Shown here in pieces: positions 1 through 64,000 of a DNA stretch of 64,000 nt. Location of the stretch: assembly GCF_001447155.2 (NCBI RefSeq), contig NZ_CP014754.1, positions 1,364,001 through 1,428,000 on the forward strand, given 5' to 3'. Made by a program: the position numbers and the translations under genes. The number at the start of each line of letters is the position of its first letter. Positions within the stretch are counted from its first letter, which is position 1. This DNA comes from Marinobacter sp. LQ44 (GTDB taxonomy: Bacteria > Pseudomonadota > Gammaproteobacteria > Pseudomonadales > Oleiphilaceae). Below the pieces are notes generated by a model. The model was not told the origin of the DNA and did not search any database. It saw only the letters and a list, made by a program, of their open reading frames with translations.

Positions 1-428
1 GCATGGCCCGCCACGGTGGCGGTGCGTTCTCCGGCAAAGACCCCTCGAAGGTTGACCGTTCTGCAGCCTATGCCGGTCGTTACGTGGCCAAGAACATCGT
101 GGCCGCCGGCCTGGCCGAGAAGTGCGAGATTCAGGTGTCCTACGCCATCGGTGTCGCCCAGCCGACCTCCATTTCTTTGAACACCTTCGGCACCGGCAAG
201 ATCAGCGACGACAAGATCATCGACCTGGTACGCGCACACTTCGACCTGCGCCCGTATGCGATCACCAACATGCTGGACCTGCTGCACCCGATGTACCGGG
301 CCACAGCAGCCTACGGCCACTTCGGCCGCGATCCATACGAGATGACCGTTGGCGGCAAGACCTTCACCGCGTTCCCGTGGGAGAAGACCGACCGTGCTTC
401 GGCTCTGAAGGACGCTGCGGGCATCTGA
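1..428 (+). CDS. metK: S-adenosylmethionine synthase, C-terminal part (left edge cut)
   Basis: This is the last 141 codons of methionine adenosyltransferase, which makes S-adenosylmethionine from ATP and methionine in the cytoplasm. The visible part begins in the glycine-rich [19 protein letters not shown] block that is a family signature and contributes to the ATP/phosphate site, and runs through the conserved [12 protein letters not shown] stretch to a normal family C-terminus. The true start lies off the left edge; the ATG at position 3 is only an internal methionine. The next gene on the same strand is ahcY, 374 bases downstream, so the two sit in one methyl-cycle block but are separated by a long structured spacer. 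Confidence 0.96.
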
Positions 429-802
429 CGATTTTGGGTCTGACTCTTTGAGTTGGGTCCTATTTTTGGCCCAGCCCTCTTGGTGTGGTGGTGGGCGGCG
501 GCAAGGAACGTCTTTCGCACTTGTGGTGAGGGCTTATCGAAAACTCTTTCATGCAAGGCGCTGAAAGAAGGCCAAATTCAGTATTTCGGCGTACCGGAGA
601 CGGCATACGCCAAAGTTTGAAAGAGGAGATGGGGAACGTCTTTCGCGGAATTTCGAAGGCCATGGATGGCCTGAGAGAAGCGCACATGGATGTGCTCGTA
701 GCGGTTCCGCGAAAGACGTTCCCCATCTCCGACACAACCCATACAGGCGGTACCCGATAATGTTCCGGGACCGTAGAGAAAGGCTGACAGGAGAACACCC
801 AA
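429..802 (+). other. 374-base metK-ahcY spacer, rich in inverted repeats
   Basis: No credible gene is seen here. The stretch holds small hairpins at 561-581 (CTGAA/TTCAG) and 588-611 (GGCGTA/TACGCC), then the long inverted-repeat element at 625-730. A 14-base copy of the left arm of that element (GGAACGTCTTTCGC) also occurs alone at 505-518 and could pair with the right arm instead of the usual partner. The ahcY ribosome binding site (AGGAG near 789) follows. I looked for the known SAH riboswitch and did not recognise its conserved core. Confidence 0.55.
625..730 (+). repeat. Long inverted-repeat element 1 with two NGGA hairpin loops
   Basis: Arms of 26 bases (625-650 and 705-730) are perfect reverse complements. 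The 54-base loop carries two mini-hairpins: GGCCA-TGGA-TGGCC (657-670) and GCACA-TGGA-TGTGC (682-695). The GGA triplets are 21 bases apart. The same layout recurs at 9428, 33295, 37249 and 43001 with different arm sequences. In this copy the GGA-bearing strand is the same as that of metK and ahcY. The right arm is not followed by a T-run, so it is not a standard intrinsic terminator. Confidence 0.8.
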
Positions 803-2197
803 ATGAGCACTCCGGCAGAAAAACTGACCACGTTTGAAGACTACAAAGTCCGCGACATTACCCTCGCCGACTGGGGCCGCAAGGAAATCAAAATCGCCGA
901 AGGCGAAATGCCCGCCCTGATGAAACTGCGCGAGAAATACAAAGCCGAGCAGCCGCTGAAAGGCGCCAACATCATGGGCTGCATCCACATGACCATCCAG
1001 ACCGCCGTATTGATTGAAACCCTGGTGGAGCTAGGCGCTAACGTGCGCTGGTCATCGTGCAACATCTTCTCCACCCAGGACCAGGCCGCAGCCGCCATCG
1101 CGGCGCAAGGCATTCCCGTGTTCGCGTGGAAAGGTGAAACTGACGAAGAATACGAATGGTGCCTGCACCGCACCGTAGGTGCAGACGTGGACGGCTGGCA
1201 ACCGAACATGATCCTGGACGACGGCGGCGACCTGACCGAGTTGCTGCACAAGGAATACCCGCAGGTGATTGCCAAGTGCCACGGTGTGACCGAAGAAACC
1301 ACCACCGGCGTGCACCGTCTGCAGGAAATGCTGCGCGACGGCACTCTGAAGATCCCGGCGATCAACGTGAACGATTCGGTCACCAAATCCAAGAACGACA
1401 ACAAGTACGGCTGTCGTCACAGCCTGAACGACGCCATCAAGCGTGCTACCGACCACCTGCTGTCTGGCAAGAAAGCACTGGTCATCGGCTACGGTGACGT
1501 AGGTAAAGGCTCTGCCCTGTCCCTGCGCCAGGAAGGCATGATTGTAAAAGTGACCGAAGCCGACCCGATCTGCGCCATGCAGGCCTGCATGGACGGTTTT
1601 GAAGTGGTATCCCCGTACATCGATGGCATCAACACCGGTACCGAGCAAGGCATCAACACCGACCTGCTGGGCACCACTGACCTGCTGGTGACTACCACCG
1701 GTAACGTCAACGTGTGTGACGCCAACATGCTGAAGGCGCTGAAGAACGGCGCTGTGGTGTGCAACATCGGCCACTTCGATAATGAAATCGATACCGCCTA
1801 CATGCGCAAGAACTGGGAGTGGGACGAGGTCAAACCGCAGGTACACGTGATTTACCGCGACAAGGCCAGCAACGACCACCTGATCCTGCTGTCCGAAGGC
1901 CGCCTGGTGAACCTGGGCAACGCCACCGGTCACCCGTCCCGGATCATGGATGGCTCCTTCGCCAACCAGGTGCTGGCCCAGATGTACCTGTTCGAGCGCA
2001 AGTTTGCCGACCTGCCGGAGGAATCCAAGGCCAAGGGTGTTTACGTTCAGGTACTGCCCAAGCAACTGGACGAAGAAGTGGCCCGCGCCATGGTCGAAGG
2101 TTTTGGTGGCGTGATCACCAAGATGACGCCGGACCAGGCAAAATACATCGGTGTGCCGGTCGAAGGCCCGTACAAGCCGGAAAGCTACAGGTACTGA
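803..2197 (+). CDS. ahcY: Adenosylhomocysteinase
   Basis: Cytoplasmic S-adenosylhomocysteine hydrolase, 464 residues, which splits SAH to homocysteine and adenosine using bound NAD and so relieves product inhibition of methyltransferases. The NAD-binding loop [10 protein letters not shown] is at about 229-238, the substrate region around residues 55-62 ([10 protein letters not shown]) is intact, and the chain ends with the typical KPESYRY tail whose Lys and Tyr reach into the neighbouring subunit. The ATG is preceded by AGGAG about 10 bases upstream. metF begins 12 bases after the stop, so the pair is probably cotranscribed and recycles homocysteine towards methionine, with metK just upstream. 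Confidence 0.98.
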
Positions 2198-2209
2198 GCG
2201 GAAACGATC

Positions 2210-3079
2210 ATGGAATCCCAGAAGCAATTCAAGCGCCGTTTCAGCTTTGAGTTTTTCCCGCCCAAGACCGATCAGGGCAAGGAAAAGCTGCAGGCGGTGC
2301 GCAACCAGCTGGCGGAGGTGAACCCGGATTTCTTCTCGGTCACCTTCGGCGCCGGCGGCTCCACCCGGGACCGCACCATTGAAACAGTACTGAACCTGCA
2401 CAAGCAGGGCATTTCCACGGCACCGCACCTGTCGTGCGTGGGTGGTACCCGCGCAGAGATCGGCGAGCTGCTGGATCTGTACAAAGAAAACGGCATCAAC
2501 CGGATCGTGGCCCTGCGCGGCGACCTGCCCTCGGGTATGGGCGCTTCCGGTGAACTGCGTTACGCCAACGAACTGGTGGAGTTCATCCGGGAGCACAGCG
2601 GTGATCACTTCAACCTGGAAGTGGCCGCATACCCGGAGTTCCATCCCCAGGCCCGCAACGCCGAGGAAGACCTGAAGAACTTCGCACGAAAAGTACAGGC
2701 CGGTGCCAACAGCGCCATCACCCAGTACTTCTTCAACGCCGACAGCTACTTCTACTTCATCGACCGCCTGGAGCAGATGGGAGTCACCATTCCGGTGGTG
2801 CCGGGCATCATGCCGATCGTGAACTTCTCCAGCCTGGTGCGGTTCTCCGACATGTGCGGTGCGGAAATCCCGCGTTGGATCCGCAAGCAGCTGGAAGCCT
2901 ATGGCGACGACACCGACAGCATCCGCAAGTTCGGTGAAGACGTGGTCACCGAGATGTGTGAGAAGCTGCTGAAAGCCGGGGCGCCCGGGCTGCACTTCTA
3001 CACCCTGAACCAGGCTGAACCCAGTCTCTCCATCTGGAAGAATCTGGACATCAGCGACCGGGAGAAGATCGCTTTCTGA
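2210..3079 (+). CDS. metF: 5,10-methylenetetrahydrofolate reductase
   Basis: A 289-residue TIM-barrel flavoprotein that reduces methylene-THF to methyl-THF, the methyl donor for remethylation of homocysteine. The N-terminal FSFEFFPPKT motif (about 11-20) and the TFGAGGSTRDRT motif (about 44-55) are typical of MetF, and the length matches the bacterial family. It starts 12 bases after ahcY, with a weak ribosome site (GGAAA), which suggests translation coupled to ahcY. A strong intrinsic terminator follows at once, closing the methyl-cycle unit. Confidence 0.97.
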   Translation: MESQKQFKRRFSFEFFPPKTDQGKEKLQAVRNQLAEVNPDFFSVTFGAGGSTRDRTIETVLNLHKQGISTAPHLSCVGGTRAEIGELLDLYKENGINRIVALRGDLPSGMGASGELRYANELVEFIREHSGDHFNLEVAAYPEFHPQARNAEEDLKNFARKVQAGANSAITQYFFNADSYFYFIDRLEQMGVTIPVVPGIMPIVNFSSLVRFSDMCGAEIPRWIRKQLEAYGDDTDSIRKFGEDVVTEMCEKLLKAGAPGLHFYTLNQAEPSLSIWKNLDISDREKIAF

Positions 3080-3091
3080 TCTGCTCCCCGA

Positions 3092-3127
3092 AGCCCTCTG
3101 CCGGCCGGCAGAGGGCTTTCTCTTTCC
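3092..3127 (+). terminator. Intrinsic terminator after metF
   Basis: A perfect 13-bp palindromic stem (AGCCCTCTGCCGG / CCGGCAGAGGGCT, 3092-3117) is followed by the T-rich run TTTCTCTTT. It lies 13 bases after the metF stop. Confidence 0.85.
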
Positions 3128-3296
3128 CCTCCCCAGCGTTATAACCAACTGAATTTCTGCAAATCCTGCTTTTCTGGTCTAGGCTGTATCTGATGTATCC
3201 CCATCAACGCTCCTCGCAAGGCAAGCGTTAAAAGCGGTTACCTGTGCGAATTGCCTTACCGGGCAAATGGAGCATAAAAAACAGAAAGGAGATCAC

Positions 3297-4055
3297 ATGA
3301 GCACGAAATGGCTGAAAACACTGGGCGCTGGTCTGGCATTGTCGGTTGCAGCGTCAACCGTTAGTGCAGAAACCCTCCGAGTGGTGACCGACCCAAGTTT
3401 TGTCCCCTTTGAAATGATGGACCAGGAAACCGGCGAGATGATCGGTTTCGACATGGATATCATCTCTGAGGTGGCCGAGCGCGCGGGCTTTGAGTACAAC
3501 CTGCAGACCATGGATTTCAATGGCATTATCCCGGCCCTGCAAACCGGCAACGTGGATATCGCTATCGCCGGCATTACCATCACCGAAGAGCGCAAGCAGA
3601 TTGTCGATTTCTCTGACCCCTACTACGACTCCGGCCTGCGGATTCTGGTGCGGGCAAACAACAGTGATGTCGATGAGCTTTCTGATCTTGAGGGCAAAAA
3701 AGTTGGCACCAAGATCGGCAGCACCAGTTACGACTTCCTGATGCAAAACCTGGATAACAATGGCGGTGTCACGCCGTACCCGGGCAGCTCCGATATGTAT
3801 ATGGCACTGATGTCCCGAGCCATTGATGCGGTGTTCTACGATGCCCCGAACGTTGGCTACTTTGCCAGCACCCGTGGCGAAGGCCGGGTGAAAACCGTCG
3901 GCCAGCTTTATGAAGGCCAGCAGTACGGTATCGCCCTGAAAAAGGGCAGCCAATGGGTTGGCCCGGTCAACGAAGCACTTGCCTCTATTAAGGAAGACGG
4001 TACCTACAAGACCATTTATGAAAAATGGTTTGGCCCCATGCCTGAAGACAAGTAA
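3297..4055 (+). CDS. Periplasmic amino acid-binding protein of an ABC importer (GlnH/ArtJ type)
   Basis: A 252-residue family 3 solute-binding protein. Residues 1-23 form a Sec signal peptide (basic start, hydrophobic core, VSA cleavage box before ETLRVV). The mature part has the usual two-lobe marks: FVPFEMMD, GFDMDI, LQTGNVDIAIAGITIT, and FSDPYYDSG. The start at 3297 is chosen because AAGGAGATCAC sits right before it; an upstream ATG in frame at 3267 has no such site. Permease and ATPase genes follow on the same strand. The exact ligand (glutamine, arginine, other polar amino acid) cannot be told from the sequence alone. Confidence 0.93.
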   Translation: MSTKWLKTLGAGLALSVAASTVSAETLRVVTDPSFVPFEMMDQETGEMIGFDMDIISEVAERAGFEYNLQTMDFNGIIPALQTGNVDIAIAGITITEERKQIVDFSDPYYDSGLRILVRANNSDVDELSDLEGKKVGTKIGSTSYDFLMQNLDNNGGVTPYPGSSDMYMALMSRAIDAVFYDAPNVGYFASTRGEGRVKTVGQLYEGQQYGIALKKGSQWVGPVNEALASIKEDGTYKTIYEKWFGPMPEDK

Positions 4056-4126
4056 CCCGCCATCCGTTCTGGTCAGGGCGTACAACGCCCTGACCGGTTC
4101 CTCCCAACTCAACGGAGACTCACACT

Positions 4127-4798
4127 GTGGAATTCCAGTTTCAGTTTGACTGGCAGGCAGCAATCCATGCCATTCCATTTCTGGCCAAAGGCATCCCCTA
4201 CACTCTGATGATTTCCTTTGGCGGCCTGGCCATCGGCTTTGTGCTGGGCATCCTGTTCGGTTTGCTGAGCATCAACAAAAGCTGGTTCCTGCGCTGGCCC
4301 GCCATTGCCTACATCGAGATTTTTCGTGGCACGCCGATTCTGGTTCAGGTCCTGTTTATTTTCTACGGGCTGCCAGACCTGGTCGGTGGGCCCATCGACC
4401 CGCTCACCGCTGGCATTGCAGCCATCGCACTCAATTCCGGCGCTTATATTTCCGAAGTGGTGCGCGGTGGCGTGCAGTCCATCGACAAGGGCCAGACCGA
4501 AGCAGGCCTGTCGCTCGGGCTCTCCAGAACCCAGACCTTCTGGTCCATCATCTGGCCCCAGGCGTTCCGGCGCATGATTCCGCCACTGGGCAACCAGGGC
4601 ATTGTCAGCATCAAAGACACGTCCCTGTTTTCTGTCATCGGCGTAGGTGAACTGGTCCGTCAGGGGCAGGTGTACATTGCCAACACGTTTACCGCGTTTG
4701 AGGTGTATTTCGTGGTCGCACTCATGTACCTGGCCATCACCTTAACTCTGTCCCTGCTCCTGCGTTTGCTTGAGCGCCGTGGCGTAGCGTCTGTCTGA
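4127..4798 (+). CDS. Amino acid ABC transporter permease (GlnP type)
   Basis: Inner-membrane permease of 223 residues with about five hydrophobic helices. The EAA loop that docks the ATPase is seen as [16 protein letters not shown] near residues 124-139, and the preceding [11 protein letters not shown] motif is typical of the HisM/GlnP family. It starts with GTG at 4127 behind a GGAG site. The gene lies between the binding protein and the ATPase, 13 bases before the latter, and is a member of the same operon. Confidence 0.95.
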
Positions 4799-4811
4799 AG
4801 GAGCCCGAGTA

Positions 4812-5558
4812 ATGACTCAGATTGTGAAAATGAAGGGCATGAACAAGTACTTCGGCAAACTGCATGTCCTCAAGGATATTGACCTGACCGTCGAGCAGGG
4901 AGAAGTAGTGGTGATTATCGGTGCCAGCGGCTCCGGCAAGTCCACTTTGATCCGCTGTGTGAACGGCCTTGAAGAGTATGAATCCGGCGTCCTGGAAGTA
5001 GATAACCAGAAACTCGCGCCCAAAGGTGGCAACCAGCAGGCGTTGTCGGAAATACGCAAGGAAGTGGGCATGGTGTTCCAGCAGTTCAATCTGTTCCCTC
5101 ACCTGACGGTACGAAAGAACATCATGCTGGCCCCCATGAAAGTCAAAAAGGCGTCCCAGGTAGTGGCCAACGCCACCGCAGAGCGCTTGCTGGACAGAGT
5201 AGGCATCGGCAACCAGGCCGACAAATACCCCAGCCAGTTGTCGGGTGGCCAGCAGCAACGGGTAGCCATCGCCCGGGCCCTCGCCATGGAACCCCGATTG
5301 ATGCTGTTCGACGAACCTACCTCGGCGCTGGACCCGGAAATGATCGGGGAGGTGCTGGATGTCATGCGAGAGCTGGCCAAGGAGGGGATGACCATGATGG
5401 TGGTTACCCACGAGATGGGATTTGCCCGGGAAGTCGCAGACCGGGTGATCTACATTCATGAGGGCCAGATTGTCGAGGAAGGCAGGCCCGACGACGTCTT
5501 CGACAACCCCCAGAACGAGCGCACCCAGGCATTTCTTTCACGGGTGCTGGCGCACTGA
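4812..5558 (+). CDS. Amino acid ABC transporter ATPase (GlnQ type)
   Basis: Cytoplasmic ATPase of 248 residues that powers the importer. Walker A (GASGSGKST, about 38-46), Q-loop (MVFQQFNLF), signature (LSGGQQQR), Walker B ([13 protein letters not shown]) and the switch histidine (VVTHEMG) are all present. This is the last gene of the three-gene importer. A hairpin follows between it and the convergent SDR gene. Confidence 0.96.
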
Positions 5559-5580
5559 CCGCCTCGCACCCGGTTCGTTT

Positions 5581-5613
5581 GGCCTCGGTAGTTGTCTAAG
5601 GCTTACCGAGGCC
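5581..5613 (+). terminator. Hairpin between convergent glnQ-like and SDR genes
   Basis: A 10-bp perfect stem (GGCCTCGGTA / TACCGAGGCC) with a 13-base loop lies in the 60-base gap between two convergent genes. No clear T-run flanks it on either strand, so termination is a guess from position and stem strength. Confidence 0.5.
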
Positions 5614-5618
5614 TGCAG

Positions 5619-6407
5619 TCACGCTCTGGCCAGGCGGAACAGCAACTCCGGCGACAGCCGCTTAACCCAGAGCGCCGCCATTTCCTTGCCCTTACCCACC
5701 GGGATTTCGCGCTTCTTCGCTTGAAGCCCCTTGAAAATCACCTCGGCACATTCGTTTACGTCCATGCCACCGGCAATATCTGCATCTTCCTCACCAAAAG
5801 CAGAGCCATCGCCCGAAAGGGCATTGCGGGAAATATCCGTGCGAATAAAACCGGGTGTAATGGTAGACACCTGAACACCCTCACCCTCCACTTCCGCACG
5901 AAGGGCATCAAAAAAGCCCATCACCGCATGCTTGGCGGCGCAATATCCGGTTCTCATGGGGGCACCGACTTTGCCAGCCACACTGGAGGTGACCGCCAGG
6001 TGCCCGGCGCCACGCTCCAGCATATGGGGCAGCACCGCCTTGGTGAGTGCAATCTGGCCCATCACATCCACGTCCATCAGCTTCTGATAGACCGCCATAT
6101 CGGTATCTTTGCACAAGGAGCGTTGAGAGACGCCTGCGTTGTTGACCAGCAGATCGATAGTACCGAAGGCCTCCAGCACCGCCTGAACGGCACCGGGCAA
6201 AGAAGCCCAGTCAGTCACATCCAGCGGCAAGACCAGCACATGCCCCTCCTCCAGGCCGGCCTCAAGGCAGCGGCTTGCAACTCGCTCCAGTTCGCTTTTA
6301 CGGCGGGCAGATAACACAAGACGCGCGCCATGTTTCGCATATCGAAGGGCGAGCGCCTCGCCAATGCCGGAGGAGGCTCCGGTAATCCAGACAGTTTGTG
6401 CGGGCAT
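5619..6407 (-). CDS. Short-chain dehydrogenase/reductase
   Basis: A 262-residue classical SDR, an NAD(P)-dependent oxidoreductase. The cofactor motif TGASSGIG is at 9-16, the structural NNAG at about 89-92, and the catalytic set Ser141/142, Tyr155, Lys159 (YCAAK) is intact. Basic residues after the second strand (SARRK, 33-37) suggest a preference for NADP(H). The C-terminal part (PVGKGKEMAALWVKRLSPELLFRL) looks amphipathic and could touch the membrane, as in many lipid-acting SDRs, but the substrate is unknown. It is a single-gene unit upstream of the DUF2505 gene on the same strand. Confidence 0.9.
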   Translation of the reverse strand: MPAQTVWITGASSGIGEALALRYAKHGARLVLSARRKSELERVASRCLEAGLEEGHVLVLPLDVTDWASLPGAVQAVLEAFGTIDLLVNNAGVSQRSLCKDTDMAVYQKLMDVDVMGQIALTKAVLPHMLERGAGHLAVTSSVAGKVGAPMRTGYCAAKHAVMGFFDALRAEVEGEGVQVSTITPGFIRTDISRNALSGDGSAFGEEDADIAGGMDVNECAEVIFKGLQAKKREIPVGKGKEMAALWVKRLSPELLFRLARA

Positions 6408-6518
6408 AGTAATTCAGTCCTTCCGTTACCAGGCTCTTGTTTTGGAACGTTTAAACAAGAGACTACACCAGCAAATGAACACCCGCCATGACCATCACCG
6501 GGCGGCGGTTAGCAAACG

Positions 6519-7007
6519 TCACAACAACTGACGCGTAACCTCATACTCCCGTTCAATCTTTGCGTGAGAATCTTCTGCCAGAAACTTAGCCACCTTCTTG
6601 CCGAGGAAAGGCACATCGCAGTGAACAGACAGGTTCACGTAGTTGATGCAGCGATTACCATTGCCCAGCAAACGCATAATGCCCTTGATTCGAGCTGGCA
6701 CCCCATCAATCTTTACCCGGAACTCACAGTGCCACTCGCCATCGTCTTTCTTGAACCAGTGCTCTTCCTGGCGCACCCGGTTCCACTCCCGATGAAAGCT
6801 GGCCAGCATGCCGGGGACCGGGGCTGACGCCATCATTTCCCGCTCAATGACCAGCTTGGCCGCAGCATCGTCCCGTTGGAGCTCAGCTACACGAAGGTTC
6901 CGGGAACCAAGCTTCTGGTTCTTTTCAATAATGTGATGCTCACTGAAGAACCGTTCGATGATGTGATCCAGCCCTACCTCATAGGCATGCTCCAGAGTCA
7001 GCTCCAT
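6519..7007 (-). CDS. DUF2505 family protein
   Basis: A 162-residue protein that I assign to the DUF2505 family (START/polyketide-cyclase-like fold) from its overall pattern: a short N-terminal helix region (HAYEVGLDHIIERFF), a mid-chain HREWNRVRQEEHW stretch, and a C-terminal helix ending in a basic/acidic segment. No signal peptide or membrane helix is seen. The family has no firm function; a lipid-binding role is only an inference from the fold. It lies upstream of the SDR gene, separated by 111 bases, and diverges from bioA. Confidence 0.7.
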   Translation of the reverse strand: MELTLEHAYEVGLDHIIERFFSEHHIIEKNQKLGSRNLRVAELQRDDAAAKLVIEREMMASAPVPGMLASFHREWNRVRQEEHWFKKDDGEWHCEFRVKIDGVPARIKGIMRLLGNGNRCINYVNLSVHCDVPFLGKKVAKFLAEDSHAKIEREYEVTRQLL

Positions 7008-7221
7008 AATCGCCTCCTGTTATGTTGAATTCATTGTTGCTGCAGCCGGCCATCCTCACATTGGCCGCCCGAACGAGCGTTTCTGGCATGGAAGCCATCC
7101 GACTGGTTCACACGCCACCGCTGTTCTGGGTCACAACCGGGGCGCTGTTAACCGAGCGCTCCGGGAAGTATCATGGGCGGTCTCAAACAAAATGCCCCAG
7201 CCGGGAAGACAGGAGAACACG

Positions 7222-8571
7222 ATGCGTAATGCTGATCTGGTCGCACGGGACCTCAAATCCGTGTGGCACCCCTGCACCCAGATGAAAGACCACGAAAGCC
7301 TGCCGTTGATTCCCATCAAGCGCGGCGAAGGCGTGTGGTTGGAAGACTTCGAGAGCAACCGGTATATCGATGCGGTCAGTTCGTGGTGGGTGAACCTGTT
7401 CGGCCACGCCAACCCGCGGATCAACTCCGCTATCCAGGAACAGATTGGCCAGCTGGAACACGTGATTCTGGCCGGTTTTACCCATGAACCGGTGGTCAGC
7501 CTGTCTGAGCGCCTGATCGAAGTCACGCCCGAAGGGCTCAGCAAGTGCTTCTACGCGGATAACGGTTCATCCGCCATCGAAGCTGCCCTGAAGATGAGCT
7601 ACCACTACTGGAAAAACCTGGGCCAGCCCGGCAAGAAAAACTTCGTCAATCTCAGCAACAGCTACCACGGCGAAACCCTGGGTGCACTGGCGCTCGGTGA
7701 TGTGGCGCTCTATAAAGACACCTATCAGCCGCTGCTGATGGAGGTTCTTACCGCCCCATCCCCCGATGCCTACAACAAAGAACCGGGTGAAACCGACGAA
7801 GACTATGCCCTGCGCCAGTTCGAGGCCATGGAGAAACTGCTGGCCGAACGGCACGATGAAATCTGTGCTGTGGTGGTCGAGCCCCTGATCCAGTGCGCCG
7901 GCGGCATGCGCATGCACCATCCGATATACCACACCAAGCTCCGGGAAGCCTGCGACCGCTACAACGTGCACCTGATTGCCGACGAGATCGCCGTGGGCTT
8001 TGGTCGCACCGGCACCCTGTTCGCCTGTGAACAATCCGGCATTACCCCGGATTTCATGTGCCTGTCCAAGGGACTTACCGCCGGCTACCTGCCGTTGTCC
8101 GCCGTGCTGACCACCGAAACCGTGTACAACGCCTTTTACGACGACTACGAAACCTTGCGCGCCTTCCTGCACAGCCACAGCTACACCGGCAATCCCATCG
8201 GCTGCGCCGTCGCCCTGGCCACCCTGGACATCTTCCGGGACGAAAACGTCATCGAAAACAACCGCCAGCTGTCCCGCTGCATGGCTGAATCCGTCGCCCA
8301 CCTGGCCGACCACCCCAACGTCGGTGACATCCGCCAGCACGGCATGACCCTGGCCATCGAAATGGTTAAAGACAAAGCCAGTAAAACCCCGTTCCCCTGG
8401 CAGGAACGCCGGGGTCTGAAAGTCTACCAACACGCCCTCACCCGCCAGGCACTGCTACGGCCCCTGGGCAACGTGGTGTACTTCATGCCCCCGTATGTCA
8501 TCACCGAAGACCAGATACGCCACCTGGCACAGGTAGCGACCGAAGGCATCGGCATCGCGGTAAAAGGCTGA
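7222..8571 (+). CDS. bioA: Adenosylmethionine-8-amino-7-oxononanoate aminotransferase
   Basis: A 449-residue class III aminotransferase that uses SAM as amino donor to make 7,8-diaminopelargonate in biotin synthesis. The N-terminal VWHPCTQMKDH motif (about 14-24) is specific for BioA. The PLP-site aspartate lies in DEIAVGFGRTG (254-264) and the Schiff-base lysine is K283 in LSKGLTAGYLPLSAV. ATG 7222 is chosen because ACAGGAGAAC precedes it closely; an earlier in-frame start at 7192 lacks a ribosome site. rsmE follows after 9 bases, so the two are probably cotranscribed. Other bio genes are not in the window. Confidence 0.96.
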   Translation: MRNADLVARDLKSVWHPCTQMKDHESLPLIPIKRGEGVWLEDFESNRYIDAVSSWWVNLFGHANPRINSAIQEQIGQLEHVILAGFTHEPVVSLSERLIEVTPEGLSKCFYADNGSSAIEAALKMSYHYWKNLGQPGKKNFVNLSNSYHGETLGALALGDVALYKDTYQPLLMEVLTAPSPDAYNKEPGETDEDYALRQFEAMEKLLAERHDEICAVVVEPLIQCAGGMRMHHPIYHTKLREACDRYNVHLIADEIAVGFGRTGTLFACEQSGITPDFMCLSKGLTAGYLPLSAVLTTETVYNAFYDDYETLRAFLHSHSYTGNPIGCAVALATLDIFRDENVIENNRQLSRCMAESVAHLADHPNVGDIRQHGMTLAIEMVKDKASKTPFPWQERRGLKVYQHALTRQALLRPLGNVVYFMPPYVITEDQIRHLAQVATEGIGIAVKG

Positions 8572-8580
8572 GGGCAGCCC

Positions 8581-9315
8581 ATGCGCATACCCAGGATATT
8601 CACAGACAGCCCACTCCAGGCGGGCAGTCTCTGCGAGCTTGACGAAAACGCCGCCAACCACGTGGGCCGGGTACTGCGCATGCAGCCAGGCCAGGAGTTG
8701 CGCCTGTTCAACGGCGACGGCCAGGACTACACCGCCACCATCACCCAGGCCGGCAAGAAAAACGTTCAGGTAGAAATAACCGGGGCGGAAACCAACAACA
8801 CCGAATCTCCCCTGAACATCATCCTGGGCCAGACATTATCCAAAGGCGACCGGATGGATTACGCGGTGCAGAAAGCGGTCGAAATGGGCGCCACCACCAT
8901 CGCACCCCTGACCACCGAACGCTCCGATGTAAAACTCAAAGGTGACCGGGAAGAAAAACGCCTGCGCCACTGGCAGCAAGTCGCCATCAGCGCCGCCGAA
9001 CAATGCGGCCGGGCGAGGGTACCGAACATACTGCCAGTAATGACCGTTGCCGAATGGCTGCAATACAGCCAGACCGCCGACCTGCAACTGGTACTCCACC
9101 ACCGCACGGAGCAGTCGTTGAACACCCTCACCAAGCCGGGCAGCGTTGCCCTGATGATCGGCCCGGAGGGCGGTTTGACCGCCGATGAAATCCACCTTGC
9201 AGAACAAAACGGCTTCCTGCCCGTGGCCCTTGGCCCCCGGGTACTGCGCACCGAAACCGCCCCGGTCGCTGCCATTGCGCTGTGCCAGTGGCTGTGGGGA
9301 GACATCGGCAGCTGA
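8581..9315 (+). CDS. rsmE: 16S rRNA (uracil-1498-N3) methyltransferase
   Basis: A 244-residue SPOUT-class RNA methyltransferase. The N-terminal PUA-like part (MRIPRIFTD...NHVGRVLRMQPG) is typical, and the trefoil-knot SAM site is seen as MIGPEGGLTADEI and LGPRVLRTETAPVAAI near the C-terminus. It begins 9 bases after bioA. Inverted-repeat element 2 lies 112 bases downstream. This rRNA enzyme must not be confused with the CsrA homologue of Pseudomonas that carries the same symbol. Confidence 0.95.
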   Translation: MRIPRIFTDSPLQAGSLCELDENAANHVGRVLRMQPGQELRLFNGDGQDYTATITQAGKKNVQVEITGAETNNTESPLNIILGQTLSKGDRMDYAVQKAVEMGATTIAPLTTERSDVKLKGDREEKRLRHWQQVAISAAEQCGRARVPNILPVMTVAEWLQYSQTADLQLVLHHRTEQSLNTLTKPGSVALMIGPEGGLTADEIHLAEQNGFLPVALGPRVLRTETAPVAAIALCQWLWGDIGS

Positions 9316-9427
9316 GGTTTGTGGCCCTGATTGGCAAACCTGCGGGCATCGCAGTCATTGACAGATCTGGCCCCGACCAACATTATCCTTGTCTGACAAA
9401 AAAGCCTGAAGCCATTGCCGATTTAGG

Positions 9428-9542
9428 GGCAGCGGGTTGCGGAGAGGCTTTCCAAAACCCTGCGGAGCCATGGATGGCGGAGCGGAGCGTACAAGGACGT
9501 ATTCACAGCGTGTTTTGGAAAGCCTCTCCGCAACCCGCTGCC
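9428..9542 (+). repeat. Long inverted-repeat element 2 with two NGGA hairpin loops
   Basis: Arms of 31 bases (9428-9458 and 9512-9542) are perfect reverse complements and include CTTTCCAAAAC at the inner edge. The 53-base loop holds GCCA-TGGA-TGGC (9467-9478) and TACA-AGGA-CGTA (9490-9501), GGA to GGA distance 20. The spacer between rsmE and the DUF445 gene (9316-9587) contains nothing else I recognise. The GGA strand is the same as that of both neighbours. Confidence 0.85.
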
Positions 9543-9587
9543 GGGCACCAAGGACCAGGTAAAAATAAATAGATTCGCGAGCCCAGG

Positions 9588-10817
9588 ATGACAGATCTAC
9601 TTACCAATCCAGAGTTTTGGCAATACCTCAGCATCCCCGTGATAGCGGCCCTGATCGGCTGGAGCACCAACTGGCTCGCCATCAAAATGACCTTCTACCC
9701 CCTTGAATTCATTGGTAAACCACCGCTCCTGGGCTGGCAAGGCATCATCCCGTCCAAAGCCAGAAAGATGGCCGCCATCAGCGTCGATGCCACCATTTCC
9801 AAAATCGGCACCGTCCAGGAAATCTTCGACCAGATCGACCCCAAAGTCCTGGCCGCCCACATCATCTACACCGTCGACCCACGCATCGAAGAATACGTAG
9901 ACGAACTCATGCTCCGGGAATACCCCTCCTTCTGGGAAAACCTGCCAGCATCCGCCCGCAAAATGGTCTACGACAGGGTTCGAAAGTCCACACCCCAACT
10001 GGTCGACAACCTGGTTGACGACATCTCAGACAACATCGAAGACCTGCTGGACATCAAAGGCATGGTCATCGAGCGCCTGGCTCGCGACAAAAAACTGCTC
10101 AACCGCATTTTCCTGGAATGCGGCGACGTAGAGTTCCGCTTCATCATCAACTCCGGCCTCTACTTCGGTTTCCTGTTCGGCTTGATCCAGATGGCCGTCT
10201 GGTACTTCTACCCCGCCATCTGGGTACTGCCCCTGTTCGGCCTTCTGGTGGGCTGGGCCACCAACTGGATTGCCCTGAACGTGATCTTCCGACCACTTCA
10301 TGAACACAAAGTGGGCCCACTTCGGCTCCAGGGCCTGTTTCTCAAGCGTCAGCCGGAAGTTGCCGAGTCTTTCTGTCACATCGTGACCCATGAAATCCTC
10401 ACCGTGGGCAACATCATCAACTCCATACTTGAAGGCCCCAAGGGCGACCGTGCCCGTAATATGGTCAAGAAACACATCAAACCTCTGGTGGATGAAACCG
10501 CTGGCATGGGCAAAGCCCTGACCCAGATGGCCTTCGGCCCGACCGGCTTTGCCACCCTGAAAAATCAGGTGGGCGAGAAAGCCATCCAGATCTCCCAAAG
10601 CTCCTTCAACAACCCTGTGTTCGAGCAGGACCGTGCCCGCGCCGTCGAATCGATCATGGTTGAGCGGATGATTGCGCTGTCATCAGAAGAATTCCAGGAT
10701 CTGCTGCGCCCCTGTTTCCAGGAAGACGAAATCAAACTGATTCTGGTTGGGGCTTTTCTGGGCTTCGTCGCCGGTGTGTGCCAACTGGTATTCGTGTTTG
10801 GAGAAGCCTTCTTCTGA
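9588..10817 (+). CDS. DUF445 family membrane protein
   Basis: A 409-residue protein of the DUF445 (YheB-like) family. Hydrophobic segments occur at the N-terminus (about 14-33), in the middle (about 188-235) and at the very C-terminus, with long amphipathic helical stretches between. Two near-identical motifs, GWSTNWLAIKMTFYP and GWATNWIALNVIFRP, each sit just after a membrane segment and each is followed by a basic GIIPSKA/GLFLKRQ segment, which suggests an internal duplication. No catalytic residues are evident and the role is unknown; a membrane-tethering or envelope role is only a guess. Confidence 0.82.
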   Translation: MTDLLTNPEFWQYLSIPVIAALIGWSTNWLAIKMTFYPLEFIGKPPLLGWQGIIPSKARKMAAISVDATISKIGTVQEIFDQIDPKVLAAHIIYTVDPRIEEYVDELMLREYPSFWENLPASARKMVYDRVRKSTPQLVDNLVDDISDNIEDLLDIKGMVIERLARDKKLLNRIFLECGDVEFRFIINSGLYFGFLFGLIQMAVWYFYPAIWVLPLFGLLVGWATNWIALNVIFRPLHEHKVGPLRLQGLFLKRQPEVAESFCHIVTHEILTVGNIINSILEGPKGDRARNMVKKHIKPLVDETAGMGKALTQMAFGPTGFATLKNQVGEKAIQISQSSFNNPVFEQDRARAVESIMVERMIALSSEEFQDLLRPCFQEDEIKLILVGAFLGFVAGVCQLVFVFGEAFF

Positions 10818-10908
10818 AGCCACACAAGACTGTGCAGGGTTGCATAACGCCACTATACTGATCCGGTGAACGGTCACTTTTAAATACACGTTAAATCGGA
10901 GGCAATGG

Positions 10909-11955
10909 ATGCCGGGCTTTTTTTCCTGGATATCAGGCTTGTTTGCGACGCCGCCGCCTGCCGCGGCGGCCACCGAGACACGCCTGTTTAACCCGGCGCA
11001 AAGTCACAGCCCCGAACAACACGCTTCAGACGCCGTAGTTGTCAAACAGCTGGAAGATCACCTGTTCTGCTGGCTGCTTGACGCTTCTCCGGCCATGCTC
11101 CGATCCGAACCCGCCGGGGCAGAACAAATACTGACCGAACTGGAGCGCCGCCTGCGCACCAGTGAGATGGAAGAGCTACCGCGCAGGCCCGGCAGCCTGC
11201 CCATGCTGATGCGGGCGTTGTCTAACGAAACAACCGACCGCAAGCAGATTACCGACATCATCCTGAGTGACCCGTCGCTCACAGACCAACTCCTTCAGGT
11301 AGCCAACAGCCCCTACTTCCGGCCCGGTGACAGCACCATAGAGTCGGTGGATCAAGCCGTATTTGTATTGGGGCTGGATGGCATCCGGAACGTCATTTCA
11401 GCGGCGGTCATGCGCCCGATGATGGCGGCAAGAAACAGTCGGGAAGCCCTGTTTGCACAGCGTGCCTGGCGCTGGGGGCTGACCTGCGCCCGGGCAACGG
11501 AACTGATTGCCCGCATTCACCGCGACGACACCAGTGCCCATTTCATGGTGGGGCTGCTGCCGGCACTTGCCTATATTACCATTCGCCGGGAGCTTGGCCG
11601 CATCTACCGGGCTCAGAGTGCCGGCAGCGAGCCAGAGCCAGCGGTTCTGAGGACAGCCCTGATCCGACATCAATGGGCAGCCTGCCAACTGCTGGCCAAT
11701 GTCTGGAACCTGCCGCCGAAATATCATGCCTGGCTGCTCTCGGCCGAACGCCCGGCGCCCAGGCAAGCCCATTCGGCGCTCACCGATGGCTTGTTGTTGG
11801 GAACCCGTGAAGTACTGCGCCATGCTCGCCAGCGCAATTTGCCGGAAGACAAGCTGGCTCAAATCGTGCACCTGACACCGGAGCAGGTCACCCCGGTGCG
11901 CAAGGCCGTGCTCAGGATGCTACAGGAAGGCAAAAGCTCAAAAGCTGACGCCTGA
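10909..11955 (+). CDS. HDOD domain protein
   Basis: A 348-residue cytoplasmic protein. The HDOD domain occupies about residues 85-290, with the typical LPRRPGSLPMLMRAL start and the DPSLTDQLLQVANSPYF block; the HD metal ligands are replaced, as is usual for HDOD. Such proteins act as non-catalytic signalling adaptors. The first 30 residues are hydrophobic and proline-rich (FFSWISGLFATPPPAAAA), perhaps membrane-associated. GGAGG six bases before ATG 10909 supports this start over the out-of-frame ATG at 10905. The 3' end overlaps the convergent YihY gene by 18 bases. Confidence 0.85.
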   Translation: MPGFFSWISGLFATPPPAAAATETRLFNPAQSHSPEQHASDAVVVKQLEDHLFCWLLDASPAMLRSEPAGAEQILTELERRLRTSEMEELPRRPGSLPMLMRALSNETTDRKQITDIILSDPSLTDQLLQVANSPYFRPGDSTIESVDQAVFVLGLDGIRNVISAAVMRPMMAARNSREALFAQRAWRWGLTCARATELIARIHRDDTSAHFMVGLLPALAYITIRRELGRIYRAQSAGSEPEPAVLRTALIRHQWAACQLLANVWNLPPKYHAWLLSAERPAPRQAHSALTDGLLLGTREVLRHARQRNLPEDKLAQIVHLTPEQVTPVRKAVLRMLQEGKSSKADA

Positions 11956-13296
11956 CACCTTCGAGGCATCCGTGGCGCTGTCTGGGGAATCTTCCCCGCC
12001 AGCCAGCAACTCCGCGAAACTGACATCCTTACCGTGACCCACCAGATCTCTCAGCTGCACCGGCATGGCACTGCTTGGAAGGCGGTCAACAACCCGGTCC
12101 TCATCCCGGCGGATGGCCTGGAGCACACTCCCGACTGTGATCAGGTGCAATGCCTTGCCGGGTACCAACTGATCACCATTGCGCCCCGCCAGACTCAACA
12201 GTCCGGCGCGAATCAGCTTGTCACTGATGCTCCGTGTAACCTCCCCAGGTACACGCAGCTCATACTCCAGTGCCTCTTGCTGCGGTGCAGGCTGCCCCAG
12301 GCTGAACGGCTTGGCCACCATCCACATCAACGCCAGGCCCACCCGTTCCTGCAACTCCGGCGCCAGCTGCACATTCTGACGCTTGGCCACAGACCCCGGA
12401 TTCTGCATGTAAAAGGCCAGGCTGGCGCCGAGCAGCAGGATCATCCAGTTCAGGTAGGTCCATATCAGCAGAATAATGCCCACCGCGAACCCCGAATAGA
12501 TCGCCGCGTACTTGGTCGAATTGGCCACAAAGGACGCAAACAGCATGCCCGCCGCCTGCCAGGAGACCCCTGCTATCAAACCAGCAATGAACGCATAACG
12601 CAGCTTTACGCGGGTATTGGGGATGAACACATAGACAAACGTGAAGGCCCCCACCACCAGGAAGAACGGGGTGAAGCGGCTGACCATCACAATCAAAGAA
12701 CCGAACGGTTCAATCTCCATGAACCGCTGCACAACGTTGGATGAAAAAATGGTGGCGGTCACGCCAATGGCTGAGACCATCAGCAGTGGGCCAACCATGA
12801 TCACGCTCAGATAGTTGCTGAAGCGCTGGGCCATGGATCGCATCTCGGGCACGCGCCAGATCATATTGAACGAACGTTCGATTTTCTGGACCAGCGAGAT
12901 GACGGTGTACACCAGCAACGCCAGGCCCACAGAGCCCAACACGCCAACTCTCATGTTATCGACAAAACCCAGGATGCGCTCTGCAACCTCCATGCCCTGG
13001 GGGCCCATCGGCTCAAAAAACTGGTATAGCAAGGGCTCCATGCGCTGGTGCACACCCATCGCTTTAAGCACCGAAAAGCTCAGAGCCAGCAAGGGCACAA
13101 TGCTTAGCAAGGTGGTGTAGACCAGGCTCATGGCGTGAAGGGTCAGCTGCCCGCTGATGACATCCCTAGCCACGGCATACACAGAACGCCCGGTTTTATA
13201 GAGCCAGGTCCAGGGCCATTTCTGCGGTGGATTGGGGTTGGCGAGAATCCACTTCTCCGCCGCCTGAAGCCGCTCTTTGGTTTGAATTGATGCCAC
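11938..13296 (-). CDS. YihY/BrkB family inner-membrane protein
   Basis: A 452-residue polytopic protein with six hydrophobic helices between about residues 55 and 300 (for example LVYTTLLSIVPLLALSFSVL and AVGIILLIWTYLNWMILLLGASLAF), followed by a soluble C-terminal part that contains a likely winged-helix (SDKLIRAGLLSLAGRNGDQLVPGKAL). The family was once annotated as RNase BN, which is an error; its function is unsettled. It is convergent with the HDOD gene, overlapping at the 3' ends. Confidence 0.9.
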   Translation of the reverse strand: MASIQTKERLQAAEKWILANPNPPQKWPWTWLYKTGRSVYAVARDVISGQLTLHAMSLVYTTLLSIVPLLALSFSVLKAMGVHQRMEPLLYQFFEPMGPQGMEVAERILGFVDNMRVGVLGSVGLALLVYTVISLVQKIERSFNMIWRVPEMRSMAQRFSNYLSVIMVGPLLMVSAIGVTATIFSSNVVQRFMEIEPFGSLIVMVSRFTPFFLVVGAFTFVYVFIPNTRVKLRYAFIAGLIAGVSWQAAGMLFASFVANSTKYAAIYSGFAVGIILLIWTYLNWMILLLGASLAFYMQNPGSVAKRQNVQLAPELQERVGLALMWMVAKPFSLGQPAPQQEALEYELRVPGEVTRSISDKLIRAGLLSLAGRNGDQLVPGKALHLITVGSVLQAIRRDEDRVVDRLPSSAMPVQLRDLVGHGKDVSFAELLAGGEDSPDSATDASKVSGVSF

Positions 13297-13389
13297 GCAA
13301 GATCCTGCTTGTCAGTGTTTTCTACAGCTTATCAGCCAACCGGCTGTTAACAAGCCGATTCTCTAGCCAATGAGTTCGGAACCGGCAGA

Positions 13390-14325
13390 TCATGCCCGTG
13401 ACGCAAGATTCCTTGCGGTAATCCCCACAATTCGCTGACGGGCCTCACGACTGGCCCAGGCGGAGTGGGGGGTAAGAATCAGGTTCGGAATATCCTCCGC
13501 CAGCAATGGATTCCCGTGGCGTGGCGGCTCCTCAGTCAGCACATCAAACCCGGCCCCGGCGATCTGACCGTTGCGCAGGGCATTCGCCAACGCCGCTTCA
13601 TCTACCAGACCTCCCCGGCTGGTGTTGATCAGCAACGCTGTGGGTTTCATCAACCCCAGTTCCCTCTCACCAATCATATTCCGGGTGTCATCGGTCAGCA
13701 GGCAGTGCAGAGACAGTACGTCGGCCTGCGCCAACAGGTCGTCCAGCGGAACCCGGGAATAGCCATCGACCTCTCCGGGCTGCTGCCCTGGCCGACAACC
13801 CAGCACAATGTTCATACCAAAGGCCTTTGCCCGTTCCACAACACCCTGCCCCAGGTCGCCATAACCGACAATACCCAGCGTTTTGCCCTCCAGCTCCATA
13901 ATCGGGTAGTCCATCAGGCAGAACATATCACTCTTACCCCAGGTACCATTTCGGGCATCCCGATTGTAATCCAGCAACCGCGTGGCCAGCGCCAGAATCA
14001 GCGCCATGGTGTGCTGGGCCACGGTGGAACGGCCATAGTTGGTCACGTTCATCACGGTGATCCCATGCTCCTTTGCCGCCGCCCGGTCAATGTTGTTCAG
14101 CCCCGTGGCCACCACCGCAATCGTCTTCAGCTCCGGGCAGGCGTCGAAATGCTCCCTGCCCAGCACCACCTTGTTCACCAGCACCGTATCAAAACCCTGA
14201 ATCCGCTCCACAACCTGCTCGGGCGAGGTTCGGTCATAACAGGTCAGGCCACCGGTTACCTGCTCAATCGGCGACAGATCCACATCACTGCCAAGGGTCT
14301 GGCTATCAAGAAACACCGCTTTCAT
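13390..14325 (-). CDS. D-2-hydroxyacid dehydrogenase (hydroxypyruvate/glycerate type)
   Basis: A 311-residue NAD-dependent D-2-hydroxyacid dehydrogenase. The Rossmann motif GYGDLG is at 154-159, and the catalytic Arg237 (TSRGGLVDE), Glu266 (EEPPRHGNPL) and His287 (TPHSAW) are in place. The ATGLNNID and TVAQHTMALI blocks are close to HprA-type glycerate/hydroxypyruvate reductases, but related enzymes act on many 2-oxoacids, so no symbol is given. The start at 14325 follows GGGAGAAAAGT; an in-frame start 27 bases earlier lacks such a site. It diverges from tpm. Confidence 0.93.
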   Translation of the reverse strand: MKAVFLDSQTLGSDVDLSPIEQVTGGLTCYDRTSPEQVVERIQGFDTVLVNKVVLGREHFDACPELKTIAVVATGLNNIDRAAAKEHGITVMNVTNYGRSTVAQHTMALILALATRLLDYNRDARNGTWGKSDMFCLMDYPIMELEGKTLGIVGYGDLGQGVVERAKAFGMNIVLGCRPGQQPGEVDGYSRVPLDDLLAQADVLSLHCLLTDDTRNMIGERELGLMKPTALLINTSRGGLVDEAALANALRNGQIAGAGFDVLTEEPPRHGNPLLAEDIPNLILTPHSAWASREARQRIVGITARNLASRA

Positions 14326-14399
14326 ACTTTTCTCCCAACTCAAGAACCGCACAGATTAAGGTAGACTGAGTAAAACGAGCAAACTCAGGGAGGCAAACC

Positions 14400-15059
14400 A
14401 TGGAACACGAATTCTGGCACGAACGCTGGGAAAAGAGCCAAATCGGCTTCCACGAGGGCACGGTAAACCAGTACCTGCATGACCACTGGCCGGAGCTGGC
14501 CGGCCAGGGCACCGAAGCCGTGTTCGTGCCCCTGTGCGGCAAAGCCCATGACATGTGGTGGCTCCACGACCGTGGCCACCCCATCATTGGCGTGGAAATC
14601 AGCGACATCGCCTGCAAGGATTTCTTCGAAGAGGCCGGCGAGAAAGCCAAGGTGCATCCGGGCGAACCCTTCACTACCTTCAAACACGACGACCTGCAAA
14701 TCTGGTGCGGCGACTTCTTCCAACTGGTGCCCGATGACCTCAAACACATCCGCCTCGTCTACGACCGTGCAGCGCTCATCGCCCTGCCCCCGGAAATGCG
14801 CAAAGGCTATGTGGACCACCTGACCGCCATCATCCCGGACGGCACCAGAATCCTGCTGATCACCCTCGATTACGACAGCAACGAAATGCAAGGCCCTCCC
14901 TTCAACGTCAGCGACGAGGAAGTGTTCCAGCTGTATAGCGAGGACTACGAAGTTAACCACGTACTGAAGCGCGACATGGCCCACGACAACCCCTTCGCCA
15001 AAAGAAGAGGCCTGAGAAACGGCGCCGCAGAAAGCGTGTTTACACTAATAAAGAAATAA
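14400..15059 (+). CDS. tpm: Thiopurine S-methyltransferase family protein
   Basis: A 219-residue SAM-dependent methyltransferase. The N-terminal WHERWEKSQIGFHEGTVNQ block, the FVPLCGKAHDMWWLHDRGH SAM motif and the YDRAALIALPPEMR stretch are characteristic of bacterial TPMT. Bacterial members methylate thiols and also selenium and tellurium compounds to volatile, less toxic forms; which of these applies here is not known. GGGAGGC precedes the ATG. A long hairpin element lies 45 bases after the stop. Confidence 0.94.
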   Translation: MEHEFWHERWEKSQIGFHEGTVNQYLHDHWPELAGQGTEAVFVPLCGKAHDMWWLHDRGHPIIGVEISDIACKDFFEEAGEKAKVHPGEPFTTFKHDDLQIWCGDFFQLVPDDLKHIRLVYDRAALIALPPEMRKGYVDHLTAIIPDGTRILLITLDYDSNEMQGPPFNVSDEEVFQLYSEDYEVNHVLKRDMAHDNPFAKRRGLRNGAAESVFTLIKK

Positions 15060-15103
15060 GTGGCCCACCGCAGTCCAAAAGCGGCCCCTTCGAGGTCTCG
15101 ATC

Positions 15104-15197
15104 GACGTATGCCGGGGCAGGATTTTCTTGGGCAAACTGAATGTCTGAGCAAAGCGAGTTTCAGTTTGCCCAAGAAAATCCTGCCCCGGTGTACGTC
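15104..15197 (+). repeat. Long inverted-repeat element 3 (different loop type)
   Basis: Arms 15104-15140 and 15161-15197 pair over 37 positions with only two non-Watson-Crick positions, both of which become G-U in the plus-strand RNA (strand of tpm and prkA). The 20-base loop contains GAGCAAAGCGAG and no GGA hairpins, so this is not a copy of the family at 625, 9428, 33295, 37249 and 43001. No T-run follows. Confidence 0.8.
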
Positions 15198-15479
15198 AGC
15201 CCCCCAACCCAGGACGCCCAGAAGGCCACCAATCCGATACGCCCCGTAACATAATTTAATGAACCTAAGGTGAACCCCACCTGTCCAACCCCCGAACTCT
15301 GAACTAAGCTCAGATTAAGCAGGCCGGAAAGCTCCGGATAACGTATACCTGTTTAACAGAACCATCCCATCAACCTATTAACCAGAGCACACCGCCCGGA
15401 CCGGCGGCGTTTCAGCAACGGGGATATTGCGTGAGTTAAAGCGGTTTTATAACAAGCAAGAGCAAGCGAGGGGCCATCT
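15198..15479 (+). other. Upstream region of the prkA operon
   Basis: The 420-base gap between tpm and prkA holds element 3 and then about 280 bases with no gene. A purine-rich ribosome site (GAGGGGCC) precedes the prkA ATG. In other bacteria this operon is under general-stress or nitrogen-starvation control, but I do not see a promoter motif clear enough to call. Confidence 0.4.
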
Positions 15480-17402
15480 ATGAGCATTCTGCAGCACTTC
15501 AAAGACCGGTATGCATCCACTCAGGAGGAAGAATACTCCCTTGAGGAATACCTGGAGATCTGCAAAAAGGACCCAACAGCCTACAGCACCGCCGCCGAGC
15601 GAATGCTGATAGCCATCGGCGAACCAGAACTGATCGACACCTCCCGTGACCCTCGCCTGTCACGCATTTTTTCCAACAAAGTCATCAAGCGATACCCGGA
15701 ATTCTCCGAGTTCTACGGCATGGAAGAAGCCGTGGAAAACATCGTGTCGTTCTTCCGCCACGCCGCCCAGGGCCTGGAAGAGAAGAAGCAGATTCTTTAC
15801 CTGCTGGGCCCGGTGGGCGGCGGCAAATCCTCCCTGGCGGAAAAACTCAAGGCACTGATGCAGAAGGTGCCGTTCTATGCCATTAAAGGTTCGCCGGTCA
15901 ACGAAAGCCCCCTGGGCCTGTTCGACCCGGACGAAGACGGCCCGATTCTGGAGGAAGAATACGGCATTCCCGGCCGCTACCTGAAAAACATCATGTCGCC
16001 CTGGGCCGTCAAACGCCTGCACGAGTATGGTGGCGACATCAGCCAGTTCCGGGTGGTGAAACGCTACCCGTCGGTGCTCGACCAGATCGGGGTGTCCAAG
16101 ACCGAACCCGGTGATGACAACAACCAGGATATTTCGGCACTGGTGGGCAAGGTCAACATCCGTATGCTGGAAGACTTCTCCCAGGAGGATCCAGACGCTT
16201 ACAGCTTTAGTGGCGGCCTGTGCAAAGCCAACCAGGGGCTGATGGAATTTGTGGAGATGTTCAAGGCCCCCATCAAGGTGCTGCATCCACTGCTGACCGC
16301 CACCCAGGAAGGCAACTATAACACCACCGAAGGTATGGGTTCCGTGCCCTTCGACGGCGTTATCCTGGCCCACTCCAACGAATCCGAGTGGCAGACCTTC
16401 CGCAACAACAAGCACAACGAAGCCTTCCTTGACCGGGTATACATCGTCAAGGTGCCCTATTGTGTGCGGGTTACCGAAGAGATCGAGATCTACCGCAAGC
16501 TGCTGAAAAACAGCTCCCTGGCCGGCGCCCCCTGTGCCCCAGACACCCTCGACATGCTGGCCCAGTTCTCGGTGCTGTCGCGCATCAAGGAGCCGGAAAA
16601 CTCCAGCATCTTCTCCAAGATGAAGGTGTACGACGGCCAGAGCATCAAAGACACCGACCCGAAAGCCAAGTCCATCCAGGAATATCGGGACGCCGCCGGG
16701 GTGATGGAAGGCATGGATGGGTTGTCTACCCGCTTCGCGTTCAAGATTTTGTCAAAGGTATTCAACTTCGACACCACCGAAGTAGCGGCCAACCCGGTGC
16801 ACCTGCTGTACGTGCTGGAAAAACAGATCGAGCAGGAACAGTATCCGTCTGAGATTCAGGAAAAATACCTGAGGTTCATCAAGGAATACCTGGCACCGCA
16901 CTATGTGCAATTCATCGGCAAGGAAATCCAGACCGCCTATCTGGAAAGCTACAGCGAATACGGCCAGAACCTGTTCGACCGTTACGTGACCTACGCCGAC
17001 CTGTGGATACAGGACCAGGAGTTCCGGGATCCGGAAACCGGGGAAATTCTGGACCGCGCCTCCATCAACGACGAGCTGGAAAAAATCGAGAAGCCTGCGG
17101 GCATCAGCAACCCGAAAGACTTCCGCAACGAAGTGGTCAACTTTGTGCTGCGGGCCCGGGCCAACAATCAGGGCCAGAATCCCAGCTGGCTCAGTTACGA
17201 GAAGCTGCGCAGCGTGATCGAGAAGAAGATGTTCTCCAACACCGAAGACCTGCTGCCGGTGATTTCCTTCAACCCGAAAGCCAGCCAGGAAGACCAGAAG
17301 AAGCACAAACAGTTTGTGGAACGCATGGTCGAACGTGGGTACACGGAGAAACAGGTCCGCTTGCTCGCTGAGTGGTATCTGCGTGTGCGTAAGTCCCATT
17401 AA
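15480..17402 (+). CDS. prkA: PrkA family serine protein kinase/AAA ATPase (YeaG)
   Basis: A 640-residue cytoplasmic protein with an AAA-type N-terminal domain and a C-terminal PrkA domain. The Walker A motif GPVGGGKSS lies at about 110-118, preceded by the conserved [19 protein letters not shown] block. E. coli YeaG, the close relative, is induced in stress and nitrogen starvation and works with YeaH. The gene heads a three-gene operon with a DUF444 (yeaH) and a spoVR-like gene, the same order as in many proteobacteria. Whether it truly phosphorylates proteins or acts as a AAA protease/remodeller is debated for the family. Confidence 0.96.
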
Positions 17403-17422
17403 CGGCCAGCGGGAGCAGACCC

Positions 17423-18718
17423 ATGGGTATGACCCACATAGTCGACCGGCGACTGAACGGTAAAAACAAAAGCGCGGTGAACCGGGAACGGTTCCTGCGC
17501 CGCTATCGCCATCACATCAAAAAAGCGGTGTCCGAAGCGGTCCAGAAACGTTCCATTACGGATATTGAACGGGGCGAGAAAGTCAGCATTCCGGCCCGGG
17601 ATATACAGGAACCCATCTTCCACCATGGTCCCGGTGGTCGGCGGGAAGTGGTACACCCGGGCAACCAGGAATGGGTAGCCGGTGACACCATTCCCAAACC
17701 CCCGGGCGGTGGCGGCAAAGGCCAGGGGCAAGGCCAGGCCAGCCCCGACGGTGAAGGCATGGACGAATTTGCCTTCCAGATCACCCAGGAGGAATTCCTG
17801 GAATTCCTGTTTGATGACCTGGAACTGCCCAACCTGGCCCGCAAGAAACTCAAGGATACCGAAGCCTTCAGTTACGTACGCGCCGGGTTCACCAGCCAGG
17901 GTGTGCCCGCCAAACTGGATGTGGTGCGCTCCCTGCGGGGCGCCCATGCCCGCCGGCTCGGCCTCGGCGGCGCCCGCAAGAAGAAAATCAAGGATCTGGA
18001 AAAGCAGCTGGAAGTCCTGAGAAGCGCGCCTGAAGATCTGGACCCGGCCTTCAGCCATGAAGACCAGATCAAGGTGCTGGAAGACGAAATTGCGCGCCTG
18101 AAAGCCAACGTCAAACGCATTCCGTTTATCGACGAGATCGACCTGCGTTACCGCCAGCACCAGAAGCAGCCCAAGCCCGCCACCAGCGCCGTAATGTTCT
18201 GCCTGATGGATGTGTCCGGCTCCATGACTCAGATGCACAAAGACATCGCCAAGCGCTTTTTTATCCTGCTGTATCTGTTCCTGAAGAAGAACTACAAGAA
18301 GATCGATGTGGTGTTTATCCGCCACCACACCAGTGCCAAGGAAGTGGACGAAGAAGAATTCTTCTACAGCCGGGAAACCGGCGGCACCATTGTTTCCAGC
18401 GCCCTGAAGCTGATGCACCGGATCATCGAGGCCCGATACTCACCGGCGGAATGGAACATCTACGCTGCCCAGGCATCGGATGGTGACAACTGGAACGATG
18501 ACTCCCCGGTTTGCAGCAAACTGCTGGCCAACAGCATTCTGCCGCTGGTGCAGTACTACTCTTACATCGAAATCACACCCCAGGACCACCAGATGCTCTG
18601 GTACGAGTACGAGAAGATCCTAGAACAGTTTCCCCAGAGTTTTGCCATGCAGCAAATTGCAGACCCTGGCGATATTTACCCGGTATTCCGACAGTTGTTC
18701 GAGAGGAAAGCGGCATGA
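17423..18718 (+). CDS. yeaH: DUF444/YeaH family protein with VWA-like domain
   Basis: A 431-residue protein. An N-terminal basic segment ([28 protein letters not shown]) is followed by a glycine-rich linker (about 94-105), a coiled-coil-like stretch (about 185-232) and a C-terminal von Willebrand A-like domain whose metal site reads DVSGS at 263-267. It lies 20 bases after prkA and its stop overlaps the spoVR start (ATGA), so translation is coupled. In E. coli YeaH forms a functional pair with the kinase YeaG. Confidence 0.95.
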
Positions 18719-20274
18719 GCAGCCTGATTGATCGCCCGAACGCACCGGAGAGCGAACAACCCAAGGCAGGAACGCCCATTTCCACCGGCTCAGAATGGAC
18801 CTTTGAGCTTATCCAGAAGTACGACGAGGAGATTGCCAAGTGCGCCGCCGAGTTCGGCCTGGACACCTACCCTAACCAGGTGGAAGTGATTACGGCCGAG
18901 CAGATGATGGATGCCTACAGTTCCGTGGGTATGCCCGTGGGCTATCACCACTGGTCGTTCGGCAAGCAATTCCTGCAGACCTCCAAGGGCTACCAACGGG
19001 GACAGATGGGCCTGGCCTACGAGATCGTGATCAACTCCAACCCCTGTATCGCCTACCTGATGGAGGAGAACACCCTGCCCATGCAGGCCCTGGTGATCGC
19101 CCACGCCAGCTATGGCCACAATTCGTTTTTCAAAGGCAACTACCTGTTCCGCACCTGGACCGACGCCAGTGCGATCATCGATTACCTGGTGTTCGCCCGC
19201 AATTATGTCGCCGAATGCGAAGAGCGCCATGGTGTGGATGCGGTGGAGGAGATCCTGGATTCCTGTCATGCCCTGATGAACTACGGGGTAGACCGATACA
19301 AACGCCCGGCACCCATTTCCGCGGCGGAAGAAGCCCAGCGTCAAAAAGAGCGGGAAGAATACCAGCAAAGGCGCATCAACGATCTGTGGCGAACCATCCC
19401 GAAACCGGACGAAGACGACGACCCGGTCAAGCGTAAACCCCGCTACCCGGAAGAGCCCCAGGAAAACCTGCTGTACTTCATCGAGAAGAACGCGCCACTG
19501 TTGGAAACCTGGCAGCGGGAACTGGTGCGGATTGTGCGCAAACTGGCACAGTACTTTTACCCGCAGCGCCAGACCCAGGTGATGAACGAAGGCTGGGCCA
19601 CCTTCTGGCACTACACCCTGTTGCACCGGATGTACGAGAAAGGCCTGGTGACCGACGGCTTTATGCTGGAATTCCTGCAAAGCCACACCGCCGTGGTGTA
19701 CCAGCCACCATTCAACAGCCCCTGGTATTCCGGCATTAACCCCTACACCCTGGGCTTCTCCATCTTCACCGACCTGCGGCGCATCTGCGAGAACCCCACC
19801 AAGGAAGACCGGGAGTGGTTCCCGGACATCGCCGGCAAAGACTGGCTGGAGACCGTGCATTTCGCCATGCGCAACTTCAAGGATGAGAGTTTTATCCAGC
19901 AGTTCCTGTCGCCCAAAGTGATGCGGGATTTGAAACTGTTCGCCATTGAGAACGACGACCGGGAAGACCACTACCGGGTGACCGCCATTCATGACGACCC
20001 CGGCTACCGCACCCTGCGGGAGAAACTGGCTCGCCAGTACAACCTGAGCTACCGGGAGCCGAACATTCAGGTCTGGAACGTGGACGTGCGGGGCGACCGG
20101 TCGCTGACCCTGCGCCACGTGCCGGTAGACCGGGTGCCACTGGGAGCGGAAACCGACGAAGTGCTCAAGCACGTGCTCCGGCTGTGGGGCTTTGATGTGC
20201 ATCTGGAAAGCGTGGACGACGGCACCGTGGTGGAAGAGCACCACTGTCCGCCAAGAGCGGTGGACGAAGAGTAA
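18715..20274 (+). CDS. SpoVR family protein
   Basis: A 519-residue SpoVR-like protein, named after a Bacillus sporulation cortex protein; the role in non-sporulating bacteria is unknown beyond its link to the prkA-yeaH stress operon. Typical blocks are [29 protein letters not shown] and [13 protein letters not shown], the last resembling a zinc-peptidase-like HE-type site. The start at 18715 overlaps the yeaH stop as ATGA; a longer in-frame reading from 18511 would lie inside yeaH and is rejected. Confidence 0.95.
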
Positions 20275-20282
20275 ACCGGAAC

Positions 20283-20474
20283 TTACAGCGCCCTGGCGGG
20301 AAACCAGGCGCTAACCTTCAATCCGCCGAGTTCCGAGCGGACCAGCGATAGCTGGCCGCCGTACAACTGCACCAGGTCTTTGACAATGGACACCGCCAGC
20401 GCCGCCACCAGCAGGCAACCCACCAGCATCCGGCGGGTAAACTGATCAGCGGGCATTGCGCGTAATACTGCCAT
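20283..20474 (-). pseudogene. Remnant of a sensor histidine kinase (ends fused by deletion)
   Basis: A 63-codon open frame whose first part (MPADQFTRRMLVGCLLVAAL) looks like the N-terminal membrane helix of a two-component sensor kinase, and whose second part (SIVKDLVQLYGGQLSLVRSE) is the last G-box of a HATPase domain, ending in the usual WFPA tail. Everything between, including the dimerisation domain with its histidine and the N/G1 boxes, is missing. The join appears in frame. It lies next to a PepSY gene that is also broken; sensor kinases and PepSY proteins often share an operon, so this looks like a decayed locus. Product, if made, cannot be a kinase. Confidence 0.65.
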
Positions 20475-20646
20475 GGGTTTGTTTATCCTAACGTTAGTCA
20501 CACGTCCAATGGTGTCAGATGCAAAATGAATGAATCATGAACGAACCGCTCACGCTGGTGTCAGTCTGATTGTTCCAGAATGCCTCCAAGCTGACAGGAA
20601 ACGCAACGCCGTCAGTGATTCACATCTGATGAATGAGGAGACTGAT

Positions 20647-21116
20647 ATGAAAACATTGACTGCGCTTGGACTGATTGCCGGCATCACCGCAGCCCCTCTG
20701 GCGATGGCCGACGCCCGTCTGGACGACGCGAAGAACGCAGTTGCAATGGGCACGGATTATGGCATCGTCGAGTTCCGCAGCATCGAATTTGATGATGACC
20801 ATCAGGATGACGTGGAAATTGAAGGCTGGCTGGACGACCAGTGGTACGTTGAACTGGAATTCGACGACAACGGCAACATCGAGCGTGAAAGTCGCAGCCG
20901 GTACGATCGTGAACGCTTCGGCTTGTCTGCAGACGCGGTGCTGGACTACCTGGACGCCGCCGGTCGTGAAGGTATGGTATGGTCTGGTTTGATGAATTCG
21001 AAATCAGCTCCCGCGGCAACATCACCGTCGAAGGCGATGACGATCGGGACCAGGAGCTGGAAATTGACTTCCGCAGCGACAGCCTTGAGCCGGTGCGGGT
21101 AGAACGGGACGACTGA
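20647..21116 (+). pseudogene. PepSY-domain exported protein, frameshifted by a 5-base duplication
   Basis: The reading starts at ATG 20647 behind GAGGAG with a signal peptide (LTALGLIAGITAAPLAMADA) and a repeated acidic PepSY-like unit (VEFRSIEFDDD, WYVELEFDDNGNIERESR). At 20971-20980 the tandem GGTAT GGTAT shifts the frame. With one unit removed the reading continues as EGMVWFDEFEISSRGNITVE and ends at 21116 with LEPVRVERDD, restoring the second half of the PepSY pattern. As it stands the upstream frame runs on to 21102 with a nonsense tail. Either a genuine (perhaps slippage-reversible) mutation or a sequencing error. Confidence 0.7.
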
Positions 21117-21118
21117 AT

Positions 21119-23083
21119 GTGAGTCAGACCCCACTGACGACACCAACATATCACCCACAAGACGCCAGCACGGTTCCCGCCGTGCTGGCCGGCCCAATTC
21201 TTCGCCACACCGATCGCGAGTCCCTGACCCTCTGGCTGGTAACCCGCGACCCTGTGTCGGTCACCGTCGAGCTGTTCGACGGTGACAACCCTATTCTCAG
21301 CCGCAAGGCCAACGCCGAAGAGCACACCAGGCTGCGCGTCGGGCAACTGGCCTGGCTTCATCTGATCCGTTTTCAGCCGGACACGCCCTTACCGGCTTCC
21401 CGTTTGATCGGCTACGACCTGCACCTGACGAACGCTGACTGCACCAGCGCGGGCCGCATTCAGGACTGGGCGCCGCACCTGTGTCATGACGGCCACACCC
21501 GGCCAACATTTGTGATCAAACCCCGGCTGGACCGCCTTCTGCACGGTTCCTGCCGGCGTCCTCACCATCCAGCTACCGATGGGCTGGTTCGGGTGGATCA
21601 GGAACTGGCGAATGCCGCTTCCCCCAACGACCGTCCCGCCCTGCTGCTGATGACCGGCGATCAGATTTACGCTGATGACGTCGCCGGCCCCATGCTGCAC
21701 GCCATTCACGAGGTGGTGCAGGCATTGAGTCTGGCTCAGGAAACACTTGCCGGTGCCGATCTGACCCACAGCAGTGCCCTGGCCGACAATGCCGATACCT
21801 ACTATCACCGGGATCGCCTGCTGCCGGAATCAGAGTTCAATGAAGACCTGACGGAAAAGTTCTTCGGCGGCGTGCGCAAACCGGTGTTCACCACCGCCCA
21901 CGCGGGTAATCACCTGATCAGTTTTGCCGAAGTATTCGCCATGTACCTGCTGGTCTGGTCGCCGGCACCCTGGCAACTGGTCACCGAGGCGATGCCGGTC
22001 AGCCAACCGGATGACCAGGCCCGCTATCGACGGGAGCAGGAACACATCGACCGGTTCCGGGCCACTCTGCCCGATGCCGCGCGGGCCCTGGCCAACGTGC
22101 CGGTGTACATGATCTTCGATGATCACGACGTCACCGACGACTGGAACCTGTCGGCTCTGTGGGAGAGCACCGCCTACGACCACCCGTTTTCCCGCCGCAT
22201 CATTGGCAACGCCCTGCTTGGCTATCTGCTGTGTCAGGGCTGGGGCAACCAGCCGGCCGTATTTGACGAGCTGATCGAGCAATGTGCCGCGCTGTTACCG
22301 GCGGAAGCGCCCCGGGAAGACCTCGATGCCGGCCTGCAGGACGAACTGATCGATACCCTGTTCCACTTCCACCACTGGCACTACACCCTGGCCACCGAAC
22401 CGCCGCTGGTGGTGCTGGATACCCGCACCCGGCGCTGGCGCAGCGAAGTGCGCCGCAGCCATCCGTCCGGATTGATGGACTGGGAGGCGTTGACCGATTT
22501 TCAGCAGGCGGTGATGGGCAAAGACGCGGTCGTGGTGGTATCCCCTGCGCCCATGTTCGGGGTCAAACTGATCGAAATGATCCAGCGGGTGTTCACCTGG
22601 TTCGGAAAACCGCTGATGGTGGATGCGGAAAACTGGATGGCCCATCGTGGGGCCGCAAACGTGTTGCTGAATATTTTCGGCCACCCGAAAACCCCGAAAC
22701 ATTTCGTGATTCTCTCCGGTGACGTGCACTATTCCTTCGCCTATGACGTTCGGCTTCGGCACAAAACCGACAGCCCGCGCATCTGGCAGATCACCAGCAG
22801 CGGCATCAAGAACGAATTCCCCAACAGCCTGCTGGAATGGCTGGACCGCTTGAACCGCTGGCTGTTTGCGCCCTGGTCACCGCTGAACTGGTTTACCAAA
22901 CGCCGGCGCATGCGCATTGCACCGCGCCTGCCCGAAGGCCGGGAAGCCGGTGAACGCCTGTGGAATGGTGCCGGAATTGGCGATCTCAGGCTGACCCCGG
23001 ACGGCGTGCCGTCCGCCATCTGTCAGTTGAATTCCGACGGCGGCGGCACGCAGTTCCACAAAGGTCGGGAAGAAGAGGGTTAG
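21119..23083 (+). CDS. PhoD-like alkaline phosphatase/metallophosphoesterase
   Basis: A 654-residue protein of the PhoD-like phosphatase superfamily. Metal-binding motifs are GDQIYADD (about 178-185), IFDDHDVTDDWN (about 334-345) and LSGDVHYSFAYD (about 528-539). Before them is a region resembling the N-terminal beta domain of PhoD. No signal peptide is seen at the N-terminus, which is unusual for secreted Tat-dependent PhoD; it resembles cytoplasmic PhoD-like proteins instead. It starts with GTG, two bases after the restored PepSY stop, and its 3' end overlaps the convergent TonB receptor gene by four bases. Confidence 0.85.
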   Translation: MSQTPLTTPTYHPQDASTVPAVLAGPILRHTDRESLTLWLVTRDPVSVTVELFDGDNPILSRKANAEEHTRLRVGQLAWLHLIRFQPDTPLPASRLIGYDLHLTNADCTSAGRIQDWAPHLCHDGHTRPTFVIKPRLDRLLHGSCRRPHHPATDGLVRVDQELANAASPNDRPALLLMTGDQIYADDVAGPMLHAIHEVVQALSLAQETLAGADLTHSSALADNADTYYHRDRLLPESEFNEDLTEKFFGGVRKPVFTTAHAGNHLISFAEVFAMYLLVWSPAPWQLVTEAMPVSQPDDQARYRREQEHIDRFRATLPDAARALANVPVYMIFDDHDVTDDWNLSALWESTAYDHPFSRRIIGNALLGYLLCQGWGNQPAVFDELIEQCAALLPAEAPREDLDAGLQDELIDTLFHFHHWHYTLATEPPLVVLDTRTRRWRSEVRRSHPSGLMDWEALTDFQQAVMGKDAVVVVSPAPMFGVKLIEMIQRVFTWFGKPLMVDAENWMAHRGAANVLLNIFGHPKTPKHFVILSGDVHYSFAYDVRLRHKTDSPRIWQITSSGIKNEFPNSLLEWLDRLNRWLFAPWSPLNWFTKRRRMRIAPRLPEGREAGERLWNGAGIGDLRLTPDGVPSAICQLNSDGGGTQFHKGREEEG

Positions 23084-25182
23084 AACGACCACTCCACGCC
23101 CGCGTAGAAGGTACGGCCGGGGCCCGGCTCGAAGTAGCCCCGGTCGGCCACGGCTCGGTCAGCGTTGGCGTTGATGCGAACGTTGGCGAAGTAGTCCTCA
23201 TCCAAAAGGTTCCGCAGGCCTGCGTACAGGCTGAACGACTGGTCGCTGATCAGGAACCGGTCGCCCACCCGAACGCCCAGCAGCCAGACATCGCTGACTT
23301 CGGTCTGGTTGCTGTTTTCAGCGTAGAACTCGCCAATGTACTGGCTTTCCAGCGCGGCAAACCGGCCGCCCGCCCCCTGCCATTTCACCTCGTTCACCCA
23401 CAGGGTCGACGGCAATCCAGGGATTTCATTGCCGTTGGCGTTATTGCCCTGCTCGTCGGTGAAGTCCCGCAGCTCGTAGTCGGCCAGGGTCAGGGCACTG
23501 GTGACTCGCCAGTTGTAGGAAATGTCCCAGTCGATGCCCAGCTCCAGGCCCTGACGGCGGGTTTCGCCGGCATTTTCGTAAAAGGTACGGCCATCCAGTT
23601 CGTAGGGCAGGATTTCATCCTTAACCCGGATGGAGAACAGCGCCAGGTCATAGCTGAGCGAATTACCCCATAAACCACGAACACCAATCTCCCTGTTCAG
23701 CGCCTTTTGCGGTTCCACATCCGGGTTAAAGCCACCGGCACCCGAGGGGTTGGCAAACTCGGTAAACGTGGGAGACTCAAACGCCGTACCAACGGTGGCA
23801 TATACCTGATGCCGGGGCGCCAGGCGATAGCTCAGGCCAACCACGCCGCTGACTTCCCGGAACGTCCGGCTGCCGGAATCATCTCCGTCCTCAAGCCGGT
23901 CATCATCGACCGACAGGCGCAGGTGATCCCAGCGGGTCCCGAGTGAAAAATTCAACCGATCCGTCAGCGCCAGATCCCCCTGGGCGAATACAGCCACGTT
24001 TGTCGCGTTCTGGGTTTCGGCCTGGGTTTGCCCGGTAATCTCGCCCATGGGTGACACCTGGTAGCGCCGGCGGTCATCCGACTGCCGATGGACATCCGCG
24101 CCGGTTACCCAGGTCAAAGGTCGCCCGGCCAGCTCGGAACCTTGCTGGTACTGGGAACTGATGCCGTAAAAATGGCGGTCGTAGGCCACGCGGCTGGCGC
24201 CGGGGAAAGGCAACTGCTGGGCGAAATCCCGATGACTGTAAAAGGTGTTCACGGTGACCTCACCGGGCAATACAGCGGCATCCTGATACTGCAGCCCCAG
24301 GGTTTGCTGATTCACCGTCTGGCCGCTGTCCAGCCGATTGGCCATAAAGGTAGCCTGGTTCGGATCATCCTCTACCTGGGACAGGGTCAAGCCGCCCGGG
24401 TCCTGGGCTTTCGGGTTATGCAAGGCGTTGAAGGTGGCGGTCAGCTCCCTCTCGGAATCCAGCTCATGGGAAAGTCGGGCGTTGAACAGGCCCTTTTCCG
24501 CCTCACTCTGCTCCCGGTGGCCGTTTACATTCATCCAGGACAGCGTTGCGATGGCACTGGTGTCGCCGCGAACGCCATTACCCTGAATGGCGGCCTTGCG
24601 GTAATCATCGCTGCCGCCATCAAGGCGCAGCCGGGCACCGGGGGGCAAATCATCGCCACGGGCCGTGGTGATATCCAGCACGCCACCGGCGGCATTGCCA
24701 TACTGCACCGAGGACGGGCCCCGAATAATCTCAATACGCTGGGCGGAATCCAGGTCAATGGCATCGATCTGCGACTGGCCATCCGGCAGGGTGTAGGGAA
24801 TGCCGTCTACCTGAATGCGGATACCACGAATACCGAAGGGCGCGCGAGCCCCGAAACCCCGAGTCGACAGTCGCAGATTCTGGGCGAAGTTATAACGGTT
24901 CTGGAAGAACAGGCCAGGCACGGTATTGAGGGATTCGTCCAGTTGCAGGCGCTGCTGGCCCTGGCGGATGGCGGGAGCGTCCACTACGCTGACCGCAGCG
25001 GGGGTATCGTAAAGGTCACGAGCCAGGCGAGGTGAGGTCACTTCCAGAACGATTTCCCCAATCGCCTCGCCCTCGTCCGCAACCTGTGCCACCAACTCGC
25101 TTGACGGCATCATGACCGACACAATGGCGAACGCAATCACCAACCGCTGTGAGTAACCATGCCCCTGGGCTTCCTCTTTCAC
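23080..25182 (-). CDS. TonB-dependent outer-membrane receptor (FecA-like)
   Basis: A 700-residue receptor. A signal peptide (about 1-35) precedes a plug domain (DTPAAVSVVDAPAIR, GIRIQVDGIPYTLPDGQ, QYGNAAGGVLDI) and a 22-strand barrel that ends in the expected aromatic residue (YAGVEWSF). The plug resembles FecA/siderophore receptors, so uptake of a ferric chelate is the likeliest job; the ligand cannot be told. No sigma/anti-sigma pair or ferric reductase is next to it. Convergent with the PhoD-like gene, overlapping by four bases. Confidence 0.92.
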   Translation of the reverse strand: MKEEAQGHGYSQRLVIAFAIVSVMMPSSELVAQVADEGEAIGEIVLEVTSPRLARDLYDTPAAVSVVDAPAIRQGQQRLQLDESLNTVPGLFFQNRYNFAQNLRLSTRGFGARAPFGIRGIRIQVDGIPYTLPDGQSQIDAIDLDSAQRIEIIRGPSSVQYGNAAGGVLDITTARGDDLPPGARLRLDGGSDDYRKAAIQGNGVRGDTSAIATLSWMNVNGHREQSEAEKGLFNARLSHELDSERELTATFNALHNPKAQDPGGLTLSQVEDDPNQATFMANRLDSGQTVNQQTLGLQYQDAAVLPGEVTVNTFYSHRDFAQQLPFPGASRVAYDRHFYGISSQYQQGSELAGRPLTWVTGADVHRQSDDRRRYQVSPMGEITGQTQAETQNATNVAVFAQGDLALTDRLNFSLGTRWDHLRLSVDDDRLEDGDDSGSRTFREVSGVVGLSYRLAPRHQVYATVGTAFESPTFTEFANPSGAGGFNPDVEPQKALNREIGVRGLWGNSLSYDLALFSIRVKDEILPYELDGRTFYENAGETRRQGLELGIDWDISYNWRVTSALTLADYELRDFTDEQGNNANGNEIPGLPSTLWVNEVKWQGAGGRFAALESQYIGEFYAENSNQTEVSDVWLLGVRVGDRFLISDQSFSLYAGLRNLLDEDYFANVRINANADRAVADRGYFEPGPGRTFYAGVEWSF

Positions 25183-25316
25183 TTCACTTCCCCCCTGCCA
25201 TCAGTTGCATGATACGCACCAGCCGCGAACCCGATCACATCCGCGCAGGCCTGAGCATAACGACTAAGCCGGCGACTGAATACCCAACAATAGTTGGAAT
25301 GCGGCTGCCAAATATG

Positions 25317-26216
25317 TCAATCGATTGGCTGGGCGGCGGTGGTCTGCACATTGGATTTGGGAATAATGCTGCGACCATACACCGCCAGCAAGAACCCGAT
25401 GGGGAACATAAGCACACCGTATACGGCAGCGGGGATGGACATGGCACTGGATTCCAGCAGCGTCAGGGTAACCATCAGGCCAATGGTCGCGTTCTTGACA
25501 CCCAGCTCAACCGCCACGGCCAGTGATTCGCGCTGAGTCAGGCCCGCCGCACGCCCGGCAAGCAGGCCCAGAACAATGCCCACCACATTGAGCATGATGG
25601 TTGAAGGGCCAGCCTGCTTCAACAAATCGCCAATCTGGTCACGAACACCGAACAGCAGGGCCACAATCAGAACCGCCAGGACCACGCCCCCGAAAATGCT
25701 GACCACACTCTCAGCTTTACGTGCCAGCTCAGGCTTGTGAGTGCGCACAATCATGCCAAGAGCCACCGGGAACAACACGATGCCCACCAGCATGCCGATG
25801 GTTTTGCCCACTGGTAGCGAGATGTCCTCCGCCGTGCCCATAAAGTGCTGCAAGGCCATATTGGTAAAAAGCGGCAGGGATATGATGGTGATCAGACTAG
25901 CTATGACGGTCAACACAATAGACAGGGCAATGTTACCCCTGGCCAGCAAAACGAACAGGTTGGATGTGGTGCCGCCAGGGCAGGCTGCAATAATCACTAG
26001 CCCCACCGCGATGGCAGGCGACACCCCAAACAGGTAGGCCAGCGCAAACGCAGCCAGCGGCATCAACAATATCTGGGCGATGGTGCCGACCACCATGCCG
26101 CGCGGGTAAACCGCCACCTGGCGAAAGTCCCGAACGGTCAGGGTCATCCCGATACCGATCATGATGATAAAGAGCGCCACCGGCAAACCTGCCGAGATCA
26201 GCGGGCTGGATTCCAC
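25317..26216 (-). CDS. Bile acid:sodium symporter (BASS) family transporter
   Basis: A 299-residue inner-membrane protein with nine to ten hydrophobic helices. Family marks are PLAAFALAYLFGVSPAIAVG, the CPGGTTSNLFVLLARGN loop (sodium site) and VELGVKNATIGL. It starts with GTG at 26216 behind ACGGAGG; the reading frame stays open for 17 more codons upstream but has no ribosome site there. Bacterial members move bile acids, pantoate or other organic acids with sodium; the substrate here is unknown. The 212-base gap to the wax ester synthase gene upstream is divergent and holds no gene. Confidence 0.9.
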   Translation of the reverse strand: MESSPLISAGLPVALFIIMIGIGMTLTVRDFRQVAVYPRGMVVGTIAQILLMPLAAFALAYLFGVSPAIAVGLVIIAACPGGTTSNLFVLLARGNIALSIVLTVIASLITIISLPLFTNMALQHFMGTAEDISLPVGKTIGMLVGIVLFPVALGMIVRTHKPELARKAESVVSIFGGVVLAVLIVALLFGVRDQIGDLLKQAGPSTIMLNVVGIVLGLLAGRAAGLTQRESLAVAVELGVKNATIGLMVTLTLLESSAMSIPAAVYGVLMFPIGFLLAVYGRSIIPKSNVQTTAAQPID

Positions 26217-26428
26217 GAAACCTCCGTCATTCTTTGTTATTGATTGTTTGCAGAGAGAAATTAGCACACTACCCGACAGATCGGCAGCGCCGGATGGCTA
26301 CATTGTGTAACTGCAACCCCCCGTAAAAGCCAGAACTAAATGGGCGTTTTGATCGTGTGTTACTGCGGTAATCAGTATACTTGCGTGTAACAATCAAAAA
26401 ATGACTGAGTGACGGAGATACACAAGGA

Positions 26429-27865
26429 ATGAAACGTCTCGGAACACTGGACGCCTCATGGTTGGCGGTAGAATCTGAAGACACCCCGATGCACGTGGGT
26501 AACCTGCAGATATTCTCACTGCCGGAGGGAGCCCCGGAAACTTTCCTGCGGGACATGGTCTCCCGTATGAAAGAGGCGGATGATGTAGCCCCCCCCTGGG
26601 GATACAAGCTGGCCTGGTCCGGCTTTCTCGGGAGGCTGGTCTCCCCTGCCTGGAAAATCGACAAGGATATCGATCTCGACTACCACGTACGACACTCAGC
26701 CCTGCCGCGCCCTGGCGGCGAGCGGGAGCTTGGCATCCTGGTGTCGCGCCTGCACTCCAATCCCCTGGATTTTTCCCGCCCGCTGTGGGAATGCCATGTC
26801 ATCGAGGGGCTGGAAAACAATCGCTTTGCCCTGTACACCAAGATGCATCACTCCATGATTGATGGCATCAGTGGTGTACGCCTGATGCAGCGGGTACTGA
26901 CCACAGACCCGGAACGCACCAAGATGCCCCCGCCCTGGACAGTACGGCCGGAGCGGCGCCGGGGCAGTAAAACCGATAAAGAAGCCAGCGTACCGGCGGC
27001 GGTGTCGCAGGCGATGGATGCCCTGAAACTTCAGGCTGATATGGCACCCAGACTCTGGCAGGCTGGCAACCGCCTGGTTCACTCGGTGCGGCACCCGGAA
27101 GACGGCCTGACGGCTCCCTTCACGGGCCCCGTCTCTTTGCTGAATCACCGGGTAACCGGTCAGCGCCGTTTCGCTACCCAACACTATCAGCTGGATCGCC
27201 TGAAAGCTCTGGCGCACCAATCCGGTGGTTCTCTGAACGATATCGTACTGTATCTGTGCGGAACGGCATTGCGCCGATTTTTGCTGGAACAAGGCCAGCT
27301 ACCCGACATACCCCTGACGGCCGGCATTCCGGTTAACATCCGCCCGGCCGACGACCAAGGTACGGGGACCCAGATCAGTTTCATGATTGCCTCTCTTGCT
27401 ACCGATGAAGCAGACCCGCTGAACCGGCTTCAGCAAATCAAGACGTCTACCCGACGGGCCAAGGAACATCTGCAAAAACTGCCGAAGAGTGCACTGACCC
27501 AATACACCATGCTGCTGATGTCACCCTATATCCTGCAGCTTATGTCTGGCCTGGGCGGGCGCATGCGGCCAGTGTTTAACGTGACGATTTCAAACGTCCC
27601 GGGGCCGGAGCGAACGCTTTACTACGAGGGCGCAAAGCTGGAAGCCATGTACCCGGTATCTTTGATTGCCCACGGCGGGGCCCTGAACATTACCTGTTTG
27701 AGCTATGCCGGCTCACTGAACTTCGGTTACACCGGCTGCCGCGACACTCTACCCAGCATGCAGAAGCTGGCGGTGTACACCGGGGAAGCACTGGATGAGC
27801 TGGAGAGCCTGATTTTACCTCCCAAGCCACGCAAAACCAGGACCAAAAAGCCTGCGGCCAAGTAA
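26429..27865 (+). CDS. Wax ester synthase/acyl-CoA:diacylglycerol acyltransferase
   Basis: A 478-residue bifunctional acyltransferase that joins acyl-CoA to fatty alcohols (wax esters) or to diacylglycerol (triacylglycerol), making storage lipid. The active-site motif HHSMIDG is at 140-146, and NVTISNVPGPE near residue 390 is the second family motif. The sequence agrees nearly residue for residue, from memory, with the characterised WS2 enzyme of Marinobacter hydrocarbonoclasticus, including the opening MKRLGTLDASWLAVESEDTP. It is a single-gene unit next to a TetR/desaturase block, so lipid genes cluster here. Confidence 0.97.
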   Translation: MKRLGTLDASWLAVESEDTPMHVGNLQIFSLPEGAPETFLRDMVSRMKEADDVAPPWGYKLAWSGFLGRLVSPAWKIDKDIDLDYHVRHSALPRPGGERELGILVSRLHSNPLDFSRPLWECHVIEGLENNRFALYTKMHHSMIDGISGVRLMQRVLTTDPERTKMPPPWTVRPERRRGSKTDKEASVPAAVSQAMDALKLQADMAPRLWQAGNRLVHSVRHPEDGLTAPFTGPVSLLNHRVTGQRRFATQHYQLDRLKALAHQSGGSLNDIVLYLCGTALRRFLLEQGQLPDIPLTAGIPVNIRPADDQGTGTQISFMIASLATDEADPLNRLQQIKTSTRRAKEHLQKLPKSALTQYTMLLMSPYILQLMSGLGGRMRPVFNVTISNVPGPERTLYYEGAKLEAMYPVSLIAHGGALNITCLSYAGSLNFGYTGCRDTLPSMQKLAVYTGEALDELESLILPPKPRKTRTKKPAAK

Positions 27866-27870
27866 TCAAA

Positions 27871-28500
27871 TCAGGCGCTGTCGCTGTTCCAGTTGGCAGC
27901 GCCGACAAACACCATCTGCAGGAAACGGGTGGTGCGCTTACGCACCTGGCCGATCTGGTAATCGTCGTCTTCTGATATGCTGAGCAGGTCGGTCAGGCTG
28001 AAGGCCACGGTTCGCACTACCAGATCGCAGGTTACATCCAGATCGGCGTCACTAAGATGCTCCATTAACCTGAGCCGGCGAAGATCGTTGGCCAGCTCGC
28101 TGGCGAAGAAACGCATTTCACTGCGAATCCCCTCCTGTACCGCCCGACTTTCCCCCGCCAGGCCCTGAGCCATAAACAGGAAGAAACTGCGGTTGGCCTG
28201 GGCATGAGCCACGAAGATACCCACGGACTCTTCAATCAGCTTGTCTGCCTGCAACACATTGGCTCGCGCTTCCCGCATCATTCGGCGTAGCACCAGGCCC
28301 AGCTCATCCACCAGCTGCAAACCCAGATCGTCCATGCTCCGGAAATGCCTGTAAAAGGATGTAGGCACAACACCGGCCTGCCGGGTGACCTCCCGAATGC
28401 CCAGGCTGGCGAAATGCCGGCCTTTACCCACCAATGCCAGAGCCGCACTCATCAGCTTCTCGCGGGTTTCCCCTGGCTTGCGCCTTTGTTTGTCTGCCAT
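27871..28500 (-). CDS. TetR family regulator, FabR/DesT type
   Basis: A 209-residue repressor with an N-terminal helix-turn-helix (IREVTRQAGVVPTSFYRHFRSM, about 35-56) typical of FabR/DesT, which sense the saturation state of acyl-CoA/ACP and control fatty acid desaturation. It is transcribed away from a ferredoxin reductase and a desaturase gene, the same arrangement as desT-desCB in Pseudomonas. Palindromic GTGTAC/GTACAC sites lie in the shared upstream region. The ligand-binding half (residues 60-209) is less conserved, as is usual. Confidence 0.88.
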   Translation of the reverse strand: MADKQRRKPGETREKLMSAALALVGKGRHFASLGIREVTRQAGVVPTSFYRHFRSMDDLGLQLVDELGLVLRRMMREARANVLQADKLIEESVGIFVAHAQANRSFFLFMAQGLAGESRAVQEGIRSEMRFFASELANDLRRLRLMEHLSDADLDVTCDLVVRTVAFSLTDLLSISEDDDYQIGQVRKRTTRFLQMVFVGAANWNSDSA

Positions 28501-28530
28501 TCCTCTTCCCGTACCGCTTAACCAGGTTCA

Positions 28531-28660
28531 CAAGTGTACACATTAGACCGGAGAAAGAACCACCTGACTTGTCATTTCGAGCCAACCATCACGCCAGGTA
28601 ATTGTTGAAAGTCAAACTTGTGTGTACAGTCGTACACATTAGTGGACACTTGTACACATG
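28531..28660. promoter_or_regulatory. Candidate DesT/FabR-type operator cluster
   Basis: The divergent region contains three related sites: GTGTACACATTA (28534-28545), GTGTAC-AGTC-GTACAC (28622-28637) followed by ATTAG, and GGACACTTGTACACATG (28644-28660). The last two lie 38-76 bases before the reductase start, where a repressor would block transcription; the first lies 34 bases before the TetR start and could allow autoregulation. Confidence 0.6.
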
Positions 28661-28697
28661 CAGTGGAACAAGTACCAACAAGTATGGAGAACCAATC

Positions 28698-29804
28698 ATG
28701 CTGGCACGACTCTCAAACACCAAAGCACTTCACTGGCTTGGCCGGCAGTTACTGAACCGGGACAACCCGGCCGGCTATTTCGACCCGCTGGCCGAAGCCA
28801 TCAACCCGATGTGGGTACAAGAGTACACACCGGCACGAGTAGAGAACATTATTGACGAAACAGCTGACACCAAAACCTTCGTTCTGAAGCCGGCAAAACG
28901 ATGGGCCGGGTTCCAGGCAGGTCAGCATGTGAACATCTGTACCGATATAGAGGGTGTTCGCCGCACCCGCACCTTCAGCCTGTCCAGCTCACCGTTGTTG
29001 TGGCAGTCCGAGGGGCAGATCACCCTGACCATCAAGCGCCTGCCCGGTGGACTGGTCACCAACTGGATGCACGACGCCCTGCAACCGGGAGATGTGATTG
29101 GGCTTACAGAGGCGTTTGGGGAGTTCCTGATTCCCGAGCCGGCGCAACCCGTGCTGTTCATCGCCGGCGGTAGCGGCATCACCCCTATCCTGAGCCAGCT
29201 TCAGACCATGGCAGCAGAGGACTATCGGGCCCCCGTTACCCTGCTCTATTACGTGCGCACCCAGAATGACGTGATCGCCCGGGAAGCACTGCAGGCCCTG
29301 GCAGCACGCTGGCCTGCGCTGTCACTGACCATCATCGCAACCAATGAGAGCGACGAGCCTCGTTATCTGCGGGACAGCGACCTGGAGACCGTCGCGGGCA
29401 TCAAGGCCAGAGAAGTATTCCTGTGCGGACCCAAAGGTCTGATGGACCTGGCAACGGAACTTCTGGCCAAGCGCGGCCTGAAGGAGAAGCAGATACACAG
29501 TACCTTTTTTGCGCCCCCGGCACAGGCATCTCTGGATAGCGATCAACTGGGTGGTGAAGTGACCTTTTCCAACAGCAACCTGAAAGTGGGCTCAGAAGGC
29601 GATGCCAACCTGCTGGAGATTGCCGAAGCCTCTGGCCTGAAACCCCAATATGGCTGCCGCATGGGCATCTGCCACCAGTGCAGCTGCCGCAAAACCAGCG
29701 GCATCGTGGTTAACCGGCTTACCGGCAAGGTCTCCGGCCCGGGTGAAGAGCCTGTTCAACTTTGTGTTTCGGTTCCCCAAGGGCCTGTCGCCCTGGACGT
29801 CTAA
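28698..29804 (+). CDS. Ferredoxin reductase with 2Fe-2S domain (desaturase partner)
   Basis: A 368-residue electron-transfer protein: FAD domain (RTFSLSSSP, about 91-99), NAD(P) domain (AGGSGITPI, about 156-164) and a C-terminal plant-type 2Fe-2S ferredoxin with cysteines in CRMGICHQCSC and a later Cys in QLCVSV. It passes electrons from NADPH to the acyl-CoA desaturase encoded 48 bases downstream. The start at 28698 follows GGAGAACC; an open frame upstream to 28602 runs through the operator region and is not taken as coding. Confidence 0.93.
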   Translation: MLARLSNTKALHWLGRQLLNRDNPAGYFDPLAEAINPMWVQEYTPARVENIIDETADTKTFVLKPAKRWAGFQAGQHVNICTDIEGVRRTRTFSLSSSPLLWQSEGQITLTIKRLPGGLVTNWMHDALQPGDVIGLTEAFGEFLIPEPAQPVLFIAGGSGITPILSQLQTMAAEDYRAPVTLLYYVRTQNDVIAREALQALAARWPALSLTIIATNESDEPRYLRDSDLETVAGIKAREVFLCGPKGLMDLATELLAKRGLKEKQIHSTFFAPPAQASLDSDQLGGEVTFSNSNLKVGSEGDANLLEIAEASGLKPQYGCRMGICHQCSCRKTSGIVVNRLTGKVSGPGEEPVQLCVSVPQGPVALDV

Positions 29805-29852
29805 CCCCATTCTTTTGTATTGCGGCGATTATTGCCGCAGGGAGTCATCGAT

Positions 29853-30944
29853 ATGAAAAAGCTTAACGAAGACCAACTGAACGAGCTGCAGAAAGATCTG
29901 GACGCCATCCGTGACGAGGTCATTGCAGACCTGGGCGAGCGGGATGCCAAGTACATCCGCAAGATCATCCGCCTGCACCGCACCCTGGAAGTGGGCGGCC
30001 GGGTGATGATGCCCTTTGGCTTCATTCCACCCGTATTCGTGGCCGCTACCGCAACGCTGGGTATCGCAAAAATCATAGAGAACATGGAAATCGGCCATAA
30101 CGTCATGCATGGCCAATACGACTGGATGAATGACCCGGCCCTTAACTCTCAAACCTATGAATGGGACACCGTTTGCACCAGCGATTCCTGGCGCCGGACC
30201 CACAACTACGAACATCACACCTACACCAATATCATTGGCAAAGATCGGGACTATGGCTATGCAGTGCTTCGCCTGAGTGATGACGTGAAATGGCACCCGG
30301 GCCACCTGTTGCAGTTCATCAACTACATTCTGCTGACCGTGCTGTTCCAGTGGGGCGTCGGGGTACACGAACTGGAGAGCGAGAAGATCCGCCGGGGTGA
30401 GTTGCGCTGGCGCGACAAGCTGCCGTTCCTGAAGGATTTTGCCCGTAAGGGCGGTCGCCAGGGATTCAAGGATTACGTATTCTTCCCGCTACTGACCCTG
30501 CCTGTCGCTCCTATCGTTCTGGCAGGCAACGTGGGTGCTAACCTGATTCGTAACATCTGGGCATCCACCGTTATCTTCTGCGGGCACTTCACCCAAGATG
30601 CGGAGACCTTTACCGAGGAAGAATGCGAGGGTGAAAGCAAAGGCCACTGGTATCTGCGCCAGCTCACCGGTTCATCCAACTTCACCGGCGGTAAGTGGCT
30701 GCACGTGTTGAGTGGACACCTGAGTTACCAGATTGAACACCACGTGTTCCCCGACCTGCCGGCTCACCGCTACCCGGAGATTTCCGAGAAGGTTCAGGCA
30801 GTGTGCGAGAAATACGACATTCCATACAACACCGGGAGCTTTGCCAAACAGTATGGCACCGTCCTCAAACGTATCGGCAAATTCTCGCTGCCGGACGTGG
30901 TAAGAACCCGATTGGAAGGAAAGCGCGAGCTTCAGGCGATCTGA
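29853..30944 (+). CDS. Membrane fatty acid (acyl-CoA) desaturase
   Basis: A 363-residue integral-membrane di-iron desaturase. Three histidine boxes are clear: GHNVMHG (about 81-87), HNYEHH (117-122) and QIEHHVF (about 290). Hydrophobic pairs lie around 53-75 and 155-172 and near 210-235. It probably inserts a double bond in saturated acyl chains under control of the divergent TetR repressor, with the reductase upstream as electron donor. GCAGGGAG precedes the start. The 3' end overlaps the convergent nsrR gene by 13 bases. Confidence 0.93.
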   Translation: MKKLNEDQLNELQKDLDAIRDEVIADLGERDAKYIRKIIRLHRTLEVGGRVMMPFGFIPPVFVAATATLGIAKIIENMEIGHNVMHGQYDWMNDPALNSQTYEWDTVCTSDSWRRTHNYEHHTYTNIIGKDRDYGYAVLRLSDDVKWHPGHLLQFINYILLTVLFQWGVGVHELESEKIRRGELRWRDKLPFLKDFARKGGRQGFKDYVFFPLLTLPVAPIVLAGNVGANLIRNIWASTVIFCGHFTQDAETFTEEECEGESKGHWYLRQLTGSSNFTGGKWLHVLSGHLSYQIEHHVFPDLPAHRYPEISEKVQAVCEKYDIPYNTGSFAKQYGTVLKRIGKFSLPDVVRTRLEGKRELQAI

Positions 30945-31369
30945 AGCAAGCGCACCAGCTGTGGCCGGTGTTTATCCTGGATAACATCGGCCAGAGTGTA
31001 TTTGTCGAGTGTTTCAAGGAATGCCTTCAAGGCTTCGGCAAACATGGCCTTCAGGCCGCACACCGGGGTGATCTTGCAGGCATTCTTTGATGAAAAGCAC
31101 TCAACAATGCTGAGGTCCTGCTCCGTTTCCCTGACAAGAACACCGATGTTGATCTCATTGGGCGCCATGTGCAGGCGCATACCACCTTTCTTGCCCCGAA
31201 TGGTCTCGATGTAGCCTTTCTTGTTGAGCTGATGAACCACTTTCATCAGGTGATTCTTGGAAATTTCGTAGCTGTCTGCAATTTCCTGAATGGTGGCCAG
31301 ACGATCACCCTGTTCAGCCAGATAAATCAGAACTCTCAAGGAATAATCTGTATAGCGGGTGATGTGCAT
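30932..31369 (-). CDS. nsrR: Rrf2 family NO-sensing repressor NsrR
   Basis: A 145-residue Rrf2-type regulator. The N-terminal MHITRYTDYSLRVLIYLA opening and helix-turn-helix (IQEIADSYEISKNHLMKVVHQL) are typical of NsrR, as are the three Fe-S cysteines C91, C98 and C104. NsrR loses its cluster with nitric oxide and releases genes for NO protection. Its place beside moaA and near the nos/nar genes fits that job. An NsrR-like inverted repeat lies at 32057-32087. IscR is the main alternative, but the cysteine spacing favours NsrR. Confidence 0.9.
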   Translation of the reverse strand: MHITRYTDYSLRVLIYLAEQGDRLATIQEIADSYEISKNHLMKVVHQLNKKGYIETIRGKKGGMRLHMAPNEINIGVLVRETEQDLSIVECFSSKNACKITPVCGLKAMFAEALKAFLETLDKYTLADVIQDKHRPQLVRLLQIA

Positions 31370-31398
31370 TCATAACTCCATAAATATGACGGAAAACT

Positions 31399-31791
31399 TT
31401 AACAGGATGGCCTCGTGAGCAGATAACCTGCAACGCTCAGCAGGAACAGCCCCGAAACCGTCAATACAAATACTGTTGAACCCAGCCAGACCAACATGCT
31501 CCAGCTCAACGCCATCATGGCGCAGGCGAGAATCTTCGCCTTAACCGGAATGGCCCTGCGCTCTTGCCACTGGGCAATTGCCGGGCCGAAAGTCGGGTGC
31601 TCTTCAAGCCACCGGGCAAACTCCGGAGACCCTTTACTGGCAAAGTAAGCCGCCAGTATGACAAACGGCGTGGTCGGCAACAGCGGAAGAACAACCCCGG
31701 CGGCACCAATCGCTACAGACATATACGCAAGTATCCGGAAACCGGTTTTACCGGAAGGTGCTTTCATGGCACGGGTCTCGGAACGATTCAT
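31399..31791 (-). CDS. DUF454 (YbaN-like) inner-membrane protein
   Basis: A 130-residue protein with three hydrophobic segments (around 20-50, 85-105 and 107-125). The VVLPLLPTTPFVILAAYFASKGSPEF motif in the first half is the DUF454 signature (quoted in part: PLLPTTPFVILAA). Function unknown. The start at 31791 is preceded only by a weak ribosome site; an internal ATG eight codons later is an alternative. It sits between nsrR and another small membrane protein, 23 bases downstream of the latter, so both may form an NsrR-linked operon. Confidence 0.78.
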   Translation of the reverse strand: MNRSETRAMKAPSGKTGFRILAYMSVAIGAAGVVLPLLPTTPFVILAAYFASKGSPEFARWLEEHPTFGPAIAQWQERRAIPVKAKILACAMMALSWSMLVWLGSTVFVLTVSGLFLLSVAGYLLTRPSC

Positions 31792-31814
31792 AACTACATC
31801 TATTCTACCGTGAA

Positions 31815-32039
31815 TCAATGTACGGGTCTGCCCAACTTGCTCAGAAAGGCCAGACGGGCAACGTAGGCAATTTTCACCCCAACCGCGAATAAAAGGGTTC
31901 CCATGTGGGCGGCAATCTGCACTGGCAGTGCCAAGGCATCGGCCAGCGGGTAAGCCAGCATCACCGTCAACAGCAATCCCAGGAACGACACCAGAACCGC
32001 AGCGTTTGATATGACCAGCCATTTTTCAAAGCGTTCCAT
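31815..32039 (-). CDS. Small two-helix membrane protein, unknown
   Basis: A 74-residue protein I do not recognise. Two hydrophobic segments are seen (about 9-30 and 36-60), with an acidic/basic N-terminus (MERFEKW) and the tail RLAFLSKLGRPVH. GGGGGCGATC precedes the start at 32039. It leads into the DUF454 gene. An imperfect inverted repeat resembling an NsrR site lies 18-48 bases upstream of its start, which hints at NO-responsive control. Confidence 0.6.
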   Translation of the reverse strand: MERFEKWLVISNAAVLVSFLGLLLTVMLAYPLADALALPVQIAAHMGTLLFAVGVKIAYVARLAFLSKLGRPVH

Positions 32040-32056
32040 GATCGCCCCCATTAAAC

Positions 32057-32087
32057 ATGTATACTTTTTACTTATTAAAAGATACAT
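32057..32087. promoter_or_regulatory. Candidate NsrR-type operator
   Basis: An AT-rich imperfect inverted repeat, ATGTATACTTTT and AAAAGATACAT, separated by 8 bases, lies between the divergent small membrane gene and moaA. The half-site AAAGATACAT resembles the AAGATGCATTT half-site known for NsrR. nsrR itself is 0.7 kb away. Confidence 0.45.
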
Positions 32088-32258
32088 CGGCTGTGCTTGA
32101 AAATCAAACAGAAAAAATACCCGCAAACAAGACGCGCCTTTTCCTCATCTGGGGTTAGAACGAAGGATTACCCCCCGAGAGGTATCGGATTGAGCTGGGA
32201 TATCTGTGATACTTTGACTATCCTTTATACATATGACTCCAGACAGGGAAACCTGCCC

Positions 32259-33251
32259 ATGCCGCAAGCCAAGCTGACCGATCGATTTGGCCGCACCGTC
32301 AATTACGTGCGCCTGTCGGTAACTGACCGCTGCGACTTCCGCTGTGTGTACTGCATGGCGGAGGACATGACCTTTCTGCCCCGCCAGCAGGTTCTGACGC
32401 TGGAGGAGATCGCCAGGCTGGCTCGCAACTTTGTTGCCCTGGGTACCGAGAAAATCCGCCTGACGGGCGGCGAACCCCTGGTCCGCAAAGACATCCTTGA
32501 ACTGGTCCGCGAAGTAGGCACCTATGGTTTGCGGGACTTTGCCATGACCACCAATGGCAGCCAGCTGCCGACCATGGCGGAGAAACTGCGTAAGGCGGGC
32601 CTGCACCGTCTCAATATCAGTCTGGATTCCCTGGATTCTGAAAAATTCCGTTCCATTACCCGCACCGGCAATCTTCAGCAGGTTTTGGACGGCATTGATG
32701 CCGCCCGGGATGCCGGCTTCCGCGGTATCAAGCTGAATACGGTGGTGATGAAAGGCCGCAATGATGAAGAGATTCCGGAGCTGATTGAGTTTGCCCGCAG
32801 GAAGCAGGTGGATATCAGTTTTATTGAGGAGATGCCGCTGGGCGAGATTTCGGAGCATGATCGTGGTCTTGCTTTGTGCACCAGCGAGGAGGTGCGGGAT
32901 ATCATCCGTCAGCGCCATGAGCTGATTCCGGTGGCCAAGGATTCTGGCGGGCCGGCACGTTACTATCAGATGCCGGACAGCGATGTTCGGGTCGGGTTTA
33001 TTTCACCGCATTCCCATAATTTCTGTTCGACCTGTAACCGGGTTCGGGTGACGGTTGAGGGGCGGCTTTTGCTGTGCCTTGGCAATGAGCATTCGGTGGA
33101 TTTGCGGCGGGTTCTGCGCGGCAATCCGGTGACGGATGACAAGCTTCAGCAGGCGATCATTGATGCGATGGATCTGAAACCGGAGCGGCATCACTTTTCC
33201 AGCAATGGTGAGGTTCAGATTCTTCGGTTTATGAATATGACTGGCGGTTGA
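32259..33251 (+). CDS. moaA: GTP 3',8-cyclase (molybdopterin synthesis)
   Basis: A 330-residue radical SAM enzyme for the first step of molybdenum cofactor synthesis. The N-terminal cluster CDFRCVYC (CX3CX2C) and the C-terminal cluster [18 protein letters not shown] (CX2CX13C) are intact, and the chain ends in the required GG. Its job fits the nearby molybdoenzyme NarG. The frame is open upstream to 32097, but ATG 32259 matches the normal family start ([20 protein letters not shown]). It converges on nosL; inverted-repeat element 4 lies between. Confidence 0.96.
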
Positions 33252-33294
33252 TTGTTCCAGCCTGTTGATTCCTAGCCTTTTAGGTTTGGAACTG

Positions 33295-33407
33295 GAGCCA
33301 GTGGCGGTTGGCCTTCCAAAAAACGCTCCTTCGGCACTTCCTTGTGGCGCTTGGGCTCCGCCATCCATGGCTCCGCACATTTTTGGAAGGCCAACCGCCA
33401 CCGGCTC
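33295..33407 (-). repeat. Long inverted-repeat element 4 with two NGGA hairpin loops
   Basis: Arms of 27 bases (33295-33321, 33381-33407) pair with one exception, which is A-C on the plus strand but G-U in minus-strand RNA. Read on the minus strand the loop shows GCCA-TGGA-TGGC and CAC-AAGGAA-GTG, GGA to GGA distance 22. Minus is the strand of nosL, so the element would be in the 3' untranslated region of the nos operon, 70 bases after the nosL stop. It is also 43 bases after the moaA stop. Confidence 0.82.
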
Positions 33408-33476
33408 TTTCTGACTCTCGTTGGTTCGCTCCGAAACACCTTCTTTGTTTACCGAAACCTGATCACTCTCGGCATC

Positions 33477-34091
33477 TCAGTGTCCATGGTGGTCATTAGG
33501 ATTTACATGTTTTGAGTGTTCATCCTTTTCTTCGCTCTGATCATTCATATGATCCATCTCACCCATATCCTCCATCCCGTGCATCGTCATGCCAGCGTTC
33601 AGGTGCTCTAGGGTGATATCCCCAAAGCTGAGGATCTCGCCCCCGTAGGTCGCGGCAAAGTCGGTCGCTTCGGATTCTGTTTCAAACGATGCCAAGGTCG
33701 GGCCCATGGCGCCGGTGCGTTCTGAGCCGACGACGTAGAAGGCTTCACGGGCGTCGATCAGGTGGGTGTCGTCGGGGTGGTCCCAGTGGGATTCAGCCAT
33801 GTTGTGAACGTACAGGGTATGGTCCCGGTTGACGTTTTCGGGCTGCAGGAACCAGGCGAACATGTCTTTGGTGGAGCAGAACTTGCGGGTGTGCTGCTGG
33901 CGTTCGGTAAATGCCTGGCCTTTGGGGCCGGGGAAGTTGGTGATGACCATGCCGCATACGTGGCATTCGTCGCCGGAGTCAAAGTGAACCGGGTCGGGTT
34001 TGGCGACGGCTTGCTGTTCGCCGTTGGAGCAACCCGCGAGGGTGATCGCCATCAGGGCCGCTATAAGCCATTTGGTGAGCGGTGTGGGCAT
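33477..34091 (-). CDS. nosL: NosL copper chaperone lipoprotein
   Basis: A 204-residue outer/periplasmic lipoprotein with a lipobox (LAGC, about residues 17-20) after a short hydrophobic signal. The copper motif CHVCGMVI and the later methionine/histidine residues are typical of NosL, which delivers Cu(I) to nitrous oxide reductase. The C-terminus is unusually rich in His and Met (MTMHGMEDMGEMDHMND, then DHHGH), likely extra copper ligands. The start at 34091 follows GGAGAAC. It is the last gene of nosRZDFYL. Confidence 0.93.
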   Translation of the reverse strand: MPTPLTKWLIAALMAITLAGCSNGEQQAVAKPDPVHFDSGDECHVCGMVITNFPGPKGQAFTERQQHTRKFCSTKDMFAWFLQPENVNRDHTLYVHNMAESHWDHPDDTHLIDAREAFYVVGSERTGAMGPTLASFETESEATDFAATYGGEILSFGDITLEHLNAGMTMHGMEDMGEMDHMNDQSEEKDEHSKHVNPNDHHGH

Positions 34092-34111
34092 GGTTCTGTT
34101 CTCCGGTGGTA

Positions 34112-34942
34112 TCAGATTTTTCGGTTTTTGAATAACAACAGGGCGCCAATCAGCGGTGTGGCACACCAAAGCGCCAGGCCCAGCCAGAGCCCTCCGGTGC
34201 CGATGGGCAGGTCTGAGCCCAGGCTGAGTACACCGCTAAGCTGGTTGCCGTCGCCAAAGGCGACGATGTTGAGCAAGCGGTAGATATCGGTGGGATTCAG
34301 CATCAGCAGCCATGGCAGCAGCTCCGGGTTGAGCTTGCCCTCGCTGGCAACCAGGATGCCCAGTAGCATCAGGTCAAAGATCAGCACGAAGAAGAACCAG
34401 ATGGCCAGGGCCAGGCCTGCGGCGACCGGTTTCTCGCTGACTCGGACGCTGACCAGGTACGCCAGGGCGATGAAGCCCCACCCCAGCAGAACGGTTGAGC
34501 CGATGAACCGGCCCATGGCGGCCGCCAGGGCGCCGACAGCCACATCGTCCACCAGCACGGCGATGGCGATGGCGGCAACGCCGAAGCCGATGAGTGTGGC
34601 CAGGGCCAGGGTCAGGCCGTGGCCGAGGAATTTGCCGAGCAAGAGCTGGTTTTTACTGAGTGGGTAGGTCATCAGCAGCAGGAGCGTGCCGCCCTCTTCT
34701 TCACCCACGATGGCGTCGTAGGCCAGCAGCAGCGCTATCAAAGGAATCAGGAAAATACCAAGACTGGCCAGGCTGGCAATGGTGGCCGGGGTGGATGCGT
34801 AACCCACCTGCCCGGATGCCGCGGCGCCAAACCAGGCAATGCCCAGGGCCAGGGTGGCAAACACCAGGGAAATGGCTACCAGCCATCGATTGCGGAAGCT
34901 GTCGCTAAGTTCTTTACGGGCAATGGTCCAGATGGCGTTCAT
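34112..34942 (-). CDS. nosY: NosY ABC-2 type permease
   Basis: A 276-residue inner-membrane protein with six hydrophobic helices (for example ASLGIFLIPLIALLLAYDAIVGE and LLMLNPTDIYRL near the end). It forms with NosF and periplasmic NosD the complex needed to mature the copper sites of NosZ. The YDAIVGEEEGGTLLLLMTYP loop is typical of the NosY/ABC-2 family. Its start overlaps the nosF stop by four bases. Confidence 0.95.
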   Translation of the reverse strand: MNAIWTIARKELSDSFRNRWLVAISLVFATLALGIAWFGAAASGQVGYASTPATIASLASLGIFLIPLIALLLAYDAIVGEEEGGTLLLLMTYPLSKNQLLLGKFLGHGLTLALATLIGFGVAAIAIAVLVDDVAVGALAAAMGRFIGSTVLLGWGFIALAYLVSVRVSEKPVAAGLALAIWFFFVLIFDLMLLGILVASEGKLNPELLPWLLMLNPTDIYRLLNIVAFGDGNQLSGVLSLGSDLPIGTGGLWLGLALWCATPLIGALLLFKNRKI

Positions 34943-35871
34943 TGGCTGCCTCCCCGGTGGGCTAGTCCGCCCGATCCGATGAAGTGGACGTAGATATCTT
35001 CCAGGCTGGGCTGGTGTATTCCCAGGTCCGCCACCTCTCCGGAGTTCATCAATGCGTGTATCAACGCCATTTTTTCCTTTGGCCCCACATCTACCTGCAG
35101 TCGGCCGTTGTTGCTTTTCATCATCAACCCGGCCTTGGGGCTTGCACCGTCAATCGCTTTCTCCAGGGCGGCCATGGTAGTGGCCGGCTCCAGGCTGAGG
35201 GTGACCGGCATGTTGGCTTGCCGGCGCAGCGCGGGCAGGTCTCCGGCGGCTTTCAGGGCGCCATCGGTCAGAATGGCGGCGCGGTCGATATAGGGCTCTA
35301 CCCCCGGCAGCACGTGGGAGCACAACACAATGCCCGTGCCCTCATCCCGCAGGCGCCGCAGCAACCGGTACAGATCGGCTGTTGCCACCGGGTCCAGGCC
35401 CACGGTGGGCTCGTCCAGCATCAACAGTTTCGGCTTGCCGAGCAACGCCTGGGCCAGGCCAAGGCGCTGGCGCATGCCTTTGGAGTAGGTTTTGGTACGG
35501 GCATCCATGGCGTCATCCAGCCCGACTTGCTCCAGAAGTTCCGGCACCTGCGTGAGACTGGCACCTTTGAGCCGGGCAAAATGGCTGAGGATTTCCCGCC
35601 CAGTCAGCTGCGGGTAGAACATCACGTTCTCCGGCAGATAGCCTATGTGTTGGCTTACGTGGGGATCACCGGCTTCGCCACCCAACACAGAAACCTTGCC
35701 CTGGGTCGGTTTCATCAAACCCAGAATGAGTTTGATCGAAGTGGTTTTACCCGCCCCGTTGTGGCCAAACAGTCCGAGAATTTCCCCCGGCTCCAGCCGC
35801 AAGTCCACGCCGTGGAGCACCGTCGCCTTATCGTAGCGGTGGCTCACATTGTCCAGTCGAAAGCAGTTCAT
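34939..35871 (-). CDS. nosF: NosF ABC ATPase
   Basis: A 310-residue ATPase: Walker A FGHNGAGKTTS (about 35-45), signature YSKGMRQRLGLAQ, Walker B LLMLDEPTVGLDP. It drives the NosDFY machinery for copper-site assembly of nitrous oxide reductase. Overlaps by four bases with both nosD upstream and nosY downstream, so the three are translationally coupled. Confidence 0.96.
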   Translation of the reverse strand: MNCFRLDNVSHRYDKATVLHGVDLRLEPGEILGLFGHNGAGKTTSIKLILGLMKPTQGKVSVLGGEAGDPHVSQHIGYLPENVMFYPQLTGREILSHFARLKGASLTQVPELLEQVGLDDAMDARTKTYSKGMRQRLGLAQALLGKPKLLMLDEPTVGLDPVATADLYRLLRRLRDEGTGIVLCSHVLPGVEPYIDRAAILTDGALKAAGDLPALRRQANMPVTLSLEPATTMAALEKAIDGASPKAGLMMKSNNGRLQVDVGPKEKMALIHALMNSGEVADLGIHQPSLEDIYVHFIGSGGLAHRGGSQ

Positions 35872-37136
35872 CGGATCTCCGATTGCAGGTGTTCGGGAAT
35901 TCGCATCAACGGTTTGGGATCACTCACCCCGGCAGACTTCACCACCGGAAACGCATCCTGCACCCAACGCAGGGTATCCACCGCCGGGCTGAACATCAGC
36001 ACCCGGGCCTCCGGGTACTTCCACAACAGGCGGTCCACGTTGTCATTAGGCTCATACGGCACATCACCAATGCCATCCTGGTTACGATCCCAGCCCAGAT
36101 AATCACTCCAGAAATTCCCCCGCCCATCCTTCGCCCAGGACTGGGTACGAGTGGCCACATACTTCACCTGCCGCTCGTTGTTCACAAAGGCATTATCAAA
36201 CACCTCGTTTTGCTCAGAACCGGCGGTCAGGTGAATCCCGATATTGCTGTGACCGAAATAATTGCCCTCAAAGGTGTTGTACAGCGAGTTGTAGATGAAC
36301 ACCGCTTTACCCTCGCCCCCGGAAATCATCACCCCACCAGTTTGCCCCTGAGACACCCCGGTCACCACGTTGCCCTTGAGAGTAGAATTGGTGATGAAAT
36401 TCATCAGAATCCCGTAATTCTCATCATTCTCCGACCGGTTATTCACCACCGTCAGATACTTGCTCTGCATCAACGCGTACCCCGTGCGAGTGCCACGGGT
36501 CAGATTGCCTTCCAGCAGGTTGTGCATCGAATACATGTAGTGAATGCCGTAGCGCAGATCCGACATCACGTTATTGCGAATCTTGTTGTTATTCGCCGTC
36601 TCGATATAAATCGCATCCCGGGTCTGGCGGATGTCGTTGCCCTCAATCAACGCCCCGGTGGTATTGAACAGATGAATCCCATTCCCCCGGTCCTGAGAAC
36701 GAAGGCTGGCCTCCCCGCGTATCTCGTTATTCCGGACAACCACATCCGGCGTGGCGTCCAACCAAACCCCGAACGCCGGCCCCTGAAGCCGGTTATCCGC
36801 AACAACCGCCCCCTTCGCCTCCCGAGCCACAAAAATCCCCGCATCCAACTTATTCAGATCCTGCCCCCAGTTACGCACCACACAACCGGAAAACGACACC
36901 CCCTCCGCCAGAATCTCCACCGCATGCCCCGCCCCACCGGCATCAATCACCGAATCCTCAGCACAGGACACAGAAACGCCGGGCACCCGGATAACCAATG
37001 GCGGAAGCTGCTCGGGAGGAAGCTCGAACGACACCCCGGGCTCCAGGGCATCCAGCTGATCTTGCAGGTTGGCACTTGCGGTCAGCGAAATCAGAGCGAC
37101 TGACAGGGCCACCCCATAACGCAAAAGTTGATACAT
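35868..37136 (-). CDS. nosD: NosD periplasmic copper-site assembly protein
   Basis: A 422-residue periplasmic protein. A signal peptide (LLRYGVALSVALISLTASA) precedes a right-handed parallel beta-helix with repeated N-N-x-I/V turns (for example VVRNNEIRGEA, IEGNDIRQTRDAIYIE, NNKIRNNVMSDLRYGIHYMYS). It is a partner of NosFY in maturing NosZ. ATG 37136 is preferred; the codon just before it is TTG. Element 5 lies upstream, between nosD and nosZ. Confidence 0.95.
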   Translation of the reverse strand: MYQLLRYGVALSVALISLTASANLQDQLDALEPGVSFELPPEQLPPLVIRVPGVSVSCAEDSVIDAGGAGHAVEILAEGVSFSGCVVRNWGQDLNKLDAGIFVAREAKGAVVADNRLQGPAFGVWLDATPDVVVRNNEIRGEASLRSQDRGNGIHLFNTTGALIEGNDIRQTRDAIYIETANNNKIRNNVMSDLRYGIHYMYSMHNLLEGNLTRGTRTGYALMQSKYLTVVNNRSENDENYGILMNFITNSTLKGNVVTGVSQGQTGGVMISGGEGKAVFIYNSLYNTFEGNYFGHSNIGIHLTAGSEQNEVFDNAFVNNERQVKYVATRTQSWAKDGRGNFWSDYLGWDRNQDGIGDVPYEPNDNVDRLLWKYPEARVLMFSPAVDTLRWVQDAFPVVKSAGVSDPKPLMRIPEHLQSEIR

Positions 37137-37248
37137 CAAATGCTCTCTAGGTTGATAAGTAACCCGTGGACGTCGCGACCTGAGACAGAACCACGGGGAA
37201 ATTCATAGCGCCTTCGGCCGCCCCGAGGACAGCACGGTATCCGGCAAT

Positions 37249-37355
37249 CCAAGTGGAGAGACCTTTCCAAAACTGTGCGGAGCCAAGGATGGCGGAGCCC
37301 AAGCGTCACATGGATGTGCCGAAGGAGCGTGTTTTGGAAAGGTCTCTCCACTTGG
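37249..37355 (+). repeat. Long inverted-repeat element 5 with two NGGA hairpin loops
   Basis: Perfect 25-base arms (37249-37273, 37331-37355) with ACCTTTCCAAAAC at the inner edge. The loop holds GCCA-AGGA-TGGC and CACA-TGGA-TGTG, GGA to GGA distance 22. It lies 65 bases after the nosZ stop and 112 bases before nosD, inside the nos operon, but its GGA strand is plus, opposite to the operon; this is the only copy in antisense orientation. Confidence 0.82.
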
Positions 37356-37420
37356 GTTGCTACTCCCAACCAACAGGCTGGGGCCCCAAAAAAGGGACCC
37401 CGAACCAAGGTCAGAAGCTA

Positions 37421-39316
37421 TCAGGCCTTCTCGACCAACATGCGACCACCCATCTCCATATGCAGCGCATGGCAGAACCAGTTGCAGTAGTACCAGTAAA
37501 CCCCAGGCTTACCCGCCGTAAAGGTCACTGATGCCGTCTGCTGAGGACTGATCTCCATACTCACACCATGGTTCACCATACAGAACCCGTGAGTCACATC
37601 TTCAATGGAGTCCAGGTTGGTCACAACCACCGTAACCTCATCGCCCTCCTTCACCTTGAACTCCAGCAACCCGAACTGCGGCGCAACCGAAGTCATGTAA
37701 ACCCGAACCTTGTTGCCATCACGGATTACCTTGCTGTCAGACTCAAGATTCACCCCGTCCTTCTCTGCCATCGCACGAGTAGCGGCAAAGTAAGGATCAT
37801 TCCGTTCCCAGATCTTCTTGGTCCGGATCTGGTCACGGCGTACCAGGATACAATCGTGTGGCTCGGCGTACGCGGGGCCATCGTGAACCAGCTTCATCTC
37901 CTCGCCGGAAATATCGATCAATTGATCGTTCTCGGCGTGCAGCGGGCCTACCGGCAGGAAGCGGTCCTTGGAGAACTTCGACAACACCACCAGCCACTTG
38001 CCATCGGCATCGCGTGATTCGGTCAGCGACGCGTGGTTGTGGCCCGGCTGATAGTGAACGTCCAGCTTCTGGCGGATGTAGTTCACGTCTTCGCCATTGT
38101 AGTGCTTGATCGCATCCGCGATGTTCCACTTGGCCACCTGACTGTCGATAAACAGCGTGGTGTAGGCATTGCCACGGCCATCGAACGTGGTGTGCAGAGG
38201 CCCAAGACCCAGCTCCGGCTCCGCAACAATCGGATCGCGGTCACCGATCTTGTCATCAAACAGGTCATCGAGCTTGTCGATGGCAATGATGGACACTGTC
38301 GGAGACAGTTTGCCGTTGGCAATGAAGTACTTGCCATCCGGAGAAGTGTTCAGACCGTGCGGGTTCTTCGGCACCGGAATGTAACGGGTAACGGTGGAAC
38401 CCTTACGGCCGTCAACGACTGGCACGCCGGAATCACCGATGGTTTTGAAGTTACCGGCCTTGACGGCAGCTTCGATGCGCTCCACGTTGAACACCACCAC
38501 CCAGTCACGGTCGTTTCGCATGGTGCCGGCCAGGTCTACGGCTTTCTCGGAGTTGTAGCAGGTTGAGGCCGCATATTTACCGGTGTAGTCGGCGTCGGTG
38601 TTATCCAGGTTGCCGTCCACAATGACCTGCCAGGCGACCTCCATGGTTTCAGCGTCAACCGCAGTAAACATGGTGTAGCTGTTCTCAAGGCTGTAATCGC
38701 TGCCATCGTTCGGTTGTGGAATGACAAACTCGGCATTACAGAACACGTAGTTCGTGCGCGGCACCTTTTGGAGACGCAAACCGTGAATCGCCTGAACATT
38801 GGGGATGTGGGTCACCTTGTCGGTTTTGAACACATCCAGTCGAATACGGGCAATACGACTGTTGGCCTTGTCGTTAATGAACAGGTATTTGCCGTCGTAA
38901 CGGCCGTCTTCCATGGACACGTGCGGGTGGTGGCAATCGCCGTTTGGATACAGCTTGTCCCGGCCCAGAATGTCCTTGCTCTCGTCGGTGATGCCCCAGC
39001 CGGTGGCGGAATCAATGTTGAACACCGGAATCCGCATCAGCTCGCGCATGGACGGAACGCCCAGAACACGTACTTCACCCTGGTGACCACCGCTCCAGAA
39101 ACCGTAGTACTCATCCAGTTCGCCTGGCTCGATATGCACCTTGTTACGGGCTTCACGGCCAGCGGCGGCGAACGATTCGCGGGTCATCATGGTGGTACCC
39201 AGGCCGGTTGCACCAGCCACGCCGGCCAGGGCCGCGGCGCCCATAAAGCGGCGGCGGCTCAGACCACCTTCGGGAACCTCCGGTGCGTTCTGGCTCAGAT
39301 CATCTTTCTTGCTCAT
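37421..39316 (-). CDS. nosZ: Nitrous oxide reductase NosZ
   Basis: A 631-residue periplasmic copper enzyme reducing N2O to N2. The Tat signal [13 protein letters not shown] (about 20-32) marks it as a clade I, Tat-exported type. The CuA site near the C-terminus reads [12 protein letters not shown] with the upstream CMVNHGV ligand region; CuZ histidines are spread through the propeller (CHHPH, HGLRL, EPHDC). It lies 62 bases after nosR. Confidence 0.98.
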
Positions 39317-39378
39317 AGCGACAACTCCGTTATTGGTTATGGCGGTTTTAGCTTCTCATGGCTTTTTACAGGTACTGC

Positions 39379-41523
39379 TCAGTTCACCTGAACCACGGGG
39401 ATTTCCTCCGGGTGGCCCGGTGCGTTGTGACCACGGCGTTTGCCTCGGCGCTTGACGATCAGCGGTGGGCACTTGTGGTCATCGAAATAGGTCATCTGGC
39501 AATCCAGGCAGTAGTGGCACTCCATGTAATTGATGTGCCCATCCGGATGGATAGCCTGCACCTCACATTCGTGGTCGCAGAGGCGGCAGGGGTTGCCGCA
39601 CTCTTTGCGGCGCTTGAGCCAGTCGAACACCCGCAGCTTGGAAGGCAGAGCCAGGGCGGCTCCAAGCGGGCACAGATAGCGGCAGAAGACTTTACGGGTG
39701 AACAAATTGACCACCAGCAGCAACACCGCGTAGGCCACAAACGGCCAGGTACGATCGAATTTAAGGGTAATAGCGGTTTTGAATGGCTCCACTTCCGCCA
39801 TTCGCTCGGCGGTTGCCAGAGAATCCAGCGAGACGCCAAACAACACCAGCAGAATTATGTATTTGATTGCCCAGAGCCGTTCATGCACGGCAAACGGCAC
39901 GGTGTACTGGGGCACCTTCAGTTTGCGGGCAATTTCGTTGGTCAGTTCCTGCAGGGCGCCAAACGGGCACAGCCAGCCGCAGTAAACCGCACGCCCCCAG
40001 AGCAATACGATGCCGGCCACCACCGACCAGAGAATGAACAGCATGGGATCAATCAGGAAAGTTTCCCAGCGGAAGCCGCTGATCAGGCTGTTTACAAAGG
40101 TCAGCACGTTGACAATCGACAACTGCCCCAGGGCGTACCAGCCAATAAAGAACAGGGTGTAAGTGAGAAATGCGTGGCGAATCCAGCGCATCATCCGCGG
40201 CTTTTGCACCAACCAGTCCTGGAAGAACAGGATAAACAGCAGCACGCCAATACCCAGTCCCACCACGATGATCTGGAACTGCTTCTGATACCAGACCTGA
40301 ACCCACATGGGTTGCTCTTCCAACCACTCTTCCTGGGTCAGCTCGGGCTCTGCGCGGGTGTAATACTTGTCAGGCAACTGGTATTCCAGGGGGAACACCG
40401 CAAATTCACTGTCCAGGGGACCGGTCTGGCGTTTAACCGTAAGCTCCAGAGACCAGGGCTCGCCGGGGTCGAAGTTGTACTTCTGGCGAATGATGAAGAT
40501 GGCCATTTCCGGCAGGCGCGGCATATCACCGAGATACACATCACTCAGGCGGTAGTAGTCCAGGTCGCGGAAGTTAAAGGTATCGCCGAACTGCCGAACC
40601 TGCAGCCGGTCAAAAATGCCGCCGCGCACATAGCCTGAACCACGGAAAGAATAAGAGCCGTTAGCCAGCACCGCAATGGCATGTTCGCCGTCCTTTAGCT
40701 CAGACATCAGCCACTCGTACTGGCGATCACCCAACAGATTGCGGCCAATGGAAGGGGCATCCAGGTAAGCGGCGTACAAATCGATCAGGGGTTCGTCACG
40801 CTGATCCGGCGCGGCGGTTTCAAAACCTTCTGCCGGCCCACCGGCAAAGGCATCATCAACCTGGCCCCGGGTCAGCAGCATCCGGCGGATTGAGCCGTCA
40901 CCGGTTAATTCTGTCCAGGAACGTTGCCGGAAGCTGTCCTTGATCACTTCAGCCTTGGGTGGCCGTTTACCAACACCAACACCTTCGACCAGGCCCAGCT
41001 CACCGCCAACTCGATGCGCCGTGCGCATAATGACTTCATTGATGACCATGACCGTGACGGTGGCACCGGATAAACCATCGACTGCCACCCTACGTTCGGA
41101 CGATTTACCCCCAACGGTTACTCGCTGGTCAGCTTTCAGGCCGGCGTATTGGTCAGTGAACTCATGCATCTTGGCTTCGGGAATACCGATCAAGAGAATC
41201 GGTTCATCGTGATGGATCACCCGGGCGCCTTTGATCTCGCCTTCGGTATCCAGTACCACCATGGCATTCAAGGGCTTCCCGGAGTATGCCGGGGTTTGCA
41301 CGAAATCGAGGGTCTGGTAGGCATAGCCCACCAGTTCATCGCCAGCATAGAGTTGCTGGATGGCCCGGTTGTCTTCCCGGGGCTCATAGCGAGTGACCGA
41401 CGGAATGGCGACCTGAATCACCTGACGCCCGGCGACCGGTTCATACTCGCTCAATGAGGTAGCGTTGGCGGACGAGGCGAGAGCCATCAACGCGAGAAAT
41501 ACCAGACCTAATCCGTTAAACAC
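39379..41523 (-). CDS. nosR: NosR membrane flavoprotein/polyferredoxin
   Basis: A 714-residue inner-membrane protein needed for nosZ expression and electron supply. A signal-like N-terminus precedes a periplasmic FMN-binding domain (DGLSGATVTVMV near 150 is the covalent FMN site), then a set of membrane helices (about 415-640) and a cytoplasmic C-terminus with two 4Fe-4S sets (CGNPCRLCDHEC and CHYCLDCQMTYFDDHKC). Cys-Pro motifs CGWLCPFG and CRYLCPLG flank the membrane part. A DNR/FNR box lies 45-58 bases upstream. Confidence 0.96.
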   Translation of the reverse strand: MFNGLGLVFLALMALASSANATSLSEYEPVAGRQVIQVAIPSVTRYEPREDNRAIQQLYAGDELVGYAYQTLDFVQTPAYSGKPLNAMVVLDTEGEIKGARVIHHDEPILLIGIPEAKMHEFTDQYAGLKADQRVTVGGKSSERRVAVDGLSGATVTVMVINEVIMRTAHRVGGELGLVEGVGVGKRPPKAEVIKDSFRQRSWTELTGDGSIRRMLLTRGQVDDAFAGGPAEGFETAAPDQRDEPLIDLYAAYLDAPSIGRNLLGDRQYEWLMSELKDGEHAIAVLANGSYSFRGSGYVRGGIFDRLQVRQFGDTFNFRDLDYYRLSDVYLGDMPRLPEMAIFIIRQKYNFDPGEPWSLELTVKRQTGPLDSEFAVFPLEYQLPDKYYTRAEPELTQEEWLEEQPMWVQVWYQKQFQIIVVGLGIGVLLFILFFQDWLVQKPRMMRWIRHAFLTYTLFFIGWYALGQLSIVNVLTFVNSLISGFRWETFLIDPMLFILWSVVAGIVLLWGRAVYCGWLCPFGALQELTNEIARKLKVPQYTVPFAVHERLWAIKYIILLVLFGVSLDSLATAERMAEVEPFKTAITLKFDRTWPFVAYAVLLLVVNLFTRKVFCRYLCPLGAALALPSKLRVFDWLKRRKECGNPCRLCDHECEVQAIHPDGHINYMECHYCLDCQMTYFDDHKCPPLIVKRRGKRRGHNAPGHPEEIPVVQVN

Positions 41524-41567
41524 TCAAACCCCCAATCCTGATGGAATACAACAAGGGTGGATGACAA

Positions 41568-41581
41568 TTGATAAAAATCAC
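41568..41581 (-). promoter_or_regulatory. DNR/FNR-type box upstream of nosR
   Basis: TTGAT-AAAA-ATCAC (plus strand) differs in one base from the consensus TTGAT-N4-ATCAA. It is centred 51 bases before the nosR start, right for activation at about -41.5. The dnr-type regulator gene is 0.5 kb upstream. Confidence 0.7.
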
Positions 41582-41622
41582 ATACCTCTTTTTGGATACG
41601 CCAAAGGCGTAACCGGCGAAGC

Positions 41623-42024
41623 TCAGACCAGGCTCACGGCCTGACCGGCTTTATCGAGGGGCAGGTAATTGCCGACGTTACCCACACGGATGCTTTCAAC
41701 CATCATGGTCATGGGTTGCTGGGCTTCATCACTGGAGGGTTCTATGCCGCCACGGCCAGACATGGCCGCCACGAAAACCATATCCCAGTCCTGGCCAGTG
41801 GTTCGGGACTCTTCAGCCAACACAGTGAAGTCTGGCGCTTCCCCAGGGGTTTTATCCACGCAGATTACCGGGGTCAGCGCCCCACCCTCACCACGTTGGA
41901 AGGCGGCCCGCTCGGCGGCGGATGCATCATCCGGCAGCTCGGCTTTGCAGAACACAAACAGGAATCGCTGGGGCTCATGTTCGTTCTGGCTGGCCTTAAC
42001 AAGGTCCTGGTAACTGCTGATCAT
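41623..42024 (-). CDS. Conserved hypothetical protein between dnr and nosR
   Basis: A 133-residue soluble protein. It opens with MISSYQDLVKASQNEHEPQRFLFVFCKAEL and has an FCKAELPDDASAAERAAF block, a single buried-looking VICVDKTP segment and a C-terminal VESIRVGNVGNYLPLDKAG. Related short proteins in other denitrifiers are often mislabelled as a ribonucleotide reductase subunit; I see no reductase motif. Its location between dnr and nosR in the same direction suggests a role in N2O or NO respiration, but this is inference. A DNR/FNR-like box lies 62-75 bases before its start. Confidence 0.72.
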   Translation of the reverse strand: MISSYQDLVKASQNEHEPQRFLFVFCKAELPDDASAAERAAFQRGEGGALTPVICVDKTPGEAPDFTVLAEESRTTGQDWDMVFVAAMSGRGGIEPSSDEAQQPMTMMVESIRVGNVGNYLPLDKAGQAVSLV

Positions 42025-42078
42025 ATAAATGCCCCTGACTTGGCGAAGATTGAAAAAAGGGCCCGGAGGACCCGAAAA

Positions 42079-42828
42079 CTACTGACTGATTTCGATCAGT
42101 CGTTGAGGGTCGGAAATAAACAGTCTGCTACGATTCACCCGGACCAGGCCGTTGGACTTGAGGTCGGCCAGAATTCGGGAGAAGGTTTCCGGCTGCATAG
42201 CGAGGCGCGAGGCCACCAGGCATTTGGGCAGGGGCAGTTCAACTTCGCCCCCTTCCAGGGCGCCATTAGGCAGCAGGTCAATCAGGTAGCGGATCAGGCG
42301 GTCACGGGCGTTCTGGACGGTCATGATTTCCAGGTCGTGGAACCGTGTGACGGCGCGCATGGCGTAATGGCGAAGCGCGGCCTGGGCGTACTCCGGGTGC
42401 CGGTCGAGCAGGTCCTGATAGGCTTTGACCGGGATCATCAGCACTTCGCTGGATTTGAGTGCTTCGGCGTAGCAGGCGTACCTTGGCGGATCGGCGTAGA
42501 TCATGACTTCGGCGAAGCAGTCGCCGGGGGCGATGCTGTCGAGGGTTCTGTCGATGCCGGAGGAGTCCAGGCGGTAGAGTCTGAGGCGGCCGCTGATCAC
42601 AAAGAAGAAGTGGTGCGCTGGCATGTCCTGGCGGTAGAGCAGCTGGTGGTGGCCGAGACGCAGGCGCCGGGACTGCTGGATGAGGTAGTCCAGGTCGTGG
42701 GCTTTGAGGCTGCGGAACAGGGCGTGGCTGCGTAGTGCTTCCAGGCCGTCTTCTTCATCAAGCGGTTTGTTGATGGCGACGAGTACGGGTTTGGTGTATC
42801 GGCTTTCGGCGCTTTGGGTGACGGCCAT
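42079..42828 (-). CDS. dnr: CRP/FNR family regulator, DNR type
   Basis: A 249-residue regulator with an N-terminal cyclic-nucleotide-binding-like domain (GDCFAEVMIYADPPRYA) and a C-terminal helix-turn-helix (ASRLAMQPETFSRILADLKSNGLV). It lacks the N-terminal cysteine cluster of FNR, as expected for DNR, which senses NO through haem and activates nir, nor and nos genes. The start at 42828 follows GAGGATACTCC. A DNR/FNR-like box is upstream at 42943. The gene order dnr - hypothetical - nosRZDFYL suggests local control. Confidence 0.88.
   Translation of the reverse strand: MAVTQSAESRYTKPVLVAINKPLDEEDGLEALRSHALFRSLKAHDLDYLIQQSRRLRLGHHQLLYRQDMPAHHFFFVISGRLRLYRLDSSGIDRTLDSIAPGDCFAEVMIYADPPRYACYAEALKSSEVLMIPVKAYQDLLDRHPEYAQAALRHYAMRAVTRFHDLEIMTVQNARDRLIRYLIDLLPNGALEGGEVELPLPKCLVASRLAMQPETFSRILADLKSNGLVRVNRSRLFISDPQRLIEISQ
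42086..42099 (-). promoter_or_regulatory. Possible DNR/FNR box inside the dnr 3' end
   Basis: CTGAT-TTCG-ATCAG is a perfect dyad near the FNR consensus. It falls within the last codons of dnr and 62-75 bases before the next start, so it could drive the hypothetical gene at 41623, or be a coding coincidence. Confidence 0.4.
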
Positions 42829-42942
42829 TGGAGTATCCTCTCTGCATATTAATGCATTCAATATCTTGTTTTAAATAGTAGAGGGATAGTGGTGAAAAAT
42901 CGCTCCCCCGATGGGGGTATAAGGCGGGTTCTTGTTGAGTAG

Positions 42943-42956
42943 TTGACTTAACTCAA
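42943..42956 (-). promoter_or_regulatory. DNR/FNR-type box upstream of dnr
   Basis: TTGAC-TTAA-CTCAA, a perfect dyad with the same outer bases as the site at 52312, lies 115-128 bases before the dnr start. The surrounding 307-base gap (42829-43135) also holds a GC hairpin (TCCCCC-GA-TGGGGG, 42904-42917) and element 6, and no gene. Confidence 0.55.
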
Positions 42957-43000
42957 TTATTCGCTTTGCTAACCAAACTGGAAATCAGATCATGGAGTTT

Positions 43001-43109
43001 GGCCAGCAGTTGTAGACCCTTCCAAAACACGCTGTGAATACATCCCTGTACGCTCTGCTCCGCCATCCCTGGCTCCGCAAGGTTTTGGAAGGGTCTACAA
43101 CTGCCGGCC
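43001..43109 (-). repeat. Long inverted-repeat element 6 with two NGGA hairpin loops
   Basis: Arms of 28 bases (43001-43028, 43082-43109) pair fully except for one A-C that becomes G-U in minus-strand RNA. Read on the minus strand the loop has GCCA-GGGA-TGGC and TACA-GGGA-TGTA, GGA to GGA distance 20; the second site with its flanks, GUACAGGGAUGU, matches the CsrA SELEX consensus RUACARGGAUGU at every position. It begins 26 bases after the ppiC stop on the same strand. Confidence 0.85.
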
Positions 43110-43135
43110 TTCGCACTCCGGAGTAATATTCCTAT

Positions 43136-43942
43136 TTATTGCATCAACGGCGAATCCGGCAGCTCCAGATCGACGCCTTCGATGCCGGTTTCAACGGCCA
43201 GGACTTGCAGGTACTGGCGGAAGGCGCGGCGGGTGACGCTTTCGCTGAGGTATTGGCGAATCTGGGGTTTGACGTGTTCGTACGGTAGCTGTTCACCATC
43301 GATGCGTTGGTCTACGCGGACGATGTGCCAGCCGTAGCGGGTTTCTATGAGCTCGGGGTTGAGGCCTTCGGTGAGGCTGAGTACCGGGCGTTCGAATTCT
43401 TCGACAGTCTGGCCTTTGCTGATCTGCCCCAGGCTGCCCCCCTGGTGGCGGGATTCGCAGGCGGAGTATTGTTTTGCCAGTTCGTTGAACTGTGAACGGC
43501 CGTCCAGGAGCGCGGACAGGAGTTGTCGGCCGGCTTCTTCCTGGCGCATGCGTTCTTCGATGTCGTCCGGGGCGGCAGCCAGGAGTATGTGGCTGACGGC
43601 CATGATGGTGGGGCTGCAGAATCGGCCGGGGTTGGCGGCGTAGAAGCGTTCGCAGTCCTGTTCATCGGGGTCCGGGACGTTGAGTTCGAGTTCCAGTACC
43701 CGGGCGATGCGGTCTTCTTCGTCTTCGATGTGGTCCAGGTTCAGGCGGCTGGCCTGTTGCAGGAGCAACTCGCGGATGACGAGGCTTTTGGCGGCGTCGT
43801 GCCAGGCTTGGGCCAGTTCTTCGGCGGGATGGTGCTGCATTTCCCGGGCGATGTCGTCTTCGTGGATCAGCGTGTCACCCACATACACCGGAGGGAACTG
43901 GTTTCTGGGTTTGCCGGCTTCGCCGACGGGGATTATTTGCAT
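43136..43942 (-). CDS. Parvulin-type peptidyl-prolyl isomerase of the nar operon
   Basis: A 268-residue protein with a C-terminal parvulin domain (SHILLAA, GGSLGQISKGQTVEEFE, ETRYGWHIVRVDQRIDG at about 140-235). No signal peptide is seen, so it is probably cytoplasmic, unlike SurA or PpiD. A PpiC-like gene after narI is common in Pseudomonas relatives and is thought to help folding of the nitrate reductase. The start at 43942 follows GGAGAAGC. It is separated from narI by the repeat at 43967-44056. Confidence 0.88.
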   Translation of the reverse strand: MQIIPVGEAGKPRNQFPPVYVGDTLIHEDDIAREMQHHPAEELAQAWHDAAKSLVIRELLLQQASRLNLDHIEDEEDRIARVLELELNVPDPDEQDCERFYAANPGRFCSPTIMAVSHILLAAAPDDIEERMRQEEAGRQLLSALLDGRSQFNELAKQYSACESRHQGGSLGQISKGQTVEEFERPVLSLTEGLNPELIETRYGWHIVRVDQRIDGEQLPYEHVKPQIRQYLSESVTRRAFRQYLQVLAVETGIEGVDLELPDSPLMQ

Positions 43943-43966
43943 GTTGCTTCTCCAAAAAGATTCTTT

Positions 43967-44056
43967 GCCACGGACGGCACGGACATTCACGGACAAAGAC
44001 GAACAGGAACTTGTATAAAATCATTCCTGTCCGTGTGAGTCCGAGCCGTCCGTGGC
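43967..44056. repeat. ACGGAC-rich inverted repeat between narI and ppiC
   Basis: The outer 18 bases (starting GCCACGGACGGC, 43967) pair with the last 18 (ending GCCGTCCGTGGC, 44056) with one A-A mismatch; inner parts (CACGGAC, ACAGGAA with TTCCTGTCCGTGTGA) pair imperfectly. CACGGAC occurs three times on the left side. It fills almost the whole 124-base gap within the nar operon. It is unlike the other elements in the window. Confidence 0.7.
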
Positions 44057-44066
44057 TGCTTCAGAT

Positions 44067-44744
44067 TCAGGCGCGTTTGCGAACCACCTGGTACTTCCGC
44101 CCGAAGTACTCCACCGGCACGCTGAGCATGTGTACCAGTCGGGTGAACGGGAAGAGTACGAAGAGGGTCAGGCCCAGGAAGATGTGCATCTTGAAAATCC
44201 AGTGAGCGTCAGCAACATACACGGCCACGCCGCCCTGGAAGGTCAAAACGCCCTGAGCCCAGGCGGAGAACTTGAGCATCTGGGAGCCGTCCAGGTGACC
44301 CATGGTGGGGATAATGGTCAGCAAGCCCAAAGTAACCTGTACCACGAGGATGCAGATAACCAGGTTGTCGGCCATAGTGCTGCTGGCACGTACTCTGGGA
44401 TCAGTCAGTCGGCGCCAGGCGAGCATGGCGCCGCCAATCAGACACATGACGCCGGCGATACCGCCAACCACGACTGCCACGATTTGTTTCTGGCCCGGGG
44501 TCAGCAGCCATTCGTAGGCCCATTTCGGAGCCAGCAGGCCAACCAGGTGGCCGAAGAAGATCACCAGGATACCCACATGGAACAGCACGCTGGCCAGTAC
44601 CATGTTTTTCTTTCTCAGCATCTGGCTGGAATGGGCTTTCCAGGTGAACTGACCGTGGTCATAGCGCGCCCAGGTGCCGATGAACAGGACCGCCAGGGCG
44701 ATGTACGGGTATACCCCGAAAACCAGTGTGTGTAGATAGGACAT
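44067..44744 (-). CDS. narI: Respiratory nitrate reductase gamma subunit
   Basis: A 225-residue membrane cytochrome b with five helices that takes electrons from quinol for NarGH. Haem-ligand histidines are present in helix 2 (VLFHVGILVIFFGHLVG) and helix 5 (HWIFKMHIFLG and TRLVHMLS). The ATG at 44744 is chosen because GGAGG is eight bases upstream; the ATG two codons earlier is too close to the site. Last of narGHJI before ppiC. Confidence 0.95.
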   Translation of the reverse strand: MSYLHTLVFGVYPYIALAVLFIGTWARYDHGQFTWKAHSSQMLRKKNMVLASVLFHVGILVIFFGHLVGLLAPKWAYEWLLTPGQKQIVAVVVGGIAGVMCLIGGAMLAWRRLTDPRVRASSTMADNLVICILVVQVTLGLLTIIPTMGHLDGSQMLKFSAWAQGVLTFQGGVAVYVADAHWIFKMHIFLGLTLFVLFPFTRLVHMLSVPVEYFGRKYQVVRKRA

Positions 44745-44762
44745 TGTCATTTCCTCCTGCGC

Positions 44763-45503
44763 TTAAGCGCGCCCTGCCTGACGGGGTGTGGCGTTCGTCA
44801 TCAGCTGATCACTCAGGTGAATGGTCTGGGTCTGTTCCAGCTCGCGGCGGCGTTGTCCAACCACGCCACCGGTGCTGCAGGAGCTGCCCTGGTCATCCAC
44901 AAATTTCACCATTTCTTCTTCCCAGACCTTGTCCAGGGCTTCTGGCGTGTCGTCGCGCTCTTCCGAGGCGACGATCCGGGCCAGCTCCTGGCGGTTGGTC
45001 TTGCGGCCGGACAGCACCAGCAGGGAATCCATCACCACGTGGTAGACGCTTTCACGCTGGTACAGCCGCTCACCGAGCAGGCCGAGGATGTGGTGGATGT
45101 CTTCCAGCCAGTTCCTGATTTCGTCCCACGGCCGGGTAGACAGGTATTCCAGGAACAGCGGCAGGTAGTCCGGCAGTTCCCGGGCATCAATCTCCAGGCC
45201 GTTGGCCCGGTACTGCTCCATCAGGTCTACCATGGCCTGGCCGCGGTCACGGGATTCACCATGAACGTGTTCGAACAGTAGTAGGGAGGTGGCCCGGCCC
45301 CGGTCGAAGGTGCCTACGTAGGATTCCTGAAGGTCCATCAGGTCTCCGTCGCACAGGCGGTCGATGCAGGTCAGCAGCTGTTCTTTGTTCTGCCGGGGCA
45401 GCCGGCTGTCCTCCAGGACAGCGGCTACCAGGGCGTCTTTGGACTGCTGCAGTTCGTCGGTGGGGTATTCGAGTACCCGCGCCAGTACTTTCAGAAGTTG
45501 CAT
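44763..45503 (-). CDS. narJ: Nitrate reductase molybdenum cofactor assembly chaperone
   Basis: A 246-residue NarJ-type chaperone that binds NarG for cofactor insertion and is not part of the final enzyme. The YVGTFDRGRATSLLLFEHVHGESRDRGQAM block (seen in part: FDRGRATSLLLFEHVHGE) is the family signature. It lies between narH (10 bases upstream) and narI. Confidence 0.95.
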   Translation of the reverse strand: MQLLKVLARVLEYPTDELQQSKDALVAAVLEDSRLPRQNKEQLLTCIDRLCDGDLMDLQESYVGTFDRGRATSLLLFEHVHGESRDRGQAMVDLMEQYRANGLEIDARELPDYLPLFLEYLSTRPWDEIRNWLEDIHHILGLLGERLYQRESVYHVVMDSLLVLSGRKTNRQELARIVASEERDDTPEALDKVWEEEMVKFVDDQGSSCSTGGVVGQRRRELEQTQTIHLSDQLMTNATPRQAGRA

Positions 45504-45513
45504 AACTCGCTCC

Positions 45514-47091
45514 TCAATCCTGCAGCTGTTTCGGGTCGACCTGCTTTACGGTCGCCAGCTTGCTGACCATGCTGGTGGTCTGCTTCTTGCCGCCGAACAG
45601 GCTGAAGTCGCTGTCACCACCGTTGCAGCCGTCGCCGAAGCTGAAGCCGCAACCGCCGCGCTCGCCGTATGCGTCTGCATCCGGGAAGGCTTCCTTGGCC
45701 AGTTCGCGATGGCTGGTCGGAATCACGAAGCGGTCTTCGTAGTTGGCGATGGCCAGGTAGCGGTACATTTCGTCCGCCTGGGCCTTGGTCAGGCCACACT
45801 CTTCGAGGGCACGCAGGTCTTCCTTGCCTTCCACGGTCTCGGCCCGCTTGTACAAACGCATGGCCATGATTCGCTTGAGGGCACGAACGATCGGCTTCTC
45901 ATCACCGGCAGTCAGCAGGTTGGCCAGGTATTTCACTGGAATCCGCAGGCTTTCGATCTTCGGCAGCACGCCGTCGAACTCCACCTTGCCGGCTTCCGCC
46001 GCAGACTGGATCGGGCTCAGGGGCGGCACGTACCACACCATGGGCAGGGTGCGGTATTCCGGGTGCAGCGGCAGGGCCAGTTTCCAGTCGACGGCCATCT
46101 TGTAGACCGGGCTCTGCTGGGCGGCTTCGATGACGTTCATCGGGATGCCGTCTTTCTTCGCCTGCTCGATCACTTTCGGGTCGAACGGGTCCAGGAAGAT
46201 TTCCAGCTGCTTTTCATACAGCTCGTGCTCGCCCGGGGCGCTGGCCACTTCTTCAATGCGGTCTGCGTCGTACAGCAGCACACCGAGGTAGCGGATACGG
46301 CCGACACAGGTCTCGGAGCACACGGTCGGCAGACCGGCTTCGATACGCGGGTAGCAGAAAATACACTTCTCGGACTTGCCGGTTTTCCAGTTGAAGTAGA
46401 TCTTCTTGTACGGGCAGCCGGAGACACACATCCGCCAGCCGCGACACTTGTCCTGGTCGATCAGTACAATGCCGTCCTCTTCGCGCTTATAGATGGCACC
46501 GCTCGGGCAGCTGGCCACACAGGCCGGGTTCAGGCAGTGCTCGCACAGGCGAGGCAGGTACATCATGAAGGTGTTTTCGAACTGGCCGTAGATGTCTGCC
46601 TGCACCTGATCAAAGTTCTTGTCTTTGCGGCGTTTGGCAAACTCGGTGCCCAGAATTTCTTCCCAGTTGGGGCCCCATTCGATTTTCTTCATGCGCTCGC
46701 CGGAGATCAGCGACCGGGGCCGGGCGACCGGCTGGTGCTTCACATCACCGGCGGTGTGCAGGTGCTGGTAGTCGTAGTCGAACGGCTCATAGTAATCATC
46801 GATTTCCGGCAGGTCCGGGTTGGCGAAGATGTTCGCCAGTACCCGGAACTTGCCACCGATGCGGGGGCGGATCTTGCCGGAGCTGTCGCGCATCCAGCCG
46901 CCCTTCCACTTGTCCTGGTTCTCCCACTCTTTCGGGTAGCCGATACCGGGCTTGGTTTCGACGTTGTTGAACCAGGCGTATTCCATGCCTTCACGGCTTG
47001 TCCATACGTTTTTGCAGGTGACGGAACAGGTGTGGCAACCAATGCACTTGTCCAGGTTCAGCACCATGCCGACTTGGGAACGGATTTTCAT
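45514..47091 (-). CDS. narH: Respiratory nitrate reductase beta subunit
   Basis: A 525-residue iron-sulphur subunit that wires NarI to NarG. Four cysteine sets are visible: CIGCHTCSVTC (about 16-26), CEHCLNPACVASCP, CRGWRMCVSGCP and CIFCYPRIEAGLPTVCSETC. The tryptophan in CRGWRMC replaces a cysteine, giving the usual 3Fe-4S centre. The C-terminus contains an extra cysteine/glycine-rich stretch (GGCGFSFGDGCNGG). Its start overlaps the narG stop by four bases. Confidence 0.97.
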   Translation of the reverse strand: MKIRSQVGMVLNLDKCIGCHTCSVTCKNVWTSREGMEYAWFNNVETKPGIGYPKEWENQDKWKGGWMRDSSGKIRPRIGGKFRVLANIFANPDLPEIDDYYEPFDYDYQHLHTAGDVKHQPVARPRSLISGERMKKIEWGPNWEEILGTEFAKRRKDKNFDQVQADIYGQFENTFMMYLPRLCEHCLNPACVASCPSGAIYKREEDGIVLIDQDKCRGWRMCVSGCPYKKIYFNWKTGKSEKCIFCYPRIEAGLPTVCSETCVGRIRYLGVLLYDADRIEEVASAPGEHELYEKQLEIFLDPFDPKVIEQAKKDGIPMNVIEAAQQSPVYKMAVDWKLALPLHPEYRTLPMVWYVPPLSPIQSAAEAGKVEFDGVLPKIESLRIPVKYLANLLTAGDEKPIVRALKRIMAMRLYKRAETVEGKEDLRALEECGLTKAQADEMYRYLAIANYEDRFVIPTSHRELAKEAFPDADAYGERGGCGFSFGDGCNGGDSDFSLFGGKKQTTSMVSKLATVKQVDPKQLQD

Positions 47092-50000
47092 TTTACTGCC
47101 TCCTGAGCATAGTCATTGCCTTCACCGTCGAGCCAGTCCACGTTCTTCATCTTGCGGACCACCACGAACTCGTCCCGGTTGGAACCTACGGTGCCGTAGT
47201 AGTTGAAGCCGTAGGAATACTGGGCATAGCCACCGATCATATGGGTCGGTTTCGGGCACACTCGGGTAACCGAGTTATGGATGCCGCCCCGGGTACCGGT
47301 AATTTCAGAGCCCGGTACGTTCACGTTGCGTTCCTGGGCGTGGTACATCATCACCATGCCAGGCATTACCCGCTGGCTGACCACCGCCCGGGCCGCAATG
47401 GCACCGTTACTGTTGAACAGCTCGATCCAGTCGTTATCCTCAACGCCGATGTCTTTGGCGTCGTCTTCACTCATCCACACGATGGGGCCACCGCGAGACA
47501 GGGTCAGCATCAACAGGTTGTCGCTGTAGGTACTGTGAATACCCCACTTCTGGTGCGGCGTGATCCAGTTCAGCGCTTTCTCGGGGTTACCGTTGCTGCG
47601 CTGGTCCTGCATGCTCTCGACCGCCTTGGTGTTGATCGGCGGGCGGTACACCAGCAGGCTCTCGCCAAAGGCACGCATCCACTCATGATCCTGGTAGAAC
47701 TGCTGGCGGCCGGTCAGGGTGCGCCAGGGGATCAGTTCGTGCACGTTGGTGTAGCCGGCGTTGTAGGACACATGTTCGTCCTCCAGGCCTGACCAGGTCG
47801 GGCTGGAGATGATCTTGCGCGGCTGGGCCACGATGTCCCGGAAGCGGATCTTTTCCTCTTCCTTGTTTTTCGCCAGGTGGGTGTGGTCCAGGCCAGTCAT
47901 TTCAGACAGCGCGGCCCAGGCCTTCACCGCGACCTGCCCGTTGGTTTCCGGCGCCAGGGTCAGAATCACTTCCGCTGCATCAATGGCACTTTCAATCTTC
48001 GGACGGCCCGCGTTGGCGCCTTCCAGGTGGGTGTAGTTCAGTTCCTTCAGGAAGTTGACTTCCTTCTCGGTGTTCCAGTTGATGCCCTTGCCACCGTTAC
48101 CCAGCTTGTCCATCAGCGGACCCAGGGAGGTAAAGCGGGCGTAGGTGTTCGGGTAATCCCGCTCAACGGTGATGAAGTTGGGCGCGGTTTTACCGGGAAT
48201 CAGGTCGCATTCGCCTTTTTTCCAGTCCTTCACATCGAATGGCTGGCCCAGTTCCGCCGGCGCATCGTGCAGCAGCGGCAGGGTGACTACGTCTTTCTCG
48301 ACACCCAGGTGGCCCTCGGCCGCCTTGGAGAAGGATTTGGCTATGCCCTTGTAGATTTCCCAGTCACTGCGCGCTTCCCAGGCCGGATCGGTGGCGGCGG
48401 TCAGCGGGTGGATGAACGGGTGCATGTCTGAAGTGTTCAGGTCGTTCTTTTCGTACCAGGTGGCAGTCGGCAGAACGATGTCTGAATACAGACAGGTGGT
48501 GGACATACGGAAGTCCAGGGTCACCAGCAGGTCGAGCTTGCCCTGCGGAGCCTCATCGCGCCACTTGACCTCTTGCGGTTTGGCACCGCCTTCCACACCC
48601 AGGTCTTTGCCCTGCAGGCCGTTCTTGGTACCCAGCAGGTACTTGAGCATGTACTCATGGCCCTTGCCGGAAGAGCCCAGCAGGTTGGAACGCCAGATGA
48701 ACAGGTTGCGCGGGCAGTTTTCCGGAGCTTCCGGATCTTCACTGGCGAACGCCAGGGAGCCATCCTTCATGGACTTGGCCACGTAGTCGGAAACTTCCAT
48801 GCCAGCCTTCTCGGCTTCTGCGGCAATTCCCAGCGGGTTGCGGTTGAGCTGCGGCGCAGACGGCAACCAGCCCATGCGCTCGGCGCGCACGTTGTAGTCG
48901 ATCAGGCTGCCACTGAATTTGGACTTGTCCGCCAGCGGCGACAGGATTTCATCCACACCCAGCTTCTCGTAGCGCCACTGCCCGGAGTGGGCGTAGAAGA
49001 ACGAGGTGGAGTTCATGTGGCGTGGCGGGCGCTGCCAGTCCAGGCCGAACGCCAACGGCTGCCAGCCGGTCTGTGGGCGCAGTTTTTCCTGGCCAACGTA
49101 GTGGGCCCAGCCACCACCGCTCTGGCCGATACAGCCACACATGATCAGCATGTTGATCAGGCCACGGTAGTTCATGTCCATGTGGTACCAGTGGTTCATA
49201 CCGGCACCCACGATGACCATGGAGCGGCCCTTGGTCTTGTCGGCGTTATCCGCAAACTCGCGGGCAATGCGGATCACTTTCTCCGCGGGCACGCCGGTGA
49301 TCTTTTCCTGCCAGGCCGGGGTGTAGGGCTTCACTTCGTCATAGGAAGTGGCACCGTCGTCCTCGCCCAGGCCACGACTGATGCCGTAGTTGGCCACCAT
49401 CAGGTCGTAAACGGTGACCACACGGCCTTCGGTGCCGTCAGCCAGCTGGACCTTACGGGTGCCCAGCTTGTGCTTGAGGATGTCCTTGATTTCCACGTGC
49501 TTGAAGTGGTCGTGCTCAATACCACCGAAGTACGGGAAGGCAACGTCCACAACGTCGTCGTGTTTCTCGACCATGGACAGCTGAAGGTTTACATCGGAGC
49601 CCTTGGCGGTCTGCTTCAGATTCCACTTGCCCTTCTCGCCCCAGCGATAGCCGATGGAGCCGTTCGGTGCGGTCAGCTCGCCAGTGCTCTCGTCAATGGC
49701 GATGGTTTTCCATTCCGGGTTGTTTTCTTCACCCAGTCCGTCCACCAGATCACTGGCCCGCAGGAAACGGCCCGGCACATAGCTGCCGTCGTCCTTTTCA
49801 TCCAGCATGACCAGGTACGGCATGTCGGTATAACGGCGCACGTAATCGGTGAAGTATTCACTGGGCTTGTCGACGTGGAACTCTTTCAGGATCACGTGGC
49901 CCATGGCCATGCCCAGGGCCGCGTCGGTGCCCTGCTTGGGGTTCAGCCACTCGTCGGACAGCTTCGACACTTCCGCGTAATCCGGGGTGATGGCAACGGT

Positions 50001-50831
50001 CTTGGTACCCTTGTAGCGCACTTCGGTAAAGAAGTGGGCGTCCGGGGTACGGGTCTGGGGCACGTTGGAACCCCAGGCGATGATGTAGCCGGAGTTGTAC
50101 CAGTCAGCGGATTCCGGTACGTCGGTCTGCTCACCCCAGGTTTGCGGGGAGGCCGGCGGCAGGTCGCAGTACCAGTCGTAGAAGCTCATGCACACGCCAC
50201 CGATCATTGACAGGTAGCGGCTGCCCGCGGCGTAGGACACCATGGACATGGCCGGGATCGGCGAGAAGCCGATGATGCGGTCCGGACCAAACTTCTTGGC
50301 GGTGTAGACGTTGGAGGCAGCAATCAGCTCGTTGACTTCGTCCCAGTTGGAACGAATGAAGCCACCCATACCACGGCGGGGCTTGTACTCGGCGGTTTTC
50401 TTGGGGTCTTCAACAATGGACGCCCAGGCTTGTACCGGGTCGTTGAACTGAATACGGGCCGCACGCCAGAGCTTCATCAAGCTCTTGCGCATCAGCGGGT
50501 ACTTCAAGCGGTTGGCGCTGTACATGTACCAGGAATAGCTGGCACCTCGAGGGCAGCCGCGGGGCTCGTGGTTGGGCAGGTCCGGGCGGGTACGGGGGTA
50601 GTCGGTCTGCTGGGTTTCCCAGGTGACCAGGCCGTTCTTGACGTAGATCTTCCAGCTGCAGGAGCCGGTGCAGTTTACGCCGTGGGTGGAACGCACAACC
50701 TTGTCGTGCTGCCAGCGCTGGCGGTAGCTGTCTTCCCACTCGCGACTGACTTCATGGGTTTCGCCGTGGCCGCCCGCGAACGGCTCGCGCTTCTTCCTGA
50801 AGTAATTCAGTTTGTCGATTAAATGACTCAT
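47088..50831 (-). CDS. narG: Respiratory nitrate reductase alpha subunit
   Basis: A 1247-residue molybdo-bis-MGD catalytic subunit, cytoplasmic, reducing nitrate to nitrite. The FS0 4Fe-4S site uses His and three Cys in HGVNCTGSCSW (about 49-59) and the later CPRGASYSW; the Asp that ligates Mo lies in the YWYNSGYIIAWGSN-like SADWYNSGYIIAWGSN region. It starts at 50831 and is the first gene of narGHJI-ppiC. NarL-like sites lie just upstream. Confidence 0.98.
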   Translation of the reverse strand: MSHLIDKLNYFRKKREPFAGGHGETHEVSREWEDSYRQRWQHDKVVRSTHGVNCTGSCSWKIYVKNGLVTWETQQTDYPRTRPDLPNHEPRGCPRGASYSWYMYSANRLKYPLMRKSLMKLWRAARIQFNDPVQAWASIVEDPKKTAEYKPRRGMGGFIRSNWDEVNELIAASNVYTAKKFGPDRIIGFSPIPAMSMVSYAAGSRYLSMIGGVCMSFYDWYCDLPPASPQTWGEQTDVPESADWYNSGYIIAWGSNVPQTRTPDAHFFTEVRYKGTKTVAITPDYAEVSKLSDEWLNPKQGTDAALGMAMGHVILKEFHVDKPSEYFTDYVRRYTDMPYLVMLDEKDDGSYVPGRFLRASDLVDGLGEENNPEWKTIAIDESTGELTAPNGSIGYRWGEKGKWNLKQTAKGSDVNLQLSMVEKHDDVVDVAFPYFGGIEHDHFKHVEIKDILKHKLGTRKVQLADGTEGRVVTVYDLMVANYGISRGLGEDDGATSYDEVKPYTPAWQEKITGVPAEKVIRIAREFADNADKTKGRSMVIVGAGMNHWYHMDMNYRGLINMLIMCGCIGQSGGGWAHYVGQEKLRPQTGWQPLAFGLDWQRPPRHMNSTSFFYAHSGQWRYEKLGVDEILSPLADKSKFSGSLIDYNVRAERMGWLPSAPQLNRNPLGIAAEAEKAGMEVSDYVAKSMKDGSLAFASEDPEAPENCPRNLFIWRSNLLGSSGKGHEYMLKYLLGTKNGLQGKDLGVEGGAKPQEVKWRDEAPQGKLDLLVTLDFRMSTTCLYSDIVLPTATWYEKNDLNTSDMHPFIHPLTAATDPAWEARSDWEIYKGIAKSFSKAAEGHLGVEKDVVTLPLLHDAPAELGQPFDVKDWKKGECDLIPGKTAPNFITVERDYPNTYARFTSLGPLMDKLGNGGKGINWNTEKEVNFLKELNYTHLEGANAGRPKIESAIDAAEVILTLAPETNGQVAVKAWAALSEMTGLDHTHLAKNKEEEKIRFRDIVAQPRKIISSPTWSGLEDEHVSYNAGYTNVHELIPWRTLTGRQQFYQDHEWMRAFGESLLVYRPPINTKAVESMQDQRSNGNPEKALNWITPHQKWGIHSTYSDNLLMLTLSRGGPIVWMSEDDAKDIGVEDNDWIELFNSNGAIAARAVVSQRVMPGMVMMYHAQERNVNVPGSEITGTRGGIHNSVTRVCPKPTHMIGGYAQYSYGFNYYGTVGSNRDEFVVVRKMKNVDWLDGEGNDYAQEAVK

Positions 50832-50905
50832 GGTCTCTCTCTCCGTCTGCCGGATCGTTGCTCCGATTTGAGACCATTGTGTGTGAGAAAAACCGCGAAA
50901 TCTGC

Positions 50906-50947
50906 GTGGTTACTACCACATAACCCGGCTGTACCACCGAGGTGGTA
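50906..50947 (-). promoter_or_regulatory. Candidate NarL sites upstream of narG
   Basis: TACCACC-GA-GGTGGTA (50932-50947) is a perfect 7-2-7 dyad of the NarL type, and GTGGT-TACT-ACCAC (50906-50919) is a second dyad containing TACTACC. They lie 75-116 bases before the narG start; narXL is encoded nearby. Confidence 0.5.
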
Positions 50948-50953
50948 GCAGGG

Positions 50954-52222
50954 CTATATCCCTGGGTGGAGAAGGGTTCTTCGCTCCTCACGACGGGTGT
51001 CGCGAGCGAACATCAGAAGGCTGCTGCTGAGCAACAGGAAGAGAATCATGAACACCGCTGTTCGAACACCCAGCCACTGGTTAACCGCGCCAAACAGGAC
51101 CGGTAGAACAAACGCAACGGAACAGGCAGAAACCAGCAGAAAGCCTGCGAACAAGGCGGCCTCGGCACGATTGGCCAGTATCACCATTCGTTGCAGGCTC
51201 CCCATGGCACTCCCCATGGCGACACCCAGCACCACAATCAAACTACCTTCAATCATCAGAGGCAGGGCAAATTCCACAGTGATGATCTCATCTACCCCCC
51301 TGACAAATAACGTCATTGGCGGGTAAGACAACACAGCCAGCGCCACCAGGCACAACACCAGTGACCGCGTGGCGACCCTGGCACTGCCAAACCGGTCAGC
51401 CAGGCCACCACCCAGAATCTGCGCAAGGGCACCGGGAATAACGAACCACTGAGCCTGGCGGGCGCCCGCGTCCAGGGACAAACCAAACTGTGCCGACAGG
51501 AAATCCGGCAACCAGAGCGCCAGGGCAAAGAAGCTTCCGGCCACCACGCCAAAGTAGGCAGTGAGCGGGAGCGAGCGACCACGTCTGAGTATTCGAACCA
51601 CCTGCCCGACAGACCAGGGCCTGTCCGCCCCTGATTCCCTGGATTCCGGATCGGTCAACATCACCAGCAAGGCAATCACCAGCAGCAATACGATCAGGTA
51701 GGCCAAGGGCACTCCCTGCCAGGAAAACGCATCGTGAAATAACGGTACCAGGTAATAACTGAAGCCTGCCCCGGTGACTCCCGCACCAAAAACGCCAAGC
51801 ACCAGCCCCAACCGTTTCGGCTTGCAGTGACTAACCACAAACTGCAGGCCGGCACTGTAGAATCCACCGGCCAGCCCCAGCCCACCGGCAACCAGCAGGT
51901 AACCATAAAAACTTTCGACTAGCAGGAGTAACCCCATACACATTGCCAGCCCGACCAGGCACGTTAGCATCACGGCGCGGGCTCCATAACGCTGGGCGGC
52001 CAACCCGGCCGGAATTGCCAATACAGCACTGACGGCCATGGGCGCGGCCAGCAATATGCCGAACTGAAGACTGCTCAAGGCAAGATCGGCCCTGAGGTGC
52101 ACTCCCGCCACGGCAAACAGCGTCCAGCATCCTGCCGCAACAACAAAGCCTGTCACTGCCAGCGGCAGAATCACCACCAGCGACGCCAGCCTGTCGTCGT
52201 CCTGCTCCAGTCGGGTTTGCAT
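50954..52222 (-). CDS. narK: Nitrate/nitrite MFS transporter (NarK type)
   Basis: A 422-residue MFS protein with twelve hydrophobic helices. Features fitting nitrate/nitrite porters include the glycine-rich GGLGLAGGFYSAGLQFVVSHCKPKRLG block (seen in part: GGFYSAGLQFVVSHCKP) and VLGVFGAGVTGAGFSYYLVP. The start at 52222 follows GAGGTGAC; the frame is open 19 codons further upstream with no ribosome site. It lies just upstream of narG in the same direction and diverges from narX. Confidence 0.88.
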   Translation of the reverse strand: MQTRLEQDDDRLASLVVILPLAVTGFVVAAGCWTLFAVAGVHLRADLALSSLQFGILLAAPMAVSAVLAIPAGLAAQRYGARAVMLTCLVGLAMCMGLLLLVESFYGYLLVAGGLGLAGGFYSAGLQFVVSHCKPKRLGLVLGVFGAGVTGAGFSYYLVPLFHDAFSWQGVPLAYLIVLLLVIALLVMLTDPESRESGADRPWSVGQVVRILRRGRSLPLTAYFGVVAGSFFALALWLPDFLSAQFGLSLDAGARQAQWFVIPGALAQILGGGLADRFGSARVATRSLVLCLVALAVLSYPPMTLFVRGVDEIITVEFALPLMIEGSLIVVLGVAMGSAMGSLQRMVILANRAEAALFAGFLLVSACSVAFVLPVLFGAVNQWLGVRTAVFMILFLLLSSSLLMFARDTRREERRTLLHPGI

Positions 52223-52311
52223 CCTGTCACCTCGAATTAACCAACCTTTAGTGTCGGCTTTTGCTCTCCAAAGGGTCAAAGGCTATGATGGAGGACTATC
52301 CATTGGGGTAA

Positions 52312-52325
52312 TTGACTATCCTCAA
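52312..52325. promoter_or_regulatory. DNR/FNR-type box between narK and narX
   Basis: TTGAC-TATC-CTCAA follows the same pattern as the box upstream of dnr. It lies 90-103 bases before narK and 81-94 bases before narX, so it may serve both. Two GACTATCC repeats (52294, 52314), GGGGTA (52305) and GGAGGTA (52326) around it resemble NarL heptamers. Confidence 0.6.
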
Positions 52326-52405
52326 GGAGGTATCGGAACCGCAGTTCCTCGGTCATAATCTGGCCTGGAAAGGCACCTTTCGAACTCCCTAACAGACAAC
52401 AACCC

Positions 52406-54262
52406 ATGACATCCAGAAGTCCGCTAGTAAACCGACTCGCTGTGGTGATCGGCGCCATCGTGCTGACCGCTATCGTCAGCATGTCTACAACCCTGGCGGT
52501 TTCCAACAGCATTGAAGGCAATGCCACGGCCATCAACCTGGCCGGAGCGCTGCGAATGGGCGCCTTCCAGTTAATTGCCCGTTCTGCCACCGAAGATTAC
52601 GAAAATGGACGGGCTACCTCAGGCGCACGCATCAATGATTATGAGCGCCGCCTTGAGGACACCGCCATCCTTCGCTCGGTTCCCGGCGCAGACGACCATC
52701 CTCTGGCACGACAATATCGTCAGATGCTGGCGGCATGGCAGGACGAACTCAAACCAGCCCTTGAACAACATGAAGTAGGCACACCCATCACCCCGGCTAT
52801 GGTTCAGGCTGTGGAGGACTACATCCAGGAAGTTGACCGCCTGGTGACTATGCTGGAACAGCGCACAGAAGCACGTGTTGATCTGCTGCACCTGATTCAG
52901 ATCATCAGCATGGTGTTCTCGGTGCTGATCGTGATCGCCCTGTTCTACGACCTGAAAAACCGGATCCTTCGCCCCCTGCGAAAACTCGTGGCCATCGCCG
53001 GCGCCGTTGGCGAGAAAGATTTCTCCCGGAAAGCCGACCTGAAAGGTGCAGACGAGTTGGCACAACTGGGCCAGGCCTTCGACCAGATGACCAGCGAACT
53101 GGCCCTGACCTACTACGAACTGGAAGCCAAGGCCCGGCAGAAAACTGAAGAGCTGGAAGTCAGCCACCAGGCCCTGCAGGTGATGCATTCGGCCAGCAGA
53201 GACCTGTTTGCCAAGCATGATCTGTGTAACGGTGCCATTCCCATGCTGCAGGAACTGGAACTACTGCTGGGCATTGGTCCAATCCGCCTGTTCCTGCACG
53301 ACAAGGAGTCCGCAGAGCCTGTCGAGGCCATTACCACGGCCACGGACAAACGGCCGTTCTACTGTCGCGACCATCACTGCAATGCCTGCCTGGTGACCCC
53401 CGAGGTCTACGATGAGATGCCCCTGGAGAACAATGACGGCCGCCGTTTGTTGCTGCCCATCCGCACACCCGGCCAGTTACTCGGCACCCTGGAGGTGTGG
53501 TACCCGGCAGAAAAAGGCTTATCTGCCACCTCTCGCCGGCTGCTGGAGACCCTGACCGACCAGCTGGCAACGGCCATTTTCCTGGAACGGCAAATAACCG
53601 AGGAACAGCAACTGACCCTGGCCGAAGAACGCACCGTGATCGCCCGGGAGCTGCATGATTCACTGGCCCAGTCACTTTCTTACCTGAAAATGCAGGTAAC
53701 GCGGCTGCGCCGGCTCAATATCACGGGCGAGCAGAAACCCGTTCACGATGACATTCTGGATGAGCTCAGTACCGGCCTGAACAGCGCTTACCGCCAACTG
53801 CGTGAGCTACTGGCCACGTTCCGCCTGAAACTGGACACACCAGACCTGGCGACGGCTTTGCGCAAGACCATCGATGAGTTTTCCGAAAGGCTGGGCCACC
53901 CGGTGGACTTTGAATACAACCTGCCCCCACAGACCCTGTCGCCAAACGAGGAAATCCATACCCTGCAGATTATCCGCGAGGGTCTGGCAAATGCCGTCAA
54001 GCATGCCGACGCTACGGTCATATCCGTTAAGGTGCTGTTCGAGTCTCCACAGGTTCGGGCCAGTATTCGCGACAACGGCAAGGGCCTGCCCGGCGGCGAC
54101 CAGCCGGTTAACCACTACGGCCTGGTGATCATGCAGGACCGCGCGCGAACGCTCGGAGGCAAGGTAAAGGTTGATAACCGGGACGAAGGCGGAGTGGAAG
54201 TAACATTAACATTCGTCCCCAAAAGCCGTAACCTGATTCCTACCGAATCTTCACCGGCCTGA
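52406..54262 (+). CDS. narX: Nitrate/nitrite sensor histidine kinase
   Basis: A 618-residue membrane kinase. Helix 1 (about 8-30) is followed by the periplasmic sensor with a P-box-like [13 protein letters not shown], helix 2 (about 165-185), HAMP, a GAF-like central region with the cysteine set [10 protein letters not shown] (about 315-324), the HisKA_3 phospho-acceptor at about His417 ([12 protein letters not shown]) and a C-terminal HATPase ([10 protein letters not shown]). It signals nitrate to NarL, encoded 29 bases downstream. Confidence 0.95.
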
Positions 54263-54291
54263 CCCAAACACCAACATCAACGAGAGAGACC

Positions 54292-54951
54292 ATGGCTGAG
54301 ACACCCGCAAGTATACTGCTGATTGACGACCACCCCCTGCTGCGACAGGGCATCAAGCAGTTGATCGGCATGGAAGACGACATGGAAGTGATCGGCGAGG
54401 CAAGCAACGCCGCCGACGGCATCAAGCTGGCCCTGGAAACCGAGCCGGATTTGATCCTGATGGACCTGAACATGCCGGAGATGGACGGCATTGAAGCTCT
54501 CAAACACCTGCGGGACCAGAACATCAGCTCGCGTATTGTCATGTTTACCGTGTCTGACCAGGAAGACGACGTGGTTGCCGCCCTGCGTGCCGGCGCCGAT
54601 GGCTACCTGCTGAAAGACATGGAGCCAGAAGATATGATCGCCCAGTTACACCAGGCGGCTGTTGGCAAAATGGTCATCAGTGACCGGCTAACAACGTTGC
54701 TGGCCCAGGCCCTGCGTTCCAACAAACCGCAGCAGTCATCCCGGCCGGACTTCGACAGCCTGACGCCGCGGGAAAAAGACATTTTGCGCCTGATCGCCGA
54801 GGGCCTCTCCAACAAGATGATCGGCCGCAAGCTGGACATCAGCGACGGCACGGTAAAAGTGCACGTAAAACACCTGCTCAAGAAACTCAACCTGCGCTCG
54901 CGGGTTGAAGTGGCCGTTTGGGCGGTGGAAGAAGGTCTCCACAAGGGCTGA
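54292..54951 (+). CDS. narL: Nitrate response regulator
   Basis: A 219-residue two-component response regulator: receiver domain ([14 protein letters not shown] at the start; phospho-acceptor Asp about 59 in [13 protein letters not shown]) and LuxR-type DNA-binding domain ([25 protein letters not shown]). With NarX it controls nar, and probably narK. GAGAGA lies before the ATG. Confidence 0.95.
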
Positions 54952-54961
54952 GTTAAATCAA

Positions 54962-54981
54962 GTCGCCGCTGGCGACCTTTT
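54962..54981 (+). terminator. Intrinsic terminator after narL
   Basis: A 6-bp GC stem (GTCGCC-GCT-GGCGAC) is followed by CTTTT, 10 bases after the narL stop. Confidence 0.6.
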
Positions 54982-55020
54982 GATACTCTGGGCGGGTTGT
55001 CGTCCTGCCCGGAGTTGAAC

Positions 55021-55518
55021 ATGGCCTTTTCGCTACCTCCCATCGCGTCTTTGCACAGTCCGCTACTGGAGCAATCCATCGCGGTACTGAAAGAATACCT
55101 GCCCTCCCCGACACCGCTGCTGGACACCATCGACCGCAACGTACCCGTCAGCTTAAAACAACTGGTTGCCGAAGCCCCGCTGAACCGGCTGTTTGCAGAA
55201 GCGCTGGCTGAGGGCGAATTCGATGATTTTGAAGGCCGCACAATTCGGCTGGAGGTCAATGGAGGTCAACCCGGCGTCACCATCGGGTTCTGGGCCGGCC
55301 GGCTTCGCATTGTTGAAGGCCCAGGCGAGGCAACTATTCGGGGTTCGCTGGCAGCCTTCAAGACCCTGGCAGAGCGCCGGCAAGACCCGGACCAGCTGTT
55401 TTTCCAGCGGCGCCTGGTGATTGAGGGGGATACCGAGCTGGGGCTGGCTTTGAAGAATCTTCTGGATAGTCTGGAGTGGGATTTGTCTTTCCGTCAGCTA
55501 ATGGCGAAATCCAGATGA
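55021..55518 (+). CDS. ubiT: SCP2-domain protein, probable UbiT (anaerobic ubiquinone accessory factor)
   Basis: A 165-residue protein that is almost entirely an SCP2 sterol-carrier domain (FEGRTIRLEVNGGQPGVTIGF, RGSLAAFKTLAERRQDPDQLFFQRRLVIEGD, read in part). UbiT binds the lipid tail of ubiquinone precursors and, with UbiU and UbiV, is needed for oxygen-independent ubiquinone synthesis during nitrate respiration. The RRLVIEGDTELGLALKNLLD ending is typical of UbiT rather than of UbiJ. GGAG precedes ATG 55021. ubiU/ubiV are not in the window. Confidence 0.75.
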   Translation: MAFSLPPIASLHSPLLEQSIAVLKEYLPSPTPLLDTIDRNVPVSLKQLVAEAPLNRLFAEALAEGEFDDFEGRTIRLEVNGGQPGVTIGFWAGRLRIVEGPGEATIRGSLAAFKTLAERRQDPDQLFFQRRLVIEGDTELGLALKNLLDSLEWDLSFRQLMAKSR

Positions 55519-55522
55519 GCAA

Positions 55523-55536
55523 CTGATAAAAATCAG
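55523..55536 (+). promoter_or_regulatory. DNR/FNR-like box after ubiT, upstream of the pqq cluster
   Basis: CTGAT-AAAA-ATCAG is a perfect dyad and shares its core with the box before nosR. It lies 204-217 bases before pqqA in an AT-rich 221-base gap. That is too far for simple -41.5 activation unless the pqqA transcript has a long leader. The gap also holds a GAGTGGACATGGGCGGAG stretch of unknown meaning. Confidence 0.4.
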
Positions 55537-55739
55537 TAAATATACATATTAAAATTCCACTTTTCAGACAGTCGATCTGAAGCCCATTCTATTTATCCAA
55601 AAGCCCTCAGAAATCACACCTAAGATCCAGAAAATTAGGTCCAAAGTACCATTCCTTTGCAGCGTCGCCCAACCCTAGAGTGGACATGGGCGGAGTTATT
55701 CCGCGGCAAAAAACATTCATAACAAATACAGGTGATAAA

Positions 55740-55814
55740 ATGAAATGGACCGACCCTGACTTCAAAGACCTGCGGCTCGGCTTTGAAGTAACTGCGTACG
55801 TTTACGTTCGCTGA
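55740..55814 (+). CDS. pqqA: PqqA-type precursor peptide
   Basis: A 24-residue peptide, MKWTDPDFKDLRLGFEVTAY followed by VYVR. It has the invariant Glu16 and Tyr20 in E-x-x-x-Y from which the PQQ ring is built, the DLRLGFEVT stretch common to PqqA, and the typical Arg end. It differs from usual PqqA at the residue before Tyr20 (Ala for Met/Leu) and has a second tyrosine at position 22. GGTGATAA lies before the ATG. A hairpin follows, then pqqD. Confidence 0.9.
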   Translation: MKWTDPDFKDLRLGFEVTAYVYVR

Positions 55815-55820
55815 TCAACT

Positions 55821-55855
55821 CTGTCCCTGTGAGCCTCTTCCTCTTGCAGGGACAG
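55821..55855 (+). other. Hairpin between pqqA and pqqD
   Basis: A perfect 9-bp stem (CTGTCCCTG / CAGGGACAG) with a 17-base loop just after the pqqA stop. No T-run follows. Position suits an attenuator or mRNA-stabiliser that keeps the precursor in excess of the enzymes. Confidence 0.6.
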
Positions 55856-55887
55856 CCCTTCGCCTTGTAAGCCCCTGGGAGCAGCCA

Positions 55888-56181
55888 ATGACCAATTCAA
55901 ACAATTACACTGGTCTTACCCGATTCCGCATCGCCCCGGTCTTCATGTTTCGCTGGGAAGAATCACAGCAAGCTCACGTGCTGATGTATCCCGAAGGCAT
56001 TGTAAAACTGAACCCCACCGCCGGTGAAATCCTCAACCGGTGTGACGGCGACAGAACGGTGTCTGACATCGTCGCCGAACTTTCCGGCCTGTTCTCGGAA
56101 ACACCCGAGTTCATTGAGCCCCGTGTTCACCAGTTCCTGGAGGTATGCCATGGCAAAGGCTGGATCCAACCTGAATCTTGA
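55888..56181 (+). CDS. pqqD: PqqD precursor-peptide chaperone
   Basis: A 97-residue RiPP recognition element protein. VLMYPEGIVKLNPTAGEILNRCDGDRTV (read in part: MYPEGIVKLNPTAGEIL) is the PqqD signature. It binds PqqA and presents it to the radical SAM enzyme PqqE. The pqqE start (56150) lies 32 bases inside its 3' end, so the two are closely coupled, in keeping with their physical complex; in some species they are fused. Confidence 0.94.
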   Translation: MTNSNNYTGLTRFRIAPVFMFRWEESQQAHVLMYPEGIVKLNPTAGEILNRCDGDRTVSDIVAELSGLFSETPEFIEPRVHQFLEVCHGKGWIQPES

Positions 56182-57283
56182 TGGCCAGGGCAACCCCGTC
56201 TGGCTGTTGCTTGAGCTGACCTACAAATGCCCGCTCAAGTGCGCGTTCTGCAGCAACCCCACGGATCTGGATAACCATCCGGATGAACTTAGCACCAATG
56301 AGTGGAAACAGGTTATTCACGATGCCCGCGACATGGGGGCGATGCAGATCGGCTTTTCTGGCGGTGAACCCACACTGAGAAAAGATCTGGAGGAGCTGGT
56401 GGCCGAAGCCAATGGGTTGGGGTATTACACCAACTTGATCACATCGGGCATCGGGCTTACCAGAAAACGACTGGAGAACCTTAAAGAAGCCGGTCTGCGC
56501 CATATACAGCTGGGCTTCCAGTCCAGTAATCCGGAAACCGCCCACTGGCTGGCCGGAGTAGATTGTTACGACAAGAAGCTCCAGATGGCCAGAGAGATCA
56601 AGTCGCTTGGCTTTCCAATGGTGCTTAACGTTCCCATTTCCAGTGTCAACATCCATCAGGTGCCGGACATAATCAATCTGGCGGCCGACATTGGCGTGGA
56701 ATACCTGGAGCTTGCCAATGTGCAGTACTACAACTGGGCGCTGGCCAACCGGGATCAATTGATGCCTACCCGGAAGGCTCTGGAGAAAGCGGAGGCGCAG
56801 GTTGCCGAAGCAAGAGCGCGACTGGACGGCAGCATGACCATTTTCTTCGTTATCCCGGATTACTACGAAGGCCGCCCCAAGGCCTGTATGAACGGCTGGG
56901 GCAGCATTCACCTGACCATTGCACCAGACGGCGTAGTACTCCCCTGTTCACAAGCCCGCTCCCTGCCGGGACTGGATTTCCCGAGCGTTCGGGACCGTGA
57001 CCTGAGCTGGATCTGGCACCAGTCAGAGAGCTTCAATTTGTATCGCGGTGATGGCTGGATGAAAGAACCCTGCCGAAGTTGCTCAGAGAAAGAAGAAGAC
57101 TTCGGCGGCTGCCGCTGCCAGGCCATGCTTTTGACCGGGGATGCCGCTAATCCCGACCCGGCCTGCAGCAAATCACCGCATCACTACATGGTGACGGATG
57201 CTGTGGACCGTGCGCTGAAAATCCGCCAGCACCCGGAAAAACTGATCGCCCGGGCAGCCGGGTGGGTACCCACGGAGGTATAG
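56150..57283 (+). CDS. pqqE: PqqE radical SAM enzyme
   Basis: A 377-residue radical SAM-SPASM enzyme that joins Glu and Tyr of PqqA through a C-C bond. The SAM cluster reads CPLKCAFC (about 24-31); the SPASM part holds CMNGWGS, LPCSQARSLPG, EPCRSC, GGCRCQA and DPACSKS. WLLLELTYKCPLKCAFCSNP and the GFSGGEPTLRKDLEEL block agree well with characterised PqqE, so this is true PqqE and not a distant RiPP enzyme. ATG 56150 follows GGAGG six bases upstream; an open frame upstream to 56024 lies inside pqqD. pqqB and pqqC, usually nearby, are missing. Confidence 0.95.
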   Translation: MAKAGSNLNLDGQGNPVWLLLELTYKCPLKCAFCSNPTDLDNHPDELSTNEWKQVIHDARDMGAMQIGFSGGEPTLRKDLEELVAEANGLGYYTNLITSGIGLTRKRLENLKEAGLRHIQLGFQSSNPETAHWLAGVDCYDKKLQMAREIKSLGFPMVLNVPISSVNIHQVPDIINLAADIGVEYLELANVQYYNWALANRDQLMPTRKALEKAEAQVAEARARLDGSMTIFFVIPDYYEGRPKACMNGWGSIHLTIAPDGVVLPCSQARSLPGLDFPSVRDRDLSWIWHQSESFNLYRGDGWMKEPCRSCSEKEEDFGGCRCQAMLLTGDAANPDPACSKSPHHYMVTDAVDRALKIRQHPEKLIARAAGWVPTEV

Positions 57284-57284
57284 C

Positions 57285-57392
57285 ATGAAGCTCCCCCATG
57301 ATTCATTGGTGGGCACGCTCTCGGCCGGCATGGTGCTGACCATCGTGCTCTATCTGATTATCAAAGCGTGGATTCAGGCAGGCCTGTCATGA
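57285..57392 (+). CDS. Single-helix membrane peptide in the pqq cluster
   Basis: A 35-residue open frame starting one base after the pqqE stop. It has one hydrophobic helix (TLSAGMVLTIVLYLIIKAWI, about 10-29) with a short charged start (MKLPHDS) and the tail QAGLS. Its last codons overlap the next start (ATGA). The close packing on both sides argues that it is real. I do not recognise it; small peptides of this kind sometimes stabilise membrane enzymes, as CcoQ or CydX do. Confidence 0.65.
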   Translation: MKLPHDSLVGTLSAGMVLTIVLYLIIKAWIQAGLS

Positions 57393-57895
57393 GCTGGACA
57401 CTGGTGGACATTGCCATGCGCTGGCTGCATATCGCCTTTGCTCTGGTCTGGGTTGGTCATAACTACGCGAACGTGGTTAAAACGCCCCGCTTTATACCGT
57501 TACAGATAGACCCAAAAGATGAGAGCAACAGAACGGAAGACCTTACCCGCAGGATGCACCAGGAGCACGGCACCTTTCGTTATGCTTCTCTGGTTGTTCT
57601 AGCTTCCGGCGCTCTCATGCTCTGGCACAGAGGCATACTCATGGAAGCGCTCACCCTTGAGGGGCATCACTCAGTGATCGGCGTCGGGGCATGGATTGGC
57701 ATTATCATGGTGCTCAATCTGTGGTTCGTACTCTGGCCACATCAGAAAAAAGTGCTGGGGTTTGTCACGGCACCAGCCGCTGAGCGGATACGTTGTTCCA
57801 GGGTGACCTTTCTGTCCTCCAGAACAAATACCATTCTCTCGATTCCCCTGATCTTTTTCATGGCCGCAGGAAGCCATGGCCTGAACCTGTTCTGA
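57389..57895 (+). CDS. Four-helix membrane protein, urate-oxidase (PuuD) N-terminal type
   Basis: A 168-residue protein with hydrophobic helices at about 8-26, 67-83, 98-118 and 143-160. The opening IAMRWLHIAFALVWVGHNYAN and the later WHRG and NLWFVLWPHQKK segments resemble the membrane domain of PuuD-type urate oxidase, but the cytochrome c domain is absent. Histidines in helices 1 and 2 could bind haem. It overlaps the small peptide upstream (ATGA) and the serC-like gene downstream (TGATG), so all are translationally coupled. Its substrate is unknown; the link to the PQQ genes suggests a redox role. Confidence 0.72.
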   Translation: MSWTLVDIAMRWLHIAFALVWVGHNYANVVKTPRFIPLQIDPKDESNRTEDLTRRMHQEHGTFRYASLVVLASGALMLWHRGILMEALTLEGHHSVIGVGAWIGIIMVLNLWFVLWPHQKKVLGFVTAPAAERIRCSRVTFLSSRTNTILSIPLIFFMAAGSHGLNLF

Positions 57896-58784
57896 TGGAA
57901 AGGTATAACAAGAAATACAATTTTGCGGCTGGCCCTGCCCCTCTGCCGGAGTCGGTATTGGCCAAAGCCAGAGCGGAACTGGATGACTGGCAGGGTCAGG
58001 GCTACTCCATATTGGAAACGCCCTTCTCAAGCGACCGGTTTGCAGAACTGATGGTACAGGCAAAAATGCGGTTGCGGGCATTACTGAATCTGCCTCCCGG
58101 GTACCAGATTCTATTCCTTCAGGGAGGCGCATCGGCCCAGTTTTCACTGATTCCGCTGAACCTGCTTCCAGCCAGTGGCAAGGCGGGATACGTAGACACA
58201 GGTCACTGGTCTGCCCGTGCGTTGCAGGAGGGCGCGCGCTATGGCAAGGCGCATACTTTTGCCAGCTCTCCTATGCGGGCACCCAGAAGAACCTGGGGCC
58301 GGCCGGTCTGGTCATCGTGATTATCAGGGAAACCCTGCTGGGCCGGGCGCGCCCGGAGACGCCCCGAGTATTCAATTACGAGTCACAGATCGAAGCCGGC
58401 AACCGCACCAACACGCCATTGATGTTTGCCATCTACCTTGTGGATCTCATGCTGGAGTGGCTTGATGCACAAGGCGGCCTCCCCGCCATACAGATTCACA
58501 ATAAGCATCAGAGCGAACAGGTTTACTCGGTCATCGATCAGGATGATTTCTATCATTGCCCCGCTCAACCGGGTCACCGCTCTGTGATGAACCTCTGCTT
58601 CGGACTTGCCAGCGAATCGCTAAGACAAACCTTTCTGGCTGAAGCCTCTGAAAGGGGACTCTTAAATCTGTCCGGACACAGCCACGCCGGGGGGTTGCGC
58701 GCGAGCCTGTATAACGCTCAGACAGACGCGGCCGTTAGTGCCCTTATCGATTTCATGCGGGATTTCAGGAACCGTTATGGATAG
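57895..58784 (+). pseudogene. SerC-like phosphoserine aminotransferase with an internal deletion and frameshift
   Basis: The first frame (57895-58260) reads as the N-terminal third of a SerC homologue (NFAAGPAPLPESVL, LFLQGGASAQFSLIPLNLL, YVDTGHWSARALQEGARYGK). It then runs into nonsense and stops at 58320. From about 58263 a different frame gives SYAGTQKNLGPAGLVIVIIR, which holds the PLP lysine, and continues normally to the C-terminus at 58784 (GHSHAGGLRASLYNAQ). Against E. coli SerC about 65-75 residues between these parts are missing. The deletion is therefore not a multiple of three bases. A functional enzyme is unlikely. The start overlaps the stop of the membrane protein gene. Confidence 0.8.
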
Positions 58785-59645
58785 GTCAGAAAACCAACTT
58801 CCCGACATTCGGCGGAGGGCATTCGAGAATGCCTGCCAACAGGCGCTGACTGACTGGCCGCCTGGGATTGCAGCCCGTGCACCTGAGCGGCCTGTTACCT
58901 GTATGGGCCTGTCGTTTTCCAACAGGTTGGGCATTGCCGCCGGTTTCGATCGCACCGGCAGACTGGGAAGAAACGCCGGCGCGCTCGGGTTCGGATCCAT
59001 CGAAATCGGTAGCTGGCAGCGCTCTGTGCCACCAGAGATCGCAGGCGGCGGCCCGCCGCGCATGACCTTGGCCGGGATTAGACTGGCAGTACAGGAAACC
59101 GAAGCGCCAGAACGGGAAACTGACCGGTTAAAAGAACTTATCGAGGCGTGTTGGTGGTCAGCCGATTACCTGACTCTTGCCCCGAACTGGCTGAGGACTG
59201 CCACGGCGTTTCCAAAACTACACGCCCACCTGGTGGCGCTCATCGAATTTCGAGGCCAATTGGCACAACTCACCGGCAAACACTGCCCCATAGTATTCAA
59301 ACTACGGCTCACCCCGGGCAGCACCAACGATCTGGGCCTTTTACCCTACCTGGCATCCATGGGCCTGGACGGAATTCTAATCTGTTTCGATTTTGGCAAA
59401 CCGTTCACCGAAAAAAGCTTTCGGCAATGGGACTGCCAAAAGTTACAAGCCTCAGTCTGCCATACACTGGAACTATGCCGAAAACGCATGCCTGCCGGCA
59501 CTGCCCTTCTGACCAATGGCGGAGTGCAGTCATCCAGGCAGTATCGGGACCGATTGAAGCCGGGGCCGATCTAGTTCAGGTCCACAATGCGCTGGTATTC
59601 AAAGGCCCTGATGCTGGCTACCGGATTCTGCAGCCTCATTTGAGG
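58777..59645 (+). pseudogene. Dihydroorotate-dehydrogenase-like flavoprotein with a frameshift near the C-terminus
   Basis: A divergent PyrD (class 2)-like protein starting at ATG 58777, overlapping the serC-like stop. Recognisable blocks are LGIAAGFDRTGRLGRNAGALGF, GSIEIGSWQRSVPPE, ADYLTLAPNW, VFKLRLTPGSTND and TALLTNGGVQSS. The frame stops at 59574, but another frame gives SGPIEAGADLVQVHNALVFK and GPDAGYRILQ (59541-59632), the normal PyrD C-terminal FMN/phosphate motif. A one-base indel between about 59520 and 59550 explains this. After that no in-frame stop is found before the next gene, so the end is uncertain. Many residues of the orotate site differ, so it was probably not the housekeeping enzyme. 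Confidence 0.75.
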
Positions 59646-59646
59646 G

Positions 59647-61632
59647 TCACAAACCGTCGTATGCCTGCCACTCCGGAAAAGTTTTCCAGTTGGCGATCCA
59701 CTCCAGGAGGCGGTCCGGCTCAACAGGGGGAGACATCGCATAACCCTGGGCCTGCTGGCACCCCAGCGACAACAGAATCTGGCCCTGTTTGATCGTTTCA
59801 ACACCCTCAGCAATGATCTGTTTTCCAAATACACCTGACAGCCCGACAATCCCCCGAAGTATTGAAAGGTTCTCTCGACTTCCGTCGGCCCCGGATACAA
59901 ACTCCCGATCCACTTTGAGAGTGTCGACAGGGAGTCGCTTCAGATAAGACAACGACGAATAGCCTGTACCAAAATCGTCGAGCGAGAAACGAACGCCGAG
60001 CTCCCGACACTCGTTGATTGTCTGGACAGCCCTGTCCAGCTCCCCCAGGGCAGCCGTCTCCAGGATTTCCAGATCCAGCCTGGCAGGGTCAATCTGCGGG
60101 AACTCTGAAAGGATGTGCTTAAGCCGTTCTGGAAAATCACCACTCTGAAGCTGGAAAGCCGAGACATTGACGCTGACATTCAACTCTACGCCCTGCTTGT
60201 CCCAGCGCTGCATTTGCTGAAGAGATTCCCGCAACACCCATTCGCCAACCTGAACGTTCAGGGCATGATGTTCTATGCCTGGCAGAAAATGAATCGGTGA
60301 CAACAAGCCTTTCTGAGCGTGTTGCCAGCGGATAAGCGCCTCAACGCCCAGTACTTCACCGGTCCGAAGGTTCACCTTAGGCTGATAAAACAGCCGAAAC
60401 TCTTCATGACTGAGGCCTCTTCGAATGTCATCCAGTAACAATTGGCGGGCGTGGTACTGGTTTTGTTCACCTGCATCCAGATACAACCACCCGCCATGCA
60501 TTTCATGTTTCGCACGATAAAGCGTGTTATTTGCCTGTCGCAACAGGATGTCAGCATCCTGAACTGCCTGATCAGGAAATAGAACAACTCCAGCCGTAAA
60601 AGTAACAGACACTTCTGCCCCATCAAGCTCAAAAGGCTGGCGCGCCGTCAACCGAAGGGGCTCGAGTCGGGATTCCGTCTGGCTGGCATCAGGCAGCAGA
60701 AGCGCAAATTCATCACCGCCAGTCCGGGCCAGACAGGCATCAGCCGGTATGGCATCAAGCCAGCGCCGTGCCAACAGGCCAAGTAAACGGTCTGCGGCAT
60801 CCTCCCCAAGGCACGCGTTCAGATCAATAAAATGATCGAGGTCGATGGACACCAGAGCGGCCGAATTGCCCACCCGACCCGCCTCGGCCATGCAGTCGCG
60901 GATTCTTCGAATGATCCCGTTGCGATTCCAGAGGCCTGTCAGGGCATCGTTGTAGGCCAGGGTTTCAAGGTGCTGCTGATATTCGCTGGCCTGTTCTTCC
61001 AGAGCCTGACTCAAGCGTTCGTTCTGGATTCGCTGCAAATCGTCTTCGGCCCTGTGGCGCGCCATTTTTTCACGCATCAACTGAATGGTGCTTGAAGACA
61101 ATTTGCCGTAAATCTCCAGAAGCGCATTAACCAGCACAGATACCGAACCGCTGAGTTCTGAGTCCACCCGGTCCCTGGCCTCATTTAACGCGTAGCCCTT
61201 TTCTACCATCTTGGCAGTGAGGGCCATGCGGCGATCAGACTCCAGAATATGAAACGCCAACCAACGAGTCAGAAAATCAAAAAGATTGGTCAGTATGTCT
61301 TCGTGGGGTTCGCCACTTTTACGCAATTCCTGAATCTGAACAAAGAACATCTGGTGGGCATCGTGATGGTTTCTGGCCATACCATCTTCACCCAGTGTCT
61401 TATTCCAGATTTTTTCCTCAAACTGGAAGTGAAACGCGGCATAGGAAAGCAACTCATCAAGAACGTGGTCCGCGGAAAGTTCAGAGCTATCCGATGCGAA
61501 GTGCCAGGCAAGACGATTAAGGATATTAACCAGCACCTTGTGCTGCTCATCGATTTCCTGAATGCCCGTTTCGAAATTACGATTCCAGGGGAAAATTTCG
61601 AAGGCATCCGAGGTATCTGGTGCGTTGATCAC
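59647..61632 (-). CDS. Hemerythrin-GGDEF-EAL protein
   Basis: A c. 661-residue fusion. Bacteriohemerythrin (about 10-135) has the iron histidines and carboxylates (GIQEIDEQHKVLV, HFQFEEKIW, HHDAHQMF, WLAFHILESDRRM). A helical linker (about 150-220) leads to a GGDEF domain with intact GGDEF signature (RTGGDEFALLLPD) and an EAL domain with VEALIRWQH, DDFGTGYSSLSYLKRLP and AEGVET. It likely tunes cyclic-di-GMP to oxygen or NO. GTG 61632 is preferred because GGGAGAG lies before it; ATG 61680 adds 16 residues and has a poor ribosome site. Convergent with the pyrD-like pseudogene. Confidence 0.88.
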   Translation of the reverse strand: MINAPDTSDAFEIFPWNRNFETGIQEIDEQHKVLVNILNRLAWHFASDSSELSADHVLDELLSYAAFHFQFEEKIWNKTLGEDGMARNHHDAHQMFFVQIQELRKSGEPHEDILTNLFDFLTRWLAFHILESDRRMALTAKMVEKGYALNEARDRVDSELSGSVSVLVNALLEIYGKLSSSTIQLMREKMARHRAEDDLQRIQNERLSQALEEQASEYQQHLETLAYNDALTGLWNRNGIIRRIRDCMAEAGRVGNSAALVSIDLDHFIDLNACLGEDAADRLLGLLARRWLDAIPADACLARTGGDEFALLLPDASQTESRLEPLRLTARQPFELDGAEVSVTFTAGVVLFPDQAVQDADILLRQANNTLYRAKHEMHGGWLYLDAGEQNQYHARQLLLDDIRRGLSHEEFRLFYQPKVNLRTGEVLGVEALIRWQHAQKGLLSPIHFLPGIEHHALNVQVGEWVLRESLQQMQRWDKQGVELNVSVNVSAFQLQSGDFPERLKHILSEFPQIDPARLDLEILETAALGELDRAVQTINECRELGVRFSLDDFGTGYSSLSYLKRLPVDTLKVDREFVSGADGSRENLSILRGIVGLSGVFGKQIIAEGVETIKQGQILLSLGCQQAQGYAMSPPVEPDRLLEWIANWKTFPEWQAYDGL

Positions 61633-61734
61633 GAAGTACGCTCTCCCAAAACGGACACTGCCGCTTTGAGCATAGCGCAATCACCAAAATGTGCTCTTGC
61701 TAATTGTCATAGAACCGGGAATATCAGAGCACGA

Positions 61735-62922
61735 TTACCCAGGCATTCCATCCGCCCTGGCGGTCACAAGAAAACGCCCGTAAGCGATTGCGTAAAGCAG
61801 ATAGGAAACCAACCAGAGCACAAAGGGCAGCACGACGCCCGCCAACAGGTAGTACTCCGGCCACCAGACCGGTACAAACGTTCGCAACAGTGCCGTTGCG
61901 ACCAATGCTACTAGCGCAGGCCAGATCAGCCACGGCAGCGCCAGCGACCTTCCGGTATGGCGCAGCCCGGCAATACAGAACACAGCAAGAATTGCCGTAC
62001 CCGCTGCACCTGCGGACAAAGCATGGCGGCCGGTATAACCTGGCAAGGTATCGATGAGTGCGGTGATACCCACCAGAACCAGCCCGACCACCATCCACAG
62101 ATACGCCAGCGTCAGCAGCAACAGATACAACCGGGTCATCGCTCTGCCCCACGGCCATTCACTCAGACGGTCGGCCTGGGCTGCCGCAGCGGCAAGGGCA
62201 ATCCAGCCGGTAACCACGTGGCCCGGAGCCCAGAAATCCGCAATCACAAACAGAATCAACGCGGCCACCGCCAGATGTTCCCGGGCAGGTGTTAATCGAC
62301 CAGGGCCCGAAAGGCCGATTTCCTTCCGTGCCTCCATGGCCACCACCCGGACAATACGAGTAGCCGTGAGAGCGATCAGTACCAGTAGCAGATTGACGGT
62401 GGTGTTAAGGATCATTACCGGCGTGATCGTGCCGGCGACATCCGGCCACAACCAGGCCACATAGAAAAGCCCCTGAACCAGCACATAGCCGATCAGAGCC
62501 ATGCCGATACTCAGGTGTCGGCGGCCAGCCTCGGACAGCAAGGCCGGGGCTGCCCAGAGTAACAAAACAAGAGGAAAGGCAAGGTTCACAATAGCCACCA
62601 GCCAGCCTGGTATCAGAGCGGACAACCAGAACAGTACCCGCCCCGCCAGCCAGAGCATAATCAGGGCAGCCAAGGGCTTTCCTGCGATGGGTGCCACACA
62701 GGCCCATGAAGGAATCGAGGTCAGCAGAAACCCTACCAGGGCTGCGCTGACAAACCCGAACAGCATTTCATGGCCATGCCAGGCCAACGGAGGCAACGCC
62801 ATGGGCAGGATGAATTGCTGCATCAGCGCACCAATCCAGGGCAGCAGCGCAATTGGCGCGTACAGGGCGCCCAACAGGAAAAAGGGCCGGAAGCCGTAAG
62901 CCAGCCAGGGATGGTTAAACAT
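61735..62922 (-). CDS. nnrS: NnrS family haem-copper membrane protein
   Basis: A 395-residue membrane protein with about twelve helices. FNHPWLAYGFRPFFLLGALYA at the start and LAWHGHEMLFGFVSAALVGFL (histidines) are the NnrS signature. NnrS protects against NO stress and is often found in denitrification gene sets. The start at 62922 overlaps the 3' end of the upstream binding-protein gene by eight bases. Confidence 0.94.
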   Translation of the reverse strand: MFNHPWLAYGFRPFFLLGALYAPIALLPWIGALMQQFILPMALPPLAWHGHEMLFGFVSAALVGFLLTSIPSWACVAPIAGKPLAALIMLWLAGRVLFWLSALIPGWLVAIVNLAFPLVLLLWAAPALLSEAGRRHLSIGMALIGYVLVQGLFYVAWLWPDVAGTITPVMILNTTVNLLLVLIALTATRIVRVVAMEARKEIGLSGPGRLTPAREHLAVAALILFVIADFWAPGHVVTGWIALAAAAAQADRLSEWPWGRAMTRLYLLLLTLAYLWMVVGLVLVGITALIDTLPGYTGRHALSAGAAGTAILAVFCIAGLRHTGRSLALPWLIWPALVALVATALLRTFVPVWWPEYYLLAGVVLPFVLWLVSYLLYAIAYGRFLVTARADGMPG

Positions 62923-63901
62923 GGTAGAAATCCGCATCCGGCAACTTCCCGCCGATGAACCCAGACGACAATTCAGACAGTGCCGAGAAGAAGTCCTCCA
63001 GAGCTGGCCGGGCTTCCTGCGCATTGACCATTTTCAGTGCGGTGCGGGCAATCGCTCCTTCATACACCTGACGGCTCAAGGGTGACCGATCCGCACCCAA
63101 CCTCGCCGCGTCCTCCGGCTGGCTGACTACCCAGTCAACCGCCCGGCCAATGGCCGCTTGCAGCGCTGCAACCTGCTCGGGCACCTGCTCCAGCAACTCC
63201 CGCCGGCAGAGTACACCTGCCTGGGGCAGCAGTGGCTCACCACCGGCCAGCCGCGCCCACTCCTGCTGAAGATCCAGCTCATTGGGTGGCTGCCCGAACT
63301 GCACGCTCTGTAGTCGAGTTGCCGTGCGCATGGGTTCCGGCAACACCGCCGCATCCAGGCGTTGCGCTACATACATCTGTACCGTCTCGAACGGACTGGA
63401 CTGATAGCTCACCTTGACGTCACGTCCCACTTCCAGGCCCGCCTTACCGAGCAAGTAGCGGAACACCAGATCCGGCATATCGCCGCGCCATGGCACGCCC
63501 ACATGCCTGCCGGCCAGATCTTCCATCTTCGCCAACGAGCCTTTCTGCTCCAGGCCCAACATGCCCAGGGTACCCCACACATTCACGTTCATCAGCACCA
63601 CGGGGACGCCACGGTTATACAGGTTGGCGGCCACGTTGGTCGGGGTCGCCGTCATCATCACTTCCGCCCGTGCCAGCCAGGCCCGCAACTGATCCGGGTC
63701 TTTCCAGTCCAGAAGTTCCCGTTCAGGGATCAGGTTTTTCAGCTCCGGATCTTCCAGCGCCCGGGCCAGGATCACCTGGGGCAAGCCAAGAGGTGTAGCT
63801 GCAATGAGTTTGCCGGGTTTGGCTGCAAACGCCCTTTGTAGGGGTACGGCTGAAATCAAAGCCGAACAGGCCGCCAGCTTGAGCAATTCACGACGATTCA
63901 T
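62915..63901 (-). CDS. Tat-exported ABC-type solute-binding protein
   Basis: A 328-residue periplasmic binding protein of the NMT1/SsuA (type 2) fold. MNRRELLKLAACSALISAVP is a Tat signal (twin Arg at 3-4). The mature part has MTATPTNVAANLYNRGVPV and LAGRHVGVPWRGDMPD blocks. It is coupled to nnrS downstream (eight-base overlap) and to the gene upstream (ATGA overlap), which is cut by the right edge. The ligand is unknown; binding a tetrapyrrole- or metal-like compound is possible but not shown. Confidence 0.82.
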   Translation of the reverse strand: MNRRELLKLAACSALISAVPLQRAFAAKPGKLIAATPLGLPQVILARALEDPELKNLIPERELLDWKDPDQLRAWLARAEVMMTATPTNVAANLYNRGVPVVLMNVNVWGTLGMLGLEQKGSLAKMEDLAGRHVGVPWRGDMPDLVFRYLLGKAGLEVGRDVKVSYQSSPFETVQMYVAQRLDAAVLPEPMRTATRLQSVQFGQPPNELDLQQEWARLAGGEPLLPQAGVLCRRELLEQVPEQVAALQAAIGRAVDWVVSQPEDAARLGADRSPLSRQVYEGAIARTALKMVNAQEARPALEDFFSALSELSSGFIGGKLPDADFYHV

Positions 63902-64000
63902 GCCAACTCCGAATCCGGATGAAACAGAAAACTCTCGCTGACCACCGGTTGCCTCAGCAGGTGGCCAGCTTCTTCATACAGCCAGGCATGGCTGCGCTCG
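63898..64000 (-). CDS. C-terminal end of an upstream gene (right edge cut)
   Basis: Only the last 33 codons are visible, reading ERSHAWLYEEAGHLLRQP and then VVSESFLFHPDSELA before TGA, which overlaps the next start as ATGA. The position before a solute-binding protein gene suggests an ABC transporter component, perhaps the ATPase, but the sequence is too short to name. Confidence 0.5.
   Translation of the reverse strand, partial: ERSHAWLYEEAGHLLRQPVVSESFLFHPDSELA

What the first reader, a model, noticed from the sequence alone, without database searches (positions are those of the whole stretch)
625..43109. Five intergenic elements that look like clamped pairs of CsrA/RsmA binding hairpins
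Seen: elements at 625-730, 9428-9542, 33295-33407, 37249-37355 and 43001-43109. Each has 25-31 bp near-perfect inverted arms, and the arm sequences differ between copies while staying self-complementary. Each loop has two mini-hairpins with an NGGA loop: the first GCCA-NGGA-TGGC, the second usually YACA-NGGA-TGTR. The GGA-to-GGA distance is 20-22 bases in all five. Known: CsrA/RsmA dimers bind A(N)GGA in hairpin loops, prefer two sites some 18 bases apart, and the SELEX consensus is RUACARGGAUGU; the 43001 element matches it fully as GUACAGGGAUGU. In four of five copies the GGA strand is the sense strand of the gene whose 3' end is next to it (metK, rsmE, nosL, ppiC). Inference: a dispersed family of 3'-UTR RNA modules acting as CsrA sponges or as sites for post-transcriptional control of denitrification and methyl-cycle genes. 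I know of no described family with this design.
Basis: partly seen in the sequence, partly recalled or inferred. Interest (0 to 1): 0.85.

Follow-up and report, generated by a model that had tools for sequence, protein, structure and literature searches.

The report
Scattered twin-GGA CsrA-type RNA hairpins
Dozens of intergenic hairpins in this probable Marinobacter genome belong to, or sit close to, a known but little-studied RNA family that may capture the regulator CsrA, and each copy carries its own fast-changing, almost perfectly self-matching stem.

Summary
The five elements are real, and the family model finds no sixth in the window at E below 0.01. I collected 60 armed copies from the 4.44-Mb genome, none inside a called gene. 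Of 51 hairpins found by arms alone in contiguous DNA, 47 keep two AnGGA loops; spacing is 23-25 nt G to G in 235 of 236 copies.

The design is already described: Rfam TwoAYGGAY (RF01731), in the same clan as CsrB, proposed in 2014 to bind CsrA (PMC4333381). The 625 element just passes the cut-off (43.4 against 43); three score lower and the 43001 copy was not listed.

The 3'-UTR idea fails as a rule: orientation to genes is near random (40 sense, 36 antisense).

Not found described: the high copy number; private, almost purely Watson-Crick arms that change by mirrored substitutions; close pairs always divergent (25 of 25); G-T favoured over A-C mismatches on the GGA strand, also in copies antisense to both neighbours.

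Best reading: a dispersed CsrA-dimer-binding RNA module whose stem is rewritten at DNA level. Transcription and CsrA binding are untested.

The parts
625..730 (+). Element 1 between metK (ends 428) and ahcY (starts 803); arms 625-650 and 705-730; GGA at 664-666 and 688-690
   Evidence: R1 98.4 bits; RF01731 43.4 bits, cut-off 43, over 618-737
9428..9542 (+). Element 2 between rsmE and a DUF445 gene; arms 9428-9458 and 9512-9542; GGA at 9472-9474 and 9495-9497
   Evidence: R1 107.5 bits; RF01731 37.9 bits, below cut-off; same orientation in 15 of 15 copies detected at this locus among 30 fetched loci
33295..33407 (-). Element 3 between convergent moaA-like gene and nosL; arms 33295-33322 and 33380-33407; GGA at 33364-33366 and 33339-33341
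   Evidence: R1 100.4 bits; RF01731 29.1 bits, below cut-off
37244..37360 (+). Element 4 between nosZ and nosD, antisense to both; arms 37244-37273 and 37331-37360; GGA at 37287-37289 and 37312-37314
   Evidence: R1 98.4 bits; RF01731 33.1 bits, below cut-off
43001..43109 (-). Element 5 between a PpiC gene and a Crp-type regulator gene; arms 43001-43028 and 43082-43109; GGA at 43066-43068 and 43043-43045
   Evidence: R1 99.4 bits; not among the 48 RF01731 matches listed at E 1 or better, where 150 of 218 candidates were scored

Best explanation
The elements are a dispersed, high-copy form of the TwoAYGGAY RNA family. When the GGA strand is transcribed, the long stem zips up and holds two ANGGAY hexaloop hairpins 20-22 bases apart, a layout fit for one CsrA dimer. 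The copies together would titrate CsrA, and a copy in a leader or trailer could also tether CsrA to that transcript. Loops and junction are conserved; the stem only has to be a stem. Stem sequence turns over fast yet stays self-complementary, most simply because a change in one arm is copied to the other at DNA level (hairpin-templated synthesis). Shown: family match, loop and spacing conservation, nearly pure Watson-Crick arms, mirrored changes, strand asymmetry. Inferred: transcription, CsrA binding, titration and the copying mechanism.
For: Loop base 1 is A in 149 of 149 copies in both loops without being required; spacing 23-25 in 235 of 236 (AnGGA required by that finder); 47 of 51 hairpins found by arms alone have two AnGGA loops. 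RF01731 matches: 48 at E 1 or better in the genome, one over the cut-off; CsrB is in the same clan. SELEX loops are mostly six nt with AC and GU paired (PMC7652899 passages), as here. Strand asymmetry: arm positions 1-22 of 236 copies hold 68 G-T and 17 A-C mismatches, 44 to 6 at positions 19-22; in copies antisense to both neighbours 18 to 3 at positions 12-24. Tip hairpin 2 accepts G-U at two pairs (15 and 8 of 48) while arm columns 7-24 have none in 864 cells. Mirrored changes: 34 (19 transversions) against 19 single-sided and 2 other at 18 orthologous slot pairs; 33 mirrored (22 transversions) against 8 single in the rsmE-locus clade. One csrA gene in the genome; 39 of 40 good class genomes with elements are CsrA-positive against 173 of 196 without (my count).
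Against: No transcription or binding data. Orientation to genes is near random and no sigma-70 signal lies upstream (mean 5.68 against 5.75 shuffled), so what would transcribe the antisense copies is open. Single-stranded DNA folding would give the same G-T excess; at positions 1-11 there is no excess (6 to 7). CsrA presence is only weakly associated: 46 of 50 element genomes have it, and one of the four without, G256, is 98% complete. PMC7652899 says very stable hairpins may disfavour CsrA binding, and some first hairpins here are long. Single-sided changes other than G-U occur (12). Elements are absent at many orthologous loci.
Confidence: 0.45

Rival explanations
1. A non-autonomous mobile DNA element (MITE- or REP-like): the folded single DNA strand, not RNA, is recognised by an unknown enzyme, the GGA loops are its recognition features, and the likeness to CsrA sites is coincidence.
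For: High copy number in 60 of 61 genus genomes; near random orientation to genes; close pairs divergent in 25 of 25 cases; high turnover, empty sites and a chimera; strand-specific G-T excess fits single-stranded DNA too.
Against: Arms, usually the constant part of such elements (recalled), are the variable part here; orthologous slots and orientation are conserved over 81-93% identity in 40 of 45 slot pairs; no transposase found in the one gene-spaced pair I read; AnGGA with free N fits CsrA closely; members outside the genus score in an RNA family.
Confidence: 0.25
2. Local cis-regulators only: each copy is a CsrA site in the leader or trailer of one transcript, with no collective titration.
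For: Element 2 lies in an apparent leader with the same orientation in 15 of 15 copies detected at that locus; four of five window copies are sense to a neighbour; 22 to 12 sense bias in this genome.
Against: 40 to 36 in the wider sample; element 4 is antisense to both neighbours; about ten of 30 orthologous rsmE loci are empty.
Confidence: 0.12
3. Transcription-end or mRNA-stability hairpins whose stem alone matters.
For: Very stable stems; enrichment between convergent genes in the wider sample (40 of 148), not compared with a null.
Against: The 60 bases after the stem on the GGA strand are T-poor, unlike an intrinsic terminator; the loops, not the stem sequence, are conserved; 24 of 148 copies lie between divergent genes.
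Confidence: 0.08

Closest known systems
TwoAYGGAY RNA (Rfam RF01731, clan CL00106)
   Same: Two neighbouring hairpins with AYGGAY-type loops inside an outer stem; listed for gamma-Proteobacteria (PMC2864571 passage); proposed CsrA binder (PMC4333381). Element 1 reaches the cut-off.
   Different: Most copies here score below the cut-off (47 of 48 listed); first and last loop bases vary beyond AY and Y; copy number, arm behaviour and paired arrangement were not described in what I found.
CsrB/RsmB and RsmZ sponge RNAs
   Same: CsrB shares the clan; several GGA hairpins that hold CsrA (PMC7652899 passages).
   Different: Those are a few gene-like RNAs with many sites (recalled); here many short units with two sites and no promoter signal found. 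RsmZ model: no match over its cut-off in this genome, and its weak matches also occur in 8 of 14 control genomes.
REP/BIME-type intergenic palindromes
   Same: Dispersed, intergenic, hairpin-forming, sometimes paired.
   Different: REP sequences are conserved as sequence (recalled); here the outer stem is private to each copy and the tip is conserved.
Integron attC sites
   Same: Conserved structure with variable stem sequence, acting as a folded single strand (recalled).
   Different: Single intergenic copies with conserved AnGGA loops; integron integrase and cassette arrays were not searched for.

Membership tests
TwoAYGGAY (RF01731) | Score at or above the curated cut-off (43 bits) | tested here: inconclusive
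   Element 1 43.4 bits; elements 2, 3, 4 37.9, 29.1, 33.1; element 5 not listed. The fast window scan listed none. 13 of 274 class genomes over the cut-off.
TwoAYGGAY (RF01731) | Two adjacent hairpins with AYGGAY loops | tested here: met
   AnGGA in both loops of all five and of 149 of 149 copies; N is T, G, A or C and the last base mostly T or C, so AYGGAY in the strict sense holds for part of them.
TwoAYGGAY (RF01731) | Enclosing outer stem | tested here: met
   26-31 nt arms; the Rfam model aligns to them.
CsrA-binding RNA | Measured binding by CsrA | not testable with these tools
   No binding data; sequence likeness to the SELEX consensus only.
CsrA-binding RNA | Host encodes CsrA | tested here: met
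   One PF02599 match, G000:C1:681349-681504.
CsrB/RsmZ sponge gene | Own promoter and stand-alone transcript | tested here: inconclusive
   No sigma-70 enrichment upstream of 231 copies; other promoter types and RNA were not tested.
REP/BIME | Conserved stem sequence | tested here: not met
   Outer arm positions carry little information over 60 copies; 17 of 18 arm columns (7-24) show at least two pair types.
REP/BIME | Linked RAYT transposase | not tested
   No RAYT search was made.
Intrinsic terminator | T-run after the stem | tested here: not met
   Mean longest T-run in the 60 bases after the stem 2.2 against 3.0 before it, T 0.14-0.21.

The most novel reading that the evidence does not exclude
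A class of CsrA-capturing repeats spread through Gammaproteobacteria whose stem is not inherited as sequence but rewritten in each copy: cores are exchanged between copies, one arm then serves as template for the other, and so a genome keeps tens or more of private, near-perfect clamps, with close copies tolerated only back to back. It would be a self-mending structured element at the border of regulatory RNA and mobile DNA.
Probability: 0.25. Interest if true: 0.85.

Novelty: new variant of a known kind. Interest (0 to 1): 0.58.

Why it matters
If the elements bind CsrA, Marinobacter and many other Gammaproteobacteria carry a distributed CsrA sink besides, or in place of, a few sponge RNA genes, which would change how CsrA dosage is understood there. 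Independently, stems that change by mirrored substitutions between close relatives make DNA-level hairpin repair measurable: the ratio of mirrored to single-sided changes and the share of transversions separate templated copying from stepwise compensation.

Tried and rejected
Window Rfam scan at gathering thresholds: 0 matches; the permissive scan gave element 1 43.4 bits, so the fast filters had missed it. MicroRNA families hit by the long stems were discarded: all are below their cut-offs and several hit both strands. Own sigma-70 promoter: no enrichment. Pre-existing palindrome as insertion target: none seen by eye in the empty sites printed. Transposase between paired copies: the one gene-spaced pair translated gave a protein of about 200 residues that occurs between the elements in both genomes; I take it from memory for a DUF1415 protein, no family search was made, and it does not look like a transposase. 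Viral carriage: 0 exact pattern matches in viral contigs. RsmZ in the own genome: uninformative. Replication-strand bias: counted by eye with an assumed, not located, origin (14 plus and 16 minus below 2.2 Mb, 15 and 15 above); not relied on. Flanks: a degenerate CTCCAAA/CACCAAA motif lies on both sides (log-likelihood 109 and 129 against 47-55 in shuffles); meaning unknown. The Alcanivorax and Alteromonas papers concern other sRNAs; PMC2267715 had no passage on the genera asked for.

Rows dropped and limits: of the 54 pattern places, 30 came as loci and I fetched 20 stretches covering 23 of the rest; the last, G000:C1:4425275, was not fetched. L043, L044, L045 and L049 show no element and one member of the L025 pair had arms too degenerate. 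The finder requires AnGGA and mostly paired arms, so its loop and Watson-Crick totals are conditional; relax the loop or search by arms alone. Match counts are capped per genome (66 and 14). Slots with more than one element were left out of the same/opposite count. One search used only arm pairs at least 80% alike: 18 of the 40 same-orientation slot pairs; in the rsmE clade 8 loci, 11 comparisons of at least 75%; comparisons share genomes. Gene calls rest on a codon score of my own trained on 33 long ORFs of the window.
Full report
Observation. The five elements are present where stated. Their arms are 26 to 31 nt and 96-100% complementary, their folds are 6 to 9 standard deviations better than shuffles, and each has two AnGGA hairpins with 20-22 bases between the GGAs. 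A covariance model built from 48 copies of the same genome, three of the window's five among them by locus, finds exactly these five places at E below 0.01, two of them also on the other strand, and one weak place at 43971-44052 (E 0.13).

Extent. The pattern GGAGCCANGGATGGC with up to one mismatch hits 54 places in the 4.44-Mb genome, against 3 for the reversed pattern. From the fetched places and from Rfam hits I collected 60 copies with clear arms; 0 of 60 lie inside a called gene. In the genus sample 60 of 61 genomes match the model at E 0.01 or better; 20 of 61 stand at 66, the number of candidates scored, so counts are lower bounds. In the class sample 50 of 274 genomes match, in 45 of 222 genera, with only 14 candidates scored per genome. 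Of 29 loci fetched there from other genomes, 24 show two AnGGA hairpins inside a long stem under my own finder.

Family. RF01731 (TwoAYGGAY) has 48 matches at E 1 or better in the genome, one over the cut-off: element 1 with 43.4 bits (again). In the class sample 23 of 274 genomes match at E 0.01 and 13 have a match over the cut-off; the 14 control genomes gave none. E. coli CsrB carries the same clan number, CL00106. PMC4333381 (passages) reports strong matches between TwoAYGGAY and a CsrA-site motif and proposes that such RNAs sequester CsrA. PMC2864571 (passage) lists the family with gamma-Proteobacteria among its taxa. The design is therefore not new. Searches for a description of many dispersed copies or of the arm behaviour listed nothing that I recognised. 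I opened nine papers: for eight I saw passages (for one also the outline), for PMC2267715 the look-up found no passage; I read none whole, and the library holds open-licence papers only.

Loops and spacing. Without being required, loop base 1 is A in 149 of 149 copies in both loops. N takes all four letters; the last base is mostly T or C. G to G spacing is 23, 24 or 25 in 235 of 236 copies (where the finder required AnGGA). Starting from exact arms alone in contiguous tiles of five genomes, 47 of 51 hairpins have two such loops, 1 has one and 3 have none. PMC7652899 (passages) gives the SELEX consensus RUACARGGAUGU, with mostly six-nt loops closed by AC and GU; hairpin 2 fits this closely. 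The same passages say that very stable hairpins may be a disadvantage for CsrA, which counts against some of the long first hairpins.

Arms. In 48 aligned copies, arm columns 7-24 (864 cells) hold no G-U pair and 3 mismatches, although 17 of the 18 columns show at least two pair types; in the tip, two pairs of hairpin 2 are G-U in 15 and 8 of 48. In 236 copies, positions 1-22 hold 5075 Watson-Crick pairs, 68 G-T, 17 A-C and 32 others of 5192; at positions 19-22 G-T to A-C is 44 to 6, at positions 1-11 it is 6 to 7. The G-T excess points to one strand, the GGA strand, as the one that folds. It persists in copies antisense to both neighbours (18 to 3), so it does not depend on the direction of flanking genes. 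RNA and single-stranded DNA would both give it.

Genes. Orientation to flanking genes (upstream, downstream, relative to the GGA strand) is (+,+) 22, (+,-) 15, (-,-) 12, (-,+) 10 and one unknown of 60 in this genome, and 40, 40, 36 and 24 with 8 unknown among 148 intergenic copies of the other genomes; 1 of 149 lies in a called gene. At the rsmE locus 30 of 61 orthologous loci were fetched; 15 show the element under a strict finder, 15 of 15 sense to rsmE. By eye, ten are empty (L083, L084, L087, L088, L092, L096, L097, L103, L106, L110), L085 is cut off, L102 has a changed loop stem, L104 is a chimera, and L105 and L108 could not be judged. There the element lies between a TTGACA-N17-CATTAT stretch (my reading) and the start codon of the next gene.

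Pairs. All 25 pairs of neighbouring copies less than 200 bp apart are divergent, GGA strands pointing outwards; at 200-1000 bp 5 are divergent and 2 tandem; beyond 1 kb orientations are mixed. Some pairs are orthologous between genomes, so they are not all independent. The spacers show no shared motif that I could see. I have no tested explanation.

Turnover. Between the window genome and G018 (93.2% over 281,539 aligned bases) 14 of 15 mappable copies have an element at the orthologous slot; the fifteenth slot holds a hairpin with one mutated loop. Over all genome pairs compared, orientation agrees in 40 of 45 single-element slot pairs. Intergenic regions with an element in both genomes diverge more than those without (13 against 104 regions; median substitutions 9.3% against 2.9%, median gap share 17% against 0; third codon positions 14.3%). 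Some slots are nearly identical, arms included; others have largely different arms. At one slot the outer arms and left flank are shared by three genomes while the core type differs, and one genome shows a chimera with arms from two elements (L104). At 18 slot pairs with similar arms, 34 pair changes are mirrored (19 transversions, 15 transitions), 19 are single-sided (7 giving G-U) and 2 are other; in the rsmE-locus clade 33 are mirrored (22 transversions) and 8 single, all giving G-U. The comparisons share genomes. So many mirrored transversions are hard to reach through G-U steps and suggest templated copying; this is inference, and single-sided changes that are not G-U exist.

Losses. In three filled/empty comparisons (L082/L083, L109/L103, and a G018/G000 slot) the empty site keeps part of the right arm. 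I read these as deletions, but an insertion that copies its target cannot be excluded from three cases. Other empty sites keep no arm that I could see.

CsrA. The genome has one CsrA gene. Of 50 class genomes with elements 46 are CsrA-positive; of the 40 of good quality, 39 (not G256), against 173 of 196 without elements (my count). This is weak support.

Verdict. New here are the scale and the odd biology of the copies. Transcription and binding remain to be shown.

Noticed in passing
window 15104-15197: A second hairpin family with a conserved loop (TGTCTGAGC..GCGAGTT) and private, self-complementary G-rich arms; 7 distinct copies in the held DNA, 153 of 175 arm cells Watson-Crick. Variable perfect arms are thus not special to the GGA elements.
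   Followed up: partly
G000:C1 about 1357258 (tile A 167257) and about 1320950 (tile A 330950): Expanded variants: one has a long insert in hairpin 2, the other an extra GGA hairpin inside the core.
   Followed up: partly
L104 about 2235-2534: Chimeric element in G003: left arm of one element, right arm of another, exchange inside the core.
   Followed up: partly
60 bases downstream of the stem on the GGA strand, 231 copies: Strand-specific A-rich, T-poor stretch (A 0.29-0.35, T 0.14-0.21) with CTCCAAA/CACCAAA and AGGCTAGG words.
   Followed up: partly
spacers of element pairs in L262, L268, L233: REP-like palindrome GTAGGTCGGATTAGCGAAGCGTAATCCGAC or close variants between paired elements.
   Followed up: no
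G032 tile C 98471-98525: An element that has lost both GGA hairpins but keeps perfect arms, apparently a deletion between short GCG repeats.
   Followed up: no
window 43967-44056: Imperfect inverted repeat of ACGGAC-type units (arms 29 nt, 86%), a weak R1 match.
   Followed up: no
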